From: Hydrogenovibrio sp. SC-1
GTDB taxonomy: Bacteria; Pseudomonadota; Gammaproteobacteria; Thiomicrospirales; Thiomicrospiraceae
DNA: 64,000 nt
Direction: 5' to 3'
Assembly: GCF_002848135.1 (NCBI RefSeq)
Contig: NZ_PKGB01000014.1
Location: forward strand, 1 to 64,000
In this document: piece after piece, positions 1 through 64,000 of the stretch
Layout of the letters: each line of letters starts with the position of its first letter
How positions within the stretch are numbered: the stretch's first letter is position 1
Program-made: the position numbers and the translations under genes
The notes under the pieces: generated by a model
Seen by the model: the letters and a program-made list of their open reading frames with translations, nothing else
Told to the model about the DNA's origin: nothing
Databases searched by the model: none

Positions 1-332
1 ACCTAACTTTAAAGCCACAACCGTCTAATAAGATTGAAATTGAAAATCTCTTAGGTTTGCAAGAGGCCTATGTAAGGCTAAATCAATTAGCACAAGCTTA
101 TTTATTCAAATTGGAGTTAAGCGTTGGGGAAAAGTTGCCTGGCATTGCTGGCAGAACGAACAAGAACGATAGCAAGGTCTTCGATGAGCTCAAGTTTGGT
201 ATTTTGAGTGAAACTCTAACGCCGGAACAAATTCTTAAATTAATTGATATAGAAGGACTTTATATCAATGAAGTTAGTATCAATGATCCTGGATCATGGC
301 AAATAAAAGGACTCCAGTATGTTAAAAGATAA
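1..332 (+). CDS. C-terminal end of a pilus assembly protein (PilO-like), partial
   Basis: The reading frame is open to the left edge, so the true start lies outside the window; only about 110 residues are visible. The next gene, pilP, starts at 319 inside it, a 14-base overlap typical of tight translational coupling. In thin-pilus clusters the gene before pilP is usually pilO, an inner-membrane or periplasmic alignment protein. The visible residues carry no motif I can name, so the PilO call rests on gene order. Confidence 0.5.
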   Translation, partial: LTLKPQPSNKIEIENLLGLQEAYVRLNQLAQAYLFKLELSVGEKLPGIAGRTNKNDSKVFDELKFGILSETLTPEQILKLIDIEGLYINEVSINDPGSWQIKGLQYVKR

Positions 333-918
333 TTTTAAAAAAGGTCTTTGGCTTTTATTAGTTTGTGTCGTAAGCCCTTCTGTTTTTGCTGAAAAATCAG
401 GAATAGAACTCTCTAAAGAAATCTCTGCTATTAAGGCCGACACGGCTTTATTGAAAGCCAAGCTGGAGTTGCAAAAAACACGCAAGGCTCTAAATGATTT
501 AGAGGATTCGAAAAAAAACTCGTCATCAAATCTTGCCACACAAAGCAAAAAGCCTCCAACAATGGGTGCTGTGGGCGTTCCTTACACTGTTCCTTTTGGT
601 GTAAACCCATCTACGGGATCTCATTACGGTCTTAATGCCCCTAATAAAAACAACTTCAGAGGTGATTCACCCACTTACGGTCAAAACCCTGAACCCGTGG
701 TTATTTTGATTGAAGGTGCGGAGGATAAATTGACGGCCACCCTTTTAGTTGCTTCAGGCGTTACAAAAATTGTTCGTGTAGGAGATATCGTCGGGAAATG
801 GAAAATTAAGAATATTACAAGCAATGGGGTCGAGTCCGAAACCATTAAAGATAAAGAAACCGTCTTCTTTTCATTTGGTAATGCAAGTTATCAATTTTCA
901 TCAAACTCAGAACAATAG
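319..918 (+). CDS. pilP: Type IVb pilus biogenesis protein PilP
   Basis: 199 residues. An N-terminal signal peptide probably ends after VFA (about residue 24). A charged coiled-coil stretch follows (about 28-65), then a Pro/Gly-rich linker, then a C-terminal beta domain (about 130-195) containing VRVGDIVGKWKI. This is the layout of PilP of the IncI/ICE thin pilus, which links the inner-membrane pilus machinery to the outer-membrane secretin. It lies between a PilO-like tail and the PilQ ATPase, the canonical order. Confidence 0.8.
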   Translation: MLKDNFKKGLWLLLVCVVSPSVFAEKSGIELSKEISAIKADTALLKAKLELQKTRKALNDLEDSKKNSSSNLATQSKKPPTMGAVGVPYTVPFGVNPSTGSHYGLNAPNKNNFRGDSPTYGQNPEPVVILIEGAEDKLTATLLVASGVTKIVRVGDIVGKWKIKNITSNGVESETIKDKETVFFSFGNASYQFSSNSEQ

Positions 919-930
919 GTGGTAGTCGTA

Positions 931-2484
931 ATGAGTGATCAGAAACCTCTAACAATGATTGGTGAACAATTTGAGATAGATAACGATAAGCAGAAAATTA
1001 TTTGCCTTATCGATAACAAACTGTTTGTCGTTAAGGGTGCAGTTGGTAGTCCATTTGTATTGTCATTCATTAGTCGAATCAAACGTAATGGCATTGCCCC
1101 TAACGTCATTGAGACTACACCAGAGGTTGTAAAGTCAAAATACACCGCCTATGAAAATGACAAGACAAAGACTTCCACACAAAATCAGTTCACATTGCTA
1201 GTTGAAGATGCAGTTAAAAAAGGTGCATCAGATATCCATATCAGATGCACTGAGAACAAAGGAACAACTATTTTATTCCGAATTGATGGTGATCTTAGCA
1301 TTCAGATGGATAACGATAAGGACTATGAGTATGGTTACTCTTTGGCATCAACAATCTATCAGGCTTTAACCGATGTTTCAGATTCAACTTTTGAGCCTAA
1401 AAGAGCACAAGATGCTCGCATCTCTAATGAAAATAGTCAGCTTCCTAATCAATTGCATGGTATTCGAATCGGAACAAGTGCTCAAACAGGTGGTTTTGTT
1501 ATGGTGCTTAGGCTCCTTTATAAAACAACTAGCAACCAGTCATTCTTGGATATGGGATTATTGCCTAATGAGATTGAAGCCTTAGAGCTATTATTGCATT
1601 CGCCCACGGGTATTACGCTTGTTTCAGGGCCTACCGGTTCAGGTAAAACAACACTTCTAACATCTATTCTAGAAAAACGATACAAAGACACCAAAGGCAC
1701 TAAAAATTTGATGACGGTTGAAGATCCGCCAGAGTATCCGATCCTGGGTGCTGTTCAAACACCTGTTGAGAATGCGGATACCCAAGAAGAAAGATCTGAA
1801 AAGTTTCAAAAGGCTATAGCCGCAACTTTACGCCTAGATCCCGACACAATGATGATTGGTGAAATAAGAGACGCTGCGAGTGCTCAACTAGCAATTGAAG
1901 CAGCTATGACCGGTCATCAAGTTTGGTCAACGATTCATGTTAATACTGCATTAGGAATTTTGCCTCGTCTAATAGATTTGAAGGTTCAAAAAGAGCTAGT
2001 GACTGATCCCACCATTGTTAAGGGATTAATTAATCAGCGATTAATCAAAAAACTATGTCCAAAGTGCAAGGTTCCGGTGGTTGATGTGATGGATACATTA
2101 TCCCAATCTCAGAGTAAGCGCATTTCTAGAGAACTTGATTTGCAGTCTGTATACCTCACTGGTAAAGGGTGTGAACATTGTAATCACACCGGCACCAAAG
2201 GTCGTGTTGCAGTAGTTGAGGTAATTGTCACAGATCAACACCTGATGGATCTAGTTCGTACAAATGACATTAAAGGTGCCTTGACCTATCTGCGTAATGA
2301 AAAAGATGCAACCAGCTTAATTGAAGCTGCTATGAAAAAAATTGAGGAAGGCATTGTCGATCCTTTCAGTGCAGAGGAACAAGTTGGCCCTCTCTCTATG
2401 AAATGGGTTGAGGCAGACCACAAAATCACATCAACTGAAATTCATAATGATGTTGGGTTTGACACTGACGGTGGCAAATTATGA
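931..2484 (+). CDS. pilQ: Pilus assembly ATPase PilQ (GspE/PilB family)
   Basis: Hexameric cytoplasmic ATPase expected to power pilus extension. Walker A GPTGSGKTT is at about 233-241, followed by an Asp-box region (VEDPPEYP) and Walker B DTMMIGEIRDA at about 303-313. The C-terminal domain has two CxxC pairs (376/379 and 414/417), a zinc site typical of GspE-type ATPases. The frame is open from a GTG at 919, but the ATG at 931 is preferred because AGGTGG lies 8 bases upstream, giving 517 residues. The stop overlaps the pilR start by 4 bases. Confidence 0.9.
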   Translation: MSDQKPLTMIGEQFEIDNDKQKIICLIDNKLFVVKGAVGSPFVLSFISRIKRNGIAPNVIETTPEVVKSKYTAYENDKTKTSTQNQFTLLVEDAVKKGASDIHIRCTENKGTTILFRIDGDLSIQMDNDKDYEYGYSLASTIYQALTDVSDSTFEPKRAQDARISNENSQLPNQLHGIRIGTSAQTGGFVMVLRLLYKTTSNQSFLDMGLLPNEIEALELLLHSPTGITLVSGPTGSGKTTLLTSILEKRYKDTKGTKNLMTVEDPPEYPILGAVQTPVENADTQEERSEKFQKAIAATLRLDPDTMMIGEIRDAASAQLAIEAAMTGHQVWSTIHVNTALGILPRLIDLKVQKELVTDPTIVKGLINQRLIKKLCPKCKVPVVDVMDTLSQSQSKRISRELDLQSVYLTGKGCEHCNHTGTKGRVAVVEVIVTDQHLMDLVRTNDIKGALTYLRNEKDATSLIEAAMKKIEEGIVDPFSAEEQVGPLSMKWVEADHKITSTEIHNDVGFDTDGGKL

Positions 2485-3572
2485 CCAGTTATTTTAGGGG
2501 GCTAATGCAAGAAGATTTTTCTCTTCTCTTTGCAAAATTTCAGTTTAAACGAGATGCCAAGACGCGAAAGCGTATCTGGGAAAAATTGATTGTACTCATT
2601 CAGAATGAAGTGCAAATCCTCCAAGCATTAGAGGCTCTTCGTGATCGTACAAAAAGAATGAAAGGAAAAAATCATTATGTTGTCATTGCGCTTGAATCTT
2701 GGATTCGAGGCGTAAACGAAGGCCGATTTGTAAATGCTGTTAAGCCTTGGATTAATGATGATGAGGCAATGCTTTTGGTATCTGGGTATGAGTCAGGAAA
2801 GCTTGAAAATGCGCTTGAGTCAATCACGACTATCATGGATGGTAAAGCTAAAATCAAAAAAGCCATTGTCTCGGGGTTGAGCTACCCTGCCTTTCTGATT
2901 TTGGCTTTGGTTGGAGCACTTAACCTATTTGGAAACGAAGTCATCCCAGCATTTATGGAAATTGCCCCAGACGCTCACTGGTCTGGGTTGGCAGCAGTAT
3001 CGGTTGATTTATCTCATTTTGCACAACAGTACTTGAATTCTATTCTAATGGGGTTCGCCCTATTGATCATTGTTTTCTTTATTTCCTTGCCTAAGTGGAA
3101 CTCTGAATTAAGAGTTTACTTGGACAAATATCCTCCTTTCTCAATTTATAGAACGACACAAGGAGCTAGCTTTTTGATTGCGTTTTCAGCCTTCGTTCAG
3201 TCTGGCGTCAAAGTAAAAGATGCTTTACATAAATTAAAGGAAAGTGCAAACCCTTGGTTAAAAGAGCGAATTCAGGCAACTTTAATTGGCATCAATTCTG
3301 GTAAATCCGTTGGCGATGCCTTACTCGATGCAGGTCATGACTTCCCTGATCGGGAGGTCATTGATGACTTAGGAATTTACTCTAATCTGTCTGGTTTTGA
3401 AGATGCATTACGAAAAATTGGGGAAACCTGGCTTGATACAGCAATTGAACAAGTTCAATCCAATATGAAAGTGATTTTTGTTATTGGGTTGGTCTTTTCT
3501 GGAATTGTCATTTCAATCTTAATAGGAGGTGTTTTTAGTCTGCAAGAACAACTACAAGATGCTTTACAGTGA
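2481..3572 (+). CDS. pilR: Pilus inner-membrane platform protein PilR (GspF/PilC family)
   Basis: 363 residues with three hydrophobic segments (about 130-155, 185-207 and 330-355) and two related cytoplasmic helical domains, the layout of T2SSF/PilC platform proteins. It should sit in the inner membrane and couple the PilQ ATPase to pilin polymerisation. The start overlaps the pilQ stop (ATGA). The 3' end overlaps the possible GTG start of the pilin gene, so pilQ, pilR and pilS are probably one transcript. Confidence 0.85.
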   Translation: MTSYFRGLMQEDFSLLFAKFQFKRDAKTRKRIWEKLIVLIQNEVQILQALEALRDRTKRMKGKNHYVVIALESWIRGVNEGRFVNAVKPWINDDEAMLLVSGYESGKLENALESITTIMDGKAKIKKAIVSGLSYPAFLILALVGALNLFGNEVIPAFMEIAPDAHWSGLAAVSVDLSHFAQQYLNSILMGFALLIIVFFISLPKWNSELRVYLDKYPPFSIYRTTQGASFLIAFSAFVQSGVKVKDALHKLKESANPWLKERIQATLIGINSGKSVGDALLDAGHDFPDREVIDDLGIYSNLSGFEDALRKIGETWLDTAIEQVQSNMKVIFVIGLVFSGIVISILIGGVFSLQEQLQDALQ

Positions 3573-3619
3573 GTCACGAGTTACTTAATTCAAATTTAAT
3601 TAATGGATGGATATTTATT

Positions 3620-4216
3620 ATGAAAAACCAAAACAATAAAAGGGCAACGTTTGAAACAAACCAAATTTGTTCTCAAAAATTTTCACACAAACAAAAGGGG
3701 TTTACCCTGGCTGAGCTTGGTCTTGCATTAGCGTTGGGAACCTTGGCATATCTTGGCGGTATGGCTATGTATGAAAGCATTCAGCTTAGTCAGCAAACCG
3801 ATCAATTAACAAAAGATATTGATGCAATTGGTTCTGGTATTGAAGCCTCGGGAGCTGCAACAGGGACTTATGGGACAGCCTCTTTAGATGAGTATTTAGT
3901 TCGTGCTGGAAAGGTTCCTAAAACCATCACAATAACTGGTACAGCCCCTAATCGTGTTTTGAATCATAAATTTGACAGCACAATTCAAACGATGGGACTC
4001 ACTAACCACTATTATGTCTTGGCAGCTGGTATACCAGGGAATGCTTGTATGGCTTTATTTCAAAGTGCTGTGAGCTGGAATCGAATTTCAGTAGGAACAG
4101 CCCCTACTGCTGCGAATGTGACAACCATAGGTGATAACGCACCCTACACACAAGCAAAGGCAGCTGCGGCCTGTGGTCTGGAAGATAGCCTTAACGATAT
4201 TTACTTTATCAAATAA
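3620..4216 (+). CDS. pilS: Major type IVb prepilin PilS
   Basis: A long basic leader ends in KG, then FTLAELGLALALG, the classic prepilin peptidase site (cut after G) with Glu at +5 and a hydrophobic helix. The mature part is about 165 residues with two Cys (in NACMAL and AACGLE) that probably form the usual C-terminal disulphide loop. I chose the ATG at 3620 (198 residues) with GGATGG upstream. The frame continues to a GTG at 3569 overlapping pilR, which would add 17 residues to the leader. No prepilin peptidase gene is visible in the window. Confidence 0.85.
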   Translation: MKNQNNKRATFETNQICSQKFSHKQKGFTLAELGLALALGTLAYLGGMAMYESIQLSQQTDQLTKDIDAIGSGIEASGAATGTYGTASLDEYLVRAGKVPKTITITGTAPNRVLNHKFDSTIQTMGLTNHYYVLAAGIPGNACMALFQSAVSWNRISVGTAPTAANVTTIGDNAPYTQAKAAAACGLEDSLNDIYFIK

Positions 4217-4233
4217 ATATAGGGTTAACGGGC

Positions 4234-4332
4234 ATGGAAAATCAAGAAGCCAAGGAAGAGTCTGTTCTTTTTATTTTTGGGTTATTGGTTACGTTTGCTA
4301 TTGAGGAAGTGTTGAAAATGCTTTTTCAATAG
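4234..4332 (+). CDS. Small single-span membrane protein (32 residues), hypothetical
   Basis: A 32-codon frame begins MENQEAKEES and continues with a hydrophobic stretch (VLFIFGLLVTFAI) and a short amphipathic tail, ending at TAG. It starts 18 bases after the pilS stop, with AGGG about 10 bases upstream. Charged N-terminus plus one membrane span is the profile of a small regulatory or stabilising membrane protein. I recognise no family. Its only support is position inside the pil operon and the coherent hydrophobicity. Confidence 0.45.
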   Translation: MENQEAKEESVLFIFGLLVTFAIEEVLKMLFQ

Positions 4333-4387
4333 CGACGCCTTGTATGTTGCATAAACTATGTATTTATAAAATAGAACATAGAGTTAT

Positions 4388-5353
4388 ATGATGAAACAAA
4401 CGACAAATAGTATTTTGGACTACCCTTTTAGTGATCTGTATCTAAGTAAAGATAAGACTTATATGACTGGTGCAAAAATGGATCCAAACCCGACACTTGT
4501 GCCAGAGCATCTCAAAGAAGAGGCCAAAGAGCTATTTTCTTTATGTAAGAGTTCTGCTTTTGATCAGAAAAAAGATGAGCTCACTTTAAACCATAAGGAG
4601 ACGATATTTAGAGTCTCTTTAATGGAGTCTTTAAGCGAAACAATTTATGTTTTAAGGCGTATGCCAAAAAATGTTTTGAGCCTTGAAGAATTAAAATTCC
4701 CATCTTCATATATCAATATGCTTTCTCATAAAGATCTAACAGGCTTGGTTATTGTTTCTGGGCCTTTTGGAAGCGGTAAAACAACGACTGCGTCTGCTAT
4801 TTTAGAGAAAAGATTAAGGCTATTTGGTGGTGTCGGAATATCGATTGAAGACCCTCCAGAAATGCCGCTTGAGGGAAAGCATGGCGATGGAATCTGTTAT
4901 CAAACATGGGCAGAACAAGATGGTTTCGCAAATGCTACACGTAAAGCCGCCCGATGGGCACCGGATATTATTTATCTTGGTGAAGTGAGGGATGCTGAAA
5001 CAGCAATTGAAGCCTTGAAAGCATCCATTATGCGATTGGTGATCTGTACAACTCACTCGGATGGCATTGAGACGGCCCTTGAGAGAATTTATGCTTTAGC
5101 AAGCTCTCAAGGCCTGCCTGATGATATTAGTGGACTCCTTGCAAGCGGTTTAAGTTGTGTAATTCACCAAGAGCTGAAGCAGCGAGGCCAGGAAGTTTAT
5201 CCAAGTATAAAATTTCTATGGGCTCGTGGAGAAGCTTCAACACGAGTTAAACAGCTAATCAAAGCTAGAAGCTTTAAAAATTTGGGATCTGAAATTCAAG
5301 AACAACTTAACCAAATAATGATTAAAGATCGGCAGAAAAAAAGGGTTGATTAA
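4388..5353 (+). CDS. Second pilus ATPase, PilT-like
   Basis: 321 residues. Walker A is GPFGSGKTT (about 125-133), then IEDPPEMP and Walker B DIIYLGEVRDAETA, all intact. It lacks the long N-terminal domain and the CxxC zinc site of PilQ, so it is closer to PilT/TraJ-type ATPases, which drive retraction or accessory steps. PAPI-1-type ICE pilus clusters likewise carry a second ATPase at this place. Tandem start codons occur at 4388 and 4391, with only a weak ribosome binding site. The stop is 2 bases before the next gene. Confidence 0.8.
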   Translation: MMKQTTNSILDYPFSDLYLSKDKTYMTGAKMDPNPTLVPEHLKEEAKELFSLCKSSAFDQKKDELTLNHKETIFRVSLMESLSETIYVLRRMPKNVLSLEELKFPSSYINMLSHKDLTGLVIVSGPFGSGKTTTASAILEKRLRLFGGVGISIEDPPEMPLEGKHGDGICYQTWAEQDGFANATRKAARWAPDIIYLGEVRDAETAIEALKASIMRLVICTTHSDGIETALERIYALASSQGLPDDISGLLASGLSCVIHQELKQRGQEVYPSIKFLWARGEASTRVKQLIKARSFKNLGSEIQEQLNQIMIKDRQKKRVD

Positions 5354-5355
5354 CA

Positions 5356-5799
5356 ATGTACGTATTGGTCTTCTTCTTGATGGTGTCTTCAATCCTTTTA
5401 TCAAATTCTCTTGAATTGGCAGAGGTTAAGAAAGATCGAATCCAGGCTGTCACAAGTGATGTCAAAGTTGTTAGTTTTCTAGCATATCGAAAAGCTGTGA
5501 TTGACTATCGGAGTAGTAATCCAGCATTTACAGGTCAGCTGTCATTAGTCGATTTAGCGCCCTATTTCCCTTTGGGATATCAAGAAACTCCAGGCTGGAA
5601 TAATGTAATTAATACCAATAACATTTTTGTCTACACTCAGGAAACTATGAATATTGATATCTTAAGAAACCGGTTAATGAATTCAATGCTTGTTGGTCAC
5701 AATGATGCAGGGGGTTTAATTACATTATCGGGGTCACAAACCAATATTGCACTACCACCTATCATACCAAATGGCTCTATTGTCATAGTGGGGAGTTAA
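5356..5799 (+). CDS. pilM: PilM-like thin pilus protein
   Basis: 147 residues beginning with a hydrophobic anchor (residues 1-18) followed by a periplasmic domain. Length and layout match PilM of the R64/ICE thin-pilus family, an inner-membrane protein of about 145 residues thought to be part of the pilus basal body. It starts 2 bases after the PilT-like ATPase stop and is followed by pilV after 12 bases. No catalytic motif is visible, so the name rests on size, topology and neighbourhood. Confidence 0.65.
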   Translation: MYVLVFFLMVSSILLSNSLELAEVKKDRIQAVTSDVKVVSFLAYRKAVIDYRSSNPAFTGQLSLVDLAPYFPLGYQETPGWNNVINTNNIFVYTQETMNIDILRNRLMNSMLVGHNDAGGLITLSGSQTNIALPPIIPNGSIVIVGS

Positions 5800-5811
5800 G
5801 GAAGGATTTAT

Positions 5812-7443
5812 ATGGATTCAACTATTAAAAAAACTCAACGCGGCTTCACATTAATTGAAATGACTTTGGCCATTTTTGTCGCTTCTGTGGGGTTTCTTGC
5901 TATTGCTGATTATTCTCAAAAAAACGTTGAAGAGATGAAAACCCAAGTTAGCGGCGACTATATGGCCAGCATAGGGAAAGCGGCTAAAGCCTATATTGAT
6001 GATAACTATCATACGATAGTCGGTATAGCAACTGCTACAACTCCATTCGAATTAGATGTAAATACGTTAGTTGCTTCGAATTATTTGCCCACAGGATATA
6101 GCGCAACAAATCCATTTGGCCAGCAGATTAAGGTTCTTGTTCTTGAACCTCAAGTGAATAAGCTAAATGGCTTGGTCATTTCCACTGGTGGAGAACAATT
6201 AGATGATGTTTCTTTGTCTCAGTACGTTACCCAAATTGGTGCTTCTGGAGGTGGTGTTTATAGTGAAACGCCAACGGTCATAACTGGTGCCAGAGGTTTG
6301 TGGGAAATGTCGCCTGGTGCATTTCAGAATGCGACTGATTTAGGTAACTCCTATACCATTGGTCAGGGACATGCTGTGATTGCGTTGTGGTATGACAGCA
6401 ATCAATCAACATCAGGTTTTTTATATCGTGATCAAATCGCTAGTCATCCGGAACTTAACCGAATGAATACAGATATCGATATGGGATCCAATAATGTTAA
6501 CAATGCAACTTCAGTAAATGCCACAACAGAGGTCAAAGGGCCGGTTTTTGTGGATGCTGATAATAATTTTTTCTATGTTGACCCTAGCGGGGGTTCCATT
6601 ATGAACCAAGTTCAGGCTAATGCTTTTTATGATTTAAATGATGGAGCTTTCTATGTTGATCCTAATGGTATTTCAATCCTGAATGATGTAAGGCCATCAA
6701 TTATCTATGATCGAGATTCCATCAGCTACTATGTAGATCCAAACGGAACTTCTCACACTAATGTACTTCACACGAATCAACTTTTTACTGGCGCAAGTAT
6801 ACAAGCCCCGGCGATGCATGATCGTGATGACAATAATTTTTATTTAGACCCGAATGGTATGTCGGTAATGAATGATGTTAGACCATCAATTATCTATGAT
6901 CGAGATGATGCAAATTTTTATGTAGATCCAGGTGCTACCTCACACACCAACTCTCTTCATACAAATTTACTTTTTACTGGTGCGAGTATACAGGCCCCTG
7001 CCATGCATGACAGGGATGACAATAATTATTATATAGACCCAAATGGCGTGTCAAGAACCAATATAAACGTTCCCAATTGGATTGATATTCAAGGGGTTGT
7101 TACCGCAGGTGATGCCTGTTCAACGCCTGGTCGTATGGCTAAAAACTCAATTGGTCGGATACTTAATTGTCAAGATGGTACATATCAGTTGGTTGGTGCA
7201 GAAATGGTTATGAAATCCTCTGTTATATATGCTAATGCAGGGCAAACAACAACTTTGAATATGGGTGTAAAAAAGTTCTGTGCTCTCAATTATGTATTTA
7301 AAGATTCCCGATTTAGTGGTTCCTGTAGCGTAACTCCAGCGATGTCTCCCTTTTCCTACACCCCGACAACATGGACTCTAGCAGCGACTAAAGCCCCCGG
7401 ATCTGATGGACTAGCAACTGCTTGTAGTGCTGTATGCTTCTAA
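5812..7443 (+). CDS. pilV: Minor pilin / tip adhesin PilV with tail-fibre-like repeats
   Basis: 543 residues. A short leader KKTQRG is followed by FTLIEMTLAIF, a prepilin peptidase site with Glu+5. Residues to about 230 resemble the constant N-terminal part of shufflon-type PilV. Residues about 250-420 carry repeated units of the pattern YDxxxxxFYVDPNGxSxxN, including a near-identical 63-residue tandem duplication (291-353 and 354-416). The C-terminal domain has several Cys. In thin pili PilV sits at the tip and selects the recipient cell. The sequence GGAAGG lies just upstream of the ATG. No shufflon segments or rci-like recombinase are adjacent. Confidence 0.8.
   Translation: MDSTIKKTQRGFTLIEMTLAIFVASVGFLAIADYSQKNVEEMKTQVSGDYMASIGKAAKAYIDDNYHTIVGIATATTPFELDVNTLVASNYLPTGYSATNPFGQQIKVLVLEPQVNKLNGLVISTGGEQLDDVSLSQYVTQIGASGGGVYSETPTVITGARGLWEMSPGAFQNATDLGNSYTIGQGHAVIALWYDSNQSTSGFLYRDQIASHPELNRMNTDIDMGSNNVNNATSVNATTEVKGPVFVDADNNFFYVDPSGGSIMNQVQANAFYDLNDGAFYVDPNGISILNDVRPSIIYDRDSISYYVDPNGTSHTNVLHTNQLFTGASIQAPAMHDRDDNNFYLDPNGMSVMNDVRPSIIYDRDDANFYVDPGATSHTNSLHTNLLFTGASIQAPAMHDRDDNNYYIDPNGVSRTNINVPNWIDIQGVVTAGDACSTPGRMAKNSIGRILNCQDGTYQLVGAEMVMKSSVIYANAGQTTTLNMGVKKFCALNYVFKDSRFSGSCSVTPAMSPFSYTPTTWTLAATKAPGSDGLATACSAVCF
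6682..7059 (+). repeat. Tandem 189-bp repeat inside pilV (two copies)
   Basis: Copy one is 6682-6870 and copy two 6871-7059. Both begin AATGATGT and encode NDVRPSIIYDRD, then YVDPxGTSHTN, LFTGASIQAPAMHDRDDNN and DPNG. The copies differ by scattered mostly silent changes. The 63-codon period keeps frame. Similar shorter YxDPNG units lie just upstream (about 6540-6680). Confidence 0.9.
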
Positions 7444-7479
7444 GTATTTCCCCTGGGCTTTGAGTAAGAAATTTCTAAA

Positions 7480-7542
7480 AATTACAAATACTGGAACTTG
7501 ATATTTGTAATTGATAAAAAAATATTCGTTTTATTGCATTAT
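7480..7542 (+). promoter_or_regulatory. ICE regulon site 1: palindromic operator plus -10, upstream of 7584
   Basis: Arms AATTACAAATA (7480-7490) and TATTTGTAATT (7502-7512) are perfect inverted repeats around an 11-base spacer CTGGAACTTGA. A -10-like CATTAT (7537-7542) ends 31 bases after the tenth base of the right arm (7511), as at the other four copies. No -35 hexamer sits at the proper distance, which suggests an activator. The first gene of the downstream unit starts at 7584. Confidence 0.75.
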
Positions 7543-7583
7543 TTACTTGAATGAAAATCAAACCAATTCAGGTCAGGTGATGT

Positions 7584-8594
7584 ATGAGCGAAAACCTTTT
7601 AAATGAAGTTGAATACCCTTTAAACGGAGATTCAGAAAATCCAGAAATTTCTGAAATCGTCAAAAATGATAAACAAAAAAAAGCTTCCCGGCCAAAAAGA
7701 TCACTATTAAAGCTATTCTTTTTGATACTGAGTTTGCTACTACTGGCCGCAGTTGTTTTAGCCGGATTGTATATTTTTCAGTCTGGCCAAAATCCATTTA
7801 ATAGTGTTTTCAACCAAATATCTTTTGAATCCAAAACCTCAAAACTGGATGAACCTGAAGCTTCAAAACCTGATGGTATATCACCAGTGGAGGTTCAACG
7901 TCTTGCACTATTTGAGCCAGAACAGCCGATCCAAACGATGCGTATCAGAAATGATACTCATATCAAGAATGATATAGGTGAAACCCCAAATTTATTGAAC
8001 GGGCTTGAACCGGTATCAGATACCAAACTCACAAGCACTCAATCTGAAAGCATTATTGCTACCCAAGAGGTAGAACCTTCTCACGACCCCAGTATTACGC
8101 CTGTAAATCTTGCTAAATTTCATGATGACCTAATCGCTGAAATTGATTTAAAAGATAAAGAAATTCTCTTCCAAATTAATGCCCTTGAAAATGCCATTAA
8201 AAGTATTGAAAGATCAATAGAGGGATTAAACCAGAAGCTATCACGCAACTCTAAGAGAACCTCAGATAATGACCGAGAGCTTGCAAGTATCAAAAAGTTT
8301 GTTAGCGACGTTAATTCTAAAGTTAAAAAGGTCTCGTACCTGGTAAAAAAACAAGAGAAAAAAATACTCTCAAAAAAGGTTAAACAGGCATCCCCACCTG
8401 TACTTTCTTCCTTTGCTATTTGGAATGGTAAAAACGCTGTTTATGTAGAGTATCCAAAAGGCAAGTTAACGATGCTGTATGAGGGAGATATTGTTAATTC
8501 CTGGTTAGTTCAATCCATCAACTCAGTTAAAAAAGAGGCCGTATTCAAACGCGGGAATAAAACAGAAGTACTTTCCATTGGAGGTAAGAAATGA
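7584..8594 (+). CDS. Bitopic membrane protein with GspC/PilP-like C-terminal domain, ICE-encoded
   Basis: 336 residues: a cytoplasmic N-terminus of 40, one membrane span (about 41-66), a long periplasmic part with predicted coiled coil (about 165-265) and a C-terminal beta domain with LYEGDIVNSWLVQSINSVKKEAVF. That tail has the same G-D-I-V-x-x-W-x-V/I-x-x-I pattern as the end of PilP at the start of the window. It is the first gene after regulon site 1, so it is probably made with the transfer genes. It may connect the pilus or secretion base to the envelope. I do not recognise a named family. Confidence 0.65.
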   Translation: MSENLLNEVEYPLNGDSENPEISEIVKNDKQKKASRPKRSLLKLFFLILSLLLLAAVVLAGLYIFQSGQNPFNSVFNQISFESKTSKLDEPEASKPDGISPVEVQRLALFEPEQPIQTMRIRNDTHIKNDIGETPNLLNGLEPVSDTKLTSTQSESIIATQEVEPSHDPSITPVNLAKFHDDLIAEIDLKDKEILFQINALENAIKSIERSIEGLNQKLSRNSKRTSDNDRELASIKKFVSDVNSKVKKVSYLVKKQEKKILSKKVKQASPPVLSSFAIWNGKNAVYVEYPKGKLTMLYEGDIVNSWLVQSINSVKKEAVFKRGNKTEVLSIGGKK

Positions 8595-9346
8595 AACCAG
8601 TAATTGCAATTATTATGTTGATACTCTCTTGTCCTTCATGGGCCTTGGACAAAACGCCTAATGAGCAGGTAAGCGTTCAAAAAGAACGTAGTGATAGTTC
8701 TAATCTTGAAATATCAAAAGTTGAAGTCTCAAAGTTTGAAAAGAACTTTTGGGGGTTGTCTGATCAAGAATGGCAGCGCTATTTAAAGATCAAGCCGATT
8801 GCCCAAAAACTAGGGAAAACGTCAGTCAGTAGTACACCTCCAGAGATTTTAGCTATCTTTGCTGAAAATAATTCAGAACGCCGCCGGTTCGCTAAATTGT
8901 TTGCCGAAAAATACGATTTATACGTCGGAAACTTATTAGCCGTGAATGCTGCTATATCAAGTATTCAAGACGAAATGTATGCTCATAAACCAGTACTAAA
9001 CCCTAATAAAATGAATGCTCTTCGAGGTTCGTCTTTTAGAACCACTGATACGATTCAGTACTTCACTGAATTAAATTGCGATGATTGCGATATTGCTCTT
9101 CGAAAGTTAATACGTCAAGTGCGGCTCTATGGAATGAAGATGGATATCTTTTTTGTTGGTAAAAACGTATCTGAAGATCAGATCAAACAGTACGCTGAAA
9201 CCAATATTCCAAAGGAATTAGTTCTAAAAAATAAGCTTACTCTAAATGTTGACCCCGGCTTTGCAAAAAAACATGACCTACTAATTCCCGTGTCCTTTAT
9301 TTCTCATGACGGTGGGCCTCTTGAGAACCATGACCCGAACTTATAG
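8591..9346 (+). CDS. ICE transfer protein, PFL_4693-like (TIGR03759), thioredoxin-fold candidate
   Basis: 251 residues with a signal peptide ending near SWA (about residue 18), so periplasmic. A CxxC motif (C163-D-D-C166, in ELNCDDCDIA) lies in a region that reads like a thioredoxin-type fold. A protein of this kind precedes the lytic transglycosylase in MPF-G ICEs. It may handle disulphides in the Cys-rich transfer proteins downstream. The start overlaps the previous stop by 4 bases. The family name is from memory of the ICE core set and gene order. Confidence 0.65.
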   Translation: MKPVIAIIMLILSCPSWALDKTPNEQVSVQKERSDSSNLEISKVEVSKFEKNFWGLSDQEWQRYLKIKPIAQKLGKTSVSSTPPEILAIFAENNSERRRFAKLFAEKYDLYVGNLLAVNAAISSIQDEMYAHKPVLNPNKMNALRGSSFRTTDTIQYFTELNCDDCDIALRKLIRQVRLYGMKMDIFFVGKNVSEDQIKQYAETNIPKELVLKNKLTLNVDPGFAKKHDLLIPVSFISHDGGPLENHDPNL

Positions 9347-9848
9347 TTTTTTGTTATCAGTTCTACTATTTACGTGGAGTTGTTCTGCGGCCTCTAAGTA
9401 TGAATCGATATTTGATGAAGTCGGTCGTAACCTTGGGATCGACCCCATTATTCTATATGGCCTTGCTGTTCAGGAATCATCCCCACCTGACCAACATAGG
9501 CCTTGGCCGTGGACTATCAATGTTGCAGGAAAAGGCTATTGGTTTAACACGAAGTCTGAGGCAGTTGAAGCTATAAAGATTGCGACTCGGTTGGGTATTC
9601 AAAACATTGACATTGGAATGATGCAGATCAATTGGAAATGGCATGGCCACCACTTTAAATCATATAGTGAGGCACTGGATCCAAAAAGAAATTTAGAAAC
9701 TGCTGCAAGCATTTTAAAGACGTTTAAAAACTACCCGATTTTTGTGGCTATTGGTAAGTACCACTGCCCTTCTAAGGTTCCTTGGTGTGAAAGAGCTGCT
9801 CAAGAATATGCCGTTAAAGTAGTGAACAGGATTAAGTCATTATTATGA
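9330..9848 (+). CDS. Lytic transglycosylase (VirB1-like, SLT fold)
   Basis: An exported peptidoglycan-cleaving enzyme that opens the wall for the secretion channel. A hydrophobic leader is followed by YESIFDEVGRNLGIDPIILYGLAVQESS, where the Glu in QES is the expected catalytic acid. NIDIGMMQINWKWH matches the GxMQIN motif, and YAVKVVNRI the C-terminal helix. I chose the ATG at 9330 (172 residues), overlapping the previous gene by 17 bases. An upstream ATG at 9306 would put extra residues before the signal peptide. Confidence 0.85.
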   Translation: MTRTYSFLLSVLLFTWSCSAASKYESIFDEVGRNLGIDPIILYGLAVQESSPPDQHRPWPWTINVAGKGYWFNTKSEAVEAIKIATRLGIQNIDIGMMQINWKWHGHHFKSYSEALDPKRNLETAASILKTFKNYPIFVAIGKYHCPSKVPWCERAAQEYAVKVVNRIKSLL

Positions 9849-10345
9849 AAAAATTAGTTTTCGTTTTTCTCTCGATTGGGATATTCAATGTGGCATTTGC
9901 TACCCCGCCGACTTGGGGTGTTCTTGGGCCAACAAAGCCTTTTCAATCTCCTATTGGCCAAAATATCAACAGGCCTGTAAAACCTCAGATTAATCCGATG
10001 TCTTATGCTCAAATGGTAGGTAACAACTTGCCCATAAAGTCACGCCTTTCGCCAGGTAAGTTTGAAAGATTTCGCTCAGAACCAGCCGTTCGAGTGACAC
10101 GGCCTATTTGCCTAGTTGGTTACGATGATTTGTCTTTGTCATGGCTGGAAAATAATCGAGATGCATTGTCTCGATACAATGCCGTTTGCTTTGTGATGCA
10201 AGTTCAAAATTTAGCTCAAATGAAACGTATCAAACGTATTGCTGGGAAGATATTATTTCAACCGGTATCTGGTGAACAGATAGCTTTAGACTTTAAAGTT
10301 CCAGCTTACCCAGCATTAATTTATGATGGATGGGTGATCCAGTAA
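9845..10345 (+). CDS. ICE transfer protein, PFL_4695-like (TIGR03765)
   Basis: 166 residues with a signal peptide ending at AFA (about 19). The C-terminal half (RPICLVGYDD to FKVPAYPALIYDG) reads like the conserved part of the ICE family found between the transglycosylase and traD. That family ends with a hydrophobic YPxLI segment reminiscent of TrbC/TraW-type thioredoxin-like proteins. Starts overlapping the previous stop (ATGA) and ends in TAATG with traD. Function is unknown beyond a role in conjugation. Confidence 0.65.
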   Translation: MKKLVFVFLSIGIFNVAFATPPTWGVLGPTKPFQSPIGQNINRPVKPQINPMSYAQMVGNNLPIKSRLSPGKFERFRSEPAVRVTRPICLVGYDDLSLSWLENNRDALSRYNAVCFVMQVQNLAQMKRIKRIAGKILFQPVSGEQIALDFKVPAYPALIYDGWVIQ

Positions 10346-12525
10346 TGTTTTTTGGCCGACCAAAGTATCCCATTGAATCTTTATTAAGGCCACCGGTTGA
10401 GCTGTACTCTGCTTGGACGGCATGGTTATTGGCTGTAGTTGCTATTTATATGCCTTCATTGATTATGATGACTCAAGGTGTTGCTTATGTCGCTTGTGCA
10501 GCACTTTTTTTCGTTGGTCTAAACCGATTCTTTCAGGGTTACGCAATCTGGAAGTATCATAAGAATCTAGTTCGCCTTCCGTATTACGGTCTTAAGCCAC
10601 GCCAAATTCCAGTTAGTAATCGCCATTTATTTTTAGGTATGGGATTTAAATGGACTCAACGACATACGCAGCGGCTTCAGGATGCTTTAGATCCAGTTAA
10701 CGAGGGTTATTTGGAACCTGGATTTGGCTATCAATTGGGACGTAACTTAGAAAGCATTTATTTTAGTTGGCCAGTCCAAAAGGCATTATTTCCTTTTAGT
10801 TTTTTAGAAAAACATAGTTCCTGGTTTAAGGCCGCTTCTAAAAAATCAAAAAATGTGTGGTTAGCATTTTGGTTTCGAAGCATATTGGCTCCGCTTCCAC
10901 CAGTGGGCGGTAAACCAGCGATTCATGCTGTTGGTATGTTAGAAGGTGAAAAAGCCATAGTATTGCCATTGGGTGAGCGTGTTGGCCATACACTCGTGCT
11001 AGGTACAACTCGTGTCGGAAAAACTAGGCTTGCCGAGATCCTGATTACTCAAGATATCCGTCGTGGAGATGTGACATTTGTGTTTGATCCTAAGGGTGAT
11101 GCGGATCTGATGATGCGCTGCAAGATGGAAGCGGAAAGGTCTGGTCGCCCTTTCTACAATTTCAATCTTGGCTTTCCTGAAATATCTGCTAGGTATAACG
11201 GTATCGGTAATTTCTCAAAAATTACCGAACCGGCTGGACGTTTAACAGATGCCTTACCCTCTGAAGGTAACAGTGCAGCGTTTAAGGAATTTGGATGGCG
11301 GTTTGCCAACATTGTTATTCAAGCAGATGTCGCGCTTGGCAACAAGCCGCATTATCAACGCATCAGACGATACATTAATAACGTCGAGCCTTTATTAATG
11401 GATTATGGTCGTACAACCCTTAATAAACTGGGGCCTGAAGGCTGGCAACAAACCTATAACCAGATTCTCAATAACCTAAATCCCCAAACGCTTCCGTTCG
11501 CCTTGAAGGATCGCAACCCCGAAGCGATCGCATTATTAAAAACCGTTGAGAAGTTGGATTTTTATGAACCGGTGCTCGACGGCCTGTTATCTGCATTCAA
11601 ATATGATCGTTCTTATTTCGATAAGATCGTCTCCTCTCTTGGCCCGCTTCTGGAGAAACTAACGACCGGCAGAATCGCTGATTTAATTGCTCCGAATTAT
11701 GATGATTTAACAGATAAGCGACCAATCTTTGATTGGATGTCGGCCATTCGACAAGAAGCTGTGGTTTATGTTGGTCTTGATGCTTTATCTGACTCAACCA
11801 TTGCAAGTGCAGTCGGCGCTTCGATGTTTGCTGATTTAACTTCCGTCTCTGGGTTTATATATAAACACGGAATTGACTTTGGATTACCTTCTGGACTCAT
11901 AGAAAAGATTAAATCCGGTAAGTTAAAGATTTCCATTCATGCAGACGAATTCAATGAGCTTGTTGGAGATCAGTTTATACCAATGGTCAATAAGGCTGGC
12001 GGTAGCGGCTTCCAAATTACGGCCTATACCCAGACAATTTCAGATATTGAGGCTAGAATCGGCTCAAAATCCAAATCCGGTCAGATTCAAGGTAACTTCA
12101 ACAATTTAATATTGTTACGAGTTAAGGAACCCGAAACAGCTGAAGTTTTGACTAAGCAGCTTCCTAAAGTTCGTGTTAATGAGTTGATGCAGGTTTCTGG
12201 TGCAAATGACTCATCTAACCCAGGAAGTGGTGTGGACTTCACCTCAAAGAATGAGGATCGACTTAGTACACGAGAAGTTGAAATGCTGACTAATTACGAC
12301 ATTATTTCATTGCCGAAAGGTCAGGCATTCGCATTGATCGAGGGCGGTAACTTATACAAGATCAGAATGCCTTTGCCGGAAAAGGAAGATGATAAAAATA
12401 TCACGACAGACTTCAAAAAAGCCTATGAACAAATGAAGGCTAAATACAAAACAGGCGAAGGTCTTTTGTCTAAAGATAACCATTGGCTTGATCTAATGGA
12501 TGACATAGATAAGGTGGCTGCATAA
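10345..12525 (+). CDS. traD: Conjugative coupling protein TraD (SXT/TOL type, VirD4 family)
   Basis: The coupling ATPase that brings the relaxase-DNA complex to the secretion channel. Two N-terminal membrane spans (about 20-60) precede a cytoplasmic motor with Walker A GTTRVGKTRL (about 220-229), FVFDPKGDADL and a Walker B-like VVYVGLDAL (about 472). SIHADEFNEL and GSGFQITAYTQT are conserved motor motifs. I prefer the ATG at 10345, overlapping the previous TAA as TAATG, giving 726 residues; an ATG at 10330 in frame would add 5. Confidence 0.9.
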   Translation: MFFGRPKYPIESLLRPPVELYSAWTAWLLAVVAIYMPSLIMMTQGVAYVACAALFFVGLNRFFQGYAIWKYHKNLVRLPYYGLKPRQIPVSNRHLFLGMGFKWTQRHTQRLQDALDPVNEGYLEPGFGYQLGRNLESIYFSWPVQKALFPFSFLEKHSSWFKAASKKSKNVWLAFWFRSILAPLPPVGGKPAIHAVGMLEGEKAIVLPLGERVGHTLVLGTTRVGKTRLAEILITQDIRRGDVTFVFDPKGDADLMMRCKMEAERSGRPFYNFNLGFPEISARYNGIGNFSKITEPAGRLTDALPSEGNSAAFKEFGWRFANIVIQADVALGNKPHYQRIRRYINNVEPLLMDYGRTTLNKLGPEGWQQTYNQILNNLNPQTLPFALKDRNPEAIALLKTVEKLDFYEPVLDGLLSAFKYDRSYFDKIVSSLGPLLEKLTTGRIADLIAPNYDDLTDKRPIFDWMSAIRQEAVVYVGLDALSDSTIASAVGASMFADLTSVSGFIYKHGIDFGLPSGLIEKIKSGKLKISIHADEFNELVGDQFIPMVNKAGGSGFQITAYTQTISDIEARIGSKSKSGQIQGNFNNLILLRVKEPETAEVLTKQLPKVRVNELMQVSGANDSSNPGSGVDFTSKNEDRLSTREVEMLTNYDIISLPKGQAFALIEGGNLYKIRMPLPEKEDDKNITTDFKKAYEQMKAKYKTGEGLLSKDNHWLDLMDDIDKVAA

Positions 12526-13199
12526 TGTCTGACTCTGCATCTCAAGCTGAGAATACAAAGAAGGGACTATTCCTAACCCTTTTGGATATAGTTGTCGCTT
12601 TGATAATGACTTACCTCGGATCTCTTTTTCTATCCGTCATTATTGAACTTCTGGGAATCTTTTTTAATTGGTGGGATCTACCAGGTGCGTTACACGCAAA
12701 GGCATCTCTTAAAAAAGAGCTGGAATGGTTAAATTCTGATTTTAAAGAAATAATGATTGCCCCAGTTGAAATCGCGCTTTTCGCCTTAAAATTAATGTAC
12801 GAATATGTAATTGAGGCAAGCCATTTAACTTGGTTAATTGAAAAGCTGCAAGGAACTGTCTTAGAGCAATATTTTATTGCCATAGCATATACCATCGAAC
12901 TCAATGCTGTGCGATTAGCAGTGATCGTAATGTCTCTCCCAGCCTTCATTCTATTTGGAATCTATGCCATTGTAGACGGCTTGAATGAAAGAGACGTTAG
13001 AACTTGGTCAGGTGGCCGAGAAAGTTCATTCGTATATCATCATACAAAACGTTGGATTACAACCTTTATTTACCTTCCGATAATCGTTTATTTATCTTCG
13101 CCCTGGAGCATTCACCCATCGTTATTCATGCTAGCTTTCGCTTTACCTTTTTCTTATGCGATTTGGCTTGCCACAATGTACTTTAAAAAATATATGTGA
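12525..13199 (+). CDS. ICE membrane protein, PFL_4697-like (TIGR03747)
   Basis: 224 residues with about four to five membrane spans (near 15-45, 120-145 as an amphipathic part, 130-155, 180-200 and 200-222). Overlaps traD by one base in TAATG. In MPF-G ICEs a membrane protein of this size always follows traD, which is the main reason for the call. Probably partners the coupling protein in the inner membrane. No catalytic motif. Confidence 0.65.
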   Translation: MSDSASQAENTKKGLFLTLLDIVVALIMTYLGSLFLSVIIELLGIFFNWWDLPGALHAKASLKKELEWLNSDFKEIMIAPVEIALFALKLMYEYVIEASHLTWLIEKLQGTVLEQYFIAIAYTIELNAVRLAVIVMSLPAFILFGIYAIVDGLNERDVRTWSGGRESSFVYHHTKRWITTFIYLPIIVYLSSPWSIHPSLFMLAFALPFSYAIWLATMYFKKYM

Positions 13200-13207
13200 G
13201 GCTCGAA

Positions 13208-13960
13208 ATGATTTCTAAAATTGAAAAAAGCTTCTACCTAGCCTATCAACCAATCGTCGATCGAAATAAGAAAATTGTCAAATATGAAGTTTTATCTCGA
13301 TGGGATTTTGAGCAAATCAAGATAACGCCACAAGAACTTATTGATTGGGCTGAAGACGATATTGGAGGAATCATTTTATTAGACGCGATGGTTTTTAAGC
13401 GATTTACAAAAGATTTCAACGAGCTGAAATTGAAAAATAACGTTAAATTCTGTTTGAATGTCAGCCCAATAACGCTTGGTATGGATCCAAACTTCATTTT
13501 AAATATTGAGAGCGTTATAAAATCGACAACCGCCAAGCGCGTTGAGGTCGAAGTTTTGGAAAGTAAGGTCAAGCCTGAACTTGAGTTTTCAGTACAAACC
13601 GCACTTAGGTTGATTTGCCAAAAAGGCATAGGGATATCGCTTGATGACTTTGGGAATGGCCACGCTTGTGTAAGAAAGTTAATTCATGGCTATACAAATA
13701 TTAAAATCGATGGTGAATTAGTTTCCAAAATACATTTGTGCAGCAGAACAAAACATGTTGTGTCCACCGTTATTGAGTTGGCACACACACTGGGCAAAAC
13801 CGTTACCGCAGAAAAAATTGAGTGTACCGAACAGTATCATGAGCTACTGGCCATTGATTGTGATTTTTTTCAAGGATTCTTTTTTGGTCGTCCGATGAAG
13901 CTTGAAGACCTAAATAAACCTTGTTATTCAGCGCCTTTCTTTTGGGAGAAGGTTGTTTAA
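13208..13960 (+). CDS. EAL-domain protein, probable cyclic di-GMP phosphodiesterase
   Basis: 250 residues forming a stand-alone EAL domain with no sensor or membrane part. The metal and substrate positions look kept: EVLSRW (the EAL motif, as EVL), NVSP, VEVLES, LDDFGNGHA, IKIDGE, AEKIE and QGFFFGRP. So hydrolysis of c-di-GMP is plausible despite the degenerate signature. I chose ATG 13208, with GTGAGG just upstream; a GTG at 13196 is in frame and overlaps the previous stop. It is the last gene of the traD block and ends at the edge of regulon site 2. Confidence 0.8.
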   Translation: MISKIEKSFYLAYQPIVDRNKKIVKYEVLSRWDFEQIKITPQELIDWAEDDIGGIILLDAMVFKRFTKDFNELKLKNNVKFCLNVSPITLGMDPNFILNIESVIKSTTAKRVEVEVLESKVKPELEFSVQTALRLICQKGIGISLDDFGNGHACVRKLIHGYTNIKIDGELVSKIHLCSRTKHVVSTVIELAHTLGKTVTAEKIECTEQYHELLAIDCDFFQGFFFGRPMKLEDLNKPCYSAPFFWEKVV

Positions 13961-14023
13961 AATTACAAATACCGAAACTTGATATTTGTAATCGCCACCC
14001 TTCCCTTCACTTTTTGGCATGAT
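13961..14023 (+). promoter_or_regulatory. ICE regulon site 2: palindromic operator plus -10, upstream of 14051
   Basis: Arms AATTACAAATA (13961-13971) and TATTTGTAAT (13983-13992), spacer CCGAAACTTGA. The -10-like CATGAT (14018-14023), in the context TTTTTGG, ends 31 bases after the right arm. The same TTTGGCATGATT context occurs at site 3. It begins one base after the stop of the EAL gene and drives the secretion genes from 14051. Confidence 0.75.
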
Positions 14024-14050
14024 TGCCCTGTCGTTTTGAGAGGGATAGTC

Positions 14051-14524
14051 ATGAACAAATTACGTTTAATTTCTTTAATTTTTTTTGGGACTTCACTATT
14101 GGCTGGTTGTTCAACCAGTGGTGATGTGAAGCATAAAAACCAGGAAGTCTCTAAGACTCCCATTCAGCCACCGGTTAACAAACCGCAGTATCAAGCAAAC
14201 AAAGTTGAGGTACTGCCACTCGACTCTACAACTCAGTTACGCCCGGTTTCGATTAAACCTTCTTTTTATAGCAGCTATGAAGCTTCAGATATGTCCTCTT
14301 CAGAAAGAAAGGCATTACTGAACATTGTGTCACACCTGCAAGAAATCAATATCTTGATCCGCACTGCTGAGACTCAACAAAACCCAGATCAGAGAATTAA
14401 ATTCCGATATGACTGGCTCAGAAAAGACCTTTATAAGATCAATCGCGGTATATCAGACCACTTAAGCAGTCCAGAATCTCAGCCTCGCTCTTTTGAACCT
14501 GTTATGGGTGAATACCGGCGATGA
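14051..14524 (+). CDS. RAQPRD-family ICE lipoprotein
   Basis: 157 residues starting MNKLRLISL with a lipobox LLAGC (Cys20), so a lipoprotein. The C-terminal part, RIKFRYDWLRKDLYKINRG to ESQPRSFEPVMGEYRR, matches the RAQPRD family that marks MPF-G ICEs, with SQPR in place of AQPR. It is first in the secretion operon under regulon site 2. An in-frame ATG at 13979 lies inside the operator and would bury the signal peptide, so it is rejected. Confidence 0.8.
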   Translation: MNKLRLISLIFFGTSLLAGCSTSGDVKHKNQEVSKTPIQPPVNKPQYQANKVEVLPLDSTTQLRPVSIKPSFYSSYEASDMSSSERKALLNIVSHLQEINILIRTAETQQNPDQRIKFRYDWLRKDLYKINRGISDHLSSPESQPRSFEPVMGEYRR

Positions 14525-14745
14525 ACTTTGATGTCTTTGAAAGTATTGCTGGAGATGTTTCAGTCTTTTCGGCCTTATTTTTAGGACTGTTCATTATGCT
14601 TGTGTTTGCAAGAGTTGGATTGACTGTGATCAGTCACTTTAAGTTAATTCAAAGTGAAAAAATCAAATTAGAAGAATTCACTACTTACACAATTTTTCTA
14701 TTTATTTTTTTAATCATTGCGGTTGCTTTTACGCAATCCATTTAA
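14521..14745 (+). CDS. Small ICE membrane protein, PFL_4701-like (TIGR03758)
   Basis: 74 residues with two membrane spans (about 14-36 and 55-73). Overlaps the RAQPRD gene by 4 bases (ATGA). Size, topology and position match the small membrane protein that follows RAQPRD in MPF-G secretion systems. Likely an inner-membrane component; function unknown. Confidence 0.65.
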   Translation: MNFDVFESIAGDVSVFSALFLGLFIMLVFARVGLTVISHFKLIQSEKIKLEEFTTYTIFLFIFLIIAVAFTQSI

Positions 14746-14760
14746 GCTAGGAGTTTATAA

Positions 14761-15150
14761 ATGAAATCATTCTCTTTTTTTGCGTTAGCTGTTGTTATTG
14801 GGTCATGGGTGCTTAGTTATTCACCTGATGCATTTGCTGTTGTTCCCCAGCAGCCCGATGTTCAGTTGGGTGACATCTTACAAAACGATGCCCCACTAGA
14901 CCAAAAGATCATGAAGATTTTTGGATGGGTCATCACTGTCATTGGTGCCTTTGTCATTATCGGTATTTTAGTGGTAGTCGCTCAAACTGCGATTGGCGAC
15001 CTGAATAAAGTACGTGACGATAAAGAATATAAGAACTTCACCATGACGGACTTTATTCGAAATATTATTTTGGGTGTTGTGGCCATGATGATCTCAATTC
15101 CAATTGGTTACATGCTGTTTTCGTATGGAACGAACATGGCAAATGGTTAA
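14761..15150 (+). CDS. ICE membrane protein, PFL_4702-like (TIGR03745), VirB2-like candidate
   Basis: 129 residues: a signal peptide ending at AFA (about 26) and two membrane spans (about 55-80 and 105-125) separated by a charged loop. Signal peptide plus two spans is the profile of VirB2/TraA-type pilin-like subunits, and this position in MPF-G systems is held by PFL_4702. AGGAG lies about 8 bases before the ATG. Confidence 0.65.
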   Translation: MKSFSFFALAVVIGSWVLSYSPDAFAVVPQQPDVQLGDILQNDAPLDQKIMKIFGWVITVIGAFVIIGILVVVAQTAIGDLNKVRDDKEYKNFTMTDFIRNIILGVVAMMISIPIGYMLFSYGTNMANG

Positions 15151-15156
15151 ACAGAG

Positions 15157-15525
15157 ATGGAGAAGCATAATCTCATTATTGCGAACCTTGATGAAGAACT
15201 GCCCGTATTTAAAGGTGCGACGCTTCCCGAGGTTCTTGTGATTGCAAAATATTCATTTTATATCAGCTTTCTTGTTGGCCTTTTAATCGGATTTATTTTG
15301 ATTAGTTGGATGCTGATCATTGTGCTTTTCTTTTCAATTTTTGGAACCATCGCTCTGATATGGATCTCTTCGGCAAGTTTGAAATCAGTCAAAAGAGGCA
15401 AGCCACCTGGCTACTTTATGCAACTCATTGATATTTTCATGTTTAAGCATTTTCAGAAAAAAACCTACTTCTTACTTAAAAAGTCACGTTGGTTTGGAAA
15501 TAGAGGAATAAATCAAAATGTCTGA
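15157..15525 (+). CDS. Conjugative transfer membrane protein, TIGR03750 type (VirB3-like)
   Basis: 122 residues with a hairpin of two membrane spans (about 32-53 and 54-72) in the first half and a basic cytoplasmic tail. VirB3/TraL-type proteins have this form and follow the VirB2-like gene, as here. Overlaps the next gene by 8 bases. GAGATGG-type ribosome binding is weak, so coupling to the upstream gene is likely. Confidence 0.65.
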   Translation: MEKHNLIIANLDEELPVFKGATLPEVLVIAKYSFYISFLVGLLIGFILISWMLIIVLFFSIFGTIALIWISSASLKSVKRGKPPGYFMQLIDIFMFKHFQKKTYFLLKKSRWFGNRGINQNV

Positions 15526-16204
15526 TCCGTACAAAGATAAAAGAGCAAATGACATTTCCCATATAAATACGTTGAGGTTTGTTATCGGATCATTGATTCT
15601 TACGCTGATTATTTCACTCGGGATTAATTTTATTCAAGCTCAAGAACCAGAAGCTCAAAGACTTTCATTGCCGCCTGAATTGAAATACGGAGCTTCATTA
15701 AGTACAGGGAAAATTAATTCATGGGAGATTTATAACTTTACTGGAGCGATCTATCAGCAATTAAACACTTGGCTAACAAATGGCGAGACTGACTATATTG
15801 ATAATATCAAAAAGTACAGCGCATTGTTCACCCATCGATTTATCGCTCAAAAACATAAAGAATTCACCAAGAAAAAAAACCGCCTAGAACTCAAAGATCG
15901 TCAAAGATCCCTCTCCCCGTTAGGAGACTACTCAGAAACCGATCACTGTGGCAATTATCATGATACGTGCGTTAAAAACTTAGGCGCTGGCCGCTGGAAA
16001 GTATGGCTGGACATTAACCTTAGAGAGTGGCAACAAGCATCTAAGGACACCCTGCCTTATGAATTGAAAAACTTGAAATTGAGAGTGCCATTTCTAGTTA
16101 TTTACGATGACACTAATACTGAATATAACCCCTGGGGGTTAAAGATCGACTATGAGTTTACAAATGAAATTCAAAAAATTTCACTTGAAGGAAGTCAGAA
16201 GTGA
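15518..16204 (+). CDS. ICE transfer protein, PFL_4703-like (TIGR03746), VirB8/TraE-like
   Basis: 228 residues with a short cytoplasmic N-terminus, one membrane span (about 22-42) and a periplasmic domain. This is the bitopic layout of VirB8/TraE core scaffold proteins, and the gene lies between the VirB3-like gene and the VirB9-like region, as expected. The GTG start of the next gene overlaps its stop. Confidence 0.7.
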   Translation: MSDPYKDKRANDISHINTLRFVIGSLILTLIISLGINFIQAQEPEAQRLSLPPELKYGASLSTGKINSWEIYNFTGAIYQQLNTWLTNGETDYIDNIKKYSALFTHRFIAQKHKEFTKKKNRLELKDRQRSLSPLGDYSETDHCGNYHDTCVKNLGAGRWKVWLDINLREWQQASKDTLPYELKNLKLRVPFLVIYDDTNTEYNPWGLKIDYEFTNEIQKISLEGSQK

Positions 16205-17028
16205 GAATTCTATTTTTTCTAGTTATAACGTTAGTCAGCCAGGTTGCACTATCAGATGAGCATATCGTGTGGGACAAAACACCAATCGAATTACATTTAT
16301 CACTAGGAAATGAAAGGCAGGTTGTTTTCCCTGACGATATTGAAATTGGGATATCGAATTCAGCCATAAATCGATTCAAAACCATTACCAGTGTTGACAA
16401 TAGAATGTTTATTGAACCTAGTGTTCAGTTTGAACGACAACGCATTCTAGTTAGGGAATCAAAAACGGGTATTAACTATGTTATTTATTTATCCGTAAAG
16501 ACAGATACTTCTCAGTTAGATCCAGTAGCAATAATTCACAAAGAGAACAAGGTCAAGCCTATTCCTAGTCAAGCTGACTCAGCTAGTAAGAATAGGTCTG
16601 CTGATAAATTATTAAACTCGTATCCTTATTTGACTCGTTATGTTGCTCAACAGCTATATGCCCCCAAAAGATTAGTTAGAAATAATCCTGCGATCCAACG
16701 AATCTCGGTACTAAACAAAAGCTTTACTTCGTTATTCAGATGTACAAGCGGCTCCTTAAGCTGTACTTCGATCGTTGCGACTCCCCTCATCTCTTATAAA
16801 ACGGGCCTACTATACGCCAGTGCTTTAAGGATCAAAAATGTATCGGATTATGCTATCGATATTGATCCAAGACTGGTTAAATCAGATATGAGCCCCGGCG
16901 CACTGTTAGCAGCAACATCTATGCATGGTCGGTTGCTTCCTTCAAGGTATGGCGACAAATCAGAAACTGTGATCATCATCATTCACAAAAGACCGTTATT
17001 AGCTATGTTTTTGGGGTTAAATCAATGA
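16201..17028 (+). CDS. ICE transfer protein, PFL_4704-like (TIGR03749), TraK/VirB9-like
   Basis: 275 residues starting with GTG in GTGA, overlapping the previous stop. Signal peptide ends near VALS (about 18). The periplasmic part is rich in beta structure, as in TraK/VirB9 proteins, which form the outer-membrane ring with the VirB10-like protein encoded next. One Cys pair (C180/C187 region, FRCTSGSLSCTS). Stop overlaps the next ATG. Confidence 0.7.
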   Translation: MRILFFLVITLVSQVALSDEHIVWDKTPIELHLSLGNERQVVFPDDIEIGISNSAINRFKTITSVDNRMFIEPSVQFERQRILVRESKTGINYVIYLSVKTDTSQLDPVAIIHKENKVKPIPSQADSASKNRSADKLLNSYPYLTRYVAQQLYAPKRLVRNNPAIQRISVLNKSFTSLFRCTSGSLSCTSIVATPLISYKTGLLYASALRIKNVSDYAIDIDPRLVKSDMSPGALLAATSMHGRLLPSRYGDKSETVIIIIHKRPLLAMFLGLNQ

Positions 17029-18410
17029 AAGGCAGAAACCCATTAGTCATTATTTTCTTTTTGGTTGCCCTTGCATTTGTGGCCGGTATCATCTTTTTTT
17101 CTGGTGGAAATGATGAAATCACAGTTACCGGTAGAGGCGAACAGAATGCTAAAAACGATGTCAAAAATTCTAATAGCAGCTCACCAGATGCAGATACCCT
17201 GCCAACCGAATTTAAAAAACTCATTGGTGACATTCAGTATTTAAAAAATAGGGTTGAATCATTGGAATCCGTAAAGGACAGTGTTGGAGTTTTAAACTCT
17301 AATAATAAGATCAAGGATGGATCCAGTCTAGCACTTAAAAACGGGATGGAGTCTTTATTAACACCCGCAGAAAAAGAGCCCTCAGTCACAACCCTGCCCA
17401 ATGAAATAATCAGTCCGCCTTCGACGGACAGCTCAAATAATTCAACACAAGCCATTCTTGATAGTCTTGTACCGCCCATTATTCCGACAGGGAAAAAAAA
17501 GACACAAGAGCAAGACTTTTCCGAACCTGATCAGGTTGTTTGGATTAAACCGCTTGATAGCGGCTATTCTAAGAAAAAAAACAATAGTCGTTTAACATCG
17601 AATTACTCTCCCGGTGAAGTAAATCAAGATCAACCTGGCCTACTCGATGAGGTTGGTTCAAAAGCTAAGAACACTCTTGGTTTAGAGTCTGGCAAGGATC
17701 CAAGGTTTACGATTCCTCATGGTTCAATCATCGCGGATTCAATGGCAGTAACCGCTTTTATTGGCAAAATCCCAGTGAAAGGTCAACTTCAGGATCCTTG
17801 GAAATTTAAACTCAGCACTGGCCAAAATATCATTATGCCTAATGATCATGAGTTACAGGGATTGGAAAAAACAATTATTGAAGGAACAGCCATCGGAGAC
17901 TTGAATTTAAGATGTGTCACAGGTCGGATTGAAACGATGACTTTCATCTTTACCGATGGTCAAATTATGACTCATAAAGCCACCAAACCAAAAGATGGAA
18001 TGGGCTACATTTCAGATTCGCATGCTAACCCTTGCATACCAGGTGAGCTAATCACTAATGCCCCTCAAATCATTTCCCAAATGAGTTTGCTAGGCATTGG
18101 AGAAGGCTTTAGCAAATCCTATGCTGATGCAGAAACTCAAACTCGAAATAATTTAGATGGCACAACAAATCAAGTCGTCATAGGAGATCACTTCGCTAAT
18201 GCCGGTTTTAATGGCATATCAAGTGGTTTTTCTGAAGTGAAAAAATGGTTTTCTGACCGAATTGGCCAGTACTTTGATGTGATCTATGTGCCTGGTGGCC
18301 AACACGTCGACATTCATATTTCTGAAGAAATTAAAATTGATTACGATCCAATGGGAAGGAAGGTTAAATATGACACGCATTCTGACGCTACTCATGGCTA
18401 TATGGATTAG
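17025..18410 (+). CDS. ICE transfer protein, PFL_4705-like (TIGR03752), TraB/VirB10-like
   Basis: 461 residues. One membrane span near the N-terminus (about 6-26), a long Ser/Asn/Pro-rich linker (about 35-210) with a short coiled coil (about 65-85), then a C-terminal barrel-like domain starting near FTIPHGSIIADSMAVTAF. That layout is VirB10/TraB: anchored in the inner membrane and spanning to the outer membrane. It overlaps the next lipoprotein gene by 41 bases. Confidence 0.75.
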   Translation: MKGRNPLVIIFFLVALAFVAGIIFFSGGNDEITVTGRGEQNAKNDVKNSNSSSPDADTLPTEFKKLIGDIQYLKNRVESLESVKDSVGVLNSNNKIKDGSSLALKNGMESLLTPAEKEPSVTTLPNEIISPPSTDSSNNSTQAILDSLVPPIIPTGKKKTQEQDFSEPDQVVWIKPLDSGYSKKKNNSRLTSNYSPGEVNQDQPGLLDEVGSKAKNTLGLESGKDPRFTIPHGSIIADSMAVTAFIGKIPVKGQLQDPWKFKLSTGQNIIMPNDHELQGLEKTIIEGTAIGDLNLRCVTGRIETMTFIFTDGQIMTHKATKPKDGMGYISDSHANPCIPGELITNAPQIISQMSLLGIGEGFSKSYADAETQTRNNLDGTTNQVVIGDHFANAGFNGISSGFSEVKKWFSDRIGQYFDVIYVPGGQHVDIHISEEIKIDYDPMGRKVKYDTHSDATHGYMD

Positions 18411-18747
18411 TGGATGCTCCACTAATGCACCCCTGAAAGAAATGAGCAAGAACGGCCCCTCTACTGCCGAGTTAATGCGACAGCCAACTATGCAGTCGAA
18501 CACCAGTTCATCAAATAAGTATTTAAGACCTGTATATGAAACTAACTATAGTGATTACACACGGAATGCTAACAATGAACTAAATCACCTCTTCCCTCGT
18601 CTTCCAAACCCAACTTTAGTCATGTTTATCTACCCACATATTTCTTCTTCAGGTGTACCCGTTCCCGGCTACTCTACCGCCTTTTCAATGTATGAAAAAG
18701 CAATTGAGTATGCCCTGCCCGGCGAAACTCCATATAACGTGAGATAG
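18370..18747 (+). CDS. Conjugative transfer lipoprotein, TIGR03751 type (VirB7/TraV-like)
   Basis: 125 residues beginning MTRILTLLMAIWISGC, with a lipobox (ISGC, Cys16). AGGAAGG lies about 7 bases upstream of this ATG, within the end of the VirB10-like gene. An earlier in-frame ATG at 18286 is rejected since it would hide the lipobox. A short lipoprotein stabilising the outer-membrane core complex is expected exactly between the VirB10-like gene and traC. Confidence 0.75.
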   Translation: MTRILTLLMAIWISGCSTNAPLKEMSKNGPSTAELMRQPTMQSNTSSSNKYLRPVYETNYSDYTRNANNELNHLFPRLPNPTLVMFIYPHISSSGVPVPGYSTAFSMYEKAIEYALPGETPYNVR

Positions 18748-18750
18748 CTT

Positions 18751-21630
18751 ATGAAATGGATTGATAGATTGATGGGAATGCATGAAAAAGGGATGGATTT
18801 TTCTGACCCTCAAAAAGTACCTAAAGTTCCTGAAGACACAAAACTTGCTAGATGGTCAGGTATCGGCCAGCTTCCTTTGACAGTGAAAGAATGGATGTCA
18901 CCAATCACAACAACTAAAGAGCAAGCTGAAGAACTCAATAATATGTCCTCATTCAGCGACTTAATTAACGCTAGGATGGATTTGGGTGGAAAGTATGTCC
19001 TTATGGATGATCTAAAAACTATAGGGGCGGTCTTTGAAATCACACCAATTGTTGCTGATGCTCGATCCGAAGAGTATATGAACGATATCTTAGATAAGAT
19101 TATTGGTATCTTAAAGGATTCGATACCTAGAGATGCTGTTTCTCCCTGGATGATGAATGTTACGCTTCAAGATGAAGGGTCGATGGAGGGGTTTAAAAAT
19201 ACCGTTTCAAACTACCCGCAATCAGAAAAAATTCATAATTCTGAGTTTACACAAGAATGGACTCGGATTTTAAGAGAACATTTAGATGACGTATCAGATC
19301 CAAACGGATTATTTGAAGATCGAATGGTATCCGGAGGCATTTGGTATGCCCGATATCGCAAAGTGCGATTGTATCTTTGGAGAAAAGATCCAAATACTAA
19401 AAAAGATCATGCACCGGAACTGGGGGATGTAATTGATCAGCTAAAAAGTCGATTTCAAGCTGCTAATATCAAAGTTGAACAAAAGCCCCCTTCTGAACTC
19501 TATTACTGGTTAAGTCGCTTTTTTGTTCCGGCAAATAAAGATTATATTGGGTTTGACATCGATAAGTACTTAGAAAGGCACCCATACCATGACAACGAAC
19601 ATTTCAACTGCTTAGGTCTGTTTGAAGATGGTGCAACGGGTGATCTTGTTAAAGATGCGTTACATGGCCAATACCCATACTCTGATGAGAAAGGGAATTG
19701 GTGGTTTAATGAAAAGCCCATCCGCTTCGTTACAGTTGAAAAACCAACCACAGAACCCCAAATTGGGGCGATATCTGCCGAGCTCAAGAATGGCGATCAA
19801 CGGTATGCTTTATGGGACAAAATGCCAACCGGCGCAATCTATTCTCAGACCATTATTTTTGAAGCTGAGGATGTCATTGAAGAAGAGTTGGCGAAGATGG
19901 AAGCCAATTTAATTGGTTCCGATGAAAAGTCAAAAATGCTTAAAGCTCAGGTTACAACGGCAAGACAAGAAATAGCAAATGGAAATGTTGCTTTAAAATC
20001 TTTTGTTGGAGTGTATGTTCAAGGGGATGATTCAGATGATCTCAATCGTAAACTACGCCAAGTTACAACTTGGTTAGATGCCTCAGGCTTAAAAACCATT
20101 GATCCAAAGCTGGATCTTGTCTCGCAAGATTGCTTTTTACGAGGAATCCCTTTTAATTTTGATCGTGATTATGATCGTCACCCGACCTTGAGAAGAGCTC
20201 GAAAATACTTTGTAAAACACCTAGCTAAAATCATTCCGTTTTATGGCCGCTCGCGAGGAACCGGCAACCCTGGTTTTTTGTTTTTTAATCGAGGTGGAGA
20301 ACCATTTAGCTTTGATCCATTAAAAGATCGAGCTAAAAATGCTTTTGCACTAATTTTAGGGCCAACTGGTTCAGGGAAATCAGCTTTACTTAACTTTATT
20401 ATTGCTCAGTATGTCGCTTTTTATAAAGCTCGGTTTTTTATTATCGAAAAAGGGAAATCCTTTTATCTTCTAGGTAAATTTTTGCAGAAATTTGGTGTAG
20501 TAGTTCACCAGGTCACAGTCACACCCGACAAGCCCATCTCACTGAATCCTTTTAATGATGCTTGCAAGTTAAAAGAAATAACTGAAGAGGAAAATATTGA
20601 TGAATCAGGCTTTGAAACCAAACATGATTTAATTGGTTCGATGAAAGAAGATATTGACTTAGAAGACAGCACCGAAGATGACCAAAGGGATGAGCTCGGA
20701 GAAATGATTATTGCGGCCATCACTATGATTACCGGTGGTGAGGAGAAGGAGCTTGATCTAATTCGAAGGCATGAGCGATTTGATATCATGCAGGCAATCG
20801 TTTTGGCTGGGAAAAACACGATTGATAAAGGCTATACCCTCCCTGAGGATATTTCTAAAGCCCTTTTTGAAATGTCTAAAGATCCAGAATTAAGCGATAA
20901 ACGCTGTGAAAGGCTTGTTGAATTTTCCGACAATATGAAAATGTTTTGTTCCGGTGTTCGAGGTAAGTTTTTTAATCGTCCAGGAGAGACCTGGCCGGAT
21001 GCTGATGTCACTATTTTTGATATCGGCATGATGGTCAGTGATGAATATGCGGATATGCTGGGGGTCAGCATGATTTCCATGCTTAATAAAGTTATCAGTA
21101 TTGCGGAAGCAAATCAATACACTGGCCGCCCTATTATAACCCTTGCCGATGAAGGTCACATTACCACCACAAACCCTTTAATTGCACCCATTGTTACGAA
21201 TATGACAAAGATGTCCAGAAAACTGAACTTATGGTTTTGGTTGGCCACACAAAACCTCTCTGACTTTAAAGATTCTGCAAGCAAAATGCTCTCGAATATG
21301 GAGTGGTGGATAACGATGTCAACCACACAAGATGAAGTTGAGCAAATCTCTCGCTTTAAAGCCTTAACTAAAGATCAAGAGTTACTACTACTCGCTGCCC
21401 GTAAAGAACCGGGTAAATACACGGAAGGCGTCGTTATGTCAGATGACCTCTTATCACTCTTTAGGAATGTACCGCCTTCAATTGCAATGGCATTAGCACA
21501 AACTGAAGGCCATGAGAAATTGGCTCGTAAAAAATTGATGGATAAACATGGAATTTCTGAGCTCGATGCGGCATATATGATCGCAGACCAAATGCGTGAA
21601 CGTCGTAAGAAACCAAAAAACGTTGCATAA
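18751..21630 (+). CDS. traC: Conjugative transfer ATPase TraC (VirB4 family)
   Basis: 959 residues, the largest gene of the system. Walker A GPTGSGKSALL is at about 537-547, Walker B PIITLADEGH at about 795-802 (D800, E801), followed by LWFWLATQNLSDF, the usual VirB4 sensor region. The N-terminal half is the VirB4 accessory domain. It energises channel assembly and substrate transfer at the inner membrane. It starts 3 bases after the lipoprotein gene. Confidence 0.92.
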   Translation: MKWIDRLMGMHEKGMDFSDPQKVPKVPEDTKLARWSGIGQLPLTVKEWMSPITTTKEQAEELNNMSSFSDLINARMDLGGKYVLMDDLKTIGAVFEITPIVADARSEEYMNDILDKIIGILKDSIPRDAVSPWMMNVTLQDEGSMEGFKNTVSNYPQSEKIHNSEFTQEWTRILREHLDDVSDPNGLFEDRMVSGGIWYARYRKVRLYLWRKDPNTKKDHAPELGDVIDQLKSRFQAANIKVEQKPPSELYYWLSRFFVPANKDYIGFDIDKYLERHPYHDNEHFNCLGLFEDGATGDLVKDALHGQYPYSDEKGNWWFNEKPIRFVTVEKPTTEPQIGAISAELKNGDQRYALWDKMPTGAIYSQTIIFEAEDVIEEELAKMEANLIGSDEKSKMLKAQVTTARQEIANGNVALKSFVGVYVQGDDSDDLNRKLRQVTTWLDASGLKTIDPKLDLVSQDCFLRGIPFNFDRDYDRHPTLRRARKYFVKHLAKIIPFYGRSRGTGNPGFLFFNRGGEPFSFDPLKDRAKNAFALILGPTGSGKSALLNFIIAQYVAFYKARFFIIEKGKSFYLLGKFLQKFGVVVHQVTVTPDKPISLNPFNDACKLKEITEEENIDESGFETKHDLIGSMKEDIDLEDSTEDDQRDELGEMIIAAITMITGGEEKELDLIRRHERFDIMQAIVLAGKNTIDKGYTLPEDISKALFEMSKDPELSDKRCERLVEFSDNMKMFCSGVRGKFFNRPGETWPDADVTIFDIGMMVSDEYADMLGVSMISMLNKVISIAEANQYTGRPIITLADEGHITTTNPLIAPIVTNMTKMSRKLNLWFWLATQNLSDFKDSASKMLSNMEWWITMSTTQDEVEQISRFKALTKDQELLLLAARKEPGKYTEGVVMSDDLLSLFRNVPPSIAMALAQTEGHEKLARKKLMDKHGISELDAAYMIADQMRERRKKPKNVA

Positions 21631-21647
21631 TTTTTAAAGGATTTTTT

Positions 21648-22061
21648 ATGAGAACCTGGGCTTTAACCATCACTATGCTTTTGAGTTCAGCGGCAAATGC
21701 TGTGGACGTAAAAAGCATCGATCTATTTATTGAACATGGCATGATTGTTAAAAATCAAGGCTATGGCCGTGATATCAGTTTAAAGATTCATTATGTCGAT
21801 TCTGTCGATCGAGTGGAGAAAGAAATCAGTTCAGACCTTCCTTCAGATCGAGATAAAGCTGCTGCTATCTTAAAAAGAAGGATTGCTGAAACCGATATTG
21901 GCCAAAAAGTTGCAAAAGCCTATTTACCCGCACTTAAAGCCGCTAAGTTAGGGCTTCAAAGGATCCCCGCTGCGGTCATTAATGATAGGCAAGGTATCTT
22001 TTATGGATCCACCGATATCGCCGAAATACTAACTGCTGCACAAGAGCATATAGGTAACTAA
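21648..22061 (+). CDS. ICE transfer protein, PFL_4709-like (TIGR03757)
   Basis: 137 residues with a signal peptide ending at ANA (about 18). The C-terminus (LQRIPAAVINDRQGIFYGSTDIAEIL) ends with the IPAVVxD-type segment seen in TrbC/TraW-related thioredoxin-like proteins. It sits between traC and a TraU-like gene, the standard place. AAGGA lies about 8 bases before the ATG. Confidence 0.65.
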   Translation: MRTWALTITMLLSSAANAVDVKSIDLFIEHGMIVKNQGYGRDISLKIHYVDSVDRVEKEISSDLPSDRDKAAAILKRRIAETDIGQKVAKAYLPALKAAKLGLQRIPAAVINDRQGIFYGSTDIAEILTAAQEHIGN

Positions 22062-22062
22062 G

Positions 22063-23169
22063 ATGAAGTATCAAAAAAGTGTTGCAAGCATTCTTCTTGG
22101 TACTTTTCTTCTTGCTCAGTCCGTCAAAGCAAAAGAGTTTACAACCGCTGAAATTACCACACAAACACTGAATACAGAATGCGTCGATTATTGCATTGTT
22201 GGCGTATGTTTTTACCTATCTTGCAGCCTCTTTGGCGGTTGCCACATCAATACGACCCCTAGAATAAAACACTACTTACCCGATCTTTTTGTAACGGTCA
22301 TGGACGAACCAATGGAAAATCCTTGGGTAGACTATCGAAGTGTGATGGGTAATGCTGAAGAGGCTGTTAAAAAAGGCTTAATTAGCGAAATAGCCGGGGA
22401 GCAACTATCGGGCGGTGACTTCACTCCGCCTCAATTACGAGCTAATTCATCTATCAAATATAAAGATGTCAGCATTGTTGGCCATCCACTATCTTTAGCA
22501 ACACAGCAAAGCATTTCTGGATTTGTTTGTGAGTCAGATATAAAGCCATTCATGCCCTACTATTCCAGCACCTTTGATTATATTGGGTGGCGCTGGGGTA
22601 TTCCAGATCGATTCACGTTAGCATCCATTACGCCAGGCCAAAGAGAAGTTGGGTCCAGATCGCTAACGGATCCCCTTGGTGGTACCTGGGGTTCGATTTA
22701 TCCACGTCAGGGGTTTTTAATGCAAAAAGATGACGCTAAAGCTGCTGCCGTCGTCGCCCAAAGAGCTGTTGATATTGTCACTAGAGATGGGCAAGCGCAT
22801 ATCTACAACCCTATTAAAGGATCTTTAGAAGACTCATTTAGCTTAAAGGAAAAGACAGGGCTTGAAAAGATTTCACATGGGAATGAAGAAAACAAAGGCC
22901 CTTTATTTTCAAAACAAGGAAATGATTCCGAAGCTGAAGAAAAAATTGGTGCCGGCAGTAACGAAAAAAAGGATAAGTGGCAGATGTTTTCCCCCAAAAA
23001 TGATAAAAAATGTAAGCCATTTGGGTCTAGTAAAATTGGCTGGAGCAAAGGTCGAATAGATGGTTCTCACCAGTATGCTTGGAACTATTGGCGACAATAT
23101 GAATGCTGTGTACCTGGTGTTGGTTTTTACATTGAAACTGTTAAGACGGAGCCGGTTTGTCTCAATTAA
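22063..23169 (+). CDS. ICE transfer protein, PFL_4710-like (TIGR03756), TraU-like
   Basis: 368 residues with a signal peptide ending at VKA (about 23). A Cys-rich segment follows (CVDYC, GVCFYLSC, GGC), then further Cys to the end (KKCKPF, ECCVPG, PVCLN). Cys-rich exported proteins of this size are TraU-like and depend on disulphide formation. It starts one base after the previous stop. The partner TraH-like gene, normally next, is displaced by 1.7 kb of antisense cargo. Confidence 0.75.
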   Translation: MKYQKSVASILLGTFLLAQSVKAKEFTTAEITTQTLNTECVDYCIVGVCFYLSCSLFGGCHINTTPRIKHYLPDLFVTVMDEPMENPWVDYRSVMGNAEEAVKKGLISEIAGEQLSGGDFTPPQLRANSSIKYKDVSIVGHPLSLATQQSISGFVCESDIKPFMPYYSSTFDYIGWRWGIPDRFTLASITPGQREVGSRSLTDPLGGTWGSIYPRQGFLMQKDDAKAAAVVAQRAVDIVTRDGQAHIYNPIKGSLEDSFSLKEKTGLEKISHGNEENKGPLFSKQGNDSEAEEKIGAGSNEKKDKWQMFSPKNDKKCKPFGSSKIGWSKGRIDGSHQYAWNYWRQYECCVPGVGFYIETVKTEPVCLN

Positions 23170-23224
23170 AAAAGTTACAAAAGGTAGTTTTGGGTGAGTC
23201 AGAACAATCAATCTCTAGTGCTTT

Positions 23225-24601
23225 TTACATTGTCCGAAAAGCTTTACTGTCATCTGGTGAACCAGAATAGGTTTTCAACCTAATCGCAGCTTCTATTAGT
23301 GCTCGTCTAGCTAATGAGAAGGCTATTATTCGTTCATTATTATACGATTCAAGCCTGTCAACTAGACTTCCGTGAACAAACTTTGACCTTGAATCGTTAT
23401 AAATTTTTTTAACGGCTTTAGATAAATCAAGTTCTTGTTCTTTTGAATTGTTTGTAAATACAAGTGTGTTTTTCTGTATGTTTAGTAAGTTTGAAAGCAT
23501 ATCAACTATAGGTTGATATTTACTTGCATGTGCTAGAATGTCTAAAGCCGTGGCCATCTTGGTTATTGCTAAAGCATCATCTCTTTCTCGACAACCTTCT
23601 GCAAACCAGTCTAATGATGTAGCCCACCTTTGGGACAGCTTTGAATCATCACCACCTTTAACTAACGATGAAACGATTTGTCCAATAGAATCGCAATATT
23701 TTGTAAAATCGATCCCTGGTTCTAGGGGATCTTCTCGGTAGTGGTTTTTTATAGAGTTATGTAAGCGATCTTTGTGTATCGATATAGTGCTTTCAAAAAT
23801 TACAGGTTGTCTTTCATAACGAATCATATTTCTGTTAAAAACATTTTCATCAGATGCAAATGCTAGATTTATAGAGTCAACAGCAGTTTTTGAAACCAAT
23901 CTACCAAGTTTACGTGAAAGCTCGATCTCATAACCTTCAATTTCTAATTCAATTACTTTGTCGTATGGTTTCTGAAAATCCTGTAATAATGTTGATATGT
24001 TATATGGAGTTTCGTCAATATCTTGGTGGTTTGATGTCAGGTCAGCATGAATTTGTTCGATGTCAGGTTCAACATGACTACCTTTAAAAATAATGTTCTT
24101 CCAATCAGAACTCCCACCCATTTTTAAATTAGTATTTGTTACCCAATCGCTAAACTGATAAATAACCACGGAGCCAAAATCTAATTTATTATACCCTTCA
24201 GGAAAACTAAGTTTTGTCGGGGTAAGGTGAGTAAATTTGACGGCGGTATTTTTAACCCTGGTTTCAATATTGCTTTTTAACATTGGTATGATATCTGTTA
24301 TGTCTTTGATTGACTCATCATCTTGAACATTGCTTAATACATCAACAAATGATTGACGTAATAGCTTTGAATATGCATGAAGTTCAAGTTTTACACAGGT
24401 ATTCTTTCGGTTTTCAAAAAAACGCTGAGCTAACTGAGCGAGTAATTTAGAGGCATTACTAGAAAATGAATAACCAGCACCATCCTTGCCAGTAATCGCG
24501 CAAAAACCTGGTATACCATGATCCTTACTCCAATCATAATCTTTAGAATGGGTAAGTATAATTTCTTCAATTAATTCACTTAAAATCTCGGATTGTTTCA
24601 T
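23225..24601 (-). CDS. ApeA-like HEPN-domain protein, candidate anti-phage RNase
   Basis: 458 residues. The C-terminal third has ALAITKMATALDILAHA, then IYNDSRSKFVHGS, where R405 and H410 form the RxxxxH motif of HEPN ribonucleases, then SLARRALIEAAIRL. This arrangement resembles ApeA-type HEPN proteins, in which an N-terminal sensor region (here about 1-300, no motif I recognise) precedes a C-terminal HEPN. TTGGAG lies 7 bases before the ATG. It is transcribed against the transfer operon and splits it, which marks it as later cargo. A defence role is inferred from domain and context. Confidence 0.6.
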   Translation of the reverse strand: MKQSEILSELIEEIILTHSKDYDWSKDHGIPGFCAITGKDGAGYSFSSNASKLLAQLAQRFFENRKNTCVKLELHAYSKLLRQSFVDVLSNVQDDESIKDITDIIPMLKSNIETRVKNTAVKFTHLTPTKLSFPEGYNKLDFGSVVIYQFSDWVTNTNLKMGGSSDWKNIIFKGSHVEPDIEQIHADLTSNHQDIDETPYNISTLLQDFQKPYDKVIELEIEGYEIELSRKLGRLVSKTAVDSINLAFASDENVFNRNMIRYERQPVIFESTISIHKDRLHNSIKNHYREDPLEPGIDFTKYCDSIGQIVSSLVKGGDDSKLSQRWATSLDWFAEGCRERDDALAITKMATALDILAHASKYQPIVDMLSNLLNIQKNTLVFTNNSKEQELDLSKAVKKIYNDSRSKFVHGSLVDRLESYNNERIIAFSLARRALIEAAIRLKTYSGSPDDSKAFRTM

Positions 24602-24757
24602 TTTGACTCCAAATTAGGTTTTATCTCAGCATTCACCAACATAAACTATTTCAAGACCAAAAACTAAAAGAAATATCTGATAACTAGAAAATAGTTTCAG
24701 TAACCCTAATAATTTGAGAATATTCATATTTCAGACGAATCTAAACGGAAATAATAT

Positions 24758-24818
24758 TTACAAATACCAAAACTTGATATTTGTAATCGCCTCTCCCTCC
24801 TCTATTCTTTGGCATGAT
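24758..24818 (+). promoter_or_regulatory. ICE regulon site 3: palindromic operator plus -10, upstream of 24857
   Basis: Arms TTACAAATA (24758-24766) and TATTTGTAA (24778-24786), spacer CCAAAACTTGA. The -10-like CATGAT (24813-24818) ends 31 bases after the tenth base of the arm (24787) and sits in TTTGGCATGATT, the same context as site 2. It restarts transcription of the secretion genes after the antisense HEPN gene. Confidence 0.75.
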
Positions 24819-24856
24819 TCGTAATCACTACTTTTAAATAGATAGAGGTTACGTTC

Positions 24857-26251
24857 ATGAATACACCTTTCCATAAATCCAGTTTAATGATTGCTTTATT
24901 CTTAGCATTTAGCAGCAATGCTATTGCCATTGATATCGACACCGAACTAACCAAAGTCGCTAACGACAAAATCGTGTCAACAGACCTGGGAAGAATTGAT
25001 AGAAATTCCAAGCTTTATTACAAATTAGGAGGTTCAAGACCCTTATCTCCGCCACCTTCTCATAATGCAGATTTAAAAGTTGGTGGTAAATTAAAATTCG
25101 GTGCCGGTTACTCGTGTGGAAAATTTGATCCTTCCTCTGGGTTGCAGAATTTCATGAACAACCTCAAGAATGGGGTCGATGATGCGATGAACACGGTAAG
25201 CCAGGCTGGTAGTTCGGCTATTGCAGGACTACCAGCCCTAATACTCTCGCGTAACTCTCCAGACCTTTATGAATTGCTTCAGACAAATGTTTTTAGAGCT
25301 GAAGAAAAACTCAAATTTAATGCTATGAGTTGCCAGGCAATTGAGCGCCAGTTAGCTGCGGGGGAAAACCCTTATAAACAATGGACAGAGCTGGCACAGG
25401 GTACCGCACTAAATGAGAAATCCGAATCCAATCCTGATGTGAATACGGCAATGCAGGAAGTTAAAGAAGAAGGCGGAGATAATGGTGTATATATGCCAGT
25501 CCCTGGAAAAGGTGTCATAAAAGCTGGGGGGAAAAATCAGGATCCAATCAGAATAGTCAGTACTGCGACTGTCTCTGGATATAATGTAATTCTAAAAAGA
25601 GATACTACCATTCTGAATGAACCAACAAAAGATCACGAAAGAAGAACTAAACTCGTATCAAACTTCAAGAATCCGGAAGAGCTAAGAAAATGGGCTGTTG
25701 AGTTTCTTGGTGAACAAGAAATTTACACCACTAAAACCCCATCAAAAGAACCAGAGTCCAAATCAGGCATAGGCTTATCTGGCATGGCCATTCAAATTCT
25801 ACCAATAGTTAAAACTAAGCTCACAGAGGCCTATAACGCTAAAGAAGATGAAGAACGTATTACTCTATTATCTGAAATCCCCGGTAACTCTATTGTTACG
25901 TCAGACCTGATCCAGAAAATCAGAGCTTCAGGCATGAATATAAACATGATCGATGCGTTGGCAGATGAGCTTTCATTAGGACTAACAATTGATAAAGGAC
26001 TGCTATTAAGAAGAGTCTTAATCACAAGTCTATCTGAGAAAAATATTTCTGCTTCACAGGTGGCTAAAGTAGCAATACAGGAAAAGATTAAACTTCTTGA
26101 AAGTGAACTTAATCAAGCAGTCTTTGAGTATGACATCAGAAAGAAACTCGTCACAAACTTGGCAAATACGGTGTATGAATTGGATTCTGGCCAAACAGAC
26201 TCTCCAGTACCAGTTAGAAAAAAAGCCAGCGCATTACCTAAGTTTAATTAA
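24857..26251 (+). CDS. ICE transfer protein, PFL_4711-like (TIGR03755), TraH-like
   Basis: 464 residues with a signal peptide ending near AIA (about 24). GGKLKFGAGYSCGKFD, then SRNSPDLYELLQTNV and NAMSCQAIERQLAAGENP, are typical of the ICE TraH-like family, which acts with TraU-like and TraG-like proteins in pilus assembly and mating-pair stabilisation. First gene after regulon site 3, with GAGG about 8 bases before the ATG. The next gene follows after 9 bases. Confidence 0.75.
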   Translation: MNTPFHKSSLMIALFLAFSSNAIAIDIDTELTKVANDKIVSTDLGRIDRNSKLYYKLGGSRPLSPPPSHNADLKVGGKLKFGAGYSCGKFDPSSGLQNFMNNLKNGVDDAMNTVSQAGSSAIAGLPALILSRNSPDLYELLQTNVFRAEEKLKFNAMSCQAIERQLAAGENPYKQWTELAQGTALNEKSESNPDVNTAMQEVKEEGGDNGVYMPVPGKGVIKAGGKNQDPIRIVSTATVSGYNVILKRDTTILNEPTKDHERRTKLVSNFKNPEELRKWAVEFLGEQEIYTTKTPSKEPESKSGIGLSGMAIQILPIVKTKLTEAYNAKEDEERITLLSEIPGNSIVTSDLIQKIRASGMNINMIDALADELSLGLTIDKGLLLRRVLITSLSEKNISASQVAKVAIQEKIKLLESELNQAVFEYDIRKKLVTNLANTVYELDSGQTDSPVPVRKKASALPKFN

Positions 26252-26260
26252 GGTTAATTT

Positions 26261-27901
26261 ATGTACTCTGATAGCTACTTAGAAATTGTCTTGACGGCAT
26301 CAGGCTGGGATTTATATTCAAAGTTTGCAATGTTCATTTACACTTTGAACCTACACTACGTCCCTTTCATTGCTGTAATGGTTAAAAATTGGTGGGATAC
26401 CCGGCGCAGTCAAAATGAGGGAATAGCATCAATCGTTGAATGGCGAAGAAATTATACCGATATCTATCCAATGATGATTGTCGTGATTCTATTCTGGATA
26501 CCTAATAACAACACTACATTCAAGGCATCTGAGCATATCCAGCAAATCCAAAGTGAAATAAGTAATGATAATAGCATTGCTTACCAGCTTGGAAGCTCTC
26601 AAGGCGTTGAAGGGTATGGTGAAATCCCAATTCCCCCTGGATGGTGGATTTTGATGTATGGAACAAAGGCGGCCATAAATCAAATTACTATTTGGGTTGA
26701 CTCCCAATACTCTCCTACATTAACGAATTTACTTCGAACATTTAACTCCATGAAGATCAAAGATGAAGAACTTCGAAATGAAACGAATTCATTTTTTTCA
26801 TCTTGTTACTTGCCCTCCCTTGGCCGCTATCAAAATGAAAAAAAACAACCTGTTCCAGTCCCTTCAGAAAATGATGATATAAATTACATCGGTAACAATT
26901 TGTTTCAACTAACTCCAGGCTATTACATATCATGCGGAAGGTCAGATTACAATAACAATACATGCTATGGGGAACACGAGATCATGCCCTATGCCACGGC
27001 AGATCGATATGGCGTTCAAACCCTTTATTTACTAGACACCCCAAATGCAAACGGTGATATTGTCCAGTATGCAAAGTCTCCTTCTTGCTATACATGGTGG
27101 ACAGGCAATGATGATACTTCTTATTCTGGATATGAAAGAGAAGGATTAAGGGTGAGGTTGTCAGACCATGCAGCGTCTCAATTAGCAGTTCAAGAAATAT
27201 TTGGCAGTGATGGGCATAGTCTAGTAACTGGAAACTCAGGGCTTACATCATCAGTATCAAATTTATGGGATTGGGCTCAACTAACATTTGGATCAGAAGA
27301 TGCAAGAGATGTTCTGATTAAGAGGTTGTTAAAAACTGACCCACCAGATATGCTCGGCCAAAAAGACCGAAAATATGCAAATGATGGAAGCCTCATGCAA
27401 GGCATTTGGGATTGGGTTCAGGGAGTTTTTGCAAGTATTGGTGCAGGTGTTGCAAGCTTTTCACTAGGCATCGTTTTAGAGCTATTAAAGCCAGGATTAT
27501 TGATGGTTCAGGCAGGTATTATTTTTACCATAGTCATGATGATTGCAATCATATTGCCCATCGGTGGATTCAAGGTCGAAACTGTTGTAAAACTTATGTT
27601 TTATTTGATAGGCGCTTTATTGCTGTCATTATGGTGGCATATTGCTGACTGGATAAACGAAGGTTTGATTGGCATCATGTACCCTGATTTAGGCGGTACT
27701 GAAGATATGGATGTGTCGATGAATACCTTTTTATATCTTATAGCCACGTTTTTCTTTTATCTTGGAATACCAATGTATTTTGGAAAAATGATGGCTTTGG
27801 CTGGTCATGAAGCATTTGAAATGGTAGGTGATGAATTTAAAGGGCTTAGATCGACAGGAGATAAAGGGGCAGGAGCAGCTAAAAAATCATTAGGTAGATG
27901 A
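26261..27901 (+). CDS. traG: TraG N-terminal-like mating-pair protein
   Basis: 546 residues. N-terminal hydrophobic segments (about 20-45 and 72-92) flank the short RRSQNEG region typical of TraG-N proteins, then a large periplasmic loop with Cys (about 100-380), then three membrane spans (about 395-430, 440-465, 490-515). This matches the inner-membrane half of TraG, which works in mating-pair stabilisation and often entry exclusion, without the long C-terminal domain of F TraG. It closes the secretion operon and faces the minus-strand gene at 27926. Confidence 0.75.
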   Translation: MYSDSYLEIVLTASGWDLYSKFAMFIYTLNLHYVPFIAVMVKNWWDTRRSQNEGIASIVEWRRNYTDIYPMMIVVILFWIPNNNTTFKASEHIQQIQSEISNDNSIAYQLGSSQGVEGYGEIPIPPGWWILMYGTKAAINQITIWVDSQYSPTLTNLLRTFNSMKIKDEELRNETNSFFSSCYLPSLGRYQNEKKQPVPVPSENDDINYIGNNLFQLTPGYYISCGRSDYNNNTCYGEHEIMPYATADRYGVQTLYLLDTPNANGDIVQYAKSPSCYTWWTGNDDTSYSGYEREGLRVRLSDHAASQLAVQEIFGSDGHSLVTGNSGLTSSVSNLWDWAQLTFGSEDARDVLIKRLLKTDPPDMLGQKDRKYANDGSLMQGIWDWVQGVFASIGAGVASFSLGIVLELLKPGLLMVQAGIIFTIVMMIAIILPIGGFKVETVVKLMFYLIGALLLSLWWHIADWINEGLIGIMYPDLGGTEDMDVSMNTFLYLIATFFFYLGIPMYFGKMMALAGHEAFEMVGDEFKGLRSTGDKGAGAAKKSLGR

Positions 27902-27925
27902 TAGATGGCACCATCGTATCAATGT

Positions 27926-28531
27926 TTAATTATTTACAAGAGATTTTAATGTCTTAATCATTGTGTCTGCTTTTTTTAAAACTTTTTCTGCGTGAAGTCC
28001 AGAAAAAAAGTGATGAGGTTGTTTTAAACTATCCCAAACCCAGTAATTTTCATAAAGAATATACCCTTTTGATAGAAGATAGCTAGGGGCTCGATGAATG
28101 TCTCTGGGCTTTATAAGTTCATTAAGGCTATCCTTTGTTATAACACGCATATAGTCTTGTATGAACTTACCTGATTTTTCTTCGCATGGGTGAGTACCAA
28201 TTAAAATAACCGCCACCGCATCATCCCAGTAGTTGAATTGTTTCGATAACGTTTCATGCAGCTCAGTTATTGTATCGTTATCGAAATTACTTCGAAACTT
28301 AACTTCGAGTAACCACGCTTTATCAATATCAGGTGTCGCAACTAAAAAATCTGGCAACGTTCTTAGCGCAAGAGGAAGCTTGAGTGCTTGGTATTGTCTA
28401 TATTCAAGATGAGTTACTTCTTTAAAAACTTCTTCAACCCCAAGCCGTGAAACTCGGTATCCACCAGTTTCAAAAATAGTTTTAACCAACGACTGTGCAA
28501 CCTGACCTTTCACAATATTTGAAAAATCCAC
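27926..28531 (-). CDS. PD-(D/E)XK nuclease-like protein, ICE cargo
   Basis: 201 residues starting with GTG; GAGGA lies 7 bases upstream. LPDFLVATPDIDKAWLLEVKF supplies P60-D61 and E76-x-K78 separated by 14 residues, the core of the PD-(D/E)XK nuclease fold, with a helix-rich N-terminus. Such small proteins include Holliday-junction, restriction and repair nucleases, and also inactive relatives. It converges on traG. No partner methylase is adjacent, so a nuclease role is inferred from the motif only. Confidence 0.5.
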   Translation of the reverse strand: MDFSNIVKGQVAQSLVKTIFETGGYRVSRLGVEEVFKEVTHLEYRQYQALKLPLALRTLPDFLVATPDIDKAWLLEVKFRSNFDNDTITELHETLSKQFNYWDDAVAVILIGTHPCEEKSGKFIQDYMRVITKDSLNELIKPRDIHRAPSYLLSKGYILYENYWVWDSLKQPHHFFSGLHAEKVLKKADTMIKTLKSLVNN

Positions 28532-28636
28532 ATTTTATTCCTCATGCTTTTTTAAGAGCAAGCATAAAGTAGTAAACGGATAATGACAAGTAAACCAAGG
28601 GGAGTAATTGGTGATAAGCAGCAGGTCTTAAAATGT

Positions 28637-28656
28637 AAAAAAGGGCTTAAAGCCCC
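28637..28656 (-). terminator. Intrinsic terminator after the 28685-28942 gene
   Basis: On the minus strand a GGGGCT-TT-AAGCCC hairpin (28643-28656) is followed by a run of six T. It lies 29 bases downstream of the small membrane protein's stop. Confidence 0.65.
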
Positions 28657-28684
28657 AAGTGATTTATTTAATTCCTAGTAAGGA

Positions 28685-28942
28685 TTACCATCTTTTCACA
28701 CCGTCATCATCATAATCGGGATCAAGATAAGCCCCTTCATTATAAAGCGGCTTTTCCTCAATCGGTTCTTCTTCACTTTTAAACACATTTTCAAGAACTT
28801 GCCACATTAAAATAAAGATACCAAACACTGCAAGCATAAACACTTTAGAGAGTATACGAACGACTGGATGATTCATCCACTGAGGTTTAGAGGCGTTTTC
28901 ATCTGCTACGCTGTTCCAAGGATTTTTCATTTCAGTTTTCAT
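28685..28942 (-). CDS. Small single-span membrane protein, hypothetical
   Basis: 85 residues: a polar N-terminus, one membrane span (about 30-52) and an acidic C-terminal tail (EEEPIEEKP, DPDYDDDG). It has its own strong promoter and terminator and a good GAGGA site before ATG, so it is very likely expressed on its own. No family recognised. Acidic membrane proteins of this kind in mobile elements may act in exclusion or as anti-defence mimics, but nothing here shows that. Confidence 0.6.
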   Translation of the reverse strand: MKTEMKNPWNSVADENASKPQWMNHPVVRILSKVFMLAVFGIFILMWQVLENVFKSEEEPIEEKPLYNEGAYLDPDYDDDGVKRW

Positions 28943-28977
28943 ATCTGTGTCCTCAATTCCGTTCTGTCTTAGCCCCT

Positions 28978-29005
28978 ATTTTACGGGTTTAACAACAAGT
29001 GTCAA
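28978..29005 (-). promoter_or_regulatory. Sigma-70 type promoter for the 28685-28942 gene
   Basis: On the minus strand a perfect -35 TTGACA (29000-29005) and -10 TAAAAT (28978-28983) are separated by 16 bases. Transcription should begin near 28970, about 28 bases before the ATG. It lacks the ICE palindrome, so this gene is probably expressed while the element is quiescent. Confidence 0.65.
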
Positions 29006-29379
29006 GAATTATTTTTATGTTTTTTCTTTTAAAAACAAAGACTTATATTGCTTCAATACTATAGAGCTGTTTCAACTGGGCTTTCTAATATGAGGCAAAA
29101 TCACTATATGATTGATTTGGGACAGGGTTTATATGGTCTCGGCGCTGAGTTTATCAGCGCATAAATGAACCGAAGGTGAATACCTACTCTCACCTGATTT
29201 TAAATCATCGTTTATTTTGCAGATTTATACGAATTAATATAATATCTTTTCTTATTAGAAAGCATCTAATAAAAATTTGAAAAAAAACATTTTCAAAAGT
29301 CAGCCTACGGCTCTTAACGCTGACCAGACGTTAAATTATTTAACGTTTTGAGCCCTTGATCGTTACTTAGGAAGGAAAA
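29006..29379. other. AT-rich intergenic region with two hairpins
   Basis: No open frame of note. GCGCTGA (29142-29148) pairs with TCAGCGC (29154-29160) around a 5-base loop. ACGTTAAA (29328-29335) pairs with TTTAACGT (29339-29346) around TTA, only 34 bases before the ParB-like gene. The second could be an operator or attenuator for the gene cluster that follows. No clear -35/-10 pair was found. Confidence 0.4.
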
Positions 29380-30747
29380 ATGGCAAATGACAGAAAAACT
29401 ATTTCCGTAAAGCACATTTTATTTGATGATATTAACCCTAGACACGACCCATCTGAAGGACAGAAAGAAGCTCTTCAAAAACTGATAAAAGATGAAGATA
29501 TTCGTCAACTTGCAGCAGATATTGTCAATCATGGAATCAACCCTACCGAATCATTAATAATCATGCCTTCTCCTAATGACGATAAAAAATATATTGTGCT
29601 TGAAGGGAATCGACGCCTTGCAGCATTAAAGGCATTACAGAAGCCCACCCTTTGTGCAATAAAATCTGACGAAACTTACTTTTCTAAGCTTTCAAAAAAA
29701 TATAAAGGTGACTACAACATAACCTGCACACTCTTTAATTCAAGAGAGGAAGCCCACCACTGGATATTAATAAAACATGGGAATAATCAAGGCGGTGCGA
29801 CAACCAAGCGCTGGGATCCCACGCAAAATGCACGATACGCAGAGAACACAAATACCAAAAGCCCTAATGATCGAGCATACAAACTACTAAAATACGCACT
29901 AGATAATGAGCTTATTTCAAAAGAAAATCATGACAACATAAAAATAACGACTATCACTAGATATATTAGCAACCCATCTTTTCGCAAAAGTATTGGAGTC
30001 GATTTTAGAAAAAACTGGATTCAGTCAAACCTTCCCAGGGATATATTTAATGAAGTTGTTCAGCGATTTTTATTAGACGGCCTAATAGATTCTAAGAATG
30101 GCGGCCTATCATCTAGAATCGATGCCACAGGAAGAGAAAACTATGGACACAAGCTTTTATCAGATTTTAATCTCCATGAGCACAGGCAAAAGCATTATGG
30201 AGATCTACCAAAGTCAACAAATAATGAATCTGAACCAGATTCGAATGAAAAAATAAAACCAAAAAGCAAAAGAGACAATAATAGCCCTAATAAAAGAAAT
30301 CGTGTCATACCCAATGACTTCAAGCTTCAAATTAATAAGCCTAAAATTAAACGAATTTATGATGAATTAAAGAAGTTAGACTTAAAAACTTACCCAAACG
30401 CTGCGGCACTTCTATTTAGAGGGTTTATTGAGTTAAGCATCCATCACTACCTTGAAAAGGTAATGGGACAACATCAACAACAACGAGATCTCCATAAACA
30501 TATCAATAAAGTTGTTGAAAATTTAATATCGAAAGGAATCCCTGAGAAACGACTTAACCCTTTAAAGGCAGCTGCAAACACACCTACCCCTTCATCTCCT
30601 TTAAGCGCAAACCTCATGAACAATTATGTGCATGGAACAGTCGAACCATCACCGACTGACCTCATTCTTGCATGGGATCCTATACAAGATTCTATAGGAA
30701 TATTATTTGATGAAATCAACAAAATGAATAGTGGCCAAAAGTCTTGA
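29380..30747 (+). CDS. ParB/Srx-like N-domain protein with HEPN-like C-terminal domain
   Basis: 455 residues. The N-terminal part (about 8-130) has the ParB-like signature YIVLEGNRRLAALKAL (G76-N-R-R), a fold that in some families binds nucleotides or cuts DNA. The C-terminal part (about 320-450) is helical and ends with NNYVHG (H418) and DLILAWDPIQDSIGILF, like HEPN-type domains, but the Arg of RxxxxH is Met. GGAAGG lies about 6 bases upstream of the ATG. It forms a pair with the adenine methylase 41 bases downstream. Not chromosome partitioning: no ParA and no HTH of classical ParB. Confidence 0.6.
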   Translation: MANDRKTISVKHILFDDINPRHDPSEGQKEALQKLIKDEDIRQLAADIVNHGINPTESLIIMPSPNDDKKYIVLEGNRRLAALKALQKPTLCAIKSDETYFSKLSKKYKGDYNITCTLFNSREEAHHWILIKHGNNQGGATTKRWDPTQNARYAENTNTKSPNDRAYKLLKYALDNELISKENHDNIKITTITRYISNPSFRKSIGVDFRKNWIQSNLPRDIFNEVVQRFLLDGLIDSKNGGLSSRIDATGRENYGHKLLSDFNLHEHRQKHYGDLPKSTNNESEPDSNEKIKPKSKRDNNSPNKRNRVIPNDFKLQINKPKIKRIYDELKKLDLKTYPNAAALLFRGFIELSIHHYLEKVMGQHQQQRDLHKHINKVVENLISKGIPEKRLNPLKAAANTPTPSSPLSANLMNNYVHGTVEPSPTDLILAWDPIQDSIGILFDEINKMNSGQKS

Positions 30748-30788
30748 AATTGTTTAAGATGCTCAGAAATAATGAATAAGGATCATTA

Positions 30789-31679
30789 ATGCCGATAACC
30801 TACTCCCCATTACGCTATCCTGGAGGAAAGTCTCAACTAACCCCCTTCGTGATAGAGTTATTGCGTGAAAATAAACTCTTGGACGGCGTTTATATCGAAC
30901 CCTTTGCAGGTGGGGCAGGAATCGCGTGGCATCTTCTACTAAAAGGGTACGTGCAAGAGGTATTTATCAATGACCTAAATCCTTCAATATATGCGTTTTG
31001 GTATTCTGTGTTACATAAGACAGATGATTTATGTGGATTGATTGAGAAAACCCCGATAACAATTGATGAGTGGCATCACCAGAAGTACATTCAAGCTATG
31101 AAAAACCGATCCAAGCTTGACCTTGCCTTTTCAACCCTTTTCTTAAATAGGACGAATCGTTCTGGAATAATTAAAGCTGGTGTTATTGGTGGAAAAGAGC
31201 AATCTGGAAATTACAAACTTGACTGCCGATTCCCAAAAGAATCTATCATAAAAAAAATACAAGATATCGCTTTATTCAAAGACGAAATCCAGTTATCAAA
31301 CCTTGATGCCAATGACTTTATAAAGAATAAACTTACAAACGTTTCAGAAAAAAGCCTGGTTAATATTGATCCGCCATATTATGTGAAAGGTAAAGGTTTA
31401 TATCAGAATTTCTTTGAGCATGATGACCATGTGAAACTGCTTGATAGTATCGAATCAATCTCTCAACCCTGGATTGTGACTTATGACAATACCCCTGAAA
31501 TAAATGCACTATATCAACACTACCAACCTAAATCCTTTGAATTAAACTACTCAGCTCAAAAAAAATGCAAAGGATCAGAAGTGCTTATTTACGGGCCACA
31601 TCTAAAACAATCTCCATTTAGGCCAGGGATGTCATTCAAACAAATCAAACAGATTCGCACTAAAGCTAAACCAGCATAG
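30789..31679 (+). CDS. DNA adenine methyltransferase, Dam/D12 class
   Basis: 296 residues. RYPGGKSQ (10-17) and EPFAGGAG (37-44) form the AdoMet site, and NIDPPYY (D194-P-P-Y197) is the catalytic motif of N6-adenine methylases. A full-length alpha-class enzyme, like Dam or restriction-linked methylases. AAGGAT lies 6 bases before the ATG. It follows the ParB-like gene in the same direction. The recognition site cannot be read from the sequence. It may protect ICE DNA from restriction or be half of a modification-based defence. Confidence 0.85.
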   Translation: MPITYSPLRYPGGKSQLTPFVIELLRENKLLDGVYIEPFAGGAGIAWHLLLKGYVQEVFINDLNPSIYAFWYSVLHKTDDLCGLIEKTPITIDEWHHQKYIQAMKNRSKLDLAFSTLFLNRTNRSGIIKAGVIGGKEQSGNYKLDCRFPKESIIKKIQDIALFKDEIQLSNLDANDFIKNKLTNVSEKSLVNIDPPYYVKGKGLYQNFFEHDDHVKLLDSIESISQPWIVTYDNTPEINALYQHYQPKSFELNYSAQKKCKGSEVLIYGPHLKQSPFRPGMSFKQIKQIRTKAKPA

Positions 31680-31710
31680 TTATTGCAAAGAACTCAAAAA
31701 ACCACTCTCT

Positions 31711-32766
31711 TTAGCCCTCTTGCAACAAAGTAGTGATTGCATCAACTGGATTAAAACCACCTCCACCAATCGTTTGTAATTCTTGTGGTGTTACATGTGG
31801 AGTTGGCCATATTGGTGAAAGCATTAATCCATCTTTAAATAAAGTTTCTTGAATAATGTCTGTCAAATCATTTTCCTGTCCATTTAACAAAGACTTTGCA
31901 CAATAATTAACTGAACCAGCGATTACATCTGAAACTTGAACCTGGAAAGTACTTTTGGAATCAGCTAGCGTTATTCCTCGTGATTTAAGAGGTAAAGAAA
32001 ACTTACGTCTATCATAGCCCACTTCTACAGACATTTGCCCTTGGTCCATCAACCTATGAAATATTTCTAAACTACTTTGTATTGGCTTTGATTCATCATG
32101 AATTACTAAAAAATCGTCAGTAACCTCTCCCCATGCACAACAATGATTAAATAATGCAGGAATTGCGGGGTCAAGTGAAAAACTCCCCTCGCTACTCAGC
32201 GCTACATTTAATAGTTTTCGTGGATAACTTTTAAATAGAGCTAAGTACTTCTTAAACTCTTCATCTGAACAAGCATCATATAATTTCTCTGCCGAAGAAT
32301 AATACTCACTAATACTTTGTTCGTCTCTCATTCGAACCATTTTAATAAAACTAGCAATAAATTGATTAAAGGATTCTTGAGAGCAAAACACAGGCAAACA
32401 ATAAAAAAGCATATTGGACAAAGCGATATTGGCACCGTCTTGATACAAATCAGTACCATTTTCATGAGCCCAGGTCTCAACTAGCATATCTACAACCTTA
32501 GTCACTACCATATACTCTTTATGAAATATTGAAACTTTTACAAAGTTCTCATTAATCAACCCTGATGAGAAAAAATCAATTAAGCGTTGCTTACCCGCTT
32601 TAGAACTCTTTAATGAAGAAAACTTGATTTCTCCATTTGTTTGGCTGGATTTCAATAAATCTATCAGTTCTGTTGTTTGGTGCTCATCAAAGCAATTTGA
32701 CGCTAACGAGAAAACTGGTTGATCTATATCGAGTAGTTGAGCTCCAGAGTTACCAGACTCATCCAT
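31711..32766 (-). CDS. DUF3800-family protein (RNase H-like fold), possible nuclease
   Basis: 351 residues beginning MDESGNSG, the acidic DESG opening of DUF3800, with later acidic positions in VIHDES and in ITLADSKSTFQVQVSDVIAG, the family's DSK...(L/V)SD(L/V)IAG end. These acids would form an RNase H-like active site. It converges on the methylase with a 31-base gap. The ribosome site before the ATG is weak; GGGGC sits 8 bases before an in-frame ATT two codons upstream. DUF3800 proteins are common in defence islands, so a nuclease partner to the methylase is plausible but unproven. Confidence 0.65.
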   Translation of the reverse strand: MDESGNSGAQLLDIDQPVFSLASNCFDEHQTTELIDLLKSSQTNGEIKFSSLKSSKAGKQRLIDFFSSGLINENFVKVSIFHKEYMVVTKVVDMLVETWAHENGTDLYQDGANIALSNMLFYCLPVFCSQESFNQFIASFIKMVRMRDEQSISEYYSSAEKLYDACSDEEFKKYLALFKSYPRKLLNVALSSEGSFSLDPAIPALFNHCCAWGEVTDDFLVIHDESKPIQSSLEIFHRLMDQGQMSVEVGYDRRKFSLPLKSRGITLADSKSTFQVQVSDVIAGSVNYCAKSLLNGQENDLTDIIQETLFKDGLMLSPIWPTPHVTPQELQTIGGGGFNPVDAITTLLQEG

Positions 32767-32875
32767 ATAAATATTGATAGCCCCAGAACCACCCCTTAAA
32801 TTTAATTTAAATAAGAGAAGATTATACCTTAGGGCTATAGTTGTCTATGGAAGCGTAAATCACCTGCCTAAAACA

Positions 32876-32901
32876 GTCTCAAAAACGTATGATTTTGAGA
32901 C
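32876..32901. repeat. 9-bp inverted repeat in a 275-base intergenic region
   Basis: GTCTCAAAA (32876-32884) and TTTTGAGAC (32893-32901) around an 8-base loop, perfect. There is no T-run after it on the plus strand, so it is either a minor terminator or a protein-binding site between the divergent DUF3800 and membrane-protein genes. Confidence 0.5.
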
Positions 32902-32944
32902 TTCCGAAATAAAAAATTGATGTGACCTAAATTCGGTTTCCTTT

Positions 32945-33008
32945 AGTGTCAAAAGCCATTATCATATTCATAATGTCAAATTAATATATTTTTTTGATTT
33001 GTGACACT
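32945..33008 (+). promoter_or_regulatory. Possible promoter and inverted repeat before the 33042 gene
   Basis: GTGTCA (32946-32951) and CATAAT (32969-32974) are spaced 17 bases, a weak sigma-70-like pair. AGTGTCA (32945-32951) is repeated inverted as TGACACT (33002-33008), so the -35 overlaps a possible binding or recombination half-site of the serine recombinase encoded downstream. Confidence 0.3.
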
Positions 33009-33041
33009 TTATTTTATAAAACATTAGAAGGAATCCATATT

Positions 33042-33347
33042 TTGAATAATAAATTGCTACTTACTATTTCTGCAATCCTTTCTGTTATTACAACTATCTT
33101 AATTATTACAGTGGTTTCAACAAAAGATTCCCTTCCGCTCGAAAATTTTTTGGGACTGTTTACCTTATTTTTCATAATTTGTTTTCTGGCGTACTCGGGA
33201 CTTCTCAGTTTGATATTTAAGTGGATAAGAACCATCATAATGATTGCAATAAATCAGGAATTCGAAATGATCCAAAATAGATTAATAAACTTGGAGAAAG
33301 ATATGGAGACACTTCAGGAAAGAGTTAAGTTAAAGAATAAAGATTAA
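33042..33347 (+). CDS. Small two-span membrane protein with coiled coil, hypothetical
   Basis: 101 residues from a TTG start, chosen because AGAAGGA lies about 8 bases upstream; the frame extends to a TTG at 32994 without a better site. Two membrane spans (about 4-25 and 37-65) are followed by a coiled-coil tail with heptads (IQNRLINLEKDMETLQERV). It ends 2 bases before the recombinase gene and is probably co-transcribed with it. No family recognised. Confidence 0.5.
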   Translation: MNNKLLLTISAILSVITTILIITVVSTKDSLPLENFLGLFTLFFIICFLAYSGLLSLIFKWIRTIIMIAINQEFEMIQNRLINLEKDMETLQERVKLKNKD

Positions 33348-33349
33348 TT

Positions 33350-33922
33350 ATGAAAATCGGTTACGCCCGAGTATCAACTAATAAACAAGACCTGTCTCTT
33401 CAGCTTGATGCTCTGAAAGAATATGGATGCCAAACCATTTATGAAGAAACTGGCTCTGGTGCAAAAAATGACCGCCCTGAATTATTGAATGTTTTGAAAG
33501 CACTTCGAGACGGTGATACTTTGGTTGTTTGGAAGCTTGACCGGTTAAGCCGGTCAATCAAGGATCTGATTAATATTGTCAATGATCTGAATGAGCGCAG
33601 TATTCAATTCGTATCAATTACGGATAATATCGAAACCTCTACCCCTTCCGGAAGACTCATATTTCATATTTTCAGTGCCTTGGCAGAATTTGAACGCAAT
33701 ATCATACGTGAAAGAACATCTGCTGGCCTTAAGGCCGCTCGTGCTCGTGGTCGAAAAGGTGGTCGTAAACCCAAATTGACTATGGCACAAGCAAAGTCTT
33801 TTAAAGCAATTTTAGACTCCCCTGATAATAACAGGACGATTGAAGATATTGCTGTCAATGATTACCATGTATCCAGATCAACTGCATTTAGAGCCCTAGA
33901 AAAACTACAAAAGGAGAAGTAA
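33350..33922 (+). CDS. Serine recombinase, resolvase/invertase (Hin/Pin) family
   Basis: 190 residues. YARVST supplies the catalytic Ser9, with the usual arginines in DRLSRS and LAEFERNIIRERT, and a long helix followed by a C-terminal HTH (ARGRKGGRKP to VSRSTAFRAL). All key residues are present, so it should be active. No obvious inverting segment, res array or tail-fibre cassette flanks it; pilV is 26 kb away. It may act as a resolvase or invert a target elsewhere in the element. Confidence 0.9.
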   Translation: MKIGYARVSTNKQDLSLQLDALKEYGCQTIYEETGSGAKNDRPELLNVLKALRDGDTLVVWKLDRLSRSIKDLINIVNDLNERSIQFVSITDNIETSTPSGRLIFHIFSALAEFERNIIRERTSAGLKAARARGRKGGRKPKLTMAQAKSFKAILDSPDNNRTIEDIAVNDYHVSRSTAFRALEKLQKEK

Positions 33923-33923
33923 A

Positions 33924-34202
33924 GTGACAGATAAAAACAAATCACCAAGCGATAAAAATGAGTTACGGTTTTGGGGCTATATTTTTCTTATCGTTGCGGT
34001 TGTAGCGGTGACGACAGGAATCCCTTCGATGAAGGATAAAGGTGTTGTAATTATGGGTGTAATGATGGGGTTCGCATCTGGAATCATGTTTAGCTCGAGT
34101 AAAGGTCAGACGCTTTTAGATAATGGGCTTATTGCTCTAACAAAGCCCGTTTTGTTGTCTCTGTTTGTTTATATTTTGAGTCAGTTAATTGCCTTCACTT
34201 AG
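33924..34202 (+). CDS. Small membrane protein, hypothetical
   Basis: 92 residues from a GTG start one base after the recombinase stop, with AAGGAG about 7 bases upstream. Three hydrophobic segments (about 16-36, 43-57 and 72-91). The last 18 bases overlap the convergent gene at 34185. No family recognised. Coupling to the recombinase suggests the same transcript. Confidence 0.55.
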   Translation: MTDKNKSPSDKNELRFWGYIFLIVAVVAVTTGIPSMKDKGVVIMGVMMGFASGIMFSSSKGQTLLDNGLIALTKPVLLSLFVYILSQLIAFT

Positions 34203-34448
34203 CCTCATTTCCATAGACTCAATCTTATCAAGTGCATCAGTAGCCACATTGTCAGCACCCACCGCTCTTAATCGCTCAAGAGCTTCTTGGGCGATCTCTA
34301 AGGCATGAACTGCATTAAAAGCTGAACCGGCAACCCATGTTGCACCCGTAAGCTTCTCAATATCTCCAATACTTGTTTTTTTAGGTTGGTTCGATGGGTA
34401 TTCCAAAACAATGGTCATAACACTGTTTGATTTTTGTTGTTTGCTCAT
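34185..34448 (-). CDS. Small soluble protein, hypothetical
   Basis: 87 residues, polar N-terminus then a helical region (about 40-80, ALEIAQEALERLRAVGADNVATDALDKIESME). AGGAGTG lies about 9 bases before the ATG. It is 96 bases downstream of the regulon-site-5 gene on the same strand and may be in its operon. No family recognised; not like a known antitoxin. Confidence 0.5.
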   Translation of the reverse strand: MSKQQKSNSVMTIVLEYPSNQPKKTSIGDIEKLTGATWVAGSAFNAVHALEIAQEALERLRAVGADNVATDALDKIESMEMRLSEGN

Positions 34449-34544
34449 AATTTAATCACTCCTGTAAAACATTCGTTATTTTCAAGTTGTTGTTGTGGCC
34501 AACATAAAATATCGGCCACGTTACCCACAGAATCTGTGGATAAG

Positions 34545-34973
34545 TTAAGCAATAAATTTCGGAATTTTGCCTTCCGAAATATGAACGGTCTTTGAGAAAT
34601 TCACCTGGCAAGCCCATGAAAAGCCTTTCTCATATTCACGAGCCTCATCGATATCCGTCTGGTTATTTGCAGCAACATCGAATCTAAACTCCAGAACATC
34701 ATCACCTTGATTTGAAGTGATGCAAACTTCCAACTGGCACTCAGCCTGATTTGCGACAACCTCATCATCTAAAACATATCGAACTGGTATAAATGGATCA
34801 GTAAAGAAACTAGAAACACCCCATTTTTTGCGACAGTCAATTTCTATCTCAGAATTGATAACTTCTAAAACTTTATCCGCTAACATTACGAAACTTCCAA
34901 AATCATGACCTCGATGCGACACATCAATGAACTTATCGTTTTTTGCATCAAAAATATTCATTACTTTAATCAT
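34545..34973 (-). CDS. Hypothetical protein under ICE regulon site 5 (possible mobilisation accessory)
   Basis: 142 residues, soluble, acidic, with no motif I can name (begins MIKVMNIFDAKNDKF). AAGGAGAT lies about 5 bases before the ATG. Its promoter carries the same operator and -10 spacing as the transfer operons, so it is switched on with transfer. It is the first gene beside the GC-rich hairpin block. In IncA/C and SXT elements the gene next to oriT under the master activator is mobI; this could be an analogue by position, but I see no sequence evidence for homology. Confidence 0.5.
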   Translation of the reverse strand: MIKVMNIFDAKNDKFIDVSHRGHDFGSFVMLADKVLEVINSEIEIDCRKKWGVSSFFTDPFIPVRYVLDDEVVANQAECQLEVCITSNQGDDVLEFRFDVAANNQTDIDEAREYEKGFSWACQVNFSKTVHISEGKIPKFIA

Positions 34974-35016
34974 TCAATATCTCCTTAAAAACCTAATTTG
35001 TAACACTGCATGGAAT

Positions 35017-35078
35017 ATTAAATAACAATCAAGAATGTCGAGTACCAGTTACAAATAACAACCTCCAGTATTTGTAAT
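35017..35078 (-). promoter_or_regulatory. ICE regulon site 5: palindromic operator plus -10, upstream of 34973
   Basis: Plus-strand arms TTACAAATA (35049-35057) and TATTTGTAA (35069-35077), 11-base spacer. Read on the minus strand, the spacer CTGGAGGTTGT matches site 1 (CTGGAACTTGA), giving the orientation. The -10-like TTTAAT (minus strand, 35017-35022) ends 31 bases after the tenth arm position, as in the other copies. Confidence 0.7.
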
Positions 35079-35097
35079 GGCTAAGGGCTTAATGGCC

Positions 35098-35260
35098 GGT
35101 GGTCGTGGGCGACCACCAAGGGAATGGAATGGAATATAAGGAATGGTTCAAAGGGAAAGGTTTTAAAGGAAGGGAGGCCTTACGGGGAAAGGCCCTATCC
35201 GTAAGGGCCTGCCCCAAAACAGGGGGGCAGCATAAGGGCTACGGGCGACGACCGGCCCTA
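35098..35260. other. GC-rich block of hairpins, candidate oriT
   Basis: Three hairpins in 132 bases: GGTGGTCG/CGACCACC (35098-35117, loop TGGG), GGCCTTACGG paired with CCGTAAGGGCC (35176-35209, one bulge; an alternative AGGCCC/GGGCCT pairing overlaps it) and TGCCCC/GGGGCA (35210-35229). Between them are GGAATGG direct repeats (about 35120-35147). The block is far richer in G+C than its surroundings and has no open frame. It lies between a regulon promoter and the relaxase region, as an origin of transfer might. No nic site can be assigned. Confidence 0.4.
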
Positions 35261-35943
35261 CAGCTCCAATCGTATTAACGAGAGACTTTTTAAAATTACA
35301 AGATAAAAGCAAGTAATATCAATAGAGTTAACTTTCGTCTATGTTGTTTAATAAAAATAAAGGTATCGAGCCATATCTTGTTCTACCTACTTACATTTGG
35401 TAGCTTTGTCAGCATTAAACCCAGTACGCATAAGCAAAACCTAATGCAAGTTGTTATTTAAGAATTTAGCGTATTATTTAACGATGAAAAAAGAAACATC
35501 ATCCAATTCTTACTTCCCTCGGATCGGTCTATATAAAAAAACCGATTTTACGTCAATCCGCGATCATTTACTTTGCACCTGGTTAAGAAAATGATTTATC
35601 AGCTATTCTAGCTGATATTGGGCAAGTTTCGCGCGGGTCTAGTTTGGGCAGAACGGAAGTTGGTGCAGATTGCAATGAAACCGGCAGGCTGCTGCAATAC
35701 GGTGACTGATGAGGTTCGGCCATGAACGGTCATTCAAGACCGACAGCTGCCCATATAAATACCTGAATAAAGGATGAATAGTGCGGTTCATAGCCCCCGT
35801 ATTTGAACAGGAAAAGCAGAGCGAGACCAGATCATGCTGATAGATTACCCCCCTCCGCGCGATCAACTTGCGGTAATTCTCCTCACATCGTTTTTACACG
35901 CACTTTCCACCGTCGCTGAATGGCCGAAATGGGAGAGCACATT
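35261..35943. other. Non-coding stretch; change of base composition
   Basis: Up to about 35,590 it is AT-rich. ATCGGT/ACCGAT (35523-35546) with a following TTTT could be a plus-strand terminator, and ATCAGCTA/TAGCTGAT (35598-35616, loop TTC) is a perfect hairpin. From about 35,620 the base composition becomes GC-rich, continuing into the GGDEF-EAL gene. No convincing gene: the frame on the minus strand at 35639-35866 lacks a family match and a good ribosome site. Confidence 0.4.
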
Positions 35944-37545
35944 ATGAAAAAGCTTCCGATAGTTCTAAATACCCCCGCGCGAGTGGCGATTGCGTTGGCT
36001 TTGATCGTGCTGGTGGGCGAGTTGTTGATCATGGTGCTTTTCGAAAACATAAATACCACCCTCCTGAAAGATCCATTTCTGAAAAATCTGTTCATTTATG
36101 TTTTTGATCCCGTCGCGCTCACCGCGATTGTTTCTCCCGCTCTTTATCTCCTGGTTTTCCGTCCGCTGAATCAGCAAGCCAAGCTTGAACGGCAACTCGC
36201 TAAATCGCGCAGTCTCAAGGCCGATAGTAAAATTGAGCATCTGGCTTTCTTTGATCAGCTCACCGGCCTGCCCAACCGGCGGCTTCTTATGGATCGGCTT
36301 GATCATGCATTCGTTACCAGCTCGCGTAGCGGCCGGGAGGTTGCGCTGTTGTTGCTTGACCTGGACAATTTCAAGGACATCAACGACACCCTCGGCCATG
36401 ACGTCGGTGACTTGCTGCTACAACAGATCGCGCAACGCCTGGAGTCCTGTGTGCGCAAAAGCGATACAGTGGCTCGTCTGGGCGACGACGAATTCGTAGT
36501 GATGTTGGAAGGCCTGAGCAAGCAACACATTGAAACCGCAGCAATACAGGCGAAAGACGTCAGCGAAAAAATACTCGCTACGCTCAACCAGCCTTACCAG
36601 CTTGCCATGGACGAATATCACTGCACCGCCAGTATTGGTGTAGTTCTTTTCAGCAATCACGGCACGACTGTGGCAGAGCTGCTGAAACGAGTCGACATCG
36701 CCATGTATCAGGCCAAGAAAGCAGGTCGCAACACGCTGAGATTCTTTAATCCGAAAATGCAGGATGCCATTAACGCCCGCACATCCCTCGTATGCGAATT
36801 ACACAAAGCACTTGAGAAGGGGCAATTTCATATGTATTACCAGATTCAGGTGGACAGTTCGCACCGTCCATTGGGAGCAGAAGCATTGATCCGCTGGATA
36901 CATCCCGAACACGGTCTGCTACCACCTGACCAATTCATTCCGCTGGCGGAAGACACCGGACTGATAGTGCCCATCGGGCAATGGGTGCTGGATACGGCTT
37001 GTGCCCAACTCAAGGCATGGGAGCAAGATGCGCTCACCTGTGACCTCGTTCTGGCGGTCAACGTCAGTGCCAGACAATTTCGCCAGGCTGATTTCATGGC
37101 TCAAGTACAATCCACCGTGCAGCGCCATGCCATCAACCCGATGCGACTCAAATTAGAGTTGACCGAAAGCATACTGGTAAAGAGCATCGAAGACACCATT
37201 ACAGCCATGAACACATTGAAAGGTATCGGCATCCAGCTCTCGTTGGACGACTTCGGCACTGGCTATTCATCCCTGCAATACCTCAAGAAGCTGCCGCTCG
37301 ATCAGCTCAAGATAGACCAGTCGTTCGTGCGCGACCTTGCCGCCGACAGCAGCGATAAAGCCATTGTTCGCACCATCGTTGCTATGGCACAAAACCTGGA
37401 ACTGGACGTCATTGCTGAAGGGGTAGAGACGGAAGAGCAACAACAACTTCTCCTGAGCAAGGGGTGTACCCACTACCAGGGATATCTGTTTGGCAAGCCG
37501 GTGCCGATTGAGCAGTTTGAGGCGTCATTAGGGCCATTCGATTGA
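35944..37545 (+). CDS. GGDEF-EAL protein (cyclic di-GMP turnover), membrane anchored
   Basis: 533 residues. Two membrane spans (about 13-33 and 50-72), a GGDEF domain (about 95-260) whose signature is RLGDDEFV, and an EAL domain (about 275-530) with all key motifs: EALIRW, NVSARQF, LELTES, LDDFGTGYSS, LKIDQSF, AEGVET, QGYLFGKP. The phosphodiesterase half looks active; the cyclase half is uncertain because of GDDEF. GGGAGA precedes ATG 35944. Codon use is much more G+C-rich than in the surrounding ICE genes, so it was probably acquired separately. Confidence 0.88.
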   Translation: MKKLPIVLNTPARVAIALALIVLVGELLIMVLFENINTTLLKDPFLKNLFIYVFDPVALTAIVSPALYLLVFRPLNQQAKLERQLAKSRSLKADSKIEHLAFFDQLTGLPNRRLLMDRLDHAFVTSSRSGREVALLLLDLDNFKDINDTLGHDVGDLLLQQIAQRLESCVRKSDTVARLGDDEFVVMLEGLSKQHIETAAIQAKDVSEKILATLNQPYQLAMDEYHCTASIGVVLFSNHGTTVAELLKRVDIAMYQAKKAGRNTLRFFNPKMQDAINARTSLVCELHKALEKGQFHMYYQIQVDSSHRPLGAEALIRWIHPEHGLLPPDQFIPLAEDTGLIVPIGQWVLDTACAQLKAWEQDALTCDLVLAVNVSARQFRQADFMAQVQSTVQRHAINPMRLKLELTESILVKSIEDTITAMNTLKGIGIQLSLDDFGTGYSSLQYLKKLPLDQLKIDQSFVRDLAADSSDKAIVRTIVAMAQNLELDVIAEGVETEEQQQLLLSKGCTHYQGYLFGKPVPIEQFEASLGPFD

Positions 37546-37900
37546 TTTTATGAATGGCTACTGATCGAAAGCAGCCGTTCATTAACCGATATAGATAACC
37601 TCATTCCAATGGTGCCAGGATTTGTCCGGAACGGGAAGCCAAACAGGACTCGAACAAATGACCGAAGTTGGCCAAACTACGACTGTCGGCAACCAGTACC
37701 ACTGATTGGTTTTCAGCCATTCTACTACCATCATGGGTGACACTAGGTTGCTCCATAATACGCACTTAGGGCTCTGTAATTCTTTGATACTCGTCCCAAT
37801 CGCCACTAAAACCCTAGACACAAATAAGGCCAGATAAGTAATTTTCAAGCCTAGCCCGTTTTATAGAAACGGGCTTGATAGAATCACAAATACCATTCTG
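37546..37900. other. Intergenic region with hairpin, end of the GC-rich segment
   Basis: No convincing gene; the 37582-37848 minus-strand frame looks spurious. AGCCCGTTT (37853-37861) pairs with AAACGGGCT (37867-37875), a probable terminator-like hairpin. An extra single half-site CACAAATA lies at about 37,885, just before regulon site 4. Confidence 0.35.
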
Positions 37901-37963
37901 AATTACAAATACACATCCTTGATATTTGTAATTTCATCCTCCAATTCCCGTTTCTGCAACAAT
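37901..37963 (+). promoter_or_regulatory. ICE regulon site 4: palindromic operator plus -10, upstream of 37999
   Basis: Arms AATTACAAATA (37901-37911) and TATTTGTAATT (37923-37933), perfect 11-bp inverted repeat, spacer CACATCCTTGA. The -10-like AACAAT (37958-37963) ends 31 bases after the tenth arm base (37932). Downstream are the duplicated unknown gene and the relaxase. Confidence 0.72.
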
Positions 37964-37998
37964 ACTACCAAGTAATAAATAAAGAGACTGAAACAACA

Positions 37999-38946
37999 AT
38001 GTCATCAGCTACCGCAAAAGATTTGAAGCAACCAAAAAGACTAAATGTACGTCGTGTAATTAAAACTCTGGATCAACTCTATGAGTTCGGGCCAAGTCGA
38101 TATTACGATTGGTTCAAAACGATAGAAGATGCTTTTTCTGAGTTTGAAGCAAGTATTTCAGATCTCACGATTGGTGAAATCAATCTAGGGATATCTCGCA
38201 TCGAGGCAATAGATCCTCGAAAAAGAATATCTCCCCTACCGGAAGACTTCTCAAAAATTTGTACTGCATCAGATAGCAGCTGGAATGAAATTCAAGAAAA
38301 CTATAAAGATAAGGTTGAAACCGTTAGGAACCCAGACTGGTTCAAAGTTGTAATTGAAGAAGAGATTGATTTTGGGGAAAACCTATCGGGTTTGACAATA
38401 GGAGACATTCATCTGGGGTTTGAAAGACTTGAAGAGATTAATCCAAGCTATAAAATTTCTTCATCCCCTGAAGATTTTTTCAGAATCTGCTCAGCATCTG
38501 AAGAAAACTGGAACTCTATGAAAGATACCTATAGAAACACAGAAACCTTCGGTAAACCAAAAGAAATCATTGGTATAAAGCAAGACAGAAATCAATCTGC
38601 ATTGAACATATTGCTGGCCATGCTTGAACGGAATTTTCTAGAGGTTGATGACTTAATAGAAGTAAATAATTTCCCGATCGCATCTGATTTTAAGTCGTTG
38701 GACTTAGAGCTGTCGGAACCAAAATCACCTTTTGGCCTGACTTCTAAGATTGCTGAAATTTTGATTGAGAAAGGATTATTCGAAATCAGGATTTATTCAA
38801 GAGATACAAAAGAACGATGGAACCCTCTAAGAGAGAGCTTTATCGAGTTTAGAAAACGGCTAGATAATGTTCACGCTTACTACGATATTAGATCCTCCCC
38901 TGACTTGTTTGAAGTTAAAGAATGGGTAGATGGCTTTTTTATTTAG
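37999..38946 (+). CDS. Internally duplicated protein of unknown function, upstream of traI
   Basis: 315 residues, soluble. Two repeats of about 80 residues: LTIGEINLGISRIEAIDP to CTASDSSWNEIQENYKD (about 52-108) and LTIGDIHLGFERLEEINP to CSASEENWNSMKDTYRN (about 132-188). The C-terminal third (about 200-315) is unrelated and mixed helical. GAGACTG-type ribosome site is poor. It is first in the operon under regulon site 4 and ends 12 bases before the relaxase gene, so it may help relaxase or oriT function. I recognise no family. Confidence 0.65.
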   Translation: MSSATAKDLKQPKRLNVRRVIKTLDQLYEFGPSRYYDWFKTIEDAFSEFEASISDLTIGEINLGISRIEAIDPRKRISPLPEDFSKICTASDSSWNEIQENYKDKVETVRNPDWFKVVIEEEIDFGENLSGLTIGDIHLGFERLEEINPSYKISSSPEDFFRICSASEENWNSMKDTYRNTETFGKPKEIIGIKQDRNQSALNILLAMLERNFLEVDDLIEVNNFPIASDFKSLDLELSEPKSPFGLTSKIAEILIEKGLFEIRIYSRDTKERWNPLRESFIEFRKRLDNVHAYYDIRSSPDLFEVKEWVDGFFI

Positions 38947-38958
38947 AGGGTAAGATTC

Positions 38959-40959
38959 ATGTTGAATGCGGTCAAAAAAATATTTTCCAAAAATAAAGCC
39001 GAAACACCTAGATTGAGAAATGGAAAACAAATTAGTAGGCAGCCCTATGACATCCTATTAGAGCCATATAACGATGAGCTCAACGAGATTTATGAATTAA
39101 CTGGGCTTTCAAGAAAATTCTTTGATCATCTATACATGGTTCCTATACAACAATATGCAGAAGTCATTCAGCTTCTGCCAGCATCGGAAGCACACCACCA
39201 TAGTCAACCTGGCGGAATGCTTCAGCACACTATAGAAATTATTCTAAATGCACTCCGGTTGCGTCGTGGCCAAATATTGCCTCCAGGTGTTATACCTGAA
39301 GAGGTAGAGCAAAGAAAAGATCTATGGACATACGTTGTATTTTTATGCGCCCTCTTCCACGATGTAGGCAAGGTTATATCTGATGTTAACCAGGTAGATC
39401 CAAAAGGTAAAAAATGGAACCTTTTATCAAAGTCCTCCCCTCCAGAAAGGTATGAAATCAGATTTAATCCTAAAAGGAAGCACAAGTTTCATGAAAAACT
39501 TCCGGCATTCGTACTATTTAAATTTGTAGCGCCCAGTGCTATCGAATGGATTATGAAGGATGATGAGGCATTCTATGCTTTGATCAATTTTATGATTGGT
39601 GATCATGCTGAAGCCGGTGTTGTATCTGATCTAATTCAAAAGTCTGACCAGGCATCAGTAGTTGGCAATCTAGGTGGCGATATTTCTAAGGTCACTGCAA
39701 AACAAGCTCAACGCCCACTATCAGAGCGCATATTAAGAACCATTCAGACGCTAGTGGCTGAAGATCGAGTTCCTGTCAATCGACGCGGGGCAGCTTGCTA
39801 TATTGACGGAGATTTTGCCTATTTCGTGGTGAAAAGATTACTAGATGATGTAAAAGAAAGAATGCGACAAGATGGACAATCCGTTCCTGATCGTAATGAC
39901 CGGTTAATGGATGAATTGCAACAGTTTGAAGTGATTGAAGCCAACGCAGATAAGGCTATTTGGAAAGCGAAAGTTTTTGTTGATGACTGGAACAGTGATT
40001 TTTCAATGTTAAAGATGAAGTTGTCAAAAGTTTGGCCAAGCATTGATAACCGGCCAGAACCAAACTCAAGTATTCGAGTAGTTGAAGCTGGAAGTGAAAC
40101 AAAAGAAAAAAACGATGATTCACAAAGAGCGCAGCAGCCAGAGGAAAGAAGCAACCCTAAAAAATCTGCCGTTAACACCAACCCTACTTCAAAATCAGAA
40201 GCGATAAAGAAACCAGTAGCAGAACCATCAGAACCCGAAAAGAAACTTCCGACTGAACAGAAATTGCCAACATCAAAAGAAGCAAATACCCTAGAAGCGA
40301 TCGATGAGCTTAATGAACTAGATGAAGCCATTAATGCGTCTCCGGACAATCTACAATCTGAAGGTGATGACGACGCATTTGTAGATGATTTTGGTATTTT
40401 TGACGACGCACCTGAACCCTCGCAAATTGAATCCAAAAATGAAGTGTCACCACTTCCAGAACAAATATCTGATCGTGATCAAATCATGGATGAAATCATG
40501 GAAAAAACCAAAGGAGCCATTGGCGGTGCTGTTAAACAACATAACGATAAAGTATTCCAGACATCGGAAGTTCCTATCGACTTCAACAATCCAGATTCAG
40601 CCGGTGCGAAATTTATCCATTGGCTAGTGGACGGTATAAAGTCCGGTTCAATCGAAATTAACCAGCCTTCAAACCGTGTTCACATGGTTAGCGAGGGATT
40701 GTTTCTTGCATCTCCGGCTATCTTTAGACAGTTCGATTCTGAAACGGGTATTAGTTGGGACAAAGCTCAACGTGAGGTTTCGAAGCTGAAAATTAATCTA
40801 AAGACACAAAAAGGTGAAAATATCTTCAAATATGAAATCGAATCAAAATCAGGTAGAACAAGGCCCAAAGTAATTAAAGGGTATCTAATCCCTAACCCTG
40901 ACAAAAAATTGGGATTAGTAATTAATAGCAGAAATGAGTGGATGAAGCAAATTACGTAA
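38959..40959 (+). CDS. traI: Conjugative relaxase TraI, MOBH class
   Basis: 666 residues. The N-terminal TraI_2 domain has LPASEAHHHSQPGGMLQHTIE (H79-H81, H90) and LFHDVGK (H133, D134), the metal-binding HD-like site of MOBH relaxases. An acidic, low-complexity linker (about 375-500) follows, then a C-terminal TraI_2_C-like domain (about 540-660). It nicks oriT and pilots the strand to TraD. GAGGG lies upstream of the ATG. Length is close to the ICE members and shorter than R27/SXT TraI. Confidence 0.9.
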   Translation: MLNAVKKIFSKNKAETPRLRNGKQISRQPYDILLEPYNDELNEIYELTGLSRKFFDHLYMVPIQQYAEVIQLLPASEAHHHSQPGGMLQHTIEIILNALRLRRGQILPPGVIPEEVEQRKDLWTYVVFLCALFHDVGKVISDVNQVDPKGKKWNLLSKSSPPERYEIRFNPKRKHKFHEKLPAFVLFKFVAPSAIEWIMKDDEAFYALINFMIGDHAEAGVVSDLIQKSDQASVVGNLGGDISKVTAKQAQRPLSERILRTIQTLVAEDRVPVNRRGAACYIDGDFAYFVVKRLLDDVKERMRQDGQSVPDRNDRLMDELQQFEVIEANADKAIWKAKVFVDDWNSDFSMLKMKLSKVWPSIDNRPEPNSSIRVVEAGSETKEKNDDSQRAQQPEERSNPKKSAVNTNPTSKSEAIKKPVAEPSEPEKKLPTEQKLPTSKEANTLEAIDELNELDEAINASPDNLQSEGDDDAFVDDFGIFDDAPEPSQIESKNEVSPLPEQISDRDQIMDEIMEKTKGAIGGAVKQHNDKVFQTSEVPIDFNNPDSAGAKFIHWLVDGIKSGSIEINQPSNRVHMVSEGLFLASPAIFRQFDSETGISWDKAQREVSKLKINLKTQKGENIFKYEIESKSGRTRPKVIKGYLIPNPDKKLGLVINSRNEWMKQIT

Positions 40960-40995
40960 GTATATATAGGGATACAATAAAATCAATTTGGCAAG

Positions 40996-41001
40996 TATAA
41001 T
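40996..41001 (+). promoter_or_regulatory. Possible -10 of the integrase promoter
   Basis: A perfect TATAAT lies 56 bases before the integrase ATG. The best -35 at 17 bases (TACAAT) is poor. The ICE palindrome is absent here, so int is probably controlled separately from transfer. Confidence 0.35.
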
Positions 41002-41056
41002 GCTAATTACGGGTTCCAGAAAATAGGCAAATAGACTTAATTTAGGAACTTGAGAT

Positions 41057-42022
41057 ATGTCATTAAAACATCATAAAAAGAAAAACCTGCCCATTGATTC
41101 TGTCGTTCGAAGCCAACTAATTAAAATTGTTAACAAAGATGGTAAGCGTAAAATGAAATGGGTTGATGCAGTCGAAAGATTTGTTAAGGAAAGTAAAAAC
41201 AAGGATGCTGTCAATGAAGCAAGTATCTTTAAACTCTCCAATAAATATCTGGAAAAGCTATCACTTGATGAAATAGACCGGCACGTTATCAACGACATCA
41301 TAGAAGCCAGGCTTGATGAAGGTGTGAGCAATACGACCGTTAATAGAATGCTACAAAAAATCAGAGCCGTACTAAACAAGGCTCATAAAGAATGGGAAGT
41401 TAAGTGCGACCCGCCTTATATCAAGATGTTGAAGGAACCACGACTTAGAATTCGCTGGCTTACCACAGATGAAATGCACCGCCTCCTAGCAGTACTCCCA
41501 ACTCACCTTAAGGCCATGACTATATTTGCGCTTGAAACAGGCCTTAGAGAGTCCAATATAACTCTGCTGCGCTGGGACCAGGTAGATCTAGCACAACGAA
41601 TTATTTATATCCAGGAGCATGATATCTTGAAAGGTGAAAAGCCTTATATCGTCCCGCTATCTGATAAAGCAATAAAAATACTATATCAAGCAAAGGGACA
41701 GCACAAAGACCGGGTTTTCACATACAAAGGGAGGCCTATACGAAGAGCAAATGGTAAAGCGTTTAGAAGAGCCCTAGATAAGGCTAAAATTGAAAACTTT
41801 CGTTGGCATGATCTAAGGCACACCTGGGCAACCTGGCATGTACAGAAAGGTACGCCATTGGAAATACTTCAAGAATTAGGAGGTTGGACAGATTTTAAAA
41901 TGGTAAAACGCTATGCACACTTTGATCATAGATACCTGCATAGGTATGTTGATAACCAGCCGGAATCACAGACCATTAGTAAATCTTATGATCTTAATGC
42001 TAGACATTTAAAAGTGTTTTAA
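41057..42022 (+). CDS. int: Tyrosine recombinase, ICE integrase
   Basis: 321 residues. Catalytic Arg in ETGLRESNITLLRW, the HxxR box in WHDLRHTWATWH and the nucleophile in MVKRYAHFDH are all present, with a SAM-like N-terminal domain (about 20-110). It lies at the element's right end and points toward tRNA-fMet 240 bases away, the usual geometry for an integrase using a tRNA 3' end as attachment site. No excisionase-like gene is visible next to it. Confidence 0.9.
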   Translation: MSLKHHKKKNLPIDSVVRSQLIKIVNKDGKRKMKWVDAVERFVKESKNKDAVNEASIFKLSNKYLEKLSLDEIDRHVINDIIEARLDEGVSNTTVNRMLQKIRAVLNKAHKEWEVKCDPPYIKMLKEPRLRIRWLTTDEMHRLLAVLPTHLKAMTIFALETGLRESNITLLRWDQVDLAQRIIYIQEHDILKGEKPYIVPLSDKAIKILYQAKGQHKDRVFTYKGRPIRRANGKAFRRALDKAKIENFRWHDLRHTWATWHVQKGTPLEILQELGGWTDFKMVKRYAHFDHRYLHRYVDNQPESQTISKSYDLNARHLKVF

Positions 42023-42260
42023 TTAAGATTTAGCGTTAAGGGTATTTAAGAAGTGGAATTTGTGAAAAATTTCCGATACCCAAAAAAAGAAAAACCCGAG
42101 TAGCTATAAAAGTCTTTGGCGGACAACATTAGCTAACCCGGGTTGGAGTAGGAGTAAGCCCCGGTAAGGCTCTTCGGCTCTGGAACAAGCAACTCCGTTA
42201 TTTAAGTTCTATTTTAATGGCTTTTTAAGTAAATGCAACACTTAAAAAACTATAAGAATT
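42023..42260. other. ICE right end / attachment region with structured segment
   Basis: Between int and the tRNA lies a GC-richer segment (about 42094-42196) with several potential stems: the palindrome AACCCGGGTT near 42140, AGCC/GGCT around CCGGTAA, and GGAGT pairing with ACTCC 40 bases later. The attachment core should overlap the tRNA 3' end, but the second copy is outside the window, so it cannot be delimited. Confidence 0.4.
42087..42147 (-). terminator. Possible minus-strand terminator downstream of tRNA-fMet
   Basis: Read on the minus strand, AACCCG and TAGCTA pair with TAGCTA and CGGGTT across a loop of about 23 bases, followed by TTTTTC and a T-rich tract. It would stop tRNA and nuo transcripts before they run antisense into int. 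Confidence 0.4.
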
Positions 42261-42337
<77 letters not shown>

Positions 42338-42377
42338 TCAATGTAAATCGTTACACAGTGTGTTTCGATGTGTGCGT

Positions 42378-42405
42378 ATTATAGAGGCTCACACAGAAAT
42401 TGCAA
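42378..42405 (-). promoter_or_regulatory. Promoter of tRNA-fMet
   Basis: On the minus strand -35 TTGCAA (42400-42405) and a perfect -10 TATAAT (42378-42383) are 16 bases apart, followed by a GC-rich start region, typical of stable RNA promoters. The tRNA begins about 40 bases downstream. Confidence 0.75.
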
Positions 42406-42417
42406 GGACTATCTTTA

Positions 42418-42744
42418 TTAATTTAGTCTTCTTGCTCTATCTAAAAAACTCTTTAGGTTATAGCGATAAATAAACCCTGGAAATGAAAAAATCGCAAACA
42501 TAAAGAAGGTGACCGCATAAAACTCCCACTCTTGCTCGTGGACAACTCCCATCGCTTTACTTTCTAATAGATAAGCGAAGAGTCCGGTGAGCATGAAGTA
42601 TAACAACCATTCTGCGATATTGATCCAAATAGACTTGGTTTCTAATGTCATCACCACAAATACACGATTACTAAAAATCCAGGGAATATTTGCTAAGACG
42701 ATTGCGGTTACAAGTAAAACCCAGACTGCTAAATCTAGCGTCAT
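42418..42744 (-). CDS. DUF2818-like membrane protein at the end of the nuo operon
   Basis: 108 residues with three membrane spans (about 5-20, 40-60 and 75-95). I chose ATG 42744 (MTLDLAVWVLL) since GGAG lies 5 bases upstream; the frame extends another 15 codons into a poorer start. A small membrane protein of this family follows nuoN in many betaproteobacteria and some gammaproteobacteria. Role in complex I unknown; it lies 49 bases after nuoN. Confidence 0.7.
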   Translation of the reverse strand: MTLDLAVWVLLVTAIVLANIPWIFSNRVFVVMTLETKSIWINIAEWLLYFMLTGLFAYLLESKAMGVVHEQEWEFYAVTFFMFAIFSFPGFIYRYNLKSFLDRARRLN

Positions 42745-42793
42745 TTTAACTCCTTGATAAAATGATAGAGCCACTAGAAAGTGGCTCATAAAG

Positions 42794-44233
42794 TTAGCTT
42801 AAGCTGTTATAGCAAAGCGTAATAAGAGATGAAGGCATTAAGCCGAGGATTAATAACAATGCTGATACAAAGCTCACAGCCCATTTTAACTGTCGGCTGA
42901 CTGGTTCAATCGGTGTGGCATCATCTGGATCATCAAAATACATTACCTTAACAACTCTTAAGTAGTAGAAGGCACTGATAACCGCTGTAACAACAGACAG
43001 AATAGCTAACCAAGTAAAGCCTGCTTGTACGACCTCTTCAATTACTAGAATCTTGGCATAGAAGCCAATGAACGGTGGAATCCCAGCCATTGAGAACATC
43101 ACAAACAACATCATTAAAGCTAACCAAGGGTTACGTTGATTCATCCCTTTAAAGTCAGCAATTAAATCAAATTCTGTATTGGTTCGAGCCAAGGCGACGA
43201 TCATCCCAAATGCAGCTAAAGCCGTAATCGAATAGACAATGACATAGAACATTGCTGCAGAATAGCCACCTGGATTCGCGGCAATGATACCTAATAGCAA
43301 GAAGCCAATATGACCAATCCCAGAATAAGCTAATAGTCGCTTAAGGTTTTCCTGCACTAAGGTAACCACCGCACCAACAATTAAAGAAAGAATGGTGATA
43401 ATAATGATCAATGCTTGCCAATCAGCAACTAAATCCGGGATTGCCTCAACTAAGACTCTGTACAGGATGGCAAAGGCTGCAATTTTTGAAGCGGTTCCCA
43501 TATACAAGGTAACTGCTGTTGGCGCCCCTTCATAAACATCAGGCACCCACATGTGAAATGGAACTGCACCCAATTTGAATGCCAAACCAATCACAACAAA
43601 CACAACACCAAATGAGAGTACGACATCATCCGCAGAACCGCTGGCAATTACTCTAGCCATTTCATCGAACTGTATGGTAGCCGTTGCACCATAGATCATC
43701 GAGAAGCCGTAAAGTAGCATTCCTGTTGCCAAGGCACCTAGCACAAAATATTTTAAAGAAGATTCCAACGCTTTTGAGTCAGACTTTCTCATGGCAACTA
43801 AGGTATAAATGGCTAAAGACATAATTTCAAGCCCTAAATAAAGCGTAATGAAATTATAAGCGGACACCATCACCAGCATCCCCAAGATGCCAAACAAACC
43901 AAGCGTAAAAAATTCTCCACGATAGAACTTCGCCTGCAATAGGTATTCACGCGAGAACATGAAAATCCCCATTGAGATCAAGATAATGAAAAGTTTTAAA
44001 ATATCACCAAACTGGTCACGAACGAAACTACCACTAAAGGTTAGTGTCTGTTCAGTAGCAAAACTAGACAGCAACAACATCCCAACAATGAACAAGGTAA
44101 ATTGCGTTGCATAATAGGTCGCAAATTGATGACGTTTAGACCAGATGGTGTCTGCCACAAGAATGAGCGATGTTAGTGCTAACAACGCAATTTCAGGAAT
44201 GGCAGGAAGAAAACTGGGAATAACAAAATTCAT
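42794..44233 (-). CDS. nuoN: NADH-quinone oxidoreductase subunit N
   Basis: 479 residues, about 14 membrane spans, one of three antiporter-like proton channels of complex I. FKLGAVPFHMWVPDVYEGAP and LLAYSGIGHIGFLLLGI are conserved with the Lys and His of the channel. Usual length. It is last of the fourteen nuo genes and starts 25 bases after nuoM. Confidence 0.95.
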   Translation of the reverse strand: MNFVIPSFLPAIPEIALLALTSLILVADTIWSKRHQFATYYATQFTLFIVGMLLLSSFATEQTLTFSGSFVRDQFGDILKLFIILISMGIFMFSREYLLQAKFYRGEFFTLGLFGILGMLVMVSAYNFITLYLGLEIMSLAIYTLVAMRKSDSKALESSLKYFVLGALATGMLLYGFSMIYGATATIQFDEMARVIASGSADDVVLSFGVVFVVIGLAFKLGAVPFHMWVPDVYEGAPTAVTLYMGTASKIAAFAILYRVLVEAIPDLVADWQALIIIITILSLIVGAVVTLVQENLKRLLAYSGIGHIGFLLLGIIAANPGGYSAAMFYVIVYSITALAAFGMIVALARTNTEFDLIADFKGMNQRNPWLALMMLFVMFSMAGIPPFIGFYAKILVIEEVVQAGFTWLAILSVVTAVISAFYYLRVVKVMYFDDPDDATPIEPVSRQLKWAVSFVSALLLILGLMPSSLITLCYNSLS

Positions 44234-44257
44234 ACGATTAACTCACCTATTAGATTC

Positions 44258-45772
44258 TTATAATTTTGAAGTGGTCGCTTGGACTAGTAAATTGGCCACC
44301 GATGAGTGCATCACTTCAATGAGTGGTGCAGGGTAAACCCCAAGCAGAACGACGGCAAAAGCCAGCGTTGCCATAATGGCAAATTCGCGTTTGCTTAAAT
44401 CCTTCAACTTTCCAACCTGTTCATTTGCAACAGGTCCGAAGTAAACACGTTTTACCATCCACAATGTATAGGCAGCCCCAATAATCAAGGTTGTTGCCGC
44501 AACTAAACCATACCAAACGTTCGCTTTAAAGGCTGCAAGGATAACCATAAACTCCCCTACGAAACCGGATGTGCCAGGCAACCCTGAATTAGACATAGAG
44601 AACAATACCGCGAAGAACCCGAACCAAGGCATTACGTTGACAACCCCACCATAGGCGGAAATTTCACGAGTATGCATTCGATCATAAAGGACACCGATCA
44701 TCAAGAACATGGCCCCTGAGATAAAGCCATGAGAAATCATTTGAATCATAGCCCCTTCCATACCGATCATCGCTCCTTGTGAGGAACCTGTGGTTTGGAT
44801 GATATCGTAGACCAAGAACATCCCGATCGTTACAAAGCCCATATGTGAAATTGACGAATAGGCAACCAACTTTTTCATATCAGATTGCACCATTGCAACT
44901 AAACCAATATAGAAAATTGCAATTAATGATAAGGCAATCACTAACCAATCTAAGGTCATAGAGGCATCCGGCGTAATGGGTAAACTAAACCGAACGAACC
45001 CATAACCCCCCATTTTCAACATAATAGCCGCTAGCACAACCGAGCCCGCAGTCGGAGCTTGAACGTGTGCATCGGGTAACCAAGTATGTACCGGGAACAT
45101 TGGAACCTTAACCGCAAAGGCAATTAAAAACGCCAAGAAAATAAAGATTTGAGCAGTCATCGCTATCGGCATCGCGTGAAAATCCAAAATCGAAAAGCTG
45201 CCTGATTGGAAATACATATAAATAAATGCAACCAACATAAAGACTGAACCAAAGAAGGTATACAAGAAGAACTTCAAGGTTGCATAAACACGATCTTGAC
45301 CACCCCATTTACCAATTACGATAAACATTGGAATCAATAGGGCTTCCCAGAACACGTAAAACAAGATAGAGTCAAGTGCTGCAAAAACACCAATCATGAG
45401 ACCTTGCATAATCATAAAGGCACCCATGTACTGCTCAACACGCTCTTTAATCACTTCCCAAGCCGAAGCAATCACCAAAATTTGAGTAAAGGTTGTTAAT
45501 AGGATTAATGGCATTGATAGCCCATCAACACCCAAATAATAATAAATATTAAATTGTGAAATCCATTCTGTTTTTTCAACAAATTGCATTGCAGACGTAT
45601 TTGAGTCAAACGCAGTCCACAAAGTCAGTGACGCTAGAAAAGTGAGTATTGAAACTCCTAGTGCTGTCCACTTTGCAAAACTGTCTCTATCTCGACCCAA
45701 AAATAAAATTAATGCACCACCAACGATTGGTAACCAAACCAGGGTACTTAAAATAGGAAAACCGAACACCAT
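44258..45772 (-). CDS. nuoM: NADH-quinone oxidoreductase subunit M
   Basis: 504 residues, multi-span membrane subunit. VKVPMFPVHTWLPDAHVQAPTAGS and MKKLVAYSSISHMGFVTIG are the antiporter-like signatures with conserved Lys residues; the conserved Glu of helix 5 is in FYVFWEALLIPMF. Proton-pumping part of the membrane arm. Lies between nuoL and nuoN in the standard order. Confidence 0.95.
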   Translation of the reverse strand: MVFGFPILSTLVWLPIVGGALILFLGRDRDSFAKWTALGVSILTFLASLTLWTAFDSNTSAMQFVEKTEWISQFNIYYYLGVDGLSMPLILLTTFTQILVIASAWEVIKERVEQYMGAFMIMQGLMIGVFAALDSILFYVFWEALLIPMFIVIGKWGGQDRVYATLKFFLYTFFGSVFMLVAFIYMYFQSGSFSILDFHAMPIAMTAQIFIFLAFLIAFAVKVPMFPVHTWLPDAHVQAPTAGSVVLAAIMLKMGGYGFVRFSLPITPDASMTLDWLVIALSLIAIFYIGLVAMVQSDMKKLVAYSSISHMGFVTIGMFLVYDIIQTTGSSQGAMIGMEGAMIQMISHGFISGAMFLMIGVLYDRMHTREISAYGGVVNVMPWFGFFAVLFSMSNSGLPGTSGFVGEFMVILAAFKANVWYGLVAATTLIIGAAYTLWMVKRVYFGPVANEQVGKLKDLSKREFAIMATLAFAVVLLGVYPAPLIEVMHSSVANLLVQATTSKL

Positions 45773-45805
45773 GAAATTAATTCCCTTCTCTATTTATTAT
45801 TATCA

Positions 45806-47782
45806 TTACCACAGCACCCAAATAAGCATTGCTAGCAGACCAAATATCATCACAAAGGCATAATGATATAGTAAGCCTGTCTGACTGAGTCTTAAAGCTG
45901 ATGCCATATTCATTACTGATTCAAAACTATTCGTGACAATCCCTTTATCAATGATTTTTACGTCAATAGATCGCCAGAAATATCCACCCAGCTTCCGTGC
46001 GCCATTTTGGAAAACGACTTCATTAAAGCGATCAAAACCATAGGCATTATTAAGCATTGCAAACCCTCTTGGGCAGCTACTCTTAATACGAGCTGGAATA
46101 TCTGGCCGCTTCAGATAAAAGAACCAAGCCAATACAACACCAGCCGTTGCTAACATAACAGGAAGCGTCGTTAATGAATGGATGACCATATCCACAATAC
46201 CGTGGTAATGGTGATGATAAAGTGCTCCTAAAACATCATGTTCTGGCAAGACTTGGATTGCAGTGCCAAAGTAGTCTCCTGACCATACTGACGCTATCAT
46301 CGGCGCTCCCATAATGACCGCAGGGATGGCTAATAAGATCAAAGGAATCGTCACAACCTTTGGTGATTCTGAAATAGTATGTGACTTCACATACTCAGAC
46401 TCTTCTCCATGGAAAACCAAGAAGAACATTCTGAAGCTATAGAAGGCTGTAATAAAGACCCCTAGTACTAGCAGAATATAGGCATAATCAGCACCATAAG
46501 CATTAGAGGCTTCAAGTGCCATTAAAATACTATCCTTTGAAAAGAAGCCTGCGAAACCAGGGAAGCCGATCAAAGACAAAGAGCCAATTAACATTGTCCA
46601 ATAGGTAATAGGCATATGTTTCTTCATGCCCCCCATCTGACGAATATCCTGAATATGATGCATTGCAATAATAACTGAACCAGCCGCTAAGAATAATAAC
46701 GCCTTAAAGAATGCATGCGTTAATACATGGAACATACCTGCCGCATAAGCTGATGCCCCTAAAGCAGCAACCATATAACCAAGTTGTGACAAGGTTGAGT
46801 AAGCAACGACACGTTTTATATCATTCTGTACAATCCCGAGTGCCCCCATCATAAAGGCTGTCGTTGCACCAATAATCATGACCGCACTTAAAGCAACTTC
46901 AGATAACTCAAATGCAGGAGACAATCTCGCAACCATAAAGATACCTGCGGTTACCATGGTTGCCGCATGGATTAATGCTGAAATGGGTGTTGGACCTTCC
47001 ATAGACTCTGGAAGCCAAACATGTAAAGGCATTTGTGCTGACTTACCCATCGCACCCACAAATAAGAACAAACACATAGCCGTAATCACTGACCATTCAA
47101 CACCAGGGAAAAAGCTAATGGTCGTTTCTGTATGCGCCTCTAATCCAGCAAAAAATTCACGGTAATCCAGTGTATTGAAATACATCACCACAATTGCAAT
47201 ACCGATCAAGAAACCGAAATCCCCTACACGATTCACTAAGAAAGCTTTTAAATTTGCTTGAATAGCCGATTCACGCTTCATATAGAAACCGATTAACAAG
47301 TATGAAACTAAACCAACCGCTTCCCAACCGAAGAAGAGCTGTAAGAAGTTATTAGCCATCACCAAGGACAACATTGCGAAAGTAAATAATGAAATATAAC
47401 TAAAGAATCGTTGATAGTAAGGATTGTGATGATCATAGTCTTCATCATGATCCATATACCCAATGGTATAGACATGAACCATTAAAGAAACGAAAGTAAC
47501 AACCAACATCATGGTAGCCGATAGGTTATCAATCATATAACCAATCTCAAATTTCATTCCATCTGATACTAACCAAGTATAAAGAGAGGTATTAAACTCT
47601 GAATGGCCATTCACTACAAACATCCAAAAGACATAAGCAGACAACACGGTAGAGACAGCCACCCCAAAAATGGTGATGGTGTGCGCACCCTTACGTCCAA
47701 TTTGACGCCCGAATAAACCTGCGGCCACTGCGCCAAACAATGGTGACAAAAGGATAATCGTTAACAAAAATTTCAATATCAT
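45806..47782 (-). CDS. nuoL: NADH-quinone oxidoreductase subunit L
   Basis: 658 residues, the largest antiporter-like subunit. GKSAQMPLHVWLPESMEGPTPISAL and IKRVVAYSTLSQLGYMVAAL are diagnostic, and the C-terminal 150 residues include the long lateral helix and final anchor that clasp the membrane arm. Length normal. Starts 6 bases after nuoK. Confidence 0.95.
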   Translation of the reverse strand: MILKFLLTIILLSPLFGAVAAGLFGRQIGRKGAHTITIFGVAVSTVLSAYVFWMFVVNGHSEFNTSLYTWLVSDGMKFEIGYMIDNLSATMMLVVTFVSLMVHVYTIGYMDHDEDYDHHNPYYQRFFSYISLFTFAMLSLVMANNFLQLFFGWEAVGLVSYLLIGFYMKRESAIQANLKAFLVNRVGDFGFLIGIAIVVMYFNTLDYREFFAGLEAHTETTISFFPGVEWSVITAMCLFLFVGAMGKSAQMPLHVWLPESMEGPTPISALIHAATMVTAGIFMVARLSPAFELSEVALSAVMIIGATTAFMMGALGIVQNDIKRVVAYSTLSQLGYMVAALGASAYAAGMFHVLTHAFFKALLFLAAGSVIIAMHHIQDIRQMGGMKKHMPITYWTMLIGSLSLIGFPGFAGFFSKDSILMALEASNAYGADYAYILLVLGVFITAFYSFRMFFLVFHGEESEYVKSHTISESPKVVTIPLILLAIPAVIMGAPMIASVWSGDYFGTAIQVLPEHDVLGALYHHHYHGIVDMVIHSLTTLPVMLATAGVVLAWFFYLKRPDIPARIKSSCPRGFAMLNNAYGFDRFNEVVFQNGARKLGGYFWRSIDVKIIDKGIVTNSFESVMNMASALRLSQTGLLYHYAFVMIFGLLAMLIWVLW

Positions 47783-47788
47783 AGTCTA

Positions 47789-48094
47789 TTATCCTTTCAG
47801 CGAACCTAATTCATCGACGTTAATACTCTTACGATTACGGAAGACCAATACAATAATCGCAAGTCCAATTGCCGCTTCAGCAGCAGCCACTGTCAAAATA
47901 AAGAAGACAAATATTTGACCCGTTACATCATTTAGGTAATGAGAAAAAGCGATAAAGTTCGTATTGACTGCCAACAATAACAATTCGATAGACATTAATA
48001 AGACAATAACATTCTTTCGGTTGAGAAATATACCGGCCATACTGACCATAAACAAAATGGCACCAAACACTAAGTAATCTGATAAAGCTATCAT
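47789..48094 (-). CDS. nuoK: NADH-quinone oxidoreductase subunit K
   Basis: 101 residues, three membrane spans, with conserved Glu residues in [14 protein letters not shown] and [10 protein letters not shown] that line the proton path. Overlaps nuoJ by one base (TGATG-type junction), so translation is coupled. Confidence 0.95.
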
Positions 48095-48729
48095 CAGTCC
48101 TTCTCCTCCTCAGGTAAATCGGCATCTTTTTTGACAGCATCCATTTTGACCATTCTGAAATAGTCAGCTGACTTAGCCTTAACTTGCTTATCAATATTTT
48201 GATATAAAACTGTTTCCGGCGGACGTCTTCTCAATGTCAAGGTAATTGCAGCAACAATCCCGACCAATAGCAATACTGCGGCTAAGATAAATGCAAAAAC
48301 GTGGGTTGTATATAAAGGAACGGCGATGGAAAGTGTATTACTGACATCTTCATCCACCATTGGAGAACTGACTTGCTCTAAACCAAACCGGCTTGGCCCA
48401 ACCACTAAATAAATCAAGGCAAAAATAGCCAATGCGGTTAATGCCCCTAGCGGGTAATAGCGAGTAAAGCCTTCCTTAATCGTAGCAACATTGATATCCA
48501 GCATCATCACCACGAATAAGAATAACACCATCACCGCACCAACATAGACCAGGATCAGCACAAGGCCTAAGAATTCAGCTTGGGCGATTAGCCATACACC
48601 AGCTGTGGATACAAAAGTCAGTACCAACCATAATGCAGCCTTAACTGGGTTCTTTACACTAATCACCATCAAGCCAGATAACGCGGCGACGGTCGTGAGT
48701 ATATAAAAGATAAATTGTTCAAACGTCAT
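48094..48729 (-). CDS. nuoJ: NADH-quinone oxidoreductase subunit J
   Basis: 211 residues with five membrane spans; [21 protein letters not shown] is the conserved third helix with the hinge Tyr-Val-Gly. A hydrophilic tail of about 40 residues rich in Lys/Asp follows. Membrane-arm subunit near the quinone module. Confidence 0.94.
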
Positions 48730-48758
48730 TTACACTGTCTCTTTAATTGATTAAGGCT

Positions 48759-49250
48759 TTATCGATATTTTGCATCTGCTGCTCGGTCAGCAGCAATTTG
48801 AGCTTCATGCTGATCACCAAATGCCAACAGTCTTTCTTTAGTGACAATATTCGGGCCACGCTCATGAAATTCATACTCGTATACTCGAGTTTCAACAATC
48901 GCATCTACGGGACAGGCTTCCTCACAAAAGCCGCAATAGATACATTTAAACATATCAATATCATATTGAACGGTTCTCCGTGAACCGTCCGCTCTTTCTT
49001 CCGATTCAATGGTAATCGCATTAGCAGGACAAACCGCTTCACATAATTTACAAGCGATGCAACGTTCTTCACCACTTTCATAACGACGCAACGCATGATG
49101 TCCTCTAAAACGGGGGGAATAAGGCGTTTTTTCTTCCGGATAGCGAACTGTAATCTTCTTCTTAAAGAAATATTTCCCCGTTACGGCAAGTCCTTTAAAT
49201 AACTCAATAAGCCCAAAGGTTTTTACTTGATGTCTAATAAATGTAATCAT
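48759..49250 (-). CDS. nuoI: NADH-quinone oxidoreductase subunit I (two 4Fe-4S clusters)
   Basis: 163 residues from ATG 49250 (MITFIRHQ), the usual length; the frame runs upstream into nuoH without good reason to start there. [12 protein letters not shown] and [12 protein letters not shown] bind clusters N6a and N6b, which pass electrons to the quinone site. Peripheral arm, between nuoH and nuoJ. Confidence 0.95.
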
Positions 49251-49260
49251 TCCATACCCC

Positions 49261-50325
49261 TTAATTGAACCAAGGACCAACTCTGTAGTAGGCCATTGCA
49301 CCCACCACGAATACCCAAACGATTGTTACTGGGATAAAGACCTTCCAACCCAATCGCATGATTTGGTCATAACGGTACCGAGGAAAAGTTGCACGGAACC
49401 ACAAGAAAATAAAGAGGAAAAGTGCAACTTTAGCAAATAACCAGATAAATCCAGGAACCCAAGCAAGTAACTCACCCAAAACAGGAACCCCTTCAAAAGG
49501 CGATAACCATCCCCCTAAAAACATAATGGCTGTCATAAAGGAGATTAAAATCATCATGGCGTATTCAGCCAAGAAGAATATCGCAAACGCCATACCGGAA
49601 TATTCAACGTGGAAGCCAGCAACAATCTCGGATTCCCCTTCCGCGACATCGAATGGCGCTCGGTTGGTTTCAGCAACACCGGATAAGAAATACACAAAGA
49701 ACATCGGCAGTAATGGAATCCAATACCAATGCAAAATCCCGCCCTGTTGACCTTCGACAATGGCGGTCAAATTCATGCTACCGGCAACCATCAACACCGT
49801 TACCAACGCAAATCCCATAGCAATCTCATAAGAAATTTTCTGAGCAGAAGCACGCATGGCACCGAGGAAGGCATATTTAGAATTGGATGCCCAACCGGAA
49901 ATAACAACCCCGTAAACGACCACTGAAGAGACCGCTAACACATAAAGTAATCCCGCATTAATATCAGCGGCTACTACGCCATTAGCATCAAATGGAATCA
50001 CCGCCCAGCCAGCAATGGCTGGTGCCAAGGCTAAAACTGGGGCTATTACAAAAAGATAAAGGTTAGATTGAGATGGAAAAATAATTTCCTTATTCATTAA
50101 TTTTAAAGCATCGGCAATAGGTTGTAGCCATCCTTTTGGTCCAACTCGGTTAGGTCCCATTCGGATTTGCATATACCCAATTACTTTACGTTCAAAAAAA
50201 GTTAACCAAGCAACAGCCAGCAACACTGGCAAAATAACGGCTACCGCCTGAATTAATAAAGTAATTAAAATGGCCAGCCAATCATAAAGAAAGGAAGAGA
50301 GCCAGGTTTGTAACGCATCAAACAT
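49261..50325 (-). CDS. nuoH: NADH-quinone oxidoreductase subunit H
   Basis: 354 residues, eight or nine membrane spans. [22 protein letters not shown] and [27 protein letters not shown] are the conserved quinone-channel loops with the acidic cluster. Forms the bottom of the quinone cavity. Normal length. Confidence 0.95.
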
Positions 50326-50343
50326 CTTATATTATCCTCTACC

Positions 50344-52449
50344 TTAAATAACGTTCACATTTGCATCAGGTGTTGCTTGCAAGGACGGTGACCGCCTTAC
50401 TAACCCATCCACTTGATACATGGAAATGAATTGTGCTGGAAGCAGTGAATCAGACGATTCTGTATCAACATTGAGCCCAGAGAAGTCCACTGTTTCTACC
50501 AAATCAGAACTGACCTCTGCAAATACTTCATTACTATGCACATAGTCAAAACCTTCTAACTCGAGCATATTGCCTAATACTCGAAGGACCTTCCAAGCAG
50601 GCTTAATTTCATCTGCAGGCTCTATTGCCATCTTAAAAGATTGCTTGACACCGCAGGCGTTAACGAATGTACCCGCTGTTTCCGCAAAAGTAGAGATCGG
50701 CAACAACACATCGGCATACTCTCTTTGAGTCTCACTATCAAACGCCGTTAAATTAATCACGCACTCCGCTGAACGCATCGCCTTCAAAGCTAAGTCTCCA
50801 TCGAGACAATCCTTTTCAGGCTCAATACCCATATTAATAAAGGCTTTTGTTTTCCCTGAAAGCAATGATTGAACATGCTTTCCATTATTAGGGGTAAATT
50901 TTGTCATATGCGCACCGACTTCATTTGCCGTAAGCGGCAATACATTTAACGTCGAGTTCGTCAAGTCGGCAAGTTGTTGAGATAAGATAATCAGTTGTGA
51001 ATAGCGAGCATCCGTTTGAGCAATTTGCCCTAACATTATCGCACCCGATTCAGCATCCATTAAAGTCTTAGCAAGAGCAATCTGTTCTGGCGTTGCTTCA
51101 ACTGATTTTAACCAGGCCTGGTCAGTTTTACCGGCCAAATCAGCTGCGGCCTTCACTAACCCTTTCAACGACTGAACCATATTGGTATCAATTAGTTGAT
51201 GTGACAGGTTGTAATTGAAATCAAATTGTTGCGGATTAACCACCGAAATATGATTGCCATTCAGCTGAGCTTTGCGAAGGCGATGGTTTAGAAGTGGTAA
51301 TTCTTTTCTTAAATACGACCCTACCAAAACAACTTCAGATAAGGATTCAACTTCTGGCAAACTGTGATTCAATTTGGGTGAAAAAATACCTGCTGCATCT
51401 AATGAGAAATCTTGCTGACGTAAGCGATGGTCAATGTTTTCAACCCCGATTGCTCTAGCCAATTTCTGTAAAAGATGCAATTCTTCTAACGTTGAATTAG
51501 GTGAGGCAAAAACGCCAAAATGTTCTGAATCCGCTTTTGCATACTGGCTAATCTTATCCGCTGCAAATGCTAATGCATCTTCCCAACTCACCGTTTGCCA
51601 TTGGCCATGCTTTTTAATCATCGGAAAGTGTAAACGATCTTCATGATGAATGGATTCGTAAGAATAACGATCTCTATCTGAAATCCAAACTTCATTAATC
51701 GTTTCATTTTCGGCGGGGACCACACGTTTAACGCGGTTATTTTTAACATGTAACGTTAAGTTAGAGCCAATACTATCATGTGGTGAAACGGATTTGTGTG
51801 CGGTCAATTCCCAAGGGCGGGCAGAATAACGAAACGGTTTAGAGGTTAAAGCGCCAACGGGACAGAGATCAATCATATTACCCGACATCTCAGAAGTAAC
51901 TGACTTCTCAATGTAAGTCCCAATCTCCATCCATTCACTTCGTCCTGTCGCCCCTAGCTCCATCATTCCAGCGACTTCCTGACCAAAACGAACGCAACGC
52001 GTACAATGAATACAACGCGTCATATCGGTATGAATTAGAGAACCCAGATTCTTATTACCCACAACGCGTTTTGTTTCAGAATACCTTGAAACATCATCGC
52101 CATAAGTCATAGCAACATCTTGGAGTTCGCATTCACCCCCTTGGTCACAAATTGGGCAGTCAAGAGGATGGTTTATCAGCAAAAATTCCATCACTGATTT
52201 TTGCGCAGCAACAGCCTTTTTAGATTTGGTATGCACCTTCATCCCGTCGGTAACTGGGGTTGCACAAGCGGGTAAAGCTTTTGGTGCACCCTCTACTTCG
52301 ACCAAGCACATACGACAACTCGCCGCGATTGACAATTTTTTGTGATAACAAAAACGGGGAATCGAAATCTGAGCGTTATCGGCAACATCAATTAACATGT
52401 CACCTTCGCGTGCTTCTACCACCTGATCATTAATTTCAATTTTTACCAT
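50344..52449 (-). CDS. nuoG: NADH-quinone oxidoreductase subunit G
   Basis: 701 residues. N-terminal 2Fe-2S region (CRMC, ACATP), then CPICDQGGECELQD, CIHCTRCVRF and MIDLCPVGAL for the 4Fe-4S clusters, then a molybdopterin-oxidoreductase-like domain without cofactor. It is of the shorter Paracoccus type rather than the about 900-residue E. coli type. 54-base gap to nuoF. Confidence 0.95.
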   Translation of the reverse strand: MVKIEINDQVVEAREGDMLIDVADNAQISIPRFCYHKKLSIAASCRMCLVEVEGAPKALPACATPVTDGMKVHTKSKKAVAAQKSVMEFLLINHPLDCPICDQGGECELQDVAMTYGDDVSRYSETKRVVGNKNLGSLIHTDMTRCIHCTRCVRFGQEVAGMMELGATGRSEWMEIGTYIEKSVTSEMSGNMIDLCPVGALTSKPFRYSARPWELTAHKSVSPHDSIGSNLTLHVKNNRVKRVVPAENETINEVWISDRDRYSYESIHHEDRLHFPMIKKHGQWQTVSWEDALAFAADKISQYAKADSEHFGVFASPNSTLEELHLLQKLARAIGVENIDHRLRQQDFSLDAAGIFSPKLNHSLPEVESLSEVVLVGSYLRKELPLLNHRLRKAQLNGNHISVVNPQQFDFNYNLSHQLIDTNMVQSLKGLVKAAADLAGKTDQAWLKSVEATPEQIALAKTLMDAESGAIMLGQIAQTDARYSQLIILSQQLADLTNSTLNVLPLTANEVGAHMTKFTPNNGKHVQSLLSGKTKAFINMGIEPEKDCLDGDLALKAMRSAECVINLTAFDSETQREYADVLLPISTFAETAGTFVNACGVKQSFKMAIEPADEIKPAWKVLRVLGNMLELEGFDYVHSNEVFAEVSSDLVETVDFSGLNVDTESSDSLLPAQFISMYQVDGLVRRSPSLQATPDANVNVI

Positions 52450-52503
52450 AATTTTTGACCTAAACTATTATTCGGGTATGTTTTATTGCAATAAATTAAA
52501 ACT

Positions 52504-53784
52504 TTATTGCCTATCGAAAATACTACAACCATGATCGATGTAGTGGCGGAACTCATGCTCATAGTGCTCGATCGCACTCGTCAATGCAATGGTCGCCGCA
52601 TCCCCTAGTCCACAGATAACGCGCCCCATAATTTTGCCAGACACATCTTTCAATGCTTCAATATCTTCAGGCCGACCCTTACCAGCACGAATCCGTTTTA
52701 CAACCCGATACAACCAGCCCGTTCCTTCACGACAAGGTGTACACTGGCCACAAGATTCATCCCAATAAAAATGGCTTAAATTTTCGACCACTTTAACGAT
52801 ATCTGTATGATCATCCATCACGATCATTGAGCCGGCTCCTAAGAAAGAACCTGCTTTCGCGATAGAATCATAATCCATATTCATTTCCATGGCTTTTTCA
52901 GCCGGTAAAAATGCTGTGGATGCACCGCCAGGAATCACTGCTTTTAATTGGCGGCCTTTCCATACACCACCTGCCAACTCAAGTAAGTCCTTAAATGGTG
53001 TCCCCATACGAACTTCAAAGTTACCGGGCTTCAAGACATGCCCTGAAACGGAATAACATTTAGTTCCGCCAGCATTGGCAACCCCAAGGTCATTAAACCA
53101 TTCACCACCTTTAGCTAGAATCATTGGAATGGATGCCAATGTCTCCGTATTATTAATGGTCGTGGGTTTACCATAAAGCCCATAACTAGCAGGGAAAGGT
53201 GGTTTGAATCTTGGCTGGCCTTTTTTACCTTCAATGGATTCGATTAATGCGGTTTCTTCACCACAGATATAGGCACCGGCACCTAAGTGCGCGTTTAAAT
53301 CAAAATCATACCCGGACCCTAAAATGTCTTTACCAAGTAATCCAGCTTCACGCGCTTGAAGAATTGCATTATGAAACCGCTGATAGGGTTCCCAAAACTC
53401 GCCACGAATATAGTTATAACCAGATGATGCACCAATCACATAACCCGCAATCATCATCCCTTCAACTAACGCATGGGGGTTATACCGAAGAATATCTCTA
53501 TCCTTAAAGGTTCCAGGTTCACCTTCATCCGAGTTACAAACAATATACTTGTCTCCCGGGGCATTACGATTCATAAAGCTCCATTTGAGACCCGTTGGGA
53601 ATCCTGCACCGCCTCGACCACGGATGTTAGATACTTTCACCTCATCAATAATTTCTTGCGGGGTTAAGTCACCTGCTAGGACTTTCTTCCATACTTCATA
53701 ACCACCATTCGCAATATAGGTATCAATGTCCCAAGATTTGTCTAAATGATTTAAACGGTAACAATTTTCATTTTGATGCACCAT
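52504..53784 (-). CDS. nuoF: NADH-quinone oxidoreductase subunit F (NADH/FMN)
   Basis: 426 residues. [16 protein letters not shown] and [14 protein letters not shown] mark the NADH and FMN site; [12 protein letters not shown] holds cluster N3. It accepts hydride from NADH. Starts 4 bases after nuoE. Confidence 0.96.
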
Positions 53785-53788
53785 ATCA

Positions 53789-54283
53789 CTACTCCAAGCC
53801 GTCTAAGATCTCATCCACAGATGATTCGGTTAAGTTTTCATAATAGGTCTTACCAACTTGCATCATTGGAGCCCCACCACATGCGCCCAAACATTCAACT
53901 TTCTTAATAGAAAAGCGGCCATCTTTAGACACTTCACCTGGCTTGATATCAAATCTATTTTCTAAGTGTTCGATAATCTCTTCACTGCCTCTTAACATAC
54001 AAGAGATACTGTTGCACACACAAACTTTATGTTTTCCAACTGGCTGATGCTCATAGTTACTATAAAAAGTGGCAACTTCATAAACTGCGGCAGGTGGCAT
54101 TTCTAAGTAGTCTGCAATCTGATCCATTAAATCCGGTGTGAGATGTCCACCCTGTGTTTCTTGGACGATCCTTAAAGAAGCCATTACAGCAGATTGTTTT
54201 TGATCATCAGGATAACGTGCTACCCAGCGGTCAATGCGTTCTTTTACACTTCCAGTAATCACTGAATCTGTTTTTAAATTCAT
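53789..54283 (-). CDS. nuoE: NADH-quinone oxidoreductase subunit E (2Fe-2S)
   Basis: 164 residues, thioredoxin-like. VCVCNSISC and [13 protein letters not shown] provide the four Cys of cluster N1a. The start overlaps the nuoD stop by 4 bases. Confidence 0.95.
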
Positions 54284-55533
54284 CTATCAACTTCTCCAAA
54301 AACGATATCCTGAGTCCCAATAATTGATACGACATCGGCAATCATATGGCCCTTTGTCATTTCATCTAAGCCTGCAAGATGTGCAAAACCAGGCGCCCTC
54401 ACCTTCATTCGATAAGGCTTATTCGCACCATCAGAAACCATATAGATACCAAACTCACCCTTAGGATGCTCTACAGCACTGTAACATTCACCTTCAGGAA
54501 CCGAGTAACCCTCGGTAAACAATTTAAAGTGATGAATCAAAGCTTCCATATTGGATTTTGCATCTTCACGGGATGGTGGTGTCACTTTATGATCATCTGC
54601 AATAACAGGGCCTGGATTTTCTCTAAGCCAGCTCACACACTGTTGAATAATCTTGTTCGACTCTCGCATTTCAGCAACACGAACAAGATAACGACTATAA
54701 GTATCCCCTTCGGTGCCGACTGGAATATCAAATGCCAAACGGTCATAGACTTCATAAGGCTGTTTCTTACGCAGATCCCACTCAACACCAGACCCTCTTA
54801 ACATCGGTCCAGTAAATCCGAGTTGTAATGCGCGCTCAGGAGAAACTATGCCAATATCGACCGTTCTCTGTTTCCAAATTCTATTATCGGTTAATAAGGT
54901 TTCATACTCATCAACATAGCCGGGGAAACGCTTGGTAAACGCTTCGATAAAGTCCAACAAAGATCCTTCACGATCTTCATTTAGTTTGTCTAACTTTTTA
55001 CCCGTATGCCATTTTGAAGCCTCATGCTTGGCCATAGTATCAGGCAAATCACGATAAACACCCCCAGGACGGTAATAAGCTGCATGCATCCTGGCTCCAG
55101 ATACCGCCTCATAGCAATCCATTAAATCTTCACGCTCTCTAAAAGCATAAAGAAAGACCGTCATAGCGCCAATATCTAAAGCATGCGCACCCAACCACAT
55201 AAGGTGATTTAGCAAGCGTGTAATCTCATCAAACATGACGCGAATATATTGAGCCCGCTCGGGTACCGTTACCCCTAACATTTTTTCAATGGCCATAACA
55301 TAAGCATGCTCATTGGCCATCATTGAGACATAATCTAATCGGTCCATATAGCCAATGGACTGGTTGTATGGTTTATATTCAGCTAGCTTTTCAGTTCCAC
55401 GATGTAATAATCCGATATGAGGATCTGCACGAACAATCGTTTCTCCATCCAGCTCAAGAACAAGGCGAAGTACACCATGCGCCGATGGATGCTGAGGTCC
55501 AAAATTAAGGGTATAGTTGCGAATTTCTGACAT
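54280..55533 (-). CDS. nuoD: NADH-quinone oxidoreductase subunit D
   Basis: 417 residues, 49-kDa subunit type. [21 protein letters not shown] holds the quinone-site His, and the end FGEVDR is typical. nuoC and nuoD are separate genes here, unlike the fused nuoCD of enterobacteria. Confidence 0.96.
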
Positions 55534-55548
55534 AATGATTCTCTCTAC

Positions 55549-56220
55549 TTATCCGTTGGGCTCAGCATCATGCCGGATGACTCGGGGCACATTCACACGA
55601 TTTTCAATCGTAACCGGCTCATAAACAACCCGGGCTTTTTCGGCATCATATCGCATTTCGACATGACCAATTAAAGGGAAGTCTTTTCGTAATGGGTGAC
55701 CGACAAAACCATAATCCGTTAGAATTCGGCGTAAATCAGGATGCCCTTCAAACAAAATACCAAATAAATCGAAGGCTTCTCTTTCAAACCAATTTGCTGA
55801 ACTCCAAATGGAAACGACCGATGGCACAATTGGAAATTCCACATCACTTGGAAAGACTTTTACTCTAAGTCTGACATTATGCTGAACAGACAATAAGTGG
55901 TAAACAACGGCAAATCGACGCGGCATCACTTCATCTGAACTGGTTTCATCCGCGTCAAAATCAAACACCCCACGGCTGAATCCAGATCGTGAAGCAGCCC
56001 TGGTTTCCCAGGTCACATCGCCATAAGCCAGGTAATCAACCCCACAAACATCGATCAACTGTTCAAAACCAAGTTGGCTCTTAATCTTTTCAAATGCATC
56101 AAATGCCTGGTCAGGTGCTAACTCAATAGTCAGCTCACCCAGTGCACGCTTCGATGCAACCACTGCATCGCCTAGAAATTTTTCTACGCTAGCTTGTAAC
56201 TCTATAATTGATTGATTCAT
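55549..56220 (-). CDS. nuoC: NADH-quinone oxidoreductase subunit C
   Basis: 223 residues. EREAFDLFGILFEGHPDLRRILTDYGF with HPLRKDFPL is the 30-kDa subunit signature. Part of the peripheral arm, next to NuoD. 15-base gap to nuoD. Confidence 0.95.
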   Translation of the reverse strand: MNQSIIELQASVEKFLGDAVVASKRALGELTIELAPDQAFDAFEKIKSQLGFEQLIDVCGVDYLAYGDVTWETRAASRSGFSRGVFDFDADETSSDEVMPRRFAVVYHLLSVQHNVRLRVKVFPSDVEFPIVPSVVSIWSSANWFEREAFDLFGILFEGHPDLRRILTDYGFVGHPLRKDFPLIGHVEMRYDAEKARVVYEPVTIENRVNVPRVIRHDAEPNG

Positions 56221-56241
56221 ATCTTTTATCCAGTAAACACA

Positions 56242-56718
56242 CTATCGTGCAATGGTATTAGTACGCTTAATCTTATTTTGTAATTGAATAATGCCATACA
56301 ACAAGGCTTCGGCAGTTGGGGGGCAACCTGGAACATAAATATCGACAGGAACAATCCGATCACATCCTCTTACAACTGAATAGGAATAATGGTAATAGCC
56401 ACCACCATTCGCACAAGAGCCCATCGAAATAACCCATCTAGGCTCAGACATCTGGTCATACACTTTACGTAGCGCAGGTGCCATCTTATTGACTAAGGTT
56501 CCAGCCACGATCATCACGTCAGATTGTCTTGGACTTGGACGAAAAATAATCCCAAAACGGTCTAAATCATATCGGGCTGCACCGGCGTGCATCATTTCAA
56601 CCGCACAGCAAGCCAAACCAAAAGTCATCGGCCAAAGAGAACCTGTACGTGCCCAGTTTATTAACTTATCTGCAGAAGTGGTAACAACTCCTTCCTTTAA
56701 AACGCCTTCTATTCCCAT
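56242..56718 (-). CDS. nuoB: NADH-quinone oxidoreductase subunit B (cluster N2)
   Basis: 158 residues from ATG 56718 ([10 protein letters not shown]), with AGGAG 7 bases upstream; this overlaps nuoA by 10 bases. [19 protein letters not shown] and [14 protein letters not shown] supply the four Cys of cluster N2, the direct electron donor to quinone. Confidence 0.96.
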
Positions 56719-57065
56719 TCCAGCGCTCCTTTCTTCCATTCATAAATAAACCCAACAACTAATAGCGTTAGAAAGACACCCATTGCGAGTATCCCAAAAC
56801 CGCCGACTTGCTCTAACGCAATTGCCCAAGGAAATAAAAATGCAATTTCTAGATCGAAAATAATAAAAAGAATGGCAACTAAATAGAAACGAACGTCAAA
56901 ACGCATTCTAGAATCTTCAAAGGCTTCAAACCCACACTCGTAAGGTGAATTCTTCTCCGTGTCAGGCCGATCAGGCCCCAATAGATAGCCCAAAAGGATT
57001 GGCCCTACGCCAAAAAGTATGCCTAACACCACAAACACCAATATCGGTAAGTAATTTTCTAGCAT
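56709..57065 (-). CDS. nuoA: NADH-quinone oxidoreductase subunit A
   Basis: 118 residues, three membrane spans; [33 protein letters not shown] is the conserved loop. First gene of the fourteen. It begins 77 bases after the tRNA-Leu 3' end, so nuo transcription may be in part read-through from secG and the tRNA. Confidence 0.95.
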
Positions 57066-57141
57066 GAATCTCTAGCCTCTCAAAGCACTGCAGTTATCGT
57101 TGCAGTATTAACAATCTCAACCAAACTGGTTGATATAAATT

Positions 57142-57226
57142 TGGTGCCGATGGCCGGAGTCGAACCGGCACAGCTTTCGCCACTACCCCCTCAAGATAGC
57201 GTGTCTACCAATTTCACCACATCGGC
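57142..57226 (-). tRNA. tRNA-Leu (GAG)
   Basis: 85 bases with encoded CCA, long variable arm as in class II tRNAs, anticodon loop TTGAGGG closed by CTATC/GGTAG. It lies 9 bases after secG, the common secG to tRNA-Leu order in gammaproteobacteria. Confidence 0.95.
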
Positions 57227-57235
57227 AATAATGTA

Positions 57236-57556
57236 TTAATTCGGAACCACAGGTTCATTTGAATCGGAGGGTTTTTCCACTTTCTCGGGAGCCACTTTTT
57301 CAACGACACTTTGGTATCCCTTTGCTTGTTGTGCTCCGAGATAAGCCAAGGACAAGCTGGTTACAAAGAACACAAAAGCAACAATCGCGGTCACTTTTAG
57401 CAAAAAGTTATTTGATCCGCCACTCCCAAAAACAGACTGTGATGAACCCCCACCAAAGTTGGCGCCTGCATCAGCACCCTTTCCTTGTTGTAGCAAAACC
57501 AACACAATCAAAATAAAGGCCATAACCAAATGGATTGCCAAAATTATCTGAAACAT
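57236..57556 (-). CDS. secG: Preprotein translocase subunit SecG
   Basis: 106 residues, two membrane spans (about 3-22 and 53-73) around the [13 protein letters not shown](S)S loop typical of SecG. Assists SecYE. One base separates it from tpiA; an acidic Pro-rich tail ends the protein. Confidence 0.93.
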
Positions 57557-57557
57557 A

Positions 57558-58319
57558 TTATTGCGCTCCCGCAGCTTTGCATATCGCTAAAAAATCATTT
57601 GCATCTAAAGAAGCACCGCCAATCAGACCACCGTCGATATCAGGCTGAGAAAATAGTTCAGCTGCATTGCCAGGCTTAACACTGCCACCATATTGAATAA
57701 TGACTTTTTCCGCCACTTCTGCATCAAGATCCGCTAACTGACCGCGAATAAAAGCATGCACGGCTTGGGCCTGTTCAGAAGTCGCTGTTTTCCCAGTCCC
57801 AATTGCCCAGACTGGTTCATAAGCAATCACCACATTTTCAAAGGCCTGAATTCCAACCAAATCTAAAACCGCACTTAACTGAGCTGAAATAACCGCTTCT
57901 AAATTCCCAACTTCACGCTCTTCTAGCGTTTCTCCCACACACAAGATAGGTGTCAAACCTTCAGATAAAGCTGTCTGCACCTTTTGGGCGACTAACTCAT
58001 TGGTTTCACCAAACATTGCACGGCGCTCTGAGTGCCCTAATATCACATAGCGACAACCGAAATCCTTAAGCATGGTTGCTGAAACCTCTCCGGTATAGGC
58101 ACCTTGAACGGGTTCCACCGTCATATTCTGCCCACCTAAAGCGATGGCATCGGTTGCCAAACAACCTTTCGCATAATCGATATAAATTGAAGGCGGACAA
58201 ACAGCCATCAAAGCGCCTTTGACCTCTGAGGCACCTGCATTCAATCCCGTCATCAAATCCTTAATCGATGCCTTACTACCATGCATCTTCCAATTACCGG
58301 CTACTAATAGCTGTCTCAT
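57558..58319 (-). CDS. tpiA: Triosephosphate isomerase
   Basis: 253 residues, TIM barrel. NWKMHGS (Lys), ILGHSERR (catalytic His), [11 protein letters not shown] (catalytic Glu) and IQYGGSV (phosphate loop) are all intact. Interconverts dihydroxyacetone phosphate and glyceraldehyde 3-phosphate. Upstream of secG in the same direction. Confidence 0.96.
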
Positions 58320-58352
58320 TCTTTTTTCAGTCCCTAATGCAAAATTCCGTCT

Positions 58353-58381
58353 ATGTTAGCGGTTTCTTTTTTAAATTACAA
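58353..58381 (-). promoter_or_regulatory. Possible promoter of the tpiA-secG unit
   Basis: On the minus strand TTGTAA (58376-58381) and TAACAT (58353-58358) are 17 bases apart, in the 73-base gap between glmM and tpiA. Confidence 0.4.
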
Positions 58382-58392
58382 TCTTGACAAAA

Positions 58393-59727
58393 TTAACAAA
58401 ATTCTGTTCTTACTAAATCGGCCAACCAAGCGACTTCTCGCTCAACAACTTCCAAGCTCTCGCCCTCAACCATAACCCGAATCAAAGGCTCCGTTCCTGA
58501 CGCTCGAATCAATACGCGACCCTTACCCGCCATACGCTCTTCTGATGCCGATACTGCGGCCTCTATTGCCGAACTTTTCACCACACACTTAGGGTCTTCA
58601 ACCCGAATATTCTTTAAAATTTGTGGGTATTTTTGCATCCCTGAACGTAACTCAGACAAGGATTGACCGCTATTCATGAGCGCAGCCATCACCTGCAAGG
58701 CGGAAACAATACCATCTCCCGTCGAGGATTTATCCAAACTTAACACATGACCCGACGCTTCCGCCCCCAGAATCCAACCTTTTTCACGCAATGCCTGCAT
58801 CACATAACGATCACCGACATTGGCTCTGATAAATTGGATATCCTGCTGTATCAACGCTTTCTCAAGCCCCAAATTACTCATAACCGTGCCGACGACCCCC
58901 TCAACCACAAAGTCGGCCTGAGTCGCTAAAATATATAAGATCTCATCGCCATCAATCGTATCGCCGTTGGCATCGACCATCATTACCCGATCGCCATCCC
59001 CATCAAAGGCAATTCCAAAATCGGCTTCTACCTCTTGTACTTTTCGACTTAACTGCGCGAGATCTGTTGCACCACAATCCTGATTAATATTAATTCCGTT
59101 CGGTTCAACCCCAATCGATACAACCTTCGCACCCAGTTCTTTGAATACTGCGGGCGCAACATGATAAGTCGCGCCATGTGCACAATCAAGCACTACTTTT
59201 AACCCGCTGAGTTTTTGGCGCGCATGATAAGTGCTTTTACAAAATTCAATATAACGCCCGGCGGCATCATCAATTCGTTTCGCCCGCCCCAATTCATTCG
59301 ACGGTACGGTCACGAGCTCTGATTCAAATGCCGCCTCTATTTCAAATTCAATTTCATCAGAAATTTTATGACCCGTTGCAGAAAAGAATTTAATGCCATT
59401 ATCACAATGAGGATTATGCGATGCGCTAATAACAATACCAACATCCGCATCAAAGGTTTGAGTCAAATAGGCCACTGCAGGAGTCGGCATAGGCCCTACC
59501 AGCAACACGTCGATTCCAGCAGCAATAAACCCTGCTTCCAAAGCCGACTCAAACATATACCCTGAAATCCGAGTATCCTTACCGATCAACACTGTCGACT
59601 CACCATGATCCTTTAAAACTTTCCCGGTTGCCCAGCCTAACTTTAATACCTGCTCTGGGCGGATCATGCCCTTACCAACTTCGCTACGGATTCCATCCGT
59701 GCCAAAATACTTTTTGTGCTGACTCAT
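58393..59727 (-). CDS. glmM: Phosphoglucosamine mutase
   Basis: 444 residues. ISASHNPHCDNGIKFF holds the phosphoserine, FDGDGDRVM the metal loop, and IRASGTEPLIRVM the phosphate-binding end. Converts glucosamine 6-phosphate to glucosamine 1-phosphate for cell-wall precursors. folP and ftsH, often upstream, are replaced here by a divergent yeeN-like gene. Confidence 0.95.
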   Translation of the reverse strand: MSQHKKYFGTDGIRSEVGKGMIRPEQVLKLGWATGKVLKDHGESTVLIGKDTRISGYMFESALEAGFIAAGIDVLLVGPMPTPAVAYLTQTFDADVGIVISASHNPHCDNGIKFFSATGHKISDEIEFEIEAAFESELVTVPSNELGRAKRIDDAAGRYIEFCKSTYHARQKLSGLKVVLDCAHGATYHVAPAVFKELGAKVVSIGVEPNGININQDCGATDLAQLSRKVQEVEADFGIAFDGDGDRVMMVDANGDTIDGDEILYILATQADFVVEGVVGTVMSNLGLEKALIQQDIQFIRANVGDRYVMQALREKGWILGAEASGHVLSLDKSSTGDGIVSALQVMAALMNSGQSLSELRSGMQKYPQILKNIRVEDPKCVVKSSAIEAAVSASEERMAGKGRVLIRASGTEPLIRVMVEGESLEVVEREVAWLADLVRTEFC

Positions 59728-60018
59728 TCTTTACCACTTTAAAGCCCGCCATTTCAATGGTTAGTAAACGCTAAAACCGACTAAATTCGCGTCAAACCTT
59801 GGCTGAGGGTCGATTAAAAATATGCCATTATAGCCAAAAACTATTGAAATGGGGGTAAGGTTGGCAAAATGATATTTATCATTGAGGATAATCAAAACTT
59901 GTGGCATCTATTTGATGGTACGCCCAACGTGAAACAGAAGATAACTTAAAGCCAAACATCTCAATTTTAAATTGTGTAAAATTAGCGCTTTCAATTGATC
60001 GGAACGCAGGACTTAAAG

Positions 60019-60738
60019 ATGGGTAGAGCCTACCAAAACCGTAAAGAATCAATGGCAAAAACCTCTGATGCCAAAGCCAAAGTTTACAGCAAATTCAGTC
60101 GTGAAATCTATGTGTGCGCCAAAAGCGGCGGCCTTGAACCCGAAAGCAACTTAGCTTTACAAGGGTTGATAGAACGTGCCAAAAAAGCACAAGTACCAGC
60201 CCACGTCATAGACAAAGCACTCGACAAAGCCAAAGGCGGCGGCGGTGAAGATTTTGCCATTGCCCGCTATGAAGGTTACGGTCCTGGCAATAGCATGGTG
60301 ATTATTGAATGCCTGACTGACAACCCCAACCGAACCTTTGGCGATGTGCGCAGTTGCTTCACCAAAACCAAAACCAAAATTGGTACGCAAGGCAGTGTTA
60401 GCCATATGTTTGATCATGCCGCCATTTTAGTGTTTGCGGGTCAGGACGAAGAAGCGGTATTGGAAGCGCTATTAATGGCCGATGTTGATGTTTCTGATAT
60501 TGAAAATGAAGATGGAAAAATCAGCGTTTTTGTTCCTCATACCGAATATGCCAAAGCCAAAAGCGCGTTAGTTGATGCGTTTGGTGCCATTGACTTTGAA
60601 GTTGATGAAATTCAATTTCTTCCACAAATGACCAAACCCATCGATAATGACGAAGATCGTGAACAATTTGAACGCTTCCTCGACATGCTGGAAGATTTAG
60701 ATGACGTTCAAAACGTCTATTATGACATTGAGCTTTAG
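60019..60738 (+). CDS. YebC/PmpR-family protein (YeeN-like)
   Basis: 239 residues from ATG 60019 ([11 protein letters not shown]), avoiding an 8-codon extension at 59995. [20 protein letters not shown] and FEGYGP-type ([23 protein letters not shown]) segments mark the family. These proteins were described as transcription regulators and, for YebC, as helping ribosomes through proline runs. The short N-terminus and MGRAYQNRK start resemble YeeN rather than YebC. Confidence 0.88.
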
Positions 60739-60764
60739 ACTCAAAACACGATTAAACCCGTTAT

Positions 60765-60788
60765 AAAACGACCAGGCCTGGTCGTTTT
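60765..60788. terminator. Bidirectional intrinsic terminator
   Basis: A perfect 24-base palindrome: AAAACGACCAGG followed by CCTGGTCGTTTT, flanked by T/A runs on each strand. It lies between the convergent yeeN-like and GIY-YIG genes and can stop both. Confidence 0.85.
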
Positions 60789-60797
60789 TACCATTTC

Positions 60798-61052
60798 TTA
60801 CAGAAATAACTTCTGCTTTGCTAAGCGTGACAGTCGCTTTAACGCATATTCACGCTGCATTGCACTACTTTTATCTTCACAGACTTCTTGATAAACCAGT
60901 TCACAAGGCCTTCGAGCTTGAGTATATTTTGCCCCGCCTTTAATTTCGCCATTATGCTGACGTAATCGACGAACTAAATCGTTGGTCACACCGCAATATA
61001 AACTATTATCAGCACACTTCAGCAAATAAACCACCCAAGATTTATCAACCAT
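60798..61052 (-). CDS. GIY-YIG nuclease-superfamily protein (YhbQ/UPF0213-like)
   Basis: 84 residues from ATG 61052 with AAGG upstream. VVYLLKCADNSLYCGVTNDLVRRLRQHN is the GIY-YIG motif (VYLL...YCGVT) with the following Arg, and the Glu is in AMQREYALKRL. Small single-domain members may act in DNA repair or transfer; substrate unknown. Confidence 0.88.
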   Translation of the reverse strand: MVDKSWVVYLLKCADNSLYCGVTNDLVRRLRQHNGEIKGGAKYTQARRPCELVYQEVCEDKSSAMQREYALKRLSRLAKQKLFL

Positions 61053-61080
61053 TCGACTTAGCCTTTTTTGAACACCCAAA

Positions 61081-61126
61081 AAAAGCCCGGAAAAACAACC
61101 AGACCTGGTTATTTTGACGGGCTTTT
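61081..61126 (-). terminator. Intrinsic terminator after the isocitrate dehydrogenase gene
   Basis: AAAAGCCCG (61081-61089) pairs with CGGGCTTTT (61118-61126), with an inner stem AACCAG/CTGGTT (61097-61110). On the minus strand the stem is followed by a run of seven T, 23 bases after the stop. Confidence 0.75.
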
Positions 61127-61148
61127 AATTTAACAAATTGAAAGGAAT

Positions 61149-63383
<2,235 letters not shown>

Positions 63384-63500
63384 CTAAAATTAACGGTCAA
63401 CGAAAAATGAATAAAGGTTGGCGCCGAACGCAGCCCAACCTTATTAAAGATGATAAAATGGCTTTTATTCTAACTCACTCACCTCAAAAATATAAGCGAT

Positions 63501-64000
63501 ATGAGCGAAATACTGCTATTCAACAAGCCATTTAACGTCCTTTGCCAATTTACTGACGAGCCACAATACCAATCACAACGTCAAACGCTAGCTGACTTTA
63601 TCGATCAACCAGGATTTTATGCAGCAGGCCGTCTGGATAGAGATTCTGAAGGATTGTTACTGCTAACCAATGATGGCAAACTACAACACCAAATCGCCTC
63701 CCCACAAAACAAATGGCCGAAAACCTATTACGTGCAAGTAGAAGGCGCAATAGACCAACCTGCATTACAAGCCCTACAAAAAGGTGTTCCGCTCAAAGAT
63801 GGCATCACCCGCCCAGCCAAAGCACGCAAAATCAATGAACCTAACTGGTTATGGCCTCGCAATCCACCGATCCGTGAACGCAAAAACATCCCTACTTCTT
63901 GGGTTGAAATCACCCTGACTGAAGGAAAAAACCGTCAGATCCGTAGAATGACGGCCGCCGTCGGCTTTCCAACCTTGCGACTGATCCGCATTCGAATTGG
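63501..64000 (+). CDS. rluE: 23S rRNA pseudouridine synthase RluE-like, partial
   Basis: Runs off the right edge after about 166 residues. It begins [18 protein letters not shown], with [17 protein letters not shown] carrying the catalytic Asp of the RsuA/RluB/RluE family, and [27 protein letters not shown] near the visible end. It has no S4 domain at the N-terminus, as in RluE, which modifies U2457 of 23S rRNA in E. coli. Divergent from icd. Confidence 0.88.

Follow-up and report, generated by a model that had tools for sequence, protein, structure and literature searches.

A palindromic operator at fixed distance from the -10 element, and its probable DUF2857-family activator, in the transfer region of an integrative element of Hydrogenovibrio sp. 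SC-1

The window, that is the whole 64 kb stretch of Hydrogenovibrio sp. SC-1 DNA analysed here, carries TIGR037xx (MPF_G) type IV secretion system (T4SS) genes and a MobH relaxase gene of an integrative and conjugative element (ICE), a feature of ICEclc-type elements. Specifically, TIGR03744, TIGR03747, TIGR03755 and MobH were matched above the cut-off and TIGR03759 below it. We identified five exact copies of the palindrome TTACAAATA-N11-TATTTGTAA in the window, starting at 7482, 13963, 24758, 35049 (minus strand) and 37903, and no further match with up to three mismatches. An earlier note on this DNA had two of these starts right (24758 and 35049) and placed the other three two bases too low (7480, 13961 and 37901). 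The gaps between palindrome and start codon were 73, 59, 70, 75 (copy at 35049) and 67 bases, in agreement with its statement that the sites lie 50-80 bases ahead of the first gene of a unit.

Copy 1 (7482..7510, plus strand) is followed by the -10-like hexamer CATTAT (7537..7542) and by unit 1 (7584..13960), which was delineated by profile matches and orthologues in relatives and encodes an unknown protein of 336 aa, TIGR03759 (below cut-off), SLT, DUF2859, a TraD-like coupling protein, TIGR03747/DUF4400 and an EAL protein. That a pilus unit stands behind one of the operators is not borne out within the window: the copy at 7482 is located between the pilus genes and the TIGR03759/traD unit that it precedes, and the pilus operon's own promoter lies to the left of the window. 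In the related element G026, an operator stands ahead of the unit that continues into the pilus genes. Copy 2 (13963..13991) and its CATGAT hexamer (14018..14023, with TGn in front) precede unit 2 (14051..23169, start codon ATG at 14051), the TIGR037xx T4SS core from a RAQPRD protein to the TraC-type ATPase and TraU. Copy 3 (24758..24786), again with CATGAT and TGn in front (24813..24818), precedes the TIGR03755 and TraG_N proteins of unit 3 (24857..27901), and copies 2 and 3 and their units are on the plus strand. Copy 4 is read on the minus strand (35049..35077), as are its hexamer TTTAAT (35017..35022) and unit 4 (34545..34973), a 142-aa protein of unknown function with a homologue in the related element G052 (67520-67951); the structure model of this protein (pLDDT 35) was unusable. 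Back on the plus strand, copy 5 (37903..37931) and AACAAT with TGn in front (37958..37963) lead into unit 5 (37999..42022), where profile matches identified a MobH relaxase and a tyrosine integrase alongside a 315-aa protein, and which we infer to be one transcript.

The five-copy palindrome was confirmed as a non-random feature of the window, with 0.13 copies expected by shuffling and none of 100 shuffles giving five. It is also not frequent at random places in the host chromosome: nothing else lay within two mismatches in the 2.45 Mb assembly, and the sole extra match, on contig C4, had three. Within the host family, the exact motif was found in 1 of 62 genomes, the window's own. Across a collection of 84,980 species it occurred in 53 stretches from scattered phyla (one bin accounting for two contigs), each with one palindrome, which we read as chance matches.

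All five hexamers start 41 bp from the palindrome centre, as expected from the earlier claim of a -10-like hexamer at constant distance. Four of the five fit xAxxxT (the exception is that of the copy at 35049), a count that 141 of 3000 shuffles equalled at some offset, and judged on the window's five sites alone the fixed spacing is weak. The best match to TTGACA at these promoters was 2-3 of 6 positions, compared with an average of 2.5 at random places, and the promoters are thus without a visible -35, as had been proposed. A CTTGA spacer end, described earlier as conserved, was present at four sites and not at the fifth, while TTG stood at the same place, in the direction of transcription, at all five.

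The search of related ICEs that the earlier note had proposed was carried out on elements sharing 59-61% TraC identity with the window's, which were fetched and mapped. Three ICEs and two Methylophaga plasmids had their own versions of the operator at corresponding promoters, and a crisp operator with fixed -10 geometry was found in six elements in all. In G026 it reads TTACAA-N17-TTGTAA (three places before corresponding operons) and in G030 CCAAGTGCA-N7-TGCACTTGG (three exact and two imperfect places), whereas the M. pinxianii plasmid has five copies of TAACCGG-N13-CCGGTTA and the M. thalassica plasmid, examined afterwards, has an operator at four places, one of them imperfect. The relatives' operators came from a de novo palindrome scan and were chosen by their standing before operons; they were not the commonest palindrome families in that scan, others having equal or more copies. 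These include families unrelated to the promoters, for example AACTGT-N11 (six copies, G026), GCTTAC-N4 (six, G030) and GCTTGC-N3 (seven, G052).

The letters of the operator vary between elements but its distance to the -10 does not. Across 25 sites of the window, G026, G030 and other relatives including both Methylophaga plasmids, measured from true palindrome centres, xAxxxT stood at offset 41 in 20 and at 40 or 41 in 23, whereas none of 3000 shuffles gave more than 11. Three of these sites are imperfect palindromes (G030 71255, G030 33653 and M. thalassica 17282), one (G026 18725, upstream of the relaxase unit) was added after detection by eye, and the degenerate G052 sites were left out. 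It is the inclusion of the relatives that makes the -10 spacing decisive. The Methylophaga sites match the -35 at 3-4 of 6 positions, and a weak -35 may therefore exist there. In addition, a leave-one-element-out matrix trained on the three other ICEs gave the five top ranks to the window's five sites (scores 16.0-22.9, next 8.9) and did the same for G030's five (14.6-29.2, next 9.4); it missed G052 site 45797.

Because the -10 distance is kept across elements and the matrix recovers the sites, we regard the palindrome as what its sequence predicts it to be, a conserved activator operator with its centre near -53. The position of the operator, its asymmetry and its distance to the -10 are conserved across elements, which lends strong support to the earlier proposal that it is a directional activator site near -50 and, at the level of sequence, to its putative role in co-ordinating the transfer units. 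Repressor operators that silence the transfer genes until a signal arrives are very unlikely to be the explanation. Perfect symmetric sites are common among repressors, and regulons of identical sites occur with them too, but these palindromes lie upstream of the -35 position at an exact distance from a -10 that they leave uncovered, and the window's promoters have no -35, much as at SetCD-activated promoters (PMC4344509). We consider it still more improbable that the sites are non-regulatory, be it as partition or recombination sites or as copies carried by a small mobile repeat. Such an origin might be suggested by the ParB-like proteins of three close relatives, by the further repeated palindromes in the relatives' ICEs and by the similar flanks of copies 2 and 3; however, copies 1, 4 and 5 have little in common outside the site and the -10, the sites stand at promoters in the orientation of the gene, and their letters change between elements when the -10 distance does not. 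The repressor, partition-site and mobile-repeat readings were therefore set below the activator reading.

With regard to generality, a palindrome family arranged in this way at promoters was recognised neither in Hin1056, a Stutzerimonas and a Nitrogeniibacter plasmid, where DUF2857 is present, nor in 23 TraC-selected stretches, many of these 26 being partial. The 23 were drawn from 27 TraC matches outside the window's own genome (omitting G358 and the second copies present in G277 and G098), and several end at contig boundaries. Exact-palindrome families of at least three copies were absent from 19 of the 23; in G256 the repeats are both tandem and dispersed, in G263 most of them are tandem, and G306 and G320 have palindrome families. 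A pairwise intergenic search of 14 elements (13 of the 23 stretches and Hin1056) gave no clear operator. Strict palindromes are thus not a rule of this transfer type.

We propose that a single activator encoded by the element and belonging to the DUF2857 (BisC) family probably binds all five palindromes. A DUF2857 gene was found in all five palindrome-bearing relatives and in 7 of 7 elements chosen for testing (G026, G030 and G052 included), with M. thalassica, checked separately, also positive. G026, G030 and G052 additionally encode bisD (TIGR03764), which had no match in either Methylophaga plasmid record; BisD is therefore probably not the palindrome reader. The window's own assembly, which is incomplete and lacks the left half of the ICE, gave no match to DUF2857, FlhC (PF05280), FlhD (PF05247) or TIGR03764, and for this reason the regulator of the window's ICE is inferred from its relatives; its own DUF2857 gene would be expected in the left half missing from the assembly. 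A ParA query for that half found no match at 1e-10 in the assembly (an empty answer that alone shows little), and no continuation of the ICE was seen at either end of the 40 remaining contigs, of which the eight smallest were read whole. A TopB query returned only a 39% match on contig C2 that is probably chromosomal. The end of contig C23 bears a partial second integrase.

The left module of the relatives encodes further candidate DNA-binding proteins, AcaB-like and ParB-like. It is conceivable, if unlikely, that one of these (AcaB-like, PF08900/TIGR03761, or the ParB-like BisD), or else a small protein lacking annotation, binds the operator and that DUF2857 merely travels along. AcaB-like genes occur in G026, G030 and G052, and one G030 operator stands before such a gene. 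Nonetheless, the operator occurs in both Methylophaga plasmids without any TIGR03764 match, and an AcaB-like protein (PFL_4669) is not named in the parts of them covered (about 99 kb of the 221 kb record and 100 kb of the 320 kb one, with incomplete gene tables). Furthermore, in IncC plasmids it is AcaCD that activates the transfer promoters, acaB included, and AcaB that activates the acaCD operon (PMC10954446). The earlier note held that the regulator could be a new one. This is partly right: the relatives lead to DUF2857/BisC, one of the two components of the known ICEclc activator BisDC, although the binding sites of BisDC still await confirmation according to the 2022 ICEclc paper (PMC9286271).

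DUF2857 may itself be a single-chain protein with an FlhD-like and an FlhC-like part. The FlhD half scored 26.3 in profile comparison, whereas none of 27 decoy families exceeded 19.2 and none of 60 column shuffles exceeded 15.2. The FlhC profile score (18.3) was above the 60 shuffles (at most 17.7) but below 3 of the 27 decoys, and this match was discarded as not significant against decoys. Matches to plasmid AcaC-like and AcaD-like proteins were likewise discarded, being reached by 10 and 1 of 60 shuffles, respectively. When separate halves of a structure model were compared, FlhC was matched with Z 8.0 (residues 75-192) and FlhD with Z 6.4 (residues 1-60), where unrelated helical rows reached Z 6.7; Foldseek E-values were 2.0 and 4.9. 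The model was built from a single sequence, with pLDDT 70 and values of 43-62 across the greater part of the FlhD-like region, and represents protein L262, which comes from no palindrome-bearing element. L262 was returned by one of five DUF2857 queries in viral-contig searches, in which the other four and TIGR03755 found nothing. None of eight DUF2857 proteins scanned matched PF05280 or PF05247. Taken together, the FlhD half appears to be supported by profile, and both halves would be moderately supported by fold.

In the mechanism that we envisage, a symmetric dimer would cover about -67 to -39, centred near -53, and the bound activator would substitute for the missing -35 and recruit RNA polymerase to a weak -10, which in the window's host family would often have TGn. 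The secretion channel, the coupling protein, the relaxase/integrase and one unknown gene would in this way be switched on together, and BisD, where present, would assist the activator. In the Methylophaga plasmids, DUF2857 (274 aa) has its FlhD-like part doubled (D-D-C). Our most far-reaching suggestion is tentative, and we hold it to be possible rather than probable: that a homodimer of single-chain FlhD-FlhC DUF2857 alone reads element-specific palindromes 40-41 bp from the -10, the Methylophaga D-D-C dimer rebuilding the D4C2 make-up of the flagellar regulator and dispensing with BisD, and that such a protein runs the window's ICE, with the unit-1 EAL protein as a possible YdiV-like brake or c-di-GMP link.

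The fixed-geometry operator in six elements makes a DUF2857 recognition code testable. Should DUF2857 prove to be a fusion of FlhD and FlhC, SXT, IncC and ICEclc-type elements would have activators of one structural class that also includes the flagellar switch, and the plasmids without a BisD match would represent a minimal version. A NAR 2025 paper reportedly treats BisD as a CTP clamp and may already contain part of this picture. Elements with SetCD or AcaCD have a type of secretion system that differs from that of the present ICE.

One of the closest known systems is that of ICEclc, where BisDC overexpression turns on transfer promoters and a 27-bp motif is found in 8 of 9 bimodal promoters (PMC9286271). 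One motif common to most transfer promoters is a feature shared by its BisDC regulon and the window's ICE, along with TIGR037xx transfer genes, and the window has MobH; adjacent parA, bisD (TIGR03764) and bisC (DUF2857) occur in the window's close relatives. The present operators differ in being palindromes of 25-29 bp with element-specific letters, and in accompanying DUF2857 without a BisD match in the two Methylophaga plasmids. The legend of the ICEclc motif figure (S3 Fig) names a distance of 152 bp (PMC9286271), and if this is counted from the motif, ICEclc would not have the -53 geometry.

The parallel to SetCD (SXT/R391) and AcaCD (IncA/C) that had been drawn is a good one. There, too, one activator serves many transfer promoters from a site located at a weak or missing -35 or just ahead of it, SetCD boxes directly preceding a -35 that is hard to recognise (PMC4344509), and acaB belongs to the AcaCD regulon just as an acaB-like gene stands behind an operator in G030. 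The SetCD site measures 19 bp, the listed AcaCD matches have 28 bases with other letters, and the DUF2857 proteins here differ in having no FlhC or FlhD Pfam match. The FlhDC box is longer, at 42-44 bp, with two 16-bp repeats and a 10-12 bp spacer (consensus AAYGSSNNAAATAGCG-N10-12-CGCTATTTNNSSCRTT; PMC9962212), and the present operators depart from this consensus in length and letters. By sequence geometry, the present operators share with those of FlhDC, SetCD and AcaCD activators a site that is fixed to the -10 and lies at a weak or missing -35 or just ahead of it, and FlhD4C2 shares with the proposed regulator a long inverted-repeat operator, the type of activation and an FlhD-like N part (the C part being less surely FlhC-like), the flagellar regulator using two chains where DUF2857 has one.

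In the window lies the right-hand part (42 kb) of an ICE. It encodes a type IV secretion system of the TIGR037xx (MPF_G) type, a cluster of type IV pilus genes and a MobH relaxase, and its tyrosine integrase adjoins a tRNA-Met. An earlier note had proposed that a five-copy palindromic operator precedes the units of this ICE, and our analysis bears this out: the copies at 7482, 13963, 24758, 35049 (minus strand) and 37903 are all perfect, and the ATG of each unit lies 59–75 bases 3' of its palindrome. Rather than being equally frequent in the host chromosome, the palindromes are confined to this ICE within the host assembly, and they were the sole family with at least three copies in a scan of the window for repeated gapped palindromes.

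A TraC search of 62 genomes of the host order yielded three related ICEs (G026, G030 and G052; 59–61% identity), whose ICE regions were mapped gene by gene. The palindrome scan returned several families in these relatives, and the operators were taken as those standing before the corresponding operons. Searching related ICEs, as the earlier note had advised, gave element-specific versions of the operator with the same geometry. In G026, TTACAA-N17-TTGTAA precedes the TIGR03759 unit, the RAQPRD unit and the unit leading into the pilus genes; in G030, CCAAGTGCA-N7-TGCACTTGG has three exact and two imperfect sites, the relaxase and acaB-like units among them; and G052 has two copies of TCTAAAAA-N11-TTTTTAGA. 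The letters vary between elements, whereas the centre, asymmetry and place are conserved. The TIGR03755 gene of G026 and G030 showed no operator immediately ahead of it. In the window (region 23225–24786), a 458-aa minus-strand gene with no Pfam or NCBIfam match lies between traU and the TIGR03755 gene, and the promoter at 24758, directly after it, resembles a copy of the 13963 promoter. G052 also contains repeated palindromic units at oriented 39945–81505 (GGGGATAC-N21-GTATCCCC six times, plus others). Because homologous chromosomal genes follow both the window ICE (42418–45772) and the G052 ICE (oriented 86949–89996) in the same order, the two probably share an insertion site, beside tRNA-Met in the window.

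The distance to the -10 element was evaluated over 25 sites in six elements (window 5, G026 4, G030 5, G052 2, and two Methylophaga plasmids, M. pinxianii 5 and M. thalassica 4). An xAxxxT hexamer was most frequent at 41 bp from the palindrome centre (20 sites), compared with a best of 11 among 3000 shuffles over all offsets; at 40 or 41 bp the hexamer was present at 23/25 sites, M. thalassica 79999 and window 35049 being the two that lack it. The sites of the Methylophaga plasmids are not fully independent, since their flanks are homologous, and M. thalassica (operator at four places, hexamer at 41 in three) was added after the distance rule had been noticed. With window, G026 and G030 alone, 12/14 sites fit offset 41 (shuffle maximum 8). 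The fixed spacing claimed in the earlier note holds across the six elements; for the window by itself, the 4/5 fit was matched in 141/3000 shuffles and is not decisive. A TGn directly 5' of the hexamer occurs at 11/16 host-family sites versus 0/9 Methylophaga sites; the latter agree with a -35 at 3–4 of six bases.

When a matrix covering the operator and the -10 was trained on the 11 sites of G026, G030 and G052, it placed the window's five sites at ranks 1–5 on both strands of 42.3 kb (scores 16.0–22.9, next 8.9). Trained without G030, it likewise ranked that element's five sites 1–5; with G026 left out of training, the top five hits in that element were the four known sites and 70539. For G052, the three best hits precede three expected unit starts (59925, 43129, 82783) with low scores, and site 45797 was missed. 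Further operator-like sites were G026 oriented 70539 and 21971 and G030 36326, of which the latter two resemble each other.

With regard to the activator, the start of contig C14 coincides with window position 1 and falls within the ICE, and none of the ends of the other 40 contigs continues it. FlhC, FlhD, DUF2857, TIGR03764 and ICE-type ParA queries had no hit in the assembly, and TopB only a 39% match elsewhere in it. The left, regulatory half is absent from the assembly, and the assignment of a regulator for the window ICE therefore rests on relatives. A partial integrase at the end of contig C23 (L116 3707–3991, cut by the contig end; ~47–50% identity to the relatives' ICE integrases) would represent a second element or a remnant. 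In the relatives, the left module carries genes for ParA, TIGR03764 ParB-like (BisD family), DUF2857 (BisC family), AcaB-like and TopB-like proteins. DUF2857 was present in 7/7 chosen elements (G026, G030, G052, M. pinxianii, ICEhin1056, Stutzerimonas, Nitrogeniibacter) and also in M. thalassica; of the nine genomes or records searched, six contained TIGR03764, whereas the window's assembly and both Methylophaga plasmids gave no match. Since these plasmids have operator and DUF2857 with no TIGR03764 found, the operator appears, within this small set of elements, to travel with DUF2857 rather than BisD.

BisC has been described with a DUF2857 domain and FlhC similarity, and BisD with no FlhD domain, in an eLife 2020 paper (PMC7423338). 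The N part of our DUF2857 profile (12 members) matched FlhD with score 26.3 (E 0.0019), above 60 column shuffles (≤15.2) and 27 decoy families (≤19.2). For FlhC, the C part aligned over 107 columns with score 18.3, exceeding 60 shuffles but not the decoys, and FlhD was among eight weak hits of a PDB profile search (E 0.34). A single-sequence structure model (pLDDT 70, N end poor) was made of L262, a DUF2857 protein from a viral-collection contig and not from a palindrome-bearing element. In VIA its best match was E. coli FlhC (Z 8.0, residues 75–192), with FlhD on residues 1–60 (Z 6.4), where unrelated helical rows reach Z 6.7; Foldseek E-values of 2.0 and 4.9 were not significant. The N part is repeated in the longer Methylophaga proteins (residues 1–110 resembling DUF2857 positions 14–111, E 1.7e-7; residues 90–276 resembling 35–194, E 1e-12). 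From profiles and model, we infer that DUF2857 is probably an FlhD-FlhC fusion.

Apart from the palindrome families of G306 and G320, a survey of 23 further stretches of the class with TraC, several of them short, recognised none that has this promoter layout. Nitrogeniibacter had no palindromes, and ICEhin1056 and the Stutzerimonas plasmid had other short ones only; strict palindromes with this layout are therefore a feature of a subset. Specifically, ICEhin1056 (NC_011409.1 6000–6124) has TGTAAAG-N3-CTTTACA three times immediately upstream of the acaB-like (PFL_4669) gene. The Stutzerimonas plasmid (NZ_CP091175.1) has TGTTGCG-N3-CGCAACA five times (eight with a shorter arm; e.g., 3902, 9152, 15736, 19496, 81566), perhaps as a further operator or as a site for partition; next to its bisD lies a gene for an Arc-family regulator.

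Unit 1 ends with an EAL-domain protein (13196–13960), which has a similar counterpart at 47365 in G026, and close to unit 4 there is a GGDEF-EAL protein (35920–37545); these would provide a c-di-GMP link. The EAL-like YdiV of E. coli inhibits FlhD4C2 (PMC3510510), but the window EAL protein retains EVL and DDFGNG motifs.

Judged from sequence, the operators would constitute a real activator regulon that is well conserved and belongs to a known kind, FlhDC-like transfer control. The earlier suggestion of a new regulator would be only partly right; what would be new is the variant, with palindromes that are specific to each element, a rigid geometry towards the -10 and, likely, a single-chain DUF2857 protein as activator. 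In the ICEclc study (PMC9286271), overexpressing BisDC increased reporter expression from the tested transfer promoters, bisR excepted, and a 27-bp motif is common to 8/9 bimodal promoters, with actual binding sites needing confirmation by further studies according to its authors. A newer paper (PMC13393423) states that BisD, sliding from bisS boxes, acts as a coactivator together with BisC. The S3 Fig legend of the ICEclc paper gives 152 bp to the mapped start of the PinR promoter (PMC9286271), a distance that, if measured from the motif, would disagree with the -53 site of the operators here.
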